Source: a virus. From it: DNA of 25,567 nt. Positions 1 through 25,567 of this stretch are shown one piece after another. The DNA is taken from positions 1-25,567 of the IMG/VR virus record IMGVR_UViG_3300035684_000076; one strand, given 5' to 3'. Numbering within the stretch: the first letter of the stretch is position 1; every line of letters begins with the position of its first letter. The notes under the pieces were generated by a model. That model was not told the DNA's origin. It made no database searches and worked only from the letters and a program-made list of their open reading frames with translations. A program made the position numbers and the translations under genes.

Positions 1-95
1 TCACCGAGGCGGCTCGTCTGCTCGACCTGGAGCGCGGCCACTTCTACAAGAAGATGAAAGCCCTCGGACTCCGCCGCGGCGGCGGAGATTCCTAA
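1..95 (+). CDS. 3' end of a host sigma-54-dependent activator (partial)
   Basis: The frame starting at base 3 reads TEAARLLDLERGHFYKKMKA and ends at TAA (93-95). This matches the Fis-type helix-turn-helix that closes NtrC-family sigma-54 activators and binds upstream activator sites. Only the last 30 residues are present; the receiver and AAA+ domains would lie to the left of the window. It is convergent with, and fully overlapped by, the 3' end of the integrase on the other strand, which suggests host DNA at the left prophage junction. It could instead be a phage-carried duplicate of a host gene end, as some phages restore the gene they enter. The Fis-like assignment is fairly secure; the host origin is inference. 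Confidence 0.7.
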   Translation, partial: TEAARLLDLERGHFYKKMKALGLRRGGGDS

Positions 96-1329
96 GCACT
101 TGTAATTCCTGGCCATGTTTCTGCTCCGAGTGAGGGGTAGCAACCAAACGCAGGTACCGTGTGCTCGTGGTGTGCTCGGCGGTTGGGGCCGCCTCCACCA
201 GCTTCAGCGCCTGCATGCTCTCTGCGAGGAAGTCGAGGTCCTTTCCGAGGTAGTAGGTGGAGGTGACAGCCGGCGAGCTGTGGCCGGCGAGCTGCTGTCC
301 GGCGCCGAGGTTCCCCCCCGTGTCCGCCAGGAGGTGGGTGAGGAACGTCTTGCGCAAGTCGTGGAAGGTGAAGCCCTCGGGCAGCACCAGGCCCGCCCGG
401 CGAGCAATGCTCCGGACGAGCCGGGCGGTGTGCCACCCTTGCGAGCGCAGCCCGCCCAGGGGCGAGGCGAACACCAGCGGCTCTCTGGGGACACCAGCCC
501 CGTCGCGGGCAGTCGCCTCGAAGGCCTGCCGCAGCTCGCCCCGGAGCGCGGGGTGCAGCGGCACCATCCTCTCCCGGCCGCTCTTCGTGGTGTCGCGGGC
601 CCAGCTGCGCGCCACGTGGAGTACGCCATGGGGGCCCTCGTCCCAGTGGATGTCGTCCCACCGCAGGGCGGCGAGCTCGCCGCGTCGCAAGCCCGTGAGC
701 ACCGCGGTGAGGAGCAGCAACCGGTAGGGGCCAGCGGCCCGCAGCAGCACCTGCACCTGGGCCCGGGAGAGGAAGCGCGGCTTCTTCAGCGGCACCGCGG
801 GACGGGGCACGCGCGCCCAGGGGTTTTCCCGAATGGCACCGAGACGGACGGCGTACTTGAAGCAGAGTCGCGCGCGGATGTGCAACTGCCGCACGGTGGC
901 GGGCTTCTGCCCGGCCTCGCGGGCCCGGGTGAGGAGCGCGTCGCAGTCAGCCGCCGTCACCGCGGCCACCGGCTTCCGCTTGAAGTGGGGGACGAGCCAC
1001 TTGCGAACCTGCGAAAGCATGGGCGCCTGCGAGCCCAGGTGGCGGTGGGCCCGCAAGTACCTGTCGAAGAGCTCCTCACACGTCATCGGCACCGGCGCCG
1101 GCTCGGCGGTGCCCGCCCGCACCCGCTCCGCGAGGAGGGCCCTCTCTTGGGCCACCCGCTCCGCTTCGCCCTGCAGCCGCGCACTCGTCCGCTCACGCAC
1201 CGTGCGCCCGGCGGCGTCCCGGTACCGCACCCACCAGGTGCCGAACTCGGGGGCGTGCCGCAGCAGGCGCTTGCCAGCGGCCCGCACCGCCTTCCCCTTC
1301 GCGTTGGGACGGAAGTACGCGGAGACCAT
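1..1329 (-). CDS. int: Tyrosine site-specific integrase
   Basis: 442-residue tyrosine recombinase that would catalyse integration and, with an excisionase, excision. An N-terminal arm-binding-like region (1-80) is followed by a SAM-like core-binding domain (about 82-175) and a catalytic domain (about 185-375). The expected catalytic set is visible: Arg in TGLRRGE (about 215), Lys249, His323 and Arg326 in HDLRKT, His350 in LAGHSS, and the nucleophile Tyr359 or Tyr360 in TSTYY. The start ATG is one base after the stop of the upstream HTH gene, so the two are probably co-transcribed. The last roughly 30 codons (about 412-442) are antisense to the host-like Fis-HTH fragment and rich in Arg/Gly, unlike a recombinase tail. 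This indicates that the reading frame crosses the attachment junction and that its native C-terminus was replaced on integration. Confidence 0.92.
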   Translation of the reverse strand: MVSAYFRPNAKGKAVRAAGKRLLRHAPEFGTWWVRYRDAAGRTVRERTSARLQGEAERVAQERALLAERVRAGTAEPAPVPMTCEELFDRYLRAHRHLGSQAPMLSQVRKWLVPHFKRKPVAAVTAADCDALLTRAREAGQKPATVRQLHIRARLCFKYAVRLGAIRENPWARVPRPAVPLKKPRFLSRAQVQVLLRAAGPYRLLLLTAVLTGLRRGELAALRWDDIHWDEGPHGVLHVARSWARDTTKSGRERMVPLHPALRGELRQAFEATARDGAGVPREPLVFASPLGGLRSQGWHTARLVRSIARRAGLVLPEGFTFHDLRKTFLTHLLADTGGNLGAGQQLAGHSSPAVTSTYYLGKDLDFLAESMQALKLVEAAPTAEHTTSTRYLRLVATPHSEQKHGQELQVLRNLRRRGGVRGLSSSCRSGRAPGRADEPPR

Positions 1330-1330
1330 T

Positions 1331-1558
1331 TTACGCGCTCTTCCCCTTCGACTGCGCCGCCACCCAGTCCCTCACCAGGCGCGGGTCGAAGCGGTAGTTG
1401 CGGACGCCCAGCTCGACGAAGGGCAGGCCGAGTTGCTCCCGGCACTGCTTCCACACCCACGCCTTCGACACGCCCAGGTACCGCGCCACCTGTGCGCTGT
1501 CCCAGAGCCCACCCTCGGGCACTGCCGTCAGAGTCTTGGATGAAGCTCGAGCCCCCAT
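1331..1558 (-). CDS. Excisionase-like helix-turn-helix protein
   Basis: 75-residue protein with one clear winged-HTH of the MerR/excisionase type: LWDSAQVARYLGVSKAWVWK (about 19-38), followed by a basic segment, LPFVELGVRNYRF, and RDWVAAQ. This is the classic shape of small DNA-binding excisionases and AlpA-like regulators that bend attachment-site DNA and set recombination direction. Its TAA is one base from the integrase ATG, supporting a two-gene xis-int unit. I chose the internal ATG at 1558 because the extra 18 residues of the longer version (start 1612) are low-complexity and sit before the HTH; the longer start cannot be excluded. A role in directing int rather than controlling transcription is inferred from position. 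Confidence 0.7.
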   Translation of the reverse strand: MGARASSKTLTAVPEGGLWDSAQVARYLGVSKAWVWKQCREQLGLPFVELGVRNYRFDPRLVRDWVAAQSKGKSA

Positions 1559-1656
1559 CGAACACCCCAAAACAGGCGCCTCAGCGCGAGGTGTGAGGCT
1601 CGCGCGAGGCACCCGCCAACGAGCCCGTGGGCGTACCAGGGGGCCGGTCGGGTCTT

Positions 1657-1687
1657 CGGCCTGTCCAACGTCGACGGGCCGCTTTTT
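1657..1687 (+). terminator. Terminator-like hairpin, plus orientation, no plus gene upstream
   Basis: Nine-pair stem 1657-1665 / 1673-1681 (CGGCCTGTC against GACGGGCCG, one G-T wobble), seven-base loop, then C and TTTTT (1683-1687). The T-tract is on the plus strand, yet xis and int run on the minus strand and the only plus-strand gene to the left ends at base 95. It may stop plus-strand readthrough entering from the host gene or an antisense transcript. Confidence 0.55.
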
Positions 1688-1790
1688 ACCGGGATGCTGC
1701 GGGGTCGCTGCTCACACACAGCGGTGGCCCACAGAGGCACAACGAAACTGGGACAGAAAGCTAACGGCAGTGCCCGTCAAAAGCAAGGGG

Positions 1791-2582
1791 TTAGCGGAAG
1801 ATGACCGCCGGGGATGGCTGGGGCCGGGCGGCGGGCAGGTAACACTTGCCATCGAGTTCGTACAACTTCTCTGGGCACGGCGCGCGGCGTTCGTGCGGTA
1901 CCCAGCAGCCACCGAAGAGCTCCACCTCGAGCTGATCCTTCACATCGCACGGCGGGCGCTTCTGGTTGCCGAAGGGCTTTTTCGGCATCGGCCGCGCCAG
2001 GAGAATGGGCTCGCCGTCGGCCAGGCCGGTGAGCACCACATCCGCGGCGAGCTCCCCGGTTCCGCCCCACCCCGCGTCCGTCGCGTGCGCGAGCTCGGCG
2101 TCATTCATTTGGGCAGCCGGGTAGAAGGTGCTGGCCACCAGGGCCAGCCCGGCGGCCAGAGCCACGGCCGCCACCAGTAGCGGGCGCCGCCTTATAATGG
2201 CACGCGCTGGCGCTGGCGGCCGCGCCGGTGCTTGTAGGTGCTGGAGCGCCCCTGGACGGCGGATGGTGGTGTCGACGGCGCGCGAAGCGTCCGCGAGCAT
2301 GAAGACGAGTTCCTCGGCGACATCCACCGGGTTGGTGGCAACGGGCGCGGAGTCCACCTCAATCGCCAGGTACGCGGGGGCCACGGAGGAGGAGACGCGC
2401 ACCGTCCAGTCGGCGAGCGGCCTGTCCTCGGACTGCCTCTCGGTGCGCTGCACCACCAGCGCGGGGGCGCCAGTGCTGACATGGCGGGCGCGGAAGATGC
2501 GCCCCGCCTCCCCCGTGTGCTTGTACCTCGGCCCGAGGACATACGGCCCCAGTTGCCTCCCCCGCTGCTTGTTGTTGGACAT
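1791..2582 (-). CDS. Membrane protein with degenerate kinase N-lobe-like region
   Basis: 263 residues. The N-terminus (about 10-46, GPYVLGPRYKHTGEAGRIFR followed by TGAPALVVQR) resembles the glycine loop and first strands of a Hanks-type Ser/Thr kinase, but no HRD or DFG motif follows, so kinase activity is not expected. A Pro/Ala-rich linker and an Arg stop (IIRRRP) precede one strong transmembrane helix (about 134-155). The C-terminal 100 residues would be outside the membrane and carry four Cys (CDVKD, GGCWVP, APCPEK, GKCYLP), ending in a Pro-rich tail. The ATG at 2582 has GGGAGGG upstream; longer in-frame starts overlap the divergent plus-strand gene and look non-coding. Similar kinase-plus-membrane proteins are abundant in myxobacteria, but the function here is unknown. 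It may be a lysogenic-conversion gene. Confidence 0.6.
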   Translation of the reverse strand: MSNNKQRGRQLGPYVLGPRYKHTGEAGRIFRARHVSTGAPALVVQRTERQSEDRPLADWTVRVSSSVAPAYLAIEVDSAPVATNPVDVAEELVFMLADASRAVDTTIRRPGALQHLQAPARPPAPARAIIRRRPLLVAAVALAAGLALVASTFYPAAQMNDAELAHATDAGWGGTGELAADVVLTGLADGEPILLARPMPKKPFGNQKRPPCDVKDQLEVELFGGCWVPHERRAPCPEKLYELDGKCYLPAARPQPSPAVIFR

Positions 2583-2636
2583 GGCGCGGCCCTCCCGGGC
2601 CCGGTTGTACCACGCCCCGCACCGACGCGGCGCCGT

Positions 2637-2643
2637 CCCTTCT
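2637..2643 (+). repeat. Leader motif CCCTTCT, 8 bases before an ATG
   Basis: Copy of the recurrent pyrimidine-rich leader motif; it ends 8 bases before the ATG at 2652, and no Shine-Dalgarno lies between. Confidence 0.5.
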
Positions 2644-2651
2644 CCCCGGAC

Positions 2652-2855
2652 ATGAGGACCTTCTTCACGCAGCGGCACCGACGGCTGATGGGCCTGGACG
2701 CCCCGGCTGACGAGCCGCCCCTCCCGCCACCCAACCTCCCCGCGGCATGCTGCGCCCTGGCCGTCGCCACCCGCTGCACCTGCGAGGCGGTGAAGTGGCG
2801 GTGTCCGGAGCACGGCACCCGCGGCCAGCCCTGCACCGCCCTTTCTCATGACTGA
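2652..2855 (+). CDS. Small Cys-containing hypothetical protein
   Basis: 67-residue ORF with a basic start (MRTFFTQRHRR), a Pro-rich middle (PPLPPPNLP) and a Cys-rich end with CC, CTC, WRCPEHG and a final Cys. Cys and His spacing would allow metal binding, but no known family is recognised. The start is supported by the CCCTTCT leader motif eight bases upstream and by the strong terminator shortly after the stop. It is divergent from the kinase-like membrane gene (70-base gap), so both may be expressed from that gap. There is a modest chance that it is not coding. Confidence 0.45.
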   Translation: MRTFFTQRHRRLMGLDAPADEPPLPPPNLPAACCALAVATRCTCEAVKWRCPEHGTRGQPCTALSHD

Positions 2856-2900
2856 GGAGGCCGGACTAGCCGGCATCCAGAGGCCGCTCGCACCGGCCTC

Positions 2901-2945
2901 CACGGCCCTGGACGGACTCCCCCCTTCCGTCCAGGGCCGTGTTTT
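2901..2945 (+). terminator. Strong rho-independent terminator
   Basis: Perfect 16-pair stem, 2901-2916 with 2926-2941, nine-base loop, followed directly by TTTT (2942-2945). The T-tract is on the plus strand. It closes the transcript of the small gene ending at 2855 and separates it from the gene starting at 2974. Confidence 0.92.
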
Positions 2946-2973
2946 GTCCACCCCAACCCACAGGAGTGCACCC

Positions 2974-3462
2974 ATGGCATGCCCCAGTCCCACCGCTTCC
3001 CCGCCCACGCTGAGCGCCCTCCTGGGTGAGCTCGCCCGGCTCGACGCCGACGAGGCCGACATGCTGCGTGAGGAGGTACAGGAGTTGGAGGAGCGGCTCA
3101 CCCGGGCCCGCGCGCAGCTCGACGCCGACGAGGCCGCGCTCGCCCAGGTGCGGGCGGACGGCTCGAAGGCTGCCTCGGACGAGTGGGCCCTGCGCTCCTC
3201 GGCCGCCTCGGGCGCCAGGCGGGCGGTGCTGCTGCTGTTGGTGGATGCTGGGGCCCTGCGCGCGCAGCTTGAGCGGGCGCTCTTCCTCACGCGAATGGAG
3301 AGGGCCTCTGGACAGAGGCGGTGCCGGGTGTGTGAGGGGACGGGGAAGGGGGCGCCGCTCGACGCGGGCACCTCCCTCTACTGGCCGCCGTGTGACACCT
3401 GCGCGGGCGAGGGTTGGGTGGAGAGCACAACGGCTGGCGCGACGGGCCGGAGCAACCGCTGA
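2974..3462 (+). CDS. Coiled-coil protein with DnaJ-like zinc motif
   Basis: 162 residues. Residues about 13-62 form an acidic/basic heptad-rich coiled coil (LLGELARLDADEADMLREEV and on). An Ala/Leu helix follows (82-105). The C-terminus has two CxxCxGxG-type motifs, CRVCEGTG (117-124) and CDTCAGEG (140-147), as in the DnaJ cysteine-rich domain, able to hold one zinc. The ATG at 2974 has AGGAG (2962-2966) at normal distance and lies after the terminator; an in-frame ATG at 2848 is rejected because the terminator would fall inside the gene. Function unknown; small phage proteins with isolated DnaJ-type zinc knuckles occur, but no specific role can be assigned. Confidence 0.65.
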   Translation: MACPSPTASPPTLSALLGELARLDADEADMLREEVQELEERLTRARAQLDADEAALAQVRADGSKAASDEWALRSSAASGARRAVLLLLVDAGALRAQLERALFLTRMERASGQRRCRVCEGTGKGAPLDAGTSLYWPPCDTCAGEGWVESTTAGATGRSNR

Positions 3463-3494
3463 GAGCGTGGTGGCGCCCCTTGTCGCCTCCGACG

Positions 3495-3517
3495 CCGGCA
3501 CGCATCCCGCGTGCCGG
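3495..3517 (+). promoter_or_regulatory. Perfect 9-pair hairpin before the amidohydrolase gene
   Basis: CCGGCACGC (3495-3503) pairs with GCGTGCCGG (3509-3517) around a five-base loop. No T-tract follows, so it is not a classical terminator. It sits 17 bases before the ATG at 3535, just ahead of the GGAGG site, and could modulate translation or act as an operator. Confidence 0.4.
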
Positions 3518-3534
3518 GCCGTCTCGGAGGTTTC

Positions 3535-5178
3535 ATGCAGCTCACCAAGACACTCCTGCTGTTCGCCGGGCTCTCCCTGGCCTGCACCACCGTAGCGCCG
3601 GTGGAGCCGCCCACCGTCGTCATCCACAACGCGAGGGTGTGGCCGGGCCTGGGGCAGCCCCTGGCGGAGGCCATCGCGCTCCGTGGCCCCACCGTGCTGG
3701 CGGTGGGCTCATCCCGCGAGATGCTGGCGCTGGCCGGACCCGACACCAAGCGCGTGGACGCGGGAGGACAGCTCGTCACCCCCGCCTACCGGGAGGCCCA
3801 CTCCCACTCGGACGCTCCACCCTTCCAGCCCATGGGGTGCCTGGGCGCCGGCTTCACCGCGAGCCCCGCCACCTTGGGCGGCCCCACCAAGGCGGAGGTG
3901 GAGGCGTGCGTCCGCTCCAGCGTGGCGCGGTACGGGCCCGGGGTGCCGCTGTTGGGCATTGTCGGGGACTCCTACCTGCGCGAGCCCGAGCGCGGCCGGG
4001 CCTTTCTGGACCCGCTCTCGCCCAACAACCCCGTCATCCTCGTCACCTGGAGCGGCCACCAGCTCGCGGCCAACAGCGCCGCGCTGGCCATGGGGGGTGT
4101 GCACCCCCGCCTCACGCCGGACCACCCATGGGGCGGATGGGAGCGCGACTCGAGCGGCGAGCTCACCGGCGTCGTCAACGAGTACGACCAGTTGCGCTTT
4201 CACCGGCTGCTCGGCAACAGCGCCCCCGACTCCTTCTACGCCGGGGTGTACGCCGCCTATGACGAGCGCGCGGTGCAGCTCGGTTGGACCAGCGTCCAAT
4301 CCCTTCCAATTTCCATTTCTTCGGACAGGGAGCGACGGGTGCTCGCGGGCATGGATCTCAAACTCGACTGGGAGACGGTGTGCTTCCCGGAGTCGGAGAG
4401 CGAGCCCTGTGAGGGCTACCGGACGGTGAAGTACCTGCGCAGCGGCACCCCGGTGGAGTGGCGCACGCCCATGTACGAGGGGTATCGCGACATCCCGACG
4501 TGGCTGCCCGCGGGCTGGCGCGGCATCTACAACCTGGACAACGCCGCCCTCGCCCGCGTCATCACCCGGGCCCGCGAGTCCGGGCAGAGGGTGATGCTCC
4601 ACGTCCTCGGTGATGAGGAGGCGGACACCTCGCTCGAAGTGGTGGAAGCCCTGGGTGCTGGCGGCGAGGACATCCGCTTCGAGCACGGCTACCTGACGAC
4701 GGATGCCGGGTACGAGCGAGCGAAGGCAATGGGGGTGACGGTGGTGCAGGAGCCCACGCACACCATCCTCAAGCCCTGGTACGCGGGGAAGTACGGGCCC
4801 GAGGTGGCTGCGCACGCACACCCCATGCGCTCGCTGGTTGACCGGGGTGTGCGCCTGGCCTTCGCCACGGACGCCTTCGGCACGCCGGGGGACCCGCGCG
4901 TCCTCCAGGTGGTCGCCAGGACGAATCCGCTCGGCGACCCGGGTGAGGCAGTGACACCGGAACTGGCGCTGCACCTCCTCACCCGAGCAGTGGCGGAGGC
5001 CCAGGGGCACAGCGACCGGGGGAGTCTCACCCCGGGCCAGCGTGCGGACCTCCTCGTCCACAGCGTGGACCTGCTCGCGGCGGACGCGCCCGTGGAAGCG
5101 GATGTCGTCCGGCTCAACATGCAGGCGAGCTCACCCATCTGGGACGACGGCAGCCTCACGCCGGCAGGTGGCTGGTAG
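3535..5178 (+). CDS. Lipoprotein amidohydrolase, YtcJ/Amidohydro_3-like
   Basis: 547 residues. It starts with a short lipoprotein-type signal, TLLLFAGLSLAC, with Cys17 as the likely lipidated residue, so it should be envelope-anchored. The rest has the amidohydrolase plan: a small beta domain (VVIHNARVWPG, AIALRGPTVLAVG), then TPAYREAHSHSD with metal-ligand His89 and His91, later His in VMLHVLGDEEAD, RFEHGY, and the conserved Asp in LAFATDAFGTPGDP. A C-terminal GSLTPGQRADLLVHSVD returns to the beta domain, as in the metal-dependent hydrolase family. The usual PGFxDxHxH is altered to PAYREAHSH. Start chosen at ATG 3535, with GGAGG four bases upstream; eight extra residues are possible from 3511. 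It is not a phage function; between small phage-type genes and a terminator it looks like cargo. Substrate unknown. A short A/T-richer patch (4296-4326, SLPISISS) interrupts otherwise GC-biased codon use. Confidence 0.85.
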   Translation: MQLTKTLLLFAGLSLACTTVAPVEPPTVVIHNARVWPGLGQPLAEAIALRGPTVLAVGSSREMLALAGPDTKRVDAGGQLVTPAYREAHSHSDAPPFQPMGCLGAGFTASPATLGGPTKAEVEACVRSSVARYGPGVPLLGIVGDSYLREPERGRAFLDPLSPNNPVILVTWSGHQLAANSAALAMGGVHPRLTPDHPWGGWERDSSGELTGVVNEYDQLRFHRLLGNSAPDSFYAGVYAAYDERAVQLGWTSVQSLPISISSDRERRVLAGMDLKLDWETVCFPESESEPCEGYRTVKYLRSGTPVEWRTPMYEGYRDIPTWLPAGWRGIYNLDNAALARVITRARESGQRVMLHVLGDEEADTSLEVVEALGAGGEDIRFEHGYLTTDAGYERAKAMGVTVVQEPTHTILKPWYAGKYGPEVAAHAHPMRSLVDRGVRLAFATDAFGTPGDPRVLQVVARTNPLGDPGEAVTPELALHLLTRAVAEAQGHSDRGSLTPGQRADLLVHSVDLLAADAPVEADVVRLNMQASSPIWDDGSLTPAGGW

Positions 5179-5212
5179 CGCAAGGCCGAGGGTGCCAACA
5201 GGCGGTACAAGA

Positions 5213-5247
5213 AAGGGCCCGGCTCCGAAGGTGGAGACCGGGCCCTT
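5213..5247. terminator. Bidirectional terminator between convergent genes
   Basis: Ten-pair stem, AAGGGCCCGG (5213-5222) with CCGGGCCCTT (5238-5247). On the minus strand it is followed by TTTCTTGT, fitting termination of the small membrane gene; it also lies 35 bases after the stop of the amidohydrolase gene. Confidence 0.7.
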
Positions 5248-5294
5248 CGCACGTCAGGGGGGGGCGGGTAGCGCAGCAGGTGCGCGTCGCAGCT

Positions 5295-5597
5295 TCACCG
5301 GCTCGCGTGGGGGCCGTCGGCCAGCCTCTCAATGGCGCGAGCAAGGCGGGCGAGCTCGCCGCGCATTGCCTCGAGCTGGGCCTCGACGCGCGCGGCCTGG
5401 GCGCTGGCGCTGGCCTGGGCGGCCGAGACGCGGGCCAGCTCCGTCTCCGCCGTGGTGGCGCGGCGCTCGAGGTTCCGCACGTCCGCGCCCAGCGTGCCCC
5501 ACTGCGCGGCATGCCCGAGCAGGGTGACGACGATCGGCACGGCCATGAGGAGCCAGGGCGAGGGCTTTGACTCGGGGGCAGAGGTAGGGGTGCTCAT
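5295..5597 (-). CDS. Small membrane-anchored coiled-coil protein
   Basis: 100 residues: short polar N-terminus, one transmembrane helix (about 15-31, WLLMAVPIVVTLLGHAA), then a coiled coil to the end (NLERRATTAETELARVSAAQ, QAARVEAQLEAMRGELARLA). The single N-terminal anchor with a long helix resembles inner-membrane spanins (Rz-like) and other small phage lysis or holin-associated proteins, but this architecture is not specific and no endolysin or outer spanin lies beside it. It is a lone minus-strand gene, bounded on the left by the bidirectional terminator. The ATG is preceded by the phage leader motif at eight bases rather than a Shine-Dalgarno. Coding is likely; the lysis role is a guess. 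Confidence 0.6.
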   Translation of the reverse strand: MSTPTSAPESKPSPWLLMAVPIVVTLLGHAAQWGTLGADVRNLERRATTAETELARVSAAQASASAQAARVEAQLEAMRGELARLARAIERLADGPHASR

Positions 5598-5605
5598 GCC
5601 CCCTC

Positions 5606-5613
5606 AGAAGGGG
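5606..5613 (-). repeat. Leader motif CCCCTTCT, 8 bases before ATG (minus)
   Basis: Minus-strand copy of the recurrent leader motif; it continues as GAGGGG, giving a CCCCT/AGGGG mini-hairpin, and lies 8 bases before the ATG at 5597. The same 15-base string (GCCCCTTCTGAGGGG) recurs on the plus strand at 5853-5867, making an inverted pair across the divergent region. Confidence 0.55.
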
Positions 5614-5853
5614 CGAAGAGCACCCCCCACCCTCAAAAACCGGGTGGCGGGCCAGGAATTGGATTGCTCGGCGGTGTGCAATCTCGCGCTCGCGGTTACC
5701 CCACGGTACCCCCAGTGGCCGCCACGCCGAAACTGTCGGACGACCCCCTGTTTTCGGGGGCTGTGGGCCGCACCACGGGCTGTAAGCGCCCGTAATCACA
5801 ACGGGAGGTGTTTCGGAAGGGGTGCGCGGCGGCGCGGGAATGGTGCGCTGGCG

Positions 5854-5861
5854 CCCCTTCT
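5854..5861 (+). repeat. Leader motif CCCCTTCT, 40 bases before ATG
   Basis: Plus-strand copy of the leader motif. Here it ends 40 bases before the ATG at 5902, which has its own CGGAGG site. The same longer distance (39) is seen before the capsid gene. Confidence 0.45.
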
Positions 5862-5901
5862 GAGGGGTGTCACCTCGCAATATCCGCCCACGGAGGCACC
5901 C

Positions 5902-6399
5902 ATGACGAGCAGCGCCAGCAGCACCCCCACCCTCACCCTCGGACGCATCGCCTTCGAGGCCTACGGCAACCACCCTGGCCCCTATGGCAGGTGGGCCACC
6001 TTCGACGGGCGGCCCATGCCTGGCTGGGAGGAACTCGACACCGAGAGCGGCAAGCTCACTCGCGAGAGGTGGGAGGTCGGCATCATGGCTGCCATCGCCG
6101 AACACGAGCGGCGCACCAAGCCACAGGACGGGCTTGCCGTGGGGAAGGTGTCCGTCTCCCTGGACACGTCCGAGTTCCAGAAACAGGTGGCGGAGCTCGC
6201 GGAGCTCACGGAGTCTTCCGGCGTCGACCCCTTCCTCCTGGGCATCCAGGAGATCGCCAGCGCAACCCGCGAGCTGGCCGAGGCCCGGCGGGCCATCGCT
6301 CTCATCGAGGGCGCTGGCCATCTCCGTGCCCTCATCGATGACGTGACGAAGGCGCTGCGCGCCCGGGTCCTCGACATGGCCGCTCCCCCCTCCACCTGA
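5902..6399 (+). CDS. Phage hypothetical protein, first gene of the late block
   Basis: 165 residues, ATG with CGGAGG six bases upstream. The N-terminal half carries GRIAFEAYGNHPGPYGRWATF and GWEELDTESGKLTRERWEVG, the last resembling a short W...L...W helical motif common in phage proteins of unknown role that sit beside terminase genes. The C-terminal half is helical and amphipathic (QKQVAELAELTE, ELAEARRAIALIEGAGHL). No signal peptide or membrane helix. It lies 46 bases upstream of the small terminase gene, so a part in packaging or early morphogenesis is possible, but I do not recognise a defined family. Confidence 0.65.
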   Translation: MTSSASSTPTLTLGRIAFEAYGNHPGPYGRWATFDGRPMPGWEELDTESGKLTRERWEVGIMAAIAEHERRTKPQDGLAVGKVSVSLDTSEFQKQVAELAELTESSGVDPFLLGIQEIASATRELAEARRAIALIEGAGHLRALIDDVTKALRARVLDMAAPPST

Positions 6400-6430
6400 C
6401 ACCCCGCGGCGAAGGGGCGGTGTCGATCCG

Positions 6431-6438
6431 CCCTTTCT
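6431..6438 (+). repeat. Leader motif CCCTTTCT, 7 bases before ATG
   Basis: Leader-motif copy directly before the small terminase gene (ATG 6446); the spacer is CCCCGGC and there is no Shine-Dalgarno. Confidence 0.5.
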
Positions 6439-6445
6439 CCCCGGC

Positions 6446-7066
6446 ATGGCCCGTCCGAGGGGAATGCCGCCGGAGTTGCTGGGTGAGCCCTCGGAAGGGG
6501 GGGAGGCGGGTGCGTCCGAGCTGCCCGACCCGTTGGAGGGCTACCGGTTCCGCCCAGGCCGCCGGGGCCCGCGCACCACTCTCACCAGCGAGATGATTCC
6601 TGTCATCGCCGAGTGGCTTGCGCGGACGGGTGTATTGCGCATCGCCGCGGCGAAGGCGGGCACCACCGAGGACTGCCTCGGCAAGTGGCTCTCCAAGGGC
6701 AGGGGCACGGCGGCCCGCAGGAAGAGTAGCCTCTACACCGAGTTGCTCACCGCGTGCGAGGAGGCCTGGGCCCACCGCTTCAGCCACCTCATTGAGCTCG
6801 GCGAGCGGACCGTCACCGATAGACACATGAACCCCCGCTTCGTCACCTGGCTCATGTCGGTGACGGGGCCCAAGCACTTCACGGTACCACGGGAGCCTAC
6901 AGGCCAGGCCCAGGGCAACGGGCTGGGCCCGGCCTTCGAACTGGTGACACCCGAGGCCGCGGCGACGAGCGTCCACACCAAGCTCCTGCGCTTCCTCGAG
7001 GAGGATGACAAGCGCACGGCGCTGGAGGTAGCCGCTGCGGCCGAGGAAGCCAGCGAGGCCGGATGA
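6446..7066 (+). CDS. terS: Probable terminase small subunit
   Basis: 206 residues. A basic, Gly/Pro-rich start is followed by a helix-turn-helix region (about 47-82: TSEMIPVIAEWLARTGVLRI, AAAKAGTTEDCLGKWLSKG), as in small terminases that recognise pac/cos DNA. The middle helices (about 92-125, YTELLTACEEAWAHRFSHLI) could form the oligomerisation region, and a hydrophilic C-terminal tail could contact the large subunit. The stop overlaps the start of the large terminase (ATGATG, 7063), a translationally coupled pair. The role is assigned from HTH plus position; sequence conservation in this family is always low. The start codon is supported by the leader motif seven bases upstream. Confidence 0.75.
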   Translation: MARPRGMPPELLGEPSEGGEAGASELPDPLEGYRFRPGRRGPRTTLTSEMIPVIAEWLARTGVLRIAAAKAGTTEDCLGKWLSKGRGTAARRKSSLYTELLTACEEAWAHRFSHLIELGERTVTDRHMNPRFVTWLMSVTGPKHFTVPREPTGQAQGNGLGPAFELVTPEAAATSVHTKLLRFLEEDDKRTALEVAAAAEEASEAG

Positions 7067-8616
7067 TGGTCGCCACGGCCGCCGTGCTCGAGGCGGGGGA
7101 GAATCTCCTCGCCGGGCTCACCCTCATCAGCCCGGAGACACACGGGCGCTACTCGCTGTCGGAGCGCGCGGCGCTGAAGTTCCGCGCGCAGCTGCGCAAG
7201 GCGGGGAAGCTGGCCGAGGCCCTGGCGTCCTCCCCCGCCATCGCCGAGCACCTGAGGCTGACTCAGGCGGAGGTGCTCGCCTGGTACTACGACCAGCGTC
7301 TCTGGCGACGGCCGGTGCAGGCGCCACCCCAGGGCTACTGGCGCACCTGGTTCCTGCTCGGTGGGCGAGGCGCGGGCAAGACGTATGCCGGCAGCGTGGC
7401 CGTCATCGAGGAGGCGATGGCGGACCCGGAGGCCCGGATCCTCATCGTCGGGCCCACCGACAGCGAGATCCGGAAGACGCAACTCGAAGGGCCCAGCGGC
7501 ATCCTCACGCTCGCCCCACCCTGGTTCCGACCCCTCCACCGAAGGAGCAAGCGCGCCCTCGACTTCCCCAACGGTGCGAAGGCCTTCTACGTCCCGGCGC
7601 AGAACCCAGACAAGCTCCGCGGCTACAATGTCTCGCTGGTATGGGCGGATGAAATTGTCGCCTGGAAGAAGTCCCCGCTCGAGGTGTACGCGGAGTGCCG
7701 CCGAGTCGCCCGCATCCAGACGACGCGCATGCGGGCGGCGGGGCTGCCGGCCCGGCTGATCATCACCACCACGCCGGCCCCCACCCAGCTCTTCCGGGAA
7801 ATCCTCTCGGACAGGGACGGGCTTGTCCTCTCACGCTCCTCCACCTTCGACAATGCCGCCAACCTGGACAGCCGCTACCTCGCGTACGCGCGCCGGGTAA
7901 TGAATACGACGGAGGGCCGCCGGGAGTTCCTGGGCGAGCTCTTCTTCGCGCTCGACTCTTGCCTCTACCGGCGGGTGGACTGGAATGCCTCCCGGGTGGC
8001 GAGCCTGGAGGCCATTCCTCCCCGCGAGGGCAAGCCGCTCTTCGACAGGCTGGTAGTGAGCGTCGACCCCGCGACGGGGGAGAAGAAGTCCTCGGACCTC
8101 CATGGGATTGTGGTGGAGGGCATTCGCGAGGAGGCGGACGGCCTGCTGCACACCTACGTGCTGCAGGACCTGTCCCTCCAGTCCCCCGAGCCCACCGCCT
8201 GGGCGAAGGTCGCCGTCGACGCATACCACGCCTGGAAGGGGTTTGCCCCGCCGCGAAAGACTTTCATATTCGCGGAGACGAACACCGGCGGAAGCATGGT
8301 GAAAAGCACCATCCGCCAGGTGGACGGGAAGGTGCGCGTGAGGGGCCAGCGCGCCAAGCAGTCAAAGGCCGAACGCGCGGCCCCGGTGACGGCCCAGTGC
8401 GAAGCGGGACTCGTCCACATGGTGGGCAAGCACCACCGCCTCGAAGAGCAGCTCGGCAAGTTCACCGGGCAGGAGGGCGGCCACGGCCGAGATGACCGCG
8501 CCGACGCCTTCGCCTGGCCCATTTTCCTGTACGTATGTCCGAAGCGGCAGAATGCCGGTGCGGCGGGACGCCCACCCGGCGCGGAGGACGAGGAAGAGGA
8601 AGAGGACGATGAGTAG
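7063..8616 (+). CDS. terL: Terminase large subunit (packaging ATPase/nuclease)
   Basis: 517 residues, the motor that cuts concatemers and pumps DNA through the portal. ATPase domain: Walker A GGRGAGKT (about 100-107), Walker B LVWADE (about 192-197) with catalytic Glu, and the coupling motif ITTTP (about 234-238). Nuclease domain of RNase H fold: VVSVDPATGEKKSSD with Asp335, FAETNTGG with Glu405, and GRDDRADAFAW with Asp481 as likely metal ligands. The C-terminal tail is strongly acidic (EDEEEEEDDE), as often seen where it meets the portal. The start overlaps the small subunit stop; an alternative ATG one codon later is equally possible. Length and motif order fit the Terminase_6 type used by HK97-like phages. 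Confidence 0.96.
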   Translation: MMVATAAVLEAGENLLAGLTLISPETHGRYSLSERAALKFRAQLRKAGKLAEALASSPAIAEHLRLTQAEVLAWYYDQRLWRRPVQAPPQGYWRTWFLLGGRGAGKTYAGSVAVIEEAMADPEARILIVGPTDSEIRKTQLEGPSGILTLAPPWFRPLHRRSKRALDFPNGAKAFYVPAQNPDKLRGYNVSLVWADEIVAWKKSPLEVYAECRRVARIQTTRMRAAGLPARLIITTTPAPTQLFREILSDRDGLVLSRSSTFDNAANLDSRYLAYARRVMNTTEGRREFLGELFFALDSCLYRRVDWNASRVASLEAIPPREGKPLFDRLVVSVDPATGEKKSSDLHGIVVEGIREEADGLLHTYVLQDLSLQSPEPTAWAKVAVDAYHAWKGFAPPRKTFIFAETNTGGSMVKSTIRQVDGKVRVRGQRAKQSKAERAAPVTAQCEAGLVHMVGKHHRLEEQLGKFTGQEGGHGRDDRADAFAWPIFLYVCPKRQNAGAAGRPPGAEDEEEEEDDE

Positions 8617-8626
8617 GACTGGTTCG

Positions 8627-8634
8627 CCCCTTCT
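8627..8634 (+). repeat. Leader motif CCCCTTCT, 8 bases before ATG
   Basis: Leader-motif copy before the portal gene (ATG 8643). With the spacer it forms GCCCC-TTCTGTT-GGGGC, a five-pair hairpin touching the start codon. Confidence 0.55.
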
Positions 8635-8642
8635 GTTGGGGC

Positions 8643-10013
8643 ATGGGCTCTCTCGCGACCCGATTCAAGGCGGCGCTCTCCGGACTCTTCCTGGGTAGGC
8701 AGGCGGGGCGGCCGCTGGTGTACGCCATCCCCGTGCGGACCTTCTCTCCGCGGCGCGGCACCCGAGAGGTGCTGGCTGCCTACCGGGAGAATGCGTGGCT
8801 GCGGGCGGTGGTGCACACCGTGGCGGGAGCCGTGGCGACGCCGAGCTGGCGCGTCTTCCTCCCCGTTACAACACAGGGCAAGAGGCTCCTGCGCAGCTGC
8901 AAGGCAGTCGGTGCGGACCGCCGGGCAGGACTGGAAGGGGTGCTGGAGCGCCACAAGTCCCTCGCTGGCGGCGTCGCCCGGGGGGATGTCGTGGAGGTCC
9001 ACCAACACGAGTTGCTGTCCATCCTCCAACACCCTCACCCCAAGCACACCGGACGGGCCTACCGCGAGTTGATGCAGGTGCACCTCGACCTGGCGGGCGA
9101 GGCATTCCTCTGGTTGCGACGTGCCGAGGACGACGGGCGCGTGGTGGGCTTTGAGGTGATACCGCCCCAGTGCGTGGTGATGACGCCAACAGCCTCTCCA
9201 GAGGGCACCTACCACATCATCTACAACAACTTCGCGGGCCAGGTCGCGGAGTCGGAGATCATCTGGCTCAAGCACCTGGACCCCGAGAACCCCGAAGGGC
9301 GTGGGGCCGGCATGGGCTTGGCGCTCGGGGACGAGCTCGACACGGCGGAGGCGATTCAGGGCGCGCGCAAGGCCACCTTCCAACGGGGAGGCATGCCCGC
9401 GGCCACCGTGGGGGTGGACCCCGCTGAGGGCGATGATGGCGCCGACGCGGTGGAGGCCCTCAAGAAGGAGTACCAGGACTCCTTCAAGGGGCCCCAGGAC
9501 GCGGGCAAACTGTGGTTCGTCCCCGGGAAAGTCACCGTCGCCCAGTTGGACCAGGACTTCCGTGCCCTCCAGCTCGACGAGTCCGAGAGGGGCATCAAGG
9601 ACTACGTCCGCCAGTGCTTCAACATCCCCCCCGAGCTGATGGGCGACCTGGTGAGTGGCACCCGGGCGACGGCCGAAGAGGCCAAGTACACGCTCGCAGA
9701 GTACGCCGTCCTCCCTCGCATGGAATTCCTCCGCGAGGGCTACCAGCTCTACCTCGTACCGCTGGTGGATGAAGACGCGCTCCTCGAGTACCAGGACCCG
9801 CGTCCGCAGTCCTGGGAGCGCCAGCTCAAGGCGATGACCAGCGCCTTCGGCGCCCACGTCTACATGAATGAGGCACGCCTCCTCGCCGGCCTACCGCCGG
9901 ACCCGAAGCTCAAGGGGGTGCGGTTCATGCCCCTTCCCGGGGCGCAGCCCGTCCAGGACGAAGACAAGAAGCCGACGAATCCACCTCCACCCAGGGGGCC
10001 CGGCAAGGAGTGA
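8643..10013 (+). CDS. Portal protein, HK97 family
   Basis: 456 residues forming the dodecameric portal at the packaging vertex. Recognisable portal features: AYRENAWLRAVVHTVAGAVA near residue 45, the helical LLSILQHPHPKHTGRAYREL segment, VHLDLAGEAFLWLRR, VIPPQCVVMTP, ESEIIWLKHLDPENPEGRG, LALGDELDTAEAIQGARKAT, FQRGGMPAATVGV, and the conserved crown-adjacent VRQCFNIPPELMGDL with TRATAEEAKYTLAEYAVLPR. The C-terminal tail is Pro/Lys-rich. A 26-base gap from terL carries the leader motif and no Shine-Dalgarno. Order terL, portal, protease, capsid is standard for HK97-like heads. Confidence 0.93.
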   Translation: MGSLATRFKAALSGLFLGRQAGRPLVYAIPVRTFSPRRGTREVLAAYRENAWLRAVVHTVAGAVATPSWRVFLPVTTQGKRLLRSCKAVGADRRAGLEGVLERHKSLAGGVARGDVVEVHQHELLSILQHPHPKHTGRAYRELMQVHLDLAGEAFLWLRRAEDDGRVVGFEVIPPQCVVMTPTASPEGTYHIIYNNFAGQVAESEIIWLKHLDPENPEGRGAGMGLALGDELDTAEAIQGARKATFQRGGMPAATVGVDPAEGDDGADAVEALKKEYQDSFKGPQDAGKLWFVPGKVTVAQLDQDFRALQLDESERGIKDYVRQCFNIPPELMGDLVSGTRATAEEAKYTLAEYAVLPRMEFLREGYQLYLVPLVDEDALLEYQDPRPQSWERQLKAMTSAFGAHVYMNEARLLAGLPPDPKLKGVRFMPLPGAQPVQDEDKKPTNPPPPRGPGKE

Positions 10014-10018
10014 CCCCG

Positions 10019-10026
10019 CCCCTTCT
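10019..10026 (+). repeat. Leader motif CCCCTTCT, 8 bases before ATG
   Basis: Leader-motif copy before the prohead protease gene (ATG 10035); spacer CCTGCAAC, no Shine-Dalgarno. Confidence 0.5.
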
Positions 10027-10034
10027 CCTGCAAC

Positions 10035-10952
10035 ATGACGACGCGCGCCGCCGCCCACCGCACGGCCACCTCCGGCACACCCCGCCCACCTCCACCGGCC
10101 GAGGAGAAGGCATTCGGCTACCTCCATAAGACGGAGGGCGCCGGCCCCCTCGTCTTCCGCATCTCCTCCGAGGTGGTGGACCGTCATGGAGACCGCGTCA
10201 AACAAGACGGGCTGAAGACGGAAAACCATGCACGCAATCCCGTACTGCTCTGGAACCACCAGCACTGGGAGCCAGCGATAGGTACCGCCAAGGTGTACCG
10301 GGGCGCGGACGGCGCCTGGTACATGGAGCCGGCCTTCGACGGCATCGGCGAGCTGAGCGAGACCGTCAAGGCGAAGGTAGAGGCCGGCACCCTCCGCACG
10401 TGCAGCATCGGCTTCCGGGTCATCAAGTACGCCTTCAACGAAGAGGGCGGCTTCGACATCGAGGAAGCCGAGCTCACCGAGGTGAGCATCACCAACGTAC
10501 AGGCAAACCCTGACGCCGAGCGCGTCAAGAACCACAGGAGACGAACGGACATGACTACCCCGAAGTCTGGCGAGAAGGCGAAGACACTGGAGGAGGGCGA
10601 CATCGACGCGATCCGCGGCGTAGTCGAGGAGGCGATGAAGGGGCTCCACAAGAGGCGCGAGGCGTCCGCCGAGGAGTACGCGGCGAAGTCCCTGGATGAA
10701 CTGGAGGCGGTGCGCGAGGAGCTCGCGAAGACGCTCGCCACGGTAGAGGAGGTGCTCGAGGTGAAGCTCAAGCAGAAGAGCAAGCGCCTCAGCAGGAACA
10801 AGGAGGCCGCCACGGACGAGAAGGTGGAGGACGAGCCGGACGCGGACAAGAGCGAGGAGACGGACGAGGAAAGCGACGAGCTGGAGGTGGAGGTGGACGA
10901 GGAGGAGGCCAAGGCCCTCAGACGACTGGGAGCGCGCGACGCCCGGCGGTGA
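10035..10952 (+). CDS. Prohead protease with C-terminal scaffold-like region
   Basis: 305 residues. The first 165 form an HK97-type (U35, herpesvirus-assemblin-like) serine protease: RISSEVVDRHGDRV, catalytic His75 in LLWNHQHW, Ser124 in RTCSIGFRV, and the closing EAELTEVSITNVQANPDA. It would cleave scaffold and capsid N-termini during head maturation. From about residue 173 the composition changes to a highly charged coiled coil (LDELEAVREELAKTLATVEE) ending in long Glu/Asp runs, as expected for a scaffold. The scaffold part has its own in-frame ATG with a good ribosome site (10551). No separate delta-domain is evident in the capsid gene, consistent with scaffolding supplied here. Confidence 0.92.
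   Translation: MTTRAAAHRTATSGTPRPPPPAEEKAFGYLHKTEGAGPLVFRISSEVVDRHGDRVKQDGLKTENHARNPVLLWNHQHWEPAIGTAKVYRGADGAWYMEPAFDGIGELSETVKAKVEAGTLRTCSIGFRVIKYAFNEEGGFDIEEAELTEVSITNVQANPDAERVKNHRRRTDMTTPKSGEKAKTLEEGDIDAIRGVVEEAMKGLHKRREASAEEYAAKSLDELEAVREELAKTLATVEEVLEVKLKQKSKRLSRNKEAATDEKVEDEPDADKSEETDEESDELEVEVDEEEAKALRRLGARDARR
10551..10952 (+). CDS. Nested in-frame scaffold protein candidate
   Basis: In-frame internal ATG (codon 173 of the protease gene) preceded by AGGAG (10536-10540) at ten bases, the best Shine-Dalgarno in this gene, whose own start has none. The product would be 133 residues: MTTPKSGEKAKTLEEGDID, then a coiled coil and an acidic tail (EEEAKALRRLG). This mirrors lambda, where scaffold Nu3 is translated from inside protease gene C. 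The break lies exactly between the protease fold and the scaffold-like region. Whether it is used is not proven by sequence. Confidence 0.6.
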   Translation: MTTPKSGEKAKTLEEGDIDAIRGVVEEAMKGLHKRREASAEEYAAKSLDELEAVREELAKTLATVEEVLEVKLKQKSKRLSRNKEAATDEKVEDEPDADKSEETDEESDELEVEVDEEEAKALRRLGARDARR

Positions 10953-10957
10953 TGCCG

Positions 10958-10965
10958 CCCCTTCT
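10958..10965 (+). repeat. Leader motif CCCCTTCT, 39 bases before ATG
   Basis: Leader-motif copy just after the protease stop, 39 bases before the capsid ATG at 11005; same wide spacing as at 5854. Confidence 0.45.
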
Positions 10966-11004
10966 ATCGCCTTGCACCCACCCCACTACTGACACGAGCA
11001 CCCC

Positions 11005-12120
11005 ATGCCTACCCTGATCCTCCCGAAGACACTGGCCAAGAAACTGAGGGCGGCGGCCATCAAGACCGTCAGCGCCGAGCGGGCGTCCCGCCCCGACACC
11101 GGCGGAAGCACCCGCAGCCTCACCGCGAACGCTCCCGCCGAGCGCAAGCAGTTGGTGCGCATCGGCATGGGCATGCGCCTCAAGTCGCTGTGGCTCGCCA
11201 ACCCCGCCTTCGGCGGGCAACACGCCAACGCCGCCGAAAAGGCGTGGCTGCAGAAGAACGCCGCCGCATACGCCTCCGTCTTCGGCCAGGGTGGCTCGCT
11301 CCTGGCCGAGGAGTACAGCTCGGAGTTGATTGAGCTCCTCCGCAATCGCGCGGTGCTGCTGGAGATGGGGGCGCGCGCGCAGAGCATCGAGGGCAAGCTG
11401 AACATCGGCAAGCTCAACGGCGGCGCCGTCGTGCACATGGTCGACGAGTCCGAGGCCCCGGCCGCGTCCGACCTGGCAACGGGGAGCGTCATCCTCGAGG
11501 CCAAGAAGGCCATGGGCTTGCTCGACGCGAGCAACGATCTCCTGCGGCGCAAGTCCATCGACGCGGCCGGCCTGCTCGCGGACGACATGATGCAGGCGAT
11601 GGCCCTCAAGGCCGACGAGCAGGGCCTGCTCGGCAGCGGCAAGGCGGGCAACTGCACCGGGCTCTTCAAGCAGCTCGCGGCCGGCCAGAAGGTGGCGGGT
11701 GTGGCCATCACCTCGGCGAACGTGGGGAACGTGGCGACGTTCATCGACTCCCTTGTCCAGAAGGTGAAGGCCTCGAAAATCCCCTTCGAGGGCAACAGCC
11801 CCGGGTGGATCATGTCCTCCAAGATGGAGTCGGCGCTCATGTCCCTGCGCGACAACGCCGGGTGGGTGTACCGCGCCTCCCTGGAGCAGGGGAAGCTCGC
11901 GGGCCACCCCGTCTACGTCACCGAGACGGTGGGGGACAGCCGGCTCGCCTTCGGCCTGGCCGCCCAGCTCTACTTCGGCGTCGAGGGCGACATGTTGGTG
12001 AGCTTCGCCGAGCCGCTCTTCAAACAGGACGTGACGACCATTCGCGGCATCTACAAGTTCGACTGGAAGCTTCGGCACGACACGGCCTTCTCCTACTCGG
12101 ACAACGTCACCTACGCCTGA
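11005..12120 (+). CDS. Major capsid protein, HK97 fold
   Basis: 371 residues. After a basic, Ala/Ser/Thr-rich N-terminal arm (1-50) comes the HK97 core. AYASVFGQGGSLLAEEYSSE is typical of the start of the shell domain, followed by LIELLRNRAVLLEMGAR, spine helix region LLADDMMQAMALKADEQGLL, the GSGKAGNCTGLFKQL loop, WIMSSKMESALMSLRD, GHPVYVTETVG, FGLAAQLYFGVEGDMLVSF, and the final RGIYKFDWKLRHDTAFSY strand. The N-terminal arm is short, so the scaffold function is probably provided by the C-terminal region of the protease gene. Position after the protease agrees. Start ATG 11005 has only weak Shine-Dalgarno potential despite an expected high expression level. Confidence 0.94.
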   Translation: MPTLILPKTLAKKLRAAAIKTVSAERASRPDTGGSTRSLTANAPAERKQLVRIGMGMRLKSLWLANPAFGGQHANAAEKAWLQKNAAAYASVFGQGGSLLAEEYSSELIELLRNRAVLLEMGARAQSIEGKLNIGKLNGGAVVHMVDESEAPAASDLATGSVILEAKKAMGLLDASNDLLRRKSIDAAGLLADDMMQAMALKADEQGLLGSGKAGNCTGLFKQLAAGQKVAGVAITSANVGNVATFIDSLVQKVKASKIPFEGNSPGWIMSSKMESALMSLRDNAGWVYRASLEQGKLAGHPVYVTETVGDSRLAFGLAAQLYFGVEGDMLVSFAEPLFKQDVTTIRGIYKFDWKLRHDTAFSYSDNVTYA

Positions 12121-12183
12121 TGTGCCAGCCAGGGGCGGGGAGTCCCGCCTCGGCCACACCCTTTCATATTCGGAGTACGCCAG

Positions 12184-12618
12184 ATGCACGCCTCCATGCG
12201 AAGTATTGGTTCCTACCTGCGCACCGTGAAGCCAGCCAACAGCCCGCAGGGCCTGTCGCCTTCCTCCGTAGCGGCCGGCACCACCTACGGACCCGCGTTG
12301 GACGTCCAGGATTTCCGCAGCTGCGTACTCACCGGGCTGACGGGCCTCTCGGAGGGTGCCCCCACCACACAGTCCGTGGCCTTCTCCCTCCAGTCCTCCG
12401 CTTCCGACTCGGGCGGGTGGGAGGACGTGGCGGGCAGCACCGTAACCCTCGTCGCGGATGCAGCGGCCGGGGAGGTGGACGTGCGACTCACGAAGCTCCC
12501 GGAGACCCACGGCTACGTGCGCGTCAAGGTGGTTGTCGCCTTCACGGGCGGGACTTCTCCGAAGCAACTTGTCGCGGCCGTCGTCGCCCTCGGTGGCGCG
12601 AGCACCCTCCCCGCATGA
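12184..12618 (+). CDS. Small head protein, possibly decoration
   Basis: 144 residues, mostly beta-type sequence rich in Ser, Thr, Val and Gly (SCVLTGLTGLSEGAPTTQSV, WEDVAGSTVTLVADAAAGEV, VRVKVVVAFTGGTSPKQLVA). Such small beta-sandwich proteins directly after the capsid gene often decorate or stabilise the head shell. Ends LGGASTLPA. The start at 12184 has CGGAG at about seven bases; a second ATG four codons on is possible. No recognised family motif, so the decoration role is inferred from position and composition only. Confidence 0.65.
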   Translation: MHASMRSIGSYLRTVKPANSPQGLSPSSVAAGTTYGPALDVQDFRSCVLTGLTGLSEGAPTTQSVAFSLQSSASDSGGWEDVAGSTVTLVADAAAGEVDVRLTKLPETHGYVRVKVVVAFTGGTSPKQLVAAVVALGGASTLPA

Positions 12619-12625
12619 GGGGTAC

Positions 12626-13291
12626 ATGGCGACTCCATACGACTTCACCACCCTGCCCCGGGCGGCGGCCAGGCTGAAGGTGTCCACCTCGGACGTGGAG
12701 CTGCCGGGCCTCATTGCCGCCGCGAGCCGGGCCCTCGCCAACTGGCTGGGCTACGAGGCCCACCTGCGCGAGGAGGTAGAGGAGACGGTGCCCAGCGAGG
12801 GCGGCCGCTACCTCTGGCTTCGCGCCGGTGCGGTGCGGCGCCTGGTGCGCGTCACCGTGGGTGGCGCGGAGGTGGAAGCCAGCGCCTACCACCTGGACAG
12901 CCCTCGCCATGGCCGCATCGTCCGCCGCGTGGGGTGCTGGCCTTTCACCGGCACGTGGACAGCGGGCGTTGCCCCAACGCCTCTCACCAGTCACGACACC
13001 GGGGAAATTCGCGTCACCCTCGATGCGGGCTGGCGCACCCCGGGGCAGGTGGTGCTGGCGCTCGAGGAGAACCCCGCCAGCACCCTCACCAGCGAGCTGC
13101 CGGCCGAGCTGGAGGAGGCCGCCCTGGTGGTACTCGCCGCCCTGTACCGCCCAGCGGGGAGGGACCCCAACGTCCTCTCCCGCAGCACCGGCGGCGGCTC
13201 CGTCACCTGGCGCGCCGACGCGAGCGCGGTGCCCCTCCTTGCCCAGCACCTCGCCGCCCCCCACCGCAAGCTCTCCAGGAGGCAGCCGTGA
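12626..13291 (+). CDS. Head-tail connector, gp6/gp15-like
   Basis: 221 residues. The N-terminal helical part (TTLPRAAARLKVSTSDVELP, LIAAASRALANWLGYE) is typical of head-tail adaptor proteins that bind beneath the portal. The middle is a beta-rich insert (RYLWLRAGAVRRLVRVTVGG, DTGEIRVTLDAGW), and the C-terminal helix (LPAELEEAALVVLAALYRP) closes the fold. ATG at 12626 has GAGGGG upstream; earlier in-frame starts would overlap the previous gene heavily. The stop overlaps the next start as GTGA. Placement between capsid and neck genes supports the assignment. Confidence 0.7.
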   Translation: MATPYDFTTLPRAAARLKVSTSDVELPGLIAAASRALANWLGYEAHLREEVEETVPSEGGRYLWLRAGAVRRLVRVTVGGAEVEASAYHLDSPRHGRIVRRVGCWPFTGTWTAGVAPTPLTSHDTGEIRVTLDAGWRTPGQVVLALEENPASTLTSELPAELEEAALVVLAALYRPAGRDPNVLSRSTGGGSVTWRADASAVPLLAQHLAAPHRKLSRRQP

Positions 13292-13629
13292 GTCTCATCG
13301 CCGAAGATTTGCGCGAGTGGTTCCACCTGCGCAGGTGGCTGCGCACCGAGGACAGCGGCCGGCGCGAGGTATTCGGCCCGGTGGAGCAGCACCCCTGCCG
13401 GTGGGAACCTGGCGCTCGCCGCGTCCAGACAGTCGACGGGCGCACTGTCATTGCCCAGGGCACCCTGTGGACTTCGGCCCGCCTCACCGCCCAGGAGGTG
13501 AAGAAGCTCCAGCTGTGGCTCCCCGGGGACAACCCCGACGACGTGGGGCAGAGCCGCCTGCCCATGCAGGTCTTCGTCCACACCGACTTGGAGACGGGCG
13601 CCTTCGATCACTCCGAGGTGGTGCTGTGA
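13288..13629 (+). CDS. Head closure / head-tail joining protein
   Basis: 113 residues starting at GTG (13288), four bases overlapping the previous gene. The sequence is a small beta-barrel candidate: REVFGPVEQHPCRWEPGARR, VQTVDGRTVIAQGTLWTSA, LWLPGDNPDDVGQSRLPMQV. This fits head-tail stopper proteins, which often contain exactly such VxxxDGxxVxxxGxL strands. No other start in this frame gives a sensible length. The stop overlaps the next GTG. Assignment is from shape and order, not strong identity. Confidence 0.65.
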   Translation: MSLIAEDLREWFHLRRWLRTEDSGRREVFGPVEQHPCRWEPGARRVQTVDGRTVIAQGTLWTSARLTAQEVKKLQLWLPGDNPDDVGQSRLPMQVFVHTDLETGAFDHSEVVL

Positions 13630-14054
13630 GTCTCCGGGACTGCGAGCTGGACGTGGCGAAGCTGTTGGAGGCGGCGGGCCTCGGCACCCTCGCGGATGGG
13701 GCGCCCACCCTCTTCGCTGGCCCCTTCCCGGCGAGCGTCCCCGACGCCTTCATTGCCTGCCGGCAGAGCAGCTCGCCGAAGCCAGAGAAGTACCTGGGCA
13801 ACGTGGCCCGCGCCTACCTGCGCCCCACCGTCACGGTGCTGGTGCGAGGGGCGAGCGGGCCGGACAGCTACACCGAGAGCGGCGCCAGGGCCCGCGCTGC
13901 CTGGGCGGCGCTGTACAGCCGAACGGACGTGCCCGGGTACGTGTGGATTGACCCGGAGGAGGGCGAGCCCACCTACCTGGGGGAGGACGAGCAGCACCGG
14001 CCCCGGTGGAGCTTCACCGTCACCTGCGAGTACGAGCTGGCGGCACCCCGGTAG
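13626..14054 (+). CDS. Minor capsid / tail completion protein
   Basis: 142 residues from GTG 13626, overlapping the previous stop. The pattern LRDCELDVAKLLEAAGLGTL, AGPFPASVPDAFIACRQSSS, RPTVTVLVRGASGPDSY, and ARARAAWAALYSRTDVPGYV, with a final WSFTVTCEYEL, matches small phage neck proteins annotated as minor capsid or tail terminator, which cap the tail tube. It begins with the same nine bases (GTGAGTCTC) as the preceding gene, but the proteins are otherwise unrelated. Confidence in coding is high, in exact role moderate. Confidence 0.65.
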   Translation: MSLRDCELDVAKLLEAAGLGTLADGAPTLFAGPFPASVPDAFIACRQSSSPKPEKYLGNVARAYLRPTVTVLVRGASGPDSYTESGARARAAWAALYSRTDVPGYVWIDPEEGEPTYLGEDEQHRPRWSFTVTCEYELAAPR

Positions 14055-14061
14055 GGCGCCG

Positions 14062-14069
14062 CCCTTTCT
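14062..14069 (+). repeat. Leader motif CCCTTTCT, 7 bases before ATG
   Basis: Leader-motif copy before the neck gene (ATG 14077); spacer CGGTGAC, no Shine-Dalgarno. Confidence 0.5.
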
Positions 14070-14076
14070 CGGTGAC

Positions 14077-14517
14077 ATGGCCTCCCGAGGGTACAGGACA
14101 CGAGTGAAGGTGGAGATGGACACCTCCCGCCTCCGACAACTGCGCTCCCAGGGTGAGCAGGTGCTGCGCGACCTGGAGTCCCCGGTGCGCGCCGCGGCCC
14201 GGCTGGCGCTCGACCAGGCCACCTTCCTGGTGCCGCGCGGGGGCGCCCCGGAGGATCCGCTCAACCTGGCGGACACCGGGTTTCTCTCCGGGCCGGTGCA
14301 CAACACCTCCGCGCGCCTCTCCGTCACCTTCACCTGCGGCTACGCGCACCCCCAGGCAGGCCCCATTCACGAGGGCTTCCACTGGGGCGAGCAGACGCGC
14401 ACCCCGCCGCCCCATTTCCTGCGCAAGGCCGCCAAGCGCGGCGTGCGCGCCCTCCTCCGCAAGGGCGTGCAGGCCACGCTCTGGAAGTCCCTCTCCCGCA
14501 TCTTCCCCTCACAGTGA
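14077..14517 (+). CDS. Neck / HK97 gp10-like protein
   Basis: 146 residues. After VKVEMDTSRLRQLRSQGEQV and a helical segment, it carries the hallmarks of the gp10-like family: LVPRGGAPEDPLNLADTGFL, CGYAHPQAGPIHEGFHWGEQ, PPPHFLRKAAKRG. In that family the small basic protein sits at the head-tail interface or completes the tail. The C-terminus is basic (RALLRKGVQATLWKSLSRIF). The start is supported by the leader motif. The tail tube gene follows after seven bases. Confidence 0.78.
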   Translation: MASRGYRTRVKVEMDTSRLRQLRSQGEQVLRDLESPVRAAARLALDQATFLVPRGGAPEDPLNLADTGFLSGPVHNTSARLSVTFTCGYAHPQAGPIHEGFHWGEQTRTPPPHFLRKAAKRGVRALLRKGVQATLWKSLSRIFPSQ

Positions 14518-14524
14518 GGAAACC

Positions 14525-14968
14525 ATGAGCTACCGCGTCGCCCACGTTGAAGCCATACACGTCACCGCCGCTGCAGGCACGGCGCTGACGAATGCCAATA
14601 AACTGGAGGGCCTCAAGAGCTTTCCCGTCACCACCGCGACGACTCTCGTCGAGCAGCAGCACCTCAACTCCGATGGCTGGAGTCGACACGTCCCCACCTG
14701 GAAGTCCGCGAGCGGGAGCCTGTCTGGAGAGGTGAAGGCGGGCAGCGCGACTCAGGCCATCCTCCAGACGGCGGACGACAACAGCACGCCATTCTTCGTG
14801 CACGTCATTGAGAACGCCTCGGCGGCGCCGGGCGCAAAGATGGGCAGGCGCTACGAGATGGTTATTGAATCCAGCGAGGAACCCCACGAGGCCGGCGGAC
14901 TCGTGACGTTCAACTACAGCGTGAAGGTGAACGGCCCTCCTGTCGACATCCTCGCGCCCAACCCCTGA
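14525..14968 (+). CDS. Major tail tube protein
   Basis: 147 residues, beta-rich. Segments: HVEAIHVTAAAGTALTNANK, LKSFPVTTATTLVEQQHLNS, HVPTWKSASGSLSGEVKAGS, RYEMVIESSEEPHEAGGLVT, FNYSVKVNGPPVDIL. The order of strands and the final symmetrical strand fit siphovirus tail tube subunits, which polymerise into the tube around the tape measure. It lies immediately upstream of the frameshifting tail assembly chaperone, exactly where this gene is found in lambda-like tails. GAGGAAACC precedes the ATG. Confidence 0.78.
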   Translation: MSYRVAHVEAIHVTAAAGTALTNANKLEGLKSFPVTTATTLVEQQHLNSDGWSRHVPTWKSASGSLSGEVKAGSATQAILQTADDNSTPFFVHVIENASAAPGAKMGRRYEMVIESSEEPHEAGGLVTFNYSVKVNGPPVDILAPNP

Positions 14969-15021
14969 CGTTTCACCTTTCCACGGGTCGATCATTACCT
15001 CTCACACCAGGACATCAAGAC

Positions 15022-15432
15022 ATGGACTCTCTCAAGGCAAAGCTGGGCAGCGCGGTATGGCGAAAGTGGAAGGATGTCGCCGTTGAGGTGGATGGCGAGT
15101 TGTTCCCGGTCGTCATCCGCAAGGCGCCTCCGGGTGTTGCGGTGCTGGTGCTGGACGAGGCCAGGAAGGCGGGGGACCTCAACGCCGAGAACGAGGCAGC
15201 GAACGAGCTGGCTGGGCTGCGACTGCTGGCGCGCATGGTGGCGACGGTGCTCTTCGCACAGGGTGCTGTGCGCCCCCTCTTCGACCGCAACAACCCGGAG
15301 GACCTCGCCACCGTCCAGACGGCACCATGGCTGATGGACCTGCGCGACGACTGCGTGGCCGCGCTCGGCGCCACCGGCGCCGCCCTGGAGAAGCTCAAGG
15401 GAAACTCCGAGGCGACCCCGACCGGGCAATAG
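15022..15432 (+). CDS. Tail assembly chaperone, short form (gpG-like)
   Basis: 136 residues, mostly helical after a small N-terminal beta unit (VAVEVDGELFPVVIRKAPPG). Helices include LDEARKAGDLNAENEAANEL, AGLRLLARMVATVLFAQGAV, RPLFDRNNPEDLATVQ. Tail assembly chaperones coat the tape measure before tube polymerisation and are absent from the virion. The gene lies between tail tube and tape measure genes. Near its 3' end is a slippery heptamer in the correct phase with a downstream stem, so part of translation should continue in the -1 frame. The zero-frame stop (15430-15432) lies in the loop of that stem. Confidence 0.85.
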   Translation: MDSLKAKLGSAVWRKWKDVAVEVDGELFPVVIRKAPPGVAVLVLDEARKAGDLNAENEAANELAGLRLLARMVATVLFAQGAVRPLFDRNNPEDLATVQTAPWLMDLRDDCVAALGATGAALEKLKGNSEATPTGQ

Positions 15433-15635
15433 AGGTCAGGGTCGCACGACTCCAGGGGTGGACGGAGCAGGAGACGCAGGCGCAATCGCTGGAGTGGATT
15501 CTCACTCTTGCGGCGGATCACATTCTGGAGTCCGAAGAGAGCGAGCGGCGCGCCGGCAGGCCGAGTCCTGGCGCCGCGCCCCATGCGGCCCAGAAGGCGG
15601 AAACCATCGAGTACCGCCTGAAGCCGAAAAGGTGA
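15022..15635 (+). CDS. Tail assembly chaperone, -1 frameshift product (gpGT-like)
   Basis: Predicted fusion of the short chaperone with the -1 frame. After slippage at G GGA AAC (15399-15405) decoding continues as KLRGDPDRAIEVRVARLQGW, then TEQETQAQSLEWILTLAADH, ending in YRLKPKR at TGA 15633-15635, seven bases before the tape measure ATG. The total is about 204 residues. The extension has no ribosome site of its own: its only in-frame ATG (15327) is deep inside the first gene. In lambda the equivalent G-T fusion recruits tail tube protein to the chaperone-coated tape measure. The Trp/Gln/Glu-rich helical extension is typical of such T domains. Confidence 0.85.
15399..15445 (+). other. Programmed -1 frameshift site with stem-loop
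   Basis: Slippery G GGA AAC (15399-15405) is in phase with zero-frame codons GGA and AAC. Six bases later a stem begins: 15412-15423 pairs with 15434-15445, 12 positions with a single C-A mismatch, ten-base loop. Heptamer phase, six-base spacer and stem size match classical -1 frameshift stimulators. Confidence 0.9.
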
Positions 15636-15641
15636 AATGTC

Positions 15642-18296
15642 ATGAGCGGCGGTGGGCTGAAGGTCGGCGATTTATACGTCTCCGTCTCGGCAAGCATTGG
15701 CGAGATGGTGAAAACCCTGCGGCAGGCTGTCGACGCCATTGAGGATGCGGCGGACGACATCGAAGGCCATCTCTCGAAGGCCTCCGCGGCCCTCGGCGAT
15801 ATGGCCGAGGGGCTCTTGTCCATGGCCGGTTTGGCGGCGGCCGCCTTCGTCACGGGCGCCGAGTCCAGCAAGCCCATGAAGGACAGCCTGGATGAGCTCA
15901 CCGGCACGCTCCGGACGCTCTCCGTGGAGGTGGGTAGCCTCTTCACCCCACTGGTGAAGGAGATGACGGCGGCGGTGAAATACGCGGTGGCCTACTGGCG
16001 CAACCTGGACGACGGGTTGAAGGCCACCATCGTCTCGACGGTGCGGAGCGCGGCCGTTTTCGGCGGGCTCGCCCTCGCCCTCTCCCGGGCATTCGTCTTC
16101 GTGAAGAGCTTCGCCGAAGGCGCCGTGGTGGCGGTTCGCACCCTCAGGTTCCTCGGCACCTCCATCATGGCCGCGGGGCCGCTCTTCACGGGCCTGGGTG
16201 CAGCCATTCAGAAGGCGGGCTGGGCGCTCGTCTACCTGCAACAGGCAACGGTGGGAGACAGTCTCGCGAAACTTTCCGCGAGCGCCACCGCGCTGACTGG
16301 GTCGCTGCGAAACGTCCCCGCCACCATCGGCAACGTGGGTGATGCATTCAGGGCGCTCGGCCCCAAGATTCTGGCGGTGGGGCTCCCGGTGCTCGCCCTC
16401 ACCGCGGCGGTCGCGGCCCTCGTACTGCTCGCGGGCAGCCTCTACAAGAATTGGGATGACCTGAAGTACCTCGTCAGCGAGTCGACGGCTGGCATCGTGG
16501 ACTCCCTCTCCCAGCTTGGGGAGACGGCGGCGCGGTTCTTCAGCAACCTCTGGTCTGGCTTCAAGGGGTTTATTCTCTCGGCGGCGGCCGTCCTGCTTGA
16601 GCAGGTGGCGAGCAAGATGCGTGCATTCGCCCGGTTCCTCGCGCCTGTGACGAGCGCGTTGAAAATGAGGGAGACCACCAAGGCACTACAGGATGTGCAG
16701 AACCTCACCGGGCAGCAGATGGTGAGCGCCATCGTCTCGGGCGCCACGGAGGCGGGAGACTACCTCGTCGGCGCAGCGAAGGAGTCGGCGCAGGCATTGG
16801 CGGACCAAACGAAGAATCTGCGCAAGGGAATCGTCTACGGGTTGAAGAGCAGCGCCGATGGGGCGGCGGAGATGGGCCTCGCGCTCAAGAAGGCCCTCGG
16901 CCTCGACGAACTGATGTCCCACGCACAGTCCATCTTCGGCCGGTTCACCGATGCTGCGCCCACTCAGGCGCAGGTGGCCGCGGTGGGCACTACCGGAACG
17001 ACTGGGGACACGGAGAAGAAAGCCGAAGAGCTCGCCAAGGCGATCCAGGAAATTTCTGGCGGCCTACTGGAGGCGGCGCGCGTCACCGGGAAGTGGCAGG
17101 CCGAGACGGCGAAGCTCGCGCGCGAGGGGCTCGCTTCAGTGCGTGACGTAGTGGGAGGCCTCGTCGCCACGGCTGTCGCCTCCTACGAGAGCAGCGAGAA
17201 GGGGAAGAAGCTCGCCGACGCGATTGTGTCCGCCAGCGAAGGCCTGCTTGGCACCCTCCGGGGGCGACTCGGCGAGGTGACGAGCTTTCTCGACACGGCC
17301 ATTCAGGGATTCACCGCGGGCGGCCCACTGGGCGGCGCACTCGCCATGTTGGGGGATCTCCTCACCAGGTCAGAGGGCTTCCAGGCCCTGGTGGAAATGC
17401 TCAATGAAATCATCCAGGCCGCCGCAGACGCCCTGGGTGGCTTCCTCGTTTCGCTCCAGCCTCTGATGGGCGCGGTGGGGCTTGTGGTGGACGCTCTGTT
17501 TCGGAGCATCGGCCCTCTGCTCAACATACTGGGCGAGGCGCTACAGCCGCTGGTGCCCATCCTGGTGCTGGTCGCGGAGTTGCTAGGCGTTTTCGAGCCC
17601 GTCATCGCGCTGCTGACAGAGGCGCTCAAGCTTTTCCTCCTGCCCCTCAATCTCCTGAAGGACGTCATCGTCAACGTCGTCTTCGTCGCAATCAAATACG
17701 TGGCGCTCGGGTTTCTCTACGTGGCCAAGGGCCTGGCCACTGCGTGGAATGGCATCCTGGGCGCGATTCAGGGGGTATTCCGCGCACTGGGCAGCATCAA
17801 GATTCTGGGAGGCAAGCCGCTTGGATTTCTCAATGACTGGGCCGACAGTCTGGAGGGCTCGAAGCTCTCCATGGACGGACTCAACGCAAGCATCGCCGAG
17901 CTCAACAACATGACGCGCGAGTCCGCGACGGCGAAGGCCCAGGAGGCCGCGGCGGTGTTGCGTAACCGCGAGGCGCTGGACAAGGCGACCGAGTCCCTCA
18001 CCAACGTGCCCAGCGGATGGAAGGTGGCGCTCGCTCGCTTCGATGCGCAGAACGCGCGCGGCGCCTCGCCCGCGCTCCCTGCCTCCACACCTGGCCCGCC
18101 CATGGCGCCCGTGTCCCCCGTGACGGTTGCGCAGCCCGCGGCCCCGGCGGCGCCCATTCAAATCGGAACCATAAACGTCTCCGCCCGCGATGAGCGGGAG
18201 GCGCTCTCGGCGCTGGAGCGCAAGTTGGACGACATGGCCTTCCGCGCCCGTGGCTCGCGAGGGCAACCCGGGCGCTATGCCAATGGGGGGCTGTAA
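15642..18296 (+). CDS. Tail tape measure protein
   Basis: 884 residues, the longest coding frame of the tail block, directly after the chaperone. The N-terminus is helical and coiled (VSASIGEMVKTLRQAVDAIE). Several hydrophobic, membrane-like stretches follow: about 63-80 (LSMAGLAAAAFVTG), 250-265 (LPVLALTAAVAALVLLAG), and a long one between about 600 and 720 (VPILVLVAELLGVFEPVIAL, VIVNVVFVAIKYVALGFLYV). These are typical of tape measures that must enter the host envelope. The C-terminus is Pro/Ala-rich, then ends in a short coiled coil (EREALSALERKLDDM). Its length suggests a tail of medium size, by the general rule that tape-measure length scales with the tail. No lysozyme or peptidase motif seen. 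ATG after AAGGTGA; the stop overlaps the next start (TAATG). Confidence 0.9.
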   Translation: MSGGGLKVGDLYVSVSASIGEMVKTLRQAVDAIEDAADDIEGHLSKASAALGDMAEGLLSMAGLAAAAFVTGAESSKPMKDSLDELTGTLRTLSVEVGSLFTPLVKEMTAAVKYAVAYWRNLDDGLKATIVSTVRSAAVFGGLALALSRAFVFVKSFAEGAVVAVRTLRFLGTSIMAAGPLFTGLGAAIQKAGWALVYLQQATVGDSLAKLSASATALTGSLRNVPATIGNVGDAFRALGPKILAVGLPVLALTAAVAALVLLAGSLYKNWDDLKYLVSESTAGIVDSLSQLGETAARFFSNLWSGFKGFILSAAAVLLEQVASKMRAFARFLAPVTSALKMRETTKALQDVQNLTGQQMVSAIVSGATEAGDYLVGAAKESAQALADQTKNLRKGIVYGLKSSADGAAEMGLALKKALGLDELMSHAQSIFGRFTDAAPTQAQVAAVGTTGTTGDTEKKAEELAKAIQEISGGLLEAARVTGKWQAETAKLAREGLASVRDVVGGLVATAVASYESSEKGKKLADAIVSASEGLLGTLRGRLGEVTSFLDTAIQGFTAGGPLGGALAMLGDLLTRSEGFQALVEMLNEIIQAAADALGGFLVSLQPLMGAVGLVVDALFRSIGPLLNILGEALQPLVPILVLVAELLGVFEPVIALLTEALKLFLLPLNLLKDVIVNVVFVAIKYVALGFLYVAKGLATAWNGILGAIQGVFRALGSIKILGGKPLGFLNDWADSLEGSKLSMDGLNASIAELNNMTRESATAKAQEAAAVLRNREALDKATESLTNVPSGWKVALARFDAQNARGASPALPASTPGPPMAPVSPVTVAQPAAPAAPIQIGTINVSARDEREALSALERKLDDMAFRARGSRGQPGRYANGGL

Positions 18297-19087
18297 TGGC
18301 GTTGCTGACGCTCAACGGGGTGGAACTCCTGTGCACGGCGTCCGAGTGGGAGCCCATTCGCCTCGGAGACGTGGCGCGCTCGCTCAACGGCGCCCCCCGG
18401 GACATGGCCCGGGTGCGCAAGGCCGACTACCGCTTCACCTCCCCCCTCCTGACGCTGGCAGCGGCAGAGGCCTGGCGCGGGCTCATCGAGGGAGAGGGAC
18501 ACACTCTGAGCTTCGAGGACACCACGACGGCCGGCTCGTACCTCTGGACGTCCCGCGTCGCGGTACCCAGCAGCATTTCCTCCTCCCCCGCGCCCGCCCG
18601 CAGCACCAGCACGAAGAAGCACGGGGCCGCCTCCCTCCACCTCCCCAGCCTCGCCGAGGTGCGGTGGGCGCTGGGGCTGGGCGCCACGTGGACGCTGCTG
18701 GCCTGGGAGTGGGTGGGTGGCGCATGGGGGCACTGGTGCCTCCGGAGCGACGGGGCGAGCTGGTACAACGGCGTGCTCGACGCCGGCTCGCTCGCCGGGC
18801 AGCTTGGCGTCTCCTCCGGAGAGCTCGTCCTGGCAGGCACGGGCGGCACCGGCCGGTACTTCGACGAAGTGGTTGCGCTGCCCTACTCGGTGGTGAATGC
18901 CTGGGTGCCGGCGCTCTACGCCTTCCACCAGGTACAGGCGTGGCCCGCCCTTCCTTATGTCCATGCGGGTGGGGCTCGCCTCCCCGCGGGCGGGCTGGTG
19001 GCAGTGGGTCGCGCCGGCTCGGGGCGCACGGTGCCGTTGCTTGACGAGTCCGGGGAAACCTTCGACTTCACCCTCTACGGCGCCTGA
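18296..19087 (+). CDS. Distal tail-like protein
   Basis: 263 residues of beta-rich sequence with many aromatic residues (ATWTLLAWEWVGGAWGHWCL). Begins LLTLNGVELLCTASEWEP, a start reminiscent of distal tail (Dit) proteins in which a short beta strand names the gene product's ring domain; later YDEVV-like FDEVVALPYSVVNAWVPALY and TGRYF. It is placed between tape measure and hub genes, where the Dit ring that joins tube and tip is encoded. One-base overlap with the tape measure stop shows coupling. Role by position and fold impression; no diagnostic motif. Confidence 0.6.
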   Translation: MALLTLNGVELLCTASEWEPIRLGDVARSLNGAPRDMARVRKADYRFTSPLLTLAAAEAWRGLIEGEGHTLSFEDTTTAGSYLWTSRVAVPSSISSSPAPARSTSTKKHGAASLHLPSLAEVRWALGLGATWTLLAWEWVGGAWGHWCLRSDGASWYNGVLDAGSLAGQLGVSSGELVLAGTGGTGRYFDEVVALPYSVVNAWVPALYAFHQVQAWPALPYVHAGGARLPAGGLVAVGRAGSGRTVPLLDESGETFDFTLYGA

Positions 19088-19091
19088 GTCA

Positions 19092-19099
19092 CCCCTTCT
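19092..19099 (+). repeat. Leader motif CCCCTTCT, 7 bases before ATG
   Basis: Leader-motif copy before the tail hub gene (ATG 19107); spacer CCCGGGC, no Shine-Dalgarno. Confidence 0.5.
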
Positions 19100-19106
19100 C
19101 CCGGGC

Positions 19107-21551
19107 ATGCGCCTACTCTCCTCCGTTCAAGCGAAGCTGCTGGCGTGCCCCACGGGCTTCACCGCCCGGGGCCGCGTCCGTGTCCAGGGCCCGGCCAGCA
19201 CGTGGTATGACCTCACCAACTTCCTCGGGCGCGACTTCCTCGAGGAGGTCACCGTCGACGAGTCGCTCGACGCGCCGGTGGGCCAGGCGACGGTGCGCCT
19301 GCTGCGCGAGGTACATGGACTCTCCCTCGCCCCCTTCGTCACCGACTCGCCCGCCAACAACCTCGGCGGCGCCTACTCGCCCCTGTTGCAACTCGGCCGC
19401 ACCTTCCGGGTGGAGGTGGGGCTGGCCCCGTCCGGCATGGAGCCGGGTGCCTCGGACTGGCTGCCCCTCTTCCTGGGCCGCATCGACGAGGTGGACAGCG
19501 GCCCCGCCGTCCTCACCTTCACCGGCCGGGACTACCTGGGCGGCGCGCTGCAGGATGTCTACATCGAGCAGGAGCACACCTACGGCAGCACCGCGGGCGT
19601 GCCCCTCCAGACGGTGTGTCAGGCCATCCTCACCGACGCGGGCCTGGGCAGCGTCGGACTCTACACGCCGACGGACCCCGCCTGGAGCCTGGGCCCCTAC
19701 AAGCAGGACGTCGAGCCCGTGATGGACGCGCTCAGCAAGTTGGCCACCGCACGCGGCTGGGAGGTGCGGCAGAAGCTGCGGCCGGACACCAGTGACTGGG
19801 GCCTGTGGCTGTGGGGCCCGGACAGGGCCGCCACCGCGGCCTCGTGGGTGTACACCGCCAGTGACTACCAGGAGGTGGGGCAGCTCTCCACCGCCCTCGG
19901 CGACATCCGGACGGCGGTGGAGGTGGTGTTCTCCGACCACTCGGACCTCGATGCCGCCCTCCAGCCGAAGCGAAAGACGGTGCGCAGGGAGAATGCCACC
20001 GCCACCGCGAGCTATGGACTCACCCCTCCCGGCGGTGGCCCCCCGGTGCCCCGCTTCATGCGCCTCGCCGAAGGCGCGACGTCCAACATTCGCACCCTCG
20101 CAGAGGCTGAGCGCCTCGCCGACGCCGCCCTGGCGGACCTCTCGGACGGCACCGCCACGGTACTGGTGGAGGTGGCGCACCACCCCGCGCTCGATCTGGC
20201 GGACCTTGTGCAGCTCGCCGCGAACGGCGTGAATTTCACCGCCGCGCAGACGCTCGCCGTCCGCCAGCTCACCCACACCCTGAGCAGCTCGAGCGCTCGC
20301 ACGCGCCTGGCTCTCAAAGGCAAGCCCGCGCTGTCGCCGCGCACGTGGCTCGACATGGAGGCTCGCCCTGGCATCGCCCCCGCCGCGCCCTTCACCGGGC
20401 CCGCCGCACCCTCGGGGCTCGCGGTAACGAACACCGTCTCCGGCGCCGCGCTGCTCTTCACCGCCCCCAGTACCGGCCCCGAGGCCGACAGCTATGAGCT
20501 CCACGTGGGCACCTCCGCCGGCTTCGCCCTCTCCAGCGCCACCCTCAAGGCGGTGAGCAGCTCCACGCGCTTCGATGTGAGCGGCTTGGTGGCCGGGGGT
20601 GCCTACTGGGCCCGAGTGCGAAGCCGGGATAAGAAGGGCAACGTGGGTCCCGCTTCAGATGAGGTGTCCCTGGCTCCGAGATATGTCAGTCCGAGCTTGC
20701 TTCTGCCCAACGTGACGGAGGCGGTAATTCCGCGTAACTCGGACTTCGAGGCACACACAAACACACTTGCTCCACCTGATGCATGGTCTCTTAGTGACGA
20801 CGCGATATGGGGTGTAGACAGCGATACCGAGACGTCCACCGGATTTGTTTTCAGTGGGAAGCGGAGCGTCCGCCTCTTCGGGACGGGCGTCCCATTCATT
20901 CAGTCTCAGGCATTCACGGTGCGCCCGGGAGACAAGCTCGTCGCCAGCGCGCTCGTCCTCATTCCCGCGCCGCAGAACACGTCACATACGGCACGCTTGA
21001 TTGTTTTTTGGCTCAACGCAAACCTCGAATACATAACGGAAACGATTGCGTCCGCAACATATTCTGCTCCCACGAACGACTGGCAGACACTTGGCATCAG
21101 AGCGCGGCCGGTGACTGTGCCTGCGGCTGCTCGATACGCTCGACTAGCTGTTCAGAAAGACACGGCAGGGATAAACTACTCCGTTTACGTAGACTCGACG
21201 CGCGTCGTCACTCTCCCCAGCACCTTTCTCTGGCGCTACCCAACTCTGGAGGCCACCAACGGCTGGACCTACGTAAGCGGAAGGGCGCCACCGCGGTACA
21301 GGGTGTCTGCCTTGGGGGAGATCATGATGTCGGGTTCGGTAACCGGTGGCGGCACCAACTCTGTTATTCTTTACATAGACAGCGGTGACCGCCCTGGTTT
21401 TGACGCGGACTTTTCGGTGGTCGGCAATGGCAATAATCCTGCGGCCATTCGAATATCCGCCAGCACTGGAGCGGTCACCCTGACATCTGGATTTGGCCCT
21501 TTGAGCTTTGATGGTGTGAAATTCTACGCGGAGCCAGCGGGCACGCTATAG
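19107..21551 (+). CDS. Tail hub / receptor-binding protein with FN3 domain
   Basis: 814 residues. About 1-420 resembles a tail hub or baseplate protein: WYDLTNFLGRDFLEEVTVDE, FLGRIDEVDSGPAVLTFTGR, then LATARGWEVRQKLRP and an extended beta region. About 435-522 is a fibronectin type III domain (AAPSGLAVTNTVSGAALLF, DSYELHVGTS, GLVAGGAYWARVRSRDKKGN). Residues about 525-814 form one or two beta-sandwich-like modules (NSDFEAHTNTLAPPDAWSLS, FSGKRSVRLFG, ARYARLAVQKDTAG) resembling carbohydrate-binding modules of tail tips. The DNA for this last part (after about 20690) is much less GC-rich: 31, 26 and 31 G/C in the 60-base lines at 20761, 21001 and 21361, against 44 at 19501. Start at ATG 19107 is supported by the leader motif; the frame is open further upstream but overlaps the previous gene. 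Confidence 0.8.
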   Translation: MRLLSSVQAKLLACPTGFTARGRVRVQGPASTWYDLTNFLGRDFLEEVTVDESLDAPVGQATVRLLREVHGLSLAPFVTDSPANNLGGAYSPLLQLGRTFRVEVGLAPSGMEPGASDWLPLFLGRIDEVDSGPAVLTFTGRDYLGGALQDVYIEQEHTYGSTAGVPLQTVCQAILTDAGLGSVGLYTPTDPAWSLGPYKQDVEPVMDALSKLATARGWEVRQKLRPDTSDWGLWLWGPDRAATAASWVYTASDYQEVGQLSTALGDIRTAVEVVFSDHSDLDAALQPKRKTVRRENATATASYGLTPPGGGPPVPRFMRLAEGATSNIRTLAEAERLADAALADLSDGTATVLVEVAHHPALDLADLVQLAANGVNFTAAQTLAVRQLTHTLSSSSARTRLALKGKPALSPRTWLDMEARPGIAPAAPFTGPAAPSGLAVTNTVSGAALLFTAPSTGPEADSYELHVGTSAGFALSSATLKAVSSSTRFDVSGLVAGGAYWARVRSRDKKGNVGPASDEVSLAPRYVSPSLLLPNVTEAVIPRNSDFEAHTNTLAPPDAWSLSDDAIWGVDSDTETSTGFVFSGKRSVRLFGTGVPFIQSQAFTVRPGDKLVASALVLIPAPQNTSHTARLIVFWLNANLEYITETIASATYSAPTNDWQTLGIRARPVTVPAAARYARLAVQKDTAGINYSVYVDSTRVVTLPSTFLWRYPTLEATNGWTYVSGRAPPRYRVSALGEIMMSGSVTGGGTNSVILYIDSGDRPGFDADFSVVGNGNNPAAIRISASTGAVTLTSGFGPLSFDGVKFYAEPAGTL

Positions 21552-21584
21552 GGTCGCGTTGCGCCGACACCGCACTGACGTGGA

Positions 21585-21893
21585 TTAGCGTTGGGTCCAT
21601 CCGATGATGGTGCCGTTGGACAGAAAAAACACGAGGGGGTACTCGCACCTCCAGGCCGTTCGATCCGATGGGCAGTGCTGGACCTCGGCCGAGGTTCGGT
21701 ATCGCCACATTCCATAGCAGGCGTTCATCGTCGTCTCGACGGTCGAGTACGCCTTCCCGGCAAAGCCCCCCGGGTCACACCCACCGACCGCGGCGGACGC
21801 GCCGTCCGGATTGGGCATGGCCTCTGGGGCCGACCCACAACCCAGCACAGCGCAGCAACCGGCAACCAGACCCATCTTCAGCATCTTCGTCAC
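21585..21893 (-). CDS. Small lipoprotein, possible lysogenic conversion product
   Basis: About 102 residues. Lipoprotein signal MGLVAGCCAVLGCGS: a hydrophobic core and lipobox VLGC. The mature part is small, with further Cys (GGCDPGG, NACYGMW, QHCPSDR, WRCEYP) that could form two disulfides, and ends in FFLSNGTIIGWTQR. Start taken at GTG 21893 behind GGGAGGG; ATG 21884 also possible. It is convergent with the tail hub gene (34-base gap) and has a candidate promoter of its own. Base composition (35 G/C of 60 at 21601) is lower than most of the window, like the tail tip beside it. Small prophage lipoproteins next to tail genes often block receptors or DNA entry of related phages; that role is inferred. 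Confidence 0.65.
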   Translation of the reverse strand: MTKMLKMGLVAGCCAVLGCGSAPEAMPNPDGASAAVGGCDPGGFAGKAYSTVETTMNACYGMWRYRTSAEVQHCPSDRTAWRCEYPLVFFLSNGTIIGWTQR

Positions 21894-21915
21894 GAACCCT
21901 CCCAGGCTCGCTGCG

Positions 21916-21943
21916 ACTCTACCACCCAGCGGCGACGTAACAA
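21916..21943 (-). promoter_or_regulatory. Candidate sigma-70-type promoter for the lipoprotein gene
   Basis: Minus strand TTGTTA (21943-21938) and TAGAGT (21921-21916) with a 16-base spacer, ending about 22 bases before the GTG at 21893. Moderate match to TTGACA/TATAAT. It would allow expression from the lysogen independent of the late operon. Confidence 0.35.
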
Positions 21944-22047
21944 CCCCAAGGACGCGATGTTGGTTGCCTCCAGCGCCGGGGCGCCGCACCGGAGCACCCC
22001 AGTCCTCGCCCGACCCTCCGTCGACGCCGAAGCGGAGTGGCTTGCGG

Positions 22048-22335
22048 TCACACCCTCACGCATCGAGCGCAGTCCACCGCCCAGCGCTTGCCGCGAGCCT
22101 GGGCGCCCCTGTCCTCCACCAGGCGCAGGTACCCCGCCTGAGCAGGCACCCATGTGCCGCACCGCGAGCAGGACGCGGCCCGTCGGTTGGGGCGGAAGCG
22201 GGCCGGCGCCGTCGCGCACGCCGGCTCTGGGTGGGAGAGCCCCAGCGCGCTGGTGAAGTCGGCGTACTCTCCCTTGCGGACGAGCCGGCCGCAGGCCCTG
22301 CAGGCGCCGTCCTTCTTGGTGACGATTAGTGGCAC
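22048..22335 (-). CDS. Small zinc-ribbon-like protein
   Basis: 95 residues from GTG 22335 with AAGGAG six bases upstream. Three CxxC pairs: CRAC (12-15), CSRC (56-59) and CARC (89-92), plus Cys40, enough for one or two zinc sites. Segments KKDGACRACGRLVRKGEYAD, AGYLRLVED and KRWAVDCARC suggest a compact DNA- or RNA-associated ribbon. Longer in-frame starts (to 22554) run through the preceding gene and look non-coding. It overlaps the upstream Cys-rich gene by ten bases, so translation is probably coupled. No known family recognised. Confidence 0.65.
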   Translation of the reverse strand: MPLIVTKKDGACRACGRLVRKGEYADFTSALGLSHPEPACATAPARFRPNRRAASCSRCGTWVPAQAGYLRLVEDRGAQARGKRWAVDCARCVRV

Positions 22336-22550
22336 GGGCAACTCCTTCGGCACTCGGTGCACAGCAGGAGTGCCAGCATGTCCACGCACTGCCACCGCCG
22401 GCAGGCGATGCACTGGCGGCGCGTCTTGCACCCTCCCTCCCAGAAGGCCTCGGCGCACGGCATGGCGCGAGGGTGGTAGACGACCTGGCCGTCCGACAAC
22501 TCGCCCGGCTCGAAGATGACGGCGGCCGGCTCCGACGGATGCGCCTTCAC
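22326..22550 (-). CDS. Small Cys-rich protein
   Basis: 74 residues from GTG 22550, overlapping the sigma-like gene's stop as GTGA. N-terminal half: AVIFEPGELSDGQVVYHPRA. C-terminal half has many Cys: CAEAFWEGGC, CIACRRWQCV, CTECRRSCPCH, consistent with zinc binding. It is the middle gene of a three-gene cluster (sigma-like, Cys-rich, zinc ribbon) likely made together. The product may help the regulator or the polymerase, but nothing in the sequence proves this. Confidence 0.6.
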   Translation of the reverse strand: MKAHPSEPAAVIFEPGELSDGQVVYHPRAMPCAEAFWEGGCKTRRQCIACRRWQCVDMLALLLCTECRRSCPCH

Positions 22551-23554
22551 GCAAGGGCCTCGCGCAGTGCGGCCAGCCCCGCCTCCCGGGCCTCGAGCAG
22601 CTCGTCGAGGGTACACTTGAGTCGGCGGGCGAGTTGGCCGTCCGACGCGGGCCTGCCGTCCTCCCGCTCGAGCCCCAGGCCCCCGGCGACAGCCACCCGC
22701 TGCCGGTGGGGGAGATGCTGGAGGGCCGCCACCGCGCGAGCCTGGGCGCCGAGCTCGTCCCTGCGCAGGTGCCCCTCGTCCTCGGCCCCTATGGCCTCCC
22801 GCTCCTCGACGCGCTGAGCACCCAGGGAGAGGGCCAGGGCGGTGGCCGCATCCACCGCCTCGTCCGCCAGTGCCTCGCCGAGCTCCAGGCCCTCACGCTC
22901 CACCCGCTTGCGCGCGCGGGCGGCCGCCTTGCGTCCCCAGTGGGTGACGTGGACGGGGGCGGCCTCGGCCAGGACGGTGGAGAGGCGCTGGCGGACGGCC
23001 TGCAGCACGTAAGCCGGGTAGAGGGTGCGGCCAGGCCCGGCCCACCCAGGGGTGAAGGTGCGCCAGGGCTGTTTGGCCAGCACGTGCGCCACCGCCTCAC
23101 CCTCCAAGTCCGCGCGAGAGAGGAAGGTGCGAGGGCCCCCCTCCCAGGCCTTGCGGGCGGCACCGGCGAGGAAGGGCCGCAGCAACTCGAGGAGGCGCTG
23201 CTCGGCCGCGACCTGGTGGCGACTGCCCTCTGGGAGGCGGCGGGTTTCGCGCAGGGCGGCCTCAATGGCCTCGGCGCGCTCTGGGGCGAGGAGCTCTCCG
23301 CTCCGACGTGGGCGGAAGGGCAGGAGGAGTTGCACCCCCGCGTGGGGGGTACGCTCACGCAGGTGTGGGCGGCGTCTCCTCTCCTGGTGGCGCGACTCGG
23401 CTACCGGGATGCGGGCAAGAAAGGGGAAGGCGGCCTGTTTCGTTGGTTGGAGGGCGGCCGTCTGCCGACTCGTCGACGCGCCCGCCTCCTTGTCGGCCTT
23501 TGAATGGGCAGACTTCGGGGCGCCGGAGAGACGAAATGGAGCTGCGCACGGCAT
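22547..23554 (-). CDS. Phage sigma-70-like factor
   Basis: 335 residues. The C-terminus looks like sigma region 4: AVAALQHLPHRQRVAVAGGL then QLARRLKCTLDELLEAREAG, i.e. Leu-Pro-x-Arg-Gln-Arg followed by a helix-turn-helix. The middle (about 117-210) resembles region 2: LLELLRPFLAGAARKAWEGG, SRADLEGEAVAHVL, YPAYVLQAVRQRLSTVL, matching the core-binding/-10 recognition helices. The first roughly 70 residues are basic and low complexity, so the real start may be GTG 23335 (VQLLLPFRP) rather than ATG 23554. It would redirect RNA polymerase, perhaps to phage late genes. It is followed by two coupled Cys-rich genes. A palindromic site sits eight bases before the ATG. Sigma assignment by eye only; a profile search is needed. 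Confidence 0.68.
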   Translation of the reverse strand: MPCAAPFRLSGAPKSAHSKADKEAGASTSRQTAALQPTKQAAFPFLARIPVAESRHQERRRRPHLRERTPHAGVQLLLPFRPRRSGELLAPERAEAIEAALRETRRLPEGSRHQVAAEQRLLELLRPFLAGAARKAWEGGPRTFLSRADLEGEAVAHVLAKQPWRTFTPGWAGPGRTLYPAYVLQAVRQRLSTVLAEAAPVHVTHWGRKAAARARKRVEREGLELGEALADEAVDAATALALSLGAQRVEEREAIGAEDEGHLRRDELGAQARAVAALQHLPHRQRVAVAGGLGLEREDGRPASDGQLARRLKCTLDELLEAREAGLAALREALA

Positions 23555-23561
23555 GTCTTCG

Positions 23562-23589
23562 TTGTCAGGGCAGTATGTGCCCCTGTCAA
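23562..23589. promoter_or_regulatory. Operator-like inverted repeat before the sigma-like gene
   Basis: TTGTCAGGG (23562-23570) and CCCTGTCAA (23581-23589) are inverted with a ten-base centre and one T-T clash at arm position four. On the minus strand the outer end is TTGACA, a perfect -35 hexamer; the -10 at 17 bases (GACAAC) is poor, and such a transcript would begin close to the ATG at 23554. It looks like a binding site for a dimeric regulator overlapping a promoter. Confidence 0.5.
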
Positions 23590-23671
23590 CATCGCACGCA
23601 CGAGCGCCTTGGTGGCCGTTGGTCTTGGCCTCTCATACGGTGCGTGCCACTTTCATAACTGGAGGTGGAGC

Positions 23672-23872
23672 GTGTTATCCGCTGAGCAAGCGAGGGAGTT
23701 GCACTGCCTCGCCGTTGCCGCAGGCGCGGCGGACTGGAGCGTGGTCGCTTGGCGCCTGTTCACGCCACCGGCAGGCCGGCAGGCAGGCGCTTCTCGTGCT
23801 TCGCCTCCAACCCCGCTTCGGCCAGTGCCTGGTAAATGGAGCGCGTGGCCAAGCCCAAGCGCTCCGAGATAA
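23672..23872 (+). CDS. Possible small plus-strand gene
   Basis: 66-residue frame from GTG 23672 with a strong GGAGG (23661-23665) six bases upstream: LSAEQARELHCLAVAAGAAD, WSVVAWRLFTP, then a Pro/Arg-rich tail. The second half overlaps the 3' end of the minus-strand zinc-ribbon/HTH gene, where the sequence looks like a shadow frame. Its start lies in the short gap divergent from the sigma-like gene, where an early regulator could sit. Weakly supported; listed because of the ribosome site. Confidence 0.25.
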   Translation: MLSAEQARELHCLAVAAGAADWSVVAWRLFTPPAGRQAGASRASPPTPLRPVPGKWSAWPSPSAPR

Positions 23873-24164
23873 GGGTGACGCCCAGGTCTTCCACGCGGTA
23901 GAGTCGCACCGCGCGCTGGAGCTTCCATGTATGGAGGTCCTCCGCCGTCATTCCCAAGAGCGGGCGCTCCGGGCCCAGCTCGCGCGCGTCTTCCTCGAGG
24001 TGCGCGGGCCGGCGGGGAACCGACTCCCCACGCTCTCGGGCCCGCCTGTGCTCGCGAGCGCACGGGGCGCACCGCCAGGGCAGTCGCCCCAGTCTGCCCA
24101 CCCGCACCACTGCGCCGCAGGCACATTGAATCTCCGTGGGCCTCCGCAAGTCATTGCATGTCAT
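23760..24164 (-). CDS. Zinc-ribbon plus HTH regulator
   Basis: 134 residues. N-terminal zinc ribbon: CACG (14-17) and CAPC (32-35). A charged linker (EHRRARERGE) leads to a helical segment (AEDLHTWKLQRAVRLYRVED) and a C-terminal helix-turn-helix, LGVTLISERLGLATRSIYQA LAEAGL, of the type used by small recombinase-like and sigma-like regulators. ATG 24164 with AAGGAG six bases upstream; it overlaps the nuclease stop (ATGA). Last gene of the minus-strand early cluster, a position suited to a delayed early regulator. DNA binding is likely; the target is unknown. Confidence 0.7.
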   Translation of the reverse strand: MTCNDLRRPTEIQCACGAVVRVGRLGRLPWRCAPCAREHRRARERGESVPRRPAHLEEDARELGPERPLLGMTAEDLHTWKLQRAVRLYRVEDLGVTLISERLGLATRSIYQALAEAGLEAKHEKRLPAGLPVA

Positions 24165-24541
24165 TGTCGTCTCCTTCCTGGGGTGCGAATGTTTGGCGTT
24201 GCGCGCTCGGCGAGTGTGCGTCCCGCGCCCGGCCGGCGCTCGGCGCGGACGTCCAGCGCGGTGCGGTGCCCCTCTCCGCGCACGGCGGCGAGCGCCTCCT
24301 CCGGGGTGGTAACCACCGCCACGGCGAGGCCCGCCGCGCGCAGGCGAGCGTGCAACCGCACCTGCGCTGGTTTCATTCTCCCGCCCTTGGACTTCACCTC
24401 GAGGAGCACCACCTGGCCGCGGCGGACACACAGCAAGTCGGGGAAGCCCGGGGCCGACACCGGCACCACCGTCCACCCCTCCAGTTGCAGCGCCGCCACC
24501 ACGGCTGGCTCGGCCGCGTCCCGCTGTGCCGCCCACCTCAT
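24161..24541 (-). CDS. VRR-NUC family nuclease
   Basis: 126 residues. It shows the VRR-NUC core of the PD-(D/E)xK superfamily: Glu11 in the first helix, GFPDLLCVRRGQVVLLEVKS with Asp35, Glu48 and Lys50, then KGGRMKPAQVRLHARLRAAG with Gln60. These would bind metal and cut DNA, in phages typically acting on branched or replicating DNA. ATG at 24541 with GGGGAGGG upstream; the ATG overlaps the previous stop (ATGA) and its own stop overlaps the next start. Small stand-alone VRR-NUC proteins are common in phage replication clusters. The tail after residue 95 is basic and probably disordered. Confidence 0.88.
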   Translation of the reverse strand: MRWAAQRDAAEPAVVAALQLEGWTVVPVSAPGFPDLLCVRRGQVVLLEVKSKGGRMKPAQVRLHARLRAAGLAVAVVTTPEEALAAVRGEGHRTALDVRAERRPGAGRTLAERATPNIRTPGRRRQ

Positions 24542-24705
24542 GGCCCCCTCCCCCTGCGCTCTTCCAGGGCCCCGCCGAGGCCCGCCAGGGCAAGCAGGGT
24601 GCACACCGCCGCGAGGAAGCTCAGCCCCTCCGCCCGCACGCCTGCCAGCGCGCATAGCAGCAGGTAGTGGGCCATGGCGAAGAGGAGGGCCTGGCCGGGC
24701 GTCAC
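24538..24705 (-). CDS. Small two-helix membrane protein
   Basis: 55 residues from GTG 24705 behind GGGAGG. Two hydrophobic helices, ALLFAMAHYLLLCALAGV (about 6-23) and LSFLAAVCTLLALAGLGGAL (about 28-47), joined by a short RAEG turn, with a basic end. This hairpin is the shape of a class II holin, but it lies in an early replication cluster with no endolysin beside it, so an early membrane role (exclusion, replication anchoring) is equally possible. Overlaps both neighbours by four bases (GTGA, ATGA), supporting real translation. Confidence 0.6.
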   Translation of the reverse strand: MTPGQALLFAMAHYLLLCALAGVRAEGLSFLAAVCTLLALAGLGGALEERRGRGP

Positions 24706-25265
24706 GGTGTGCCCTCCCAGCAGCAGGGCGGCGGGCAGGGGTTGCCCACGCAGTCGGAGTGCTCGGGCCGGTTGTGCTTGCACACGGGCGCGCCGAGGCC
24801 CCGCGGGAGGGCCGCATGGTGCCGGGCGCCGAGGGGCTTCATGGAGCCGCAGACGAGGCAGGGCTCCACGCGCACCCGCTCGCCGCCCGCCGGTGGGGCA
24901 CCAGGTGCCGGGGCCGGAGGAGGCGCGGGCTTGCTGGCCGTCCCCTTCCCCTCCTCCAGCGCCCGTGTGGCGCGCGGCCGGGCCAGCTCGCCGCCAGCCA
25001 GGAGGGGTTGCTGGAGGCCGCTCGCGGCGCACCGCGGGCACAAGTCGAGCGGCTCGCCCGCCTCCCCCGGACGGCGGGGGCGGAGGACGCGGCACCCCTC
25101 GCACAGGAGGGTGTCGCACGTGCCGCTTTTGCGGGAGGGCTTGGGGCCGTCGCACTCGCGCGTCCCCTCCCGCTTCTTGCGCACCCGGCACTTTCGCACG
25201 CGCACGTCCATGCAGACGAATCCGCGCGCGCCATTCACCTCGAGGGGCAGGCAGCGGCGAGGCAT
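24702..25265 (-). CDS. Cys-rich multi-zinc-site protein
   Basis: 187 residues. N-terminal half: a basic stretch (RVRKCRVRKKREG) and repeated Cys pairs, CDTLLCEGC (50-58) and CPRC (76-79). A Pro/Ala linker (about 112-127) leads to a second Cys cluster: CLVC (136-139), Cys162, Cys172 and CPPPCC near the end. The two lobes could each hold zinc and bind nucleic acid. ATG 25265 with GGGAGG; the start overlaps the replication protein's stop (TAATG). I do not recognise the family. The late HNRPEHSDCVGNPCPPP is unusual for a ribbon and may be a distinct metal site. Confidence 0.65.
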   Translation of the reverse strand: MPRRCLPLEVNGARGFVCMDVRVRKCRVRKKREGTRECDGPKPSRKSGTCDTLLCEGCRVLRPRRPGEAGEPLDLCPRCAASGLQQPLLAGGELARPRATRALEEGKGTASKPAPPPAPAPGAPPAGGERVRVEPCLVCGSMKPLGARHHAALPRGLGAPVCKHNRPEHSDCVGNPCPPPCCWEGTP

Positions 25266-25567
25266 TAGCCACCTCCCGGGGGCGGCGGGGTGCACTCCCC
25301 CGCCGCGACGAGTCGCACGTCCTGGAGGCCCAGCTTCTCCACCTGGGCCCTCAGTAGCTGCGCGTAGTGGTCGCCCACCCAGTCCCGCCAGTACCTGTCC
25401 CTGGCCTCCAACACGAGGGTGCCCTCGGCCACCTCCCGCGCGCGCAGCGGGGCGAGCCACTCGAGGGCGAAGTGCCGCCCCTGGGCCTCCAGCTCGCGCA
25501 GCACCCGCTTCCACGTGAGGGCGGCCGGGGAGTCCTCGGGCCCGTCCTGCAGCGGCACGGCCGTGCC
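25265..25567 (-). CDS. Replication protein C-terminus with DnaA-N-like domain (partial)
   Basis: At least 100 residues, open at the window's right edge. The visible part matches the DnaA N-terminal domain: WKRVLRELEAQGRHFALEWL, LVLEARDRYWRDWVGDHYAQ, LLRAQVEKLGL, i.e. the W...L...W...P...Y pattern. In bacteria this domain recruits DnaB helicase; in phages and mobile elements the same module is found at the end of replication initiators that load helicase. A GTG (25558) could start a short version, but the frame continues upstream through the edge, so the gene is more likely cut. Pro-rich tail PPPPGGG. Confidence 0.7.
   Translation of the reverse strand, partial: GTAVPLQDGPEDSPAALTWKRVLRELEAQGRHFALEWLAPLRAREVAEGTLVLEARDRYWRDWVGDHYAQLLRAQVEKLGLQDVRLVAAGECTPPPPGGG

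Follow-up and report, generated by a model that had tools for sequence, protein, structure and literature searches.

A conserved 10-bp element before late-gene starts is a probable sigma-read late-promoter core in a family of temperate myxobacterial phages

Late genes in a family of temperate myxobacterial phages are preceded by a 10-bp element, C[G/A]CCCCTTCT, that is probably a late-promoter core read by the phages' own sigma factor, giving mRNAs that are either leaderless or led by a Shine-Dalgarno (SD) sequence. The stretch analysed here (the window) comprises 25,567 nucleotides, positions 1-25,567 of IMG/VR virus record IMGVR_UViG_3300035684_000076. The pattern C[GA][CT]CC[CT]TTCT matches the window at ten sites, nine of which are associated with gene starts (Table 1). 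The initial annotation had described a motif ending 7 or 8 nt before seven starts and at a greater distance from two others, and each of these distances was reproduced. It had also noted that the seven close genes lack a purine-rich ribosome site, while neighbouring genes without the motif show such a site or a stop/start overlap; both observations hold, none of the seven having an SD sequence at normal spacing.

Table 1. Copies of the element in the window and the gene of its proposed reader.
Feature	Coordinates	Strand	Position relative to gene start	Gene and remarks	Orthologues with motif
Motif copy CGTCCCTTCT	2634..2643	+	8 nt before ATG 2652	67-aa gene, divergent to a minus-strand gene with start at 2582; site reads TCCCTTCT, one base off	5/7
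Motif copy CGCCCTTTCT	2837..2846	+	Ends one base before ATG at 2848	Ambiguous; SD-led gene at 2974 is 127 nt downstream	
Motif copy CGCCCCTTCT	5606..5615	-	8 nt before start 5597	Spanin-like gene	7/8
Motif copy CGCCCCTTCT	5852..5861	+	40 nt before ATG 5902	Leadered; GGAGG at 5892-5896	6/8
Motif copy CGCCCTTTCT	6429..6438	+	7 nt before ATG 6446	Terminase small subunit	34/37
Motif copy CGCCCCTTCT	8625..8634	+	8 nt before ATG 8643	Portal	31/37
Motif copy CGCCCCTTCT	10017..10026	+	8 nt before ATG 10035	Head maturation protease; divergent N-terminus among orthologues	at least 16/37
Motif copy CGCCCCTTCT	10956..10965	+	39 nt before ATG 11005	Major capsid protein; leadered, SD weak in the window and strong in relatives	
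Motif copy CGCCCTTTCT	14060..14069	+	7 nt before ATG 14077	146-aa product, between head and tail modules	32/35
Motif copy CACCCCTTCT	19090..19099	+	7 nt before ATG 19107	fn3-domain tail protein	3/22
Phage-encoded sigma-70-family protein	22547..23554	-		335 aa; proposed motif reader	

Both the abundance of the motif and its placement depart from chance. In the window, CCCCTTCT occurs 7 times (0.97 expected) and CCCTTTCT 5 times (0.49 expected), and no shuffle reached either count. For six of these 12 exact matches, the distance to a downstream gene start is exactly 7 or 8 nt (binomial p ~2e-15). Three exact matches are located away from starts, on the minus strand: the one at 5217 forms the tail of an intrinsic terminator, and those at 17204 and 23425 are within genes. 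All three are without the CG/CA prefix, and thus the refined 10-mer retains ten window sites, nine of them start-associated. Across 27 records, CGCCCCTTCT is present in 194 copies; 300 permuted 10-mers averaged 4.8 copies each, and those that occurred most often overlap the motif itself. Its one-mismatch neighbours are scarce and seldom found at starts.

Most of the 235 copies in the 27 records belong to one of two spacing classes, the first exactly 7 or 8 nt upstream of starts that lack an SD sequence (152 copies) and the second approximately 30-55 nt upstream of starts that have one (leadered copies). An SD-like run is present at 5 of 139 close sites versus 48 of 58 leadered sites, the latter chosen without regard to SD, and at 14.6% of random positions. 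Additionally, a few copies stand before a non-coding leader, structured and conserved, that lies upstream of rusA-like and sigma genes. Over 205 non-redundant sites, ten bases are invariant or nearly so, and no further upstream block is conserved. Searches of these sites for a -35 element, in fixed register and by hexamer enrichment, gave nothing convincing, leaving a single -10-like block. The most frequent upstream 6-mer was present at 23 sites, compared to a shuffle maximum of 22, and is a GC-repeat sequence; CTTGA occurs at most once in any register, and neither CTTGAA nor TTGACA is found in register. A scan for sigma-70-type promoters found none. Upstream stems ending in the motif, which look terminator-like by eye at 6431, 10958, and 14062, are not common to all sites, and only 5217(-) is a real terminator tail.

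The initial annotation had named absence from the same junctions in related phages as evidence against the motif. This comparison was made, and the motif is present at the corresponding junctions of 13 related IMG/VR contigs, in 12 further contigs, and in prophages of Archangium, Myxococcus, and Corallococcus. By orthologue comparison, it accompanies late genes and is missing from the integrase and internal operon genes. Copies are found at both starts of the divergent pair 5597 and 5902. In contig L007, the motif still precedes the portal gene although approximately 1.3 kb of other DNA separates portal from terL, and in the rearranged prophage G132 it precedes displaced tail genes. These copies, together with those ahead of the non-coding leader, are as expected of a transcription start. 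The motif is not a host element: an Archangium genome of 13.8 Mb contains two matches to the strict pattern, both within its prophage, and the 10-mer is not enriched there over its reversed control. An unrelated phage with both sigma and motif, sought as independent evidence, was not found: judged by their structural genes, all the motif-rich contigs examined are members of this one family.

The window protein that had been called sigma-like belongs to the sigma-70 family, as indicated by the profiles of its relatives and by its predicted fold. Relatives are encoded in all 13 of the first related contigs. Region 2 is recognised in 11 of 13 family members (Sigma70_r2, best 9.8e-6) and the helix-turn-helix of region 4 weakly in 4 of 13 (Sigma70_r4); the window copy alone has no Pfam match. 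The family profile aligns to RpoS regions 2 to 4 (E=1.3e-7), and Foldseek matches an AF2 model best to sigma subunits (E about 1e-4), with a pTM of 0.42 for the model and low whole-chain TM-scores (about 0.2). Among 145 genomes of the host order, co-occurrence of sigma and motif was 21/22 versus 6/123 (Fisher p 6e-19). Both were found only within one phage lineage, so the link could be due to common descent, and a tblastn search of the sigma against INPHARED phages found none. Five motif-rich contigs (G020, G026, G035, G037, and G044) have no detected sigma; for at least two of them, G020 and G026, the apparent reason is that the contig stops immediately short of the sigma gene.

Read from sequence, the element would stand in for a -10 and work without a -35, and host core RNA polymerase carrying the phage sigma would recognise it. 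Transcription would start about 6-8 nt past its last T. For a gene 7 or 8 nt past the element, the mRNA would thus be leaderless or have a leader of 1-4 nt and be translated without an SD sequence, while a gene 30-55 nt further on would be expressed from a short-leader mRNA with a normal SD. A GC-rich -10 without a -35 is unusual, and this counts against the present reading, as does the weak SD of the major capsid gene in the window. There is a roughly even chance that the element represents a self-sufficient class of GC-rich, 10-bp promoter with neither a -35 nor an A/T-rich -10, read by a divergent phage sigma that has lost the usual -35 contacts, and that most of the virion-gene regulon is leaderless. 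As a late promoter, the element would be a concrete late-gene switch, open to testing, in a widespread and uncharacterised group of myxobacterial prophages, and the promoter-sigma pair might be adopted for orthogonal expression in myxobacteria. It would also be a natural case of one promoter element serving leaderless and SD-led genes inside one regulon, and would let the opening of a GC-rich, -10-only promoter by a sigma factor be tested directly.

Of the three readings offered by the initial annotation, the one consistent with all the evidence is that of a -10-like element, recognised by a phage sigma factor, from which leaderless mRNAs arise; the other two fall short. One of these was a pyrimidine-tract translation signal, which would act at the RNA level and replace the SD by binding the ribosome or S1. 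The exact spacing of the close class and the missing SD there are what such a signal would predict, but it leaves unexplained the copies upstream of good-SD genes and those before the non-coding leader; moreover, internal operon genes rely on SD sequences or overlaps, and host genes do not have the motif. It is therefore very improbable. The other was a mini-hairpin or processing signal; the motif and a GGGC before the ATG would form the hairpin, which would act as an RNA processing or protection site. GCCC...GGGC is pairable at many close sites (in the window, for instance, GCCCC-TTCTGTT-GGGGC at 8626), but the arms do not covary: the CCCC arm is near-invariant while the other arm varies, and an outer G-to-A change keeps its partner C (A-C 21, A-T 0). 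The GGGC arm is also absent from leadered copies, and at divergent starts no upstream transcript is expected, so that this reading is scarcely credible.

An unlikely, though less remote, alternative retains the element as a late promoter or its essential core but assigns its recognition to an alternative sigma of the host, or to host polymerase aided by a different activator from the phage; the phage sigma would then have some other job. Fixation of both sigma and motif in one lineage would allow this, as would the motif-rich records without a detected sigma, and the block resembles the C-rich -10 region of promoters read by heat-shock sigma factors such as sigma-32. However, the CTTGAA -35 that defines sigma-32 promoters (PMC10216364) is absent here, as is an in-register TTGACA, the 10-mer shows no enrichment in host DNA, the strict form is confined to prophages, and sigma and motif co-occur across genomes of the host order. 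T7-type RNA polymerase (PF00940) had no match in 14 records, and the control genomes were also without a match. Recognition by the phage's own sigma factor is the more probable reading.

Literature searches on the motif in connection with phages and promoters, and on leaderless expression in Myxococcus or in sigma-encoding phages, contained no description of the element among the results listed. By analogy, the functionally closest system appears to be that of T4-type late promoters, in which TATAAATA at -13 to -6 is read by the phage sigma gp55 (PMC1524935; PMC3014915). Common to both are one short, strongly conserved block near -10 with no -35, a phage-encoded sigma, late virion genes, and many copies on both strands. 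However, TATAAATA is not matched here, the invariant C[GA]CCCCTTCT block being GC-rich and unrelated; the phage is temperate, siphovirus-like, and of myxobacteria; its sigma matches RpoS regions 2 to 4; and most sites are so near the ATG that the mRNAs would be leaderless. Coupling through gp33 and the gp45 sliding clamp is a T4 feature. Myxococcus phages Mx8, Mx9, and Mx4 share the host group, and Mx9 is annotated with a putative sigma70. In Mx8 the motif is not present beyond chance, and in the stretches of all three that were examined, gene starts lack the 10-mer and tblastn gave no match to the window sigma.

The start-associated sequences of cluster K mycobacteriophages, GGGATAGGAGCCC, contain an AGGAG ribosome site (PMC3203893). 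Like the present motif, they are short, asymmetric, phage-specific repeats a few bases before many starts, conserved by gene. They mark non-structural genes, whereas the motif marks virion genes, lacks the AGGAG site, and has a leadered class. Leaderless genes are known in lambda, P2, Tn1721, and mycobacteria (PMC4633059), and share with the close class the lack of an SD and a start codon right after a -10-like element. In E. coli phages these are a few single genes, whereas the present case would extend to an entire late regulon.

All nine motif sites of the initial annotation are present in the window (an entire IMG/VR virus record; 25,567 bases, GC content 69%) at the positions and distances that it claimed, and both of its 8-mers occur there far above chance. 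CG or CA precedes every start-linked copy, and exact matches away from starts have neither prefix; therefore, the real unit is the 10-mer C[G/A]CCCCTTCT. Variation is rare, with T replacing the first or the fourth C of CCCC. Family-wide, sequences one base away from the motif are uncommon and seldom at starts, and the motif is about forty-fold above 300 permuted 10-mers. The off-start CCCTTTCT at 5217(-) results from the second terminator-like stem (see table) being read on the minus strand.

The 235 motif copies found in 27 records fall into two classes. A start codon lies 6-9 nt past the motif in 159 (exactly 7 or 8 nt in 152 of them), and a start led by a Shine-Dalgarno sequence (SD) lies 17-55 nt past it in 58; only 18 meet neither rule, several of which precede a structured leader or a gene that is shortened. 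Among leadered sites chosen regardless of SD, 48/58 have one, compared to 14.6% of random positions. At close sites, an SD is present in 5/139, and GGGC ahead of the ATG is typical of these only. The leader of the window's own major capsid gene has a weak SD.

A terminase scan of viral contigs yielded 13 close relatives, at 49-86% identity, along with ten that are distant. The 10-mer is present in 13/13 close relatives, mostly at orthologous junctions; it is absent from the ten distant ones. A motif-first scan added 12 motif-rich contigs, and terminase, portal, and capsid genes place all of them in the same phage family. Whole genomes supplied the named hosts: Archangium lansinium, two Myxococcus species (one being M. 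xanthus AM003), Corallococcus carmarthensis, and a Myxococcaceae MAG. Among orthologues, the motif lies upstream of the small terminase gene (34/37), portal (31/37), the gene starting at window position 14077 (32/35), and the spanin-like gene (7/8), and in the gene-by-gene count never upstream of integrase, HTH, or the internal operon genes p12184, p13288, p13626, and p14525. Relative to its reversed control, the 10-mer is not enriched in two host genomes, and both strict matches in the Archangium genome are within the prophage.

Features located in the window and in related contigs
Feature	Record	Position	Strand
Integrase-like gene	window	left end	
Spanin-like gene	window		minus
Terminase small and large subunits, portal, protease, major capsid, tail genes	window		plus
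Gene cluster	window	right side	minus
Amidohydrolase (Amidohydro_3), signal-peptide-like N-terminus, within phage	window	3535-5178	
Intrinsic-terminator-like stem, strong	window	2902-2947	
Intrinsic-terminator-like stem, strong	window	5211-5250	
Structured stretch	L008	3657	minus
Structured stretch	L009	2167	minus
Structured stretch	L011	2037	minus
Structured stretch	L013	3288	minus
Structured stretch	L014	2915	minus
Structured stretch	L133	883	plus
Structured stretch	L136	14248	plus
Structured stretch	L195	3513	plus

Three readings of the motif had been offered: a promoter element giving leaderless mRNAs, a translation signal, and an RNA hairpin. The promoter fits both spacing classes. Transcription would start a few bases past the 10-mer, such that genes 7-8 nt away would have leaderless or near-leaderless mRNAs needing no SD, and genes 30-55 nt away short-leader mRNAs carrying one. 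If the geometry is as in T4, the start would be the G that lies five to seven bases past the final T and 0-3 nt ahead of the ATG. No element is common to the 80 bases upstream, and thus the 10-mer stands alone. Neither a translation signal nor a hairpin explains why copies at the divergent pair 5597/5902 face outward, why the portal of contig L007 keeps its copy though other DNA parts it from the large terminase gene, why copies precede displaced tail genes in the rearranged prophage G132, or why they precede a conserved, structured stretch of non-coding DNA that lies before rusA-like and sigma genes. The hairpin also failed a covariation test. Among the limits of the promoter reading is an ambiguous window copy at 2837-2846.

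The candidate reader is the sigma-like protein at 22547-23554 (-), relatives of which occur in 13/13 initial contigs and 0/3 terminase relatives without the motif. Sigma70 region 2 is matched in 11/13 family members. The alignment of the family profile to RpoS spans regions 2 to 4 (E=1.3e-7), and FliA and RpoH rank lower. Sigma subunits are the best matches to the predicted fold; model confidence is moderate, and whole-chain TM-scores are low. In the RpoS alignment, the region 4 recognition helix changes from TRERVRQI to TLAELREL in the family consensus, which, given general knowledge of sigma factors, would agree with the missing -35. Among 145 genomes of the host order, the strict motif is found in 21/22 with the sigma gene versus 6/123 without (Fisher p = 6e-19); two of these six, G107 and G144, carry truncated relatives of the phage. 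Sigma is undetected in some motif-rich records, two of which (G020 and G026) are contigs ending where relatives have it. The association of sigma and motif could be due to common descent, as both were found in one phage lineage only, but ten bases have stayed fixed amid diverged flanks, which argues for function.

Just upstream of the sigma gene is an operator-like 28-bp near-palindrome, TTGTCAGGGCAGTATGTGCCCCTGTCAA (23562-23589), of which no counterpart was found in the examined relatives. The annotation of Myxococcus phage Mx9 includes a putative sigma70 factor of its own (L153:27052-27744), to which the window sigma family gave no tblastn match.

T4-like phages already provide examples of phage sigma factors that use -10-only late promoters. 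In T4, the phage sigma gp55 reads late promoters that have a single conserved block, located at -13 to -6 (PMC1524935), and the proposed logic here is the same. In contrast, the start-linked repeats of cluster K mycobacteriophages contain the SD (PMC3203893), unlike nearly all close sites, and leaderless genes in lambda and P2 are known singly (PMC4633059), whereas most marked virion mRNAs of the myxobacterial phages would be leaderless. No description of the 10-mer turned up in the open-licence papers searched. The proposed GC-rich, -10-only late promoter of temperate myxobacterial phages, with mostly leaderless marked virion mRNAs, seems to be a novel form of a type already known.

The non-coding stretch ahead of the rusA-like and sigma genes is about 150 nt long and follows a motif copy, with a hairpin GGGCYCGGCCG...CGGCCGAGCCC and then ACCAGTATA..CGCCC. 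It is absent from the window, matches no Rfam family at or above threshold, and may represent a novel leader RNA or a riboregulator. Additionally, the Amidohydro_3 gene is possibly a cargo gene; homologues are present in several relatives (G033, G040, G044, G106, and G125).
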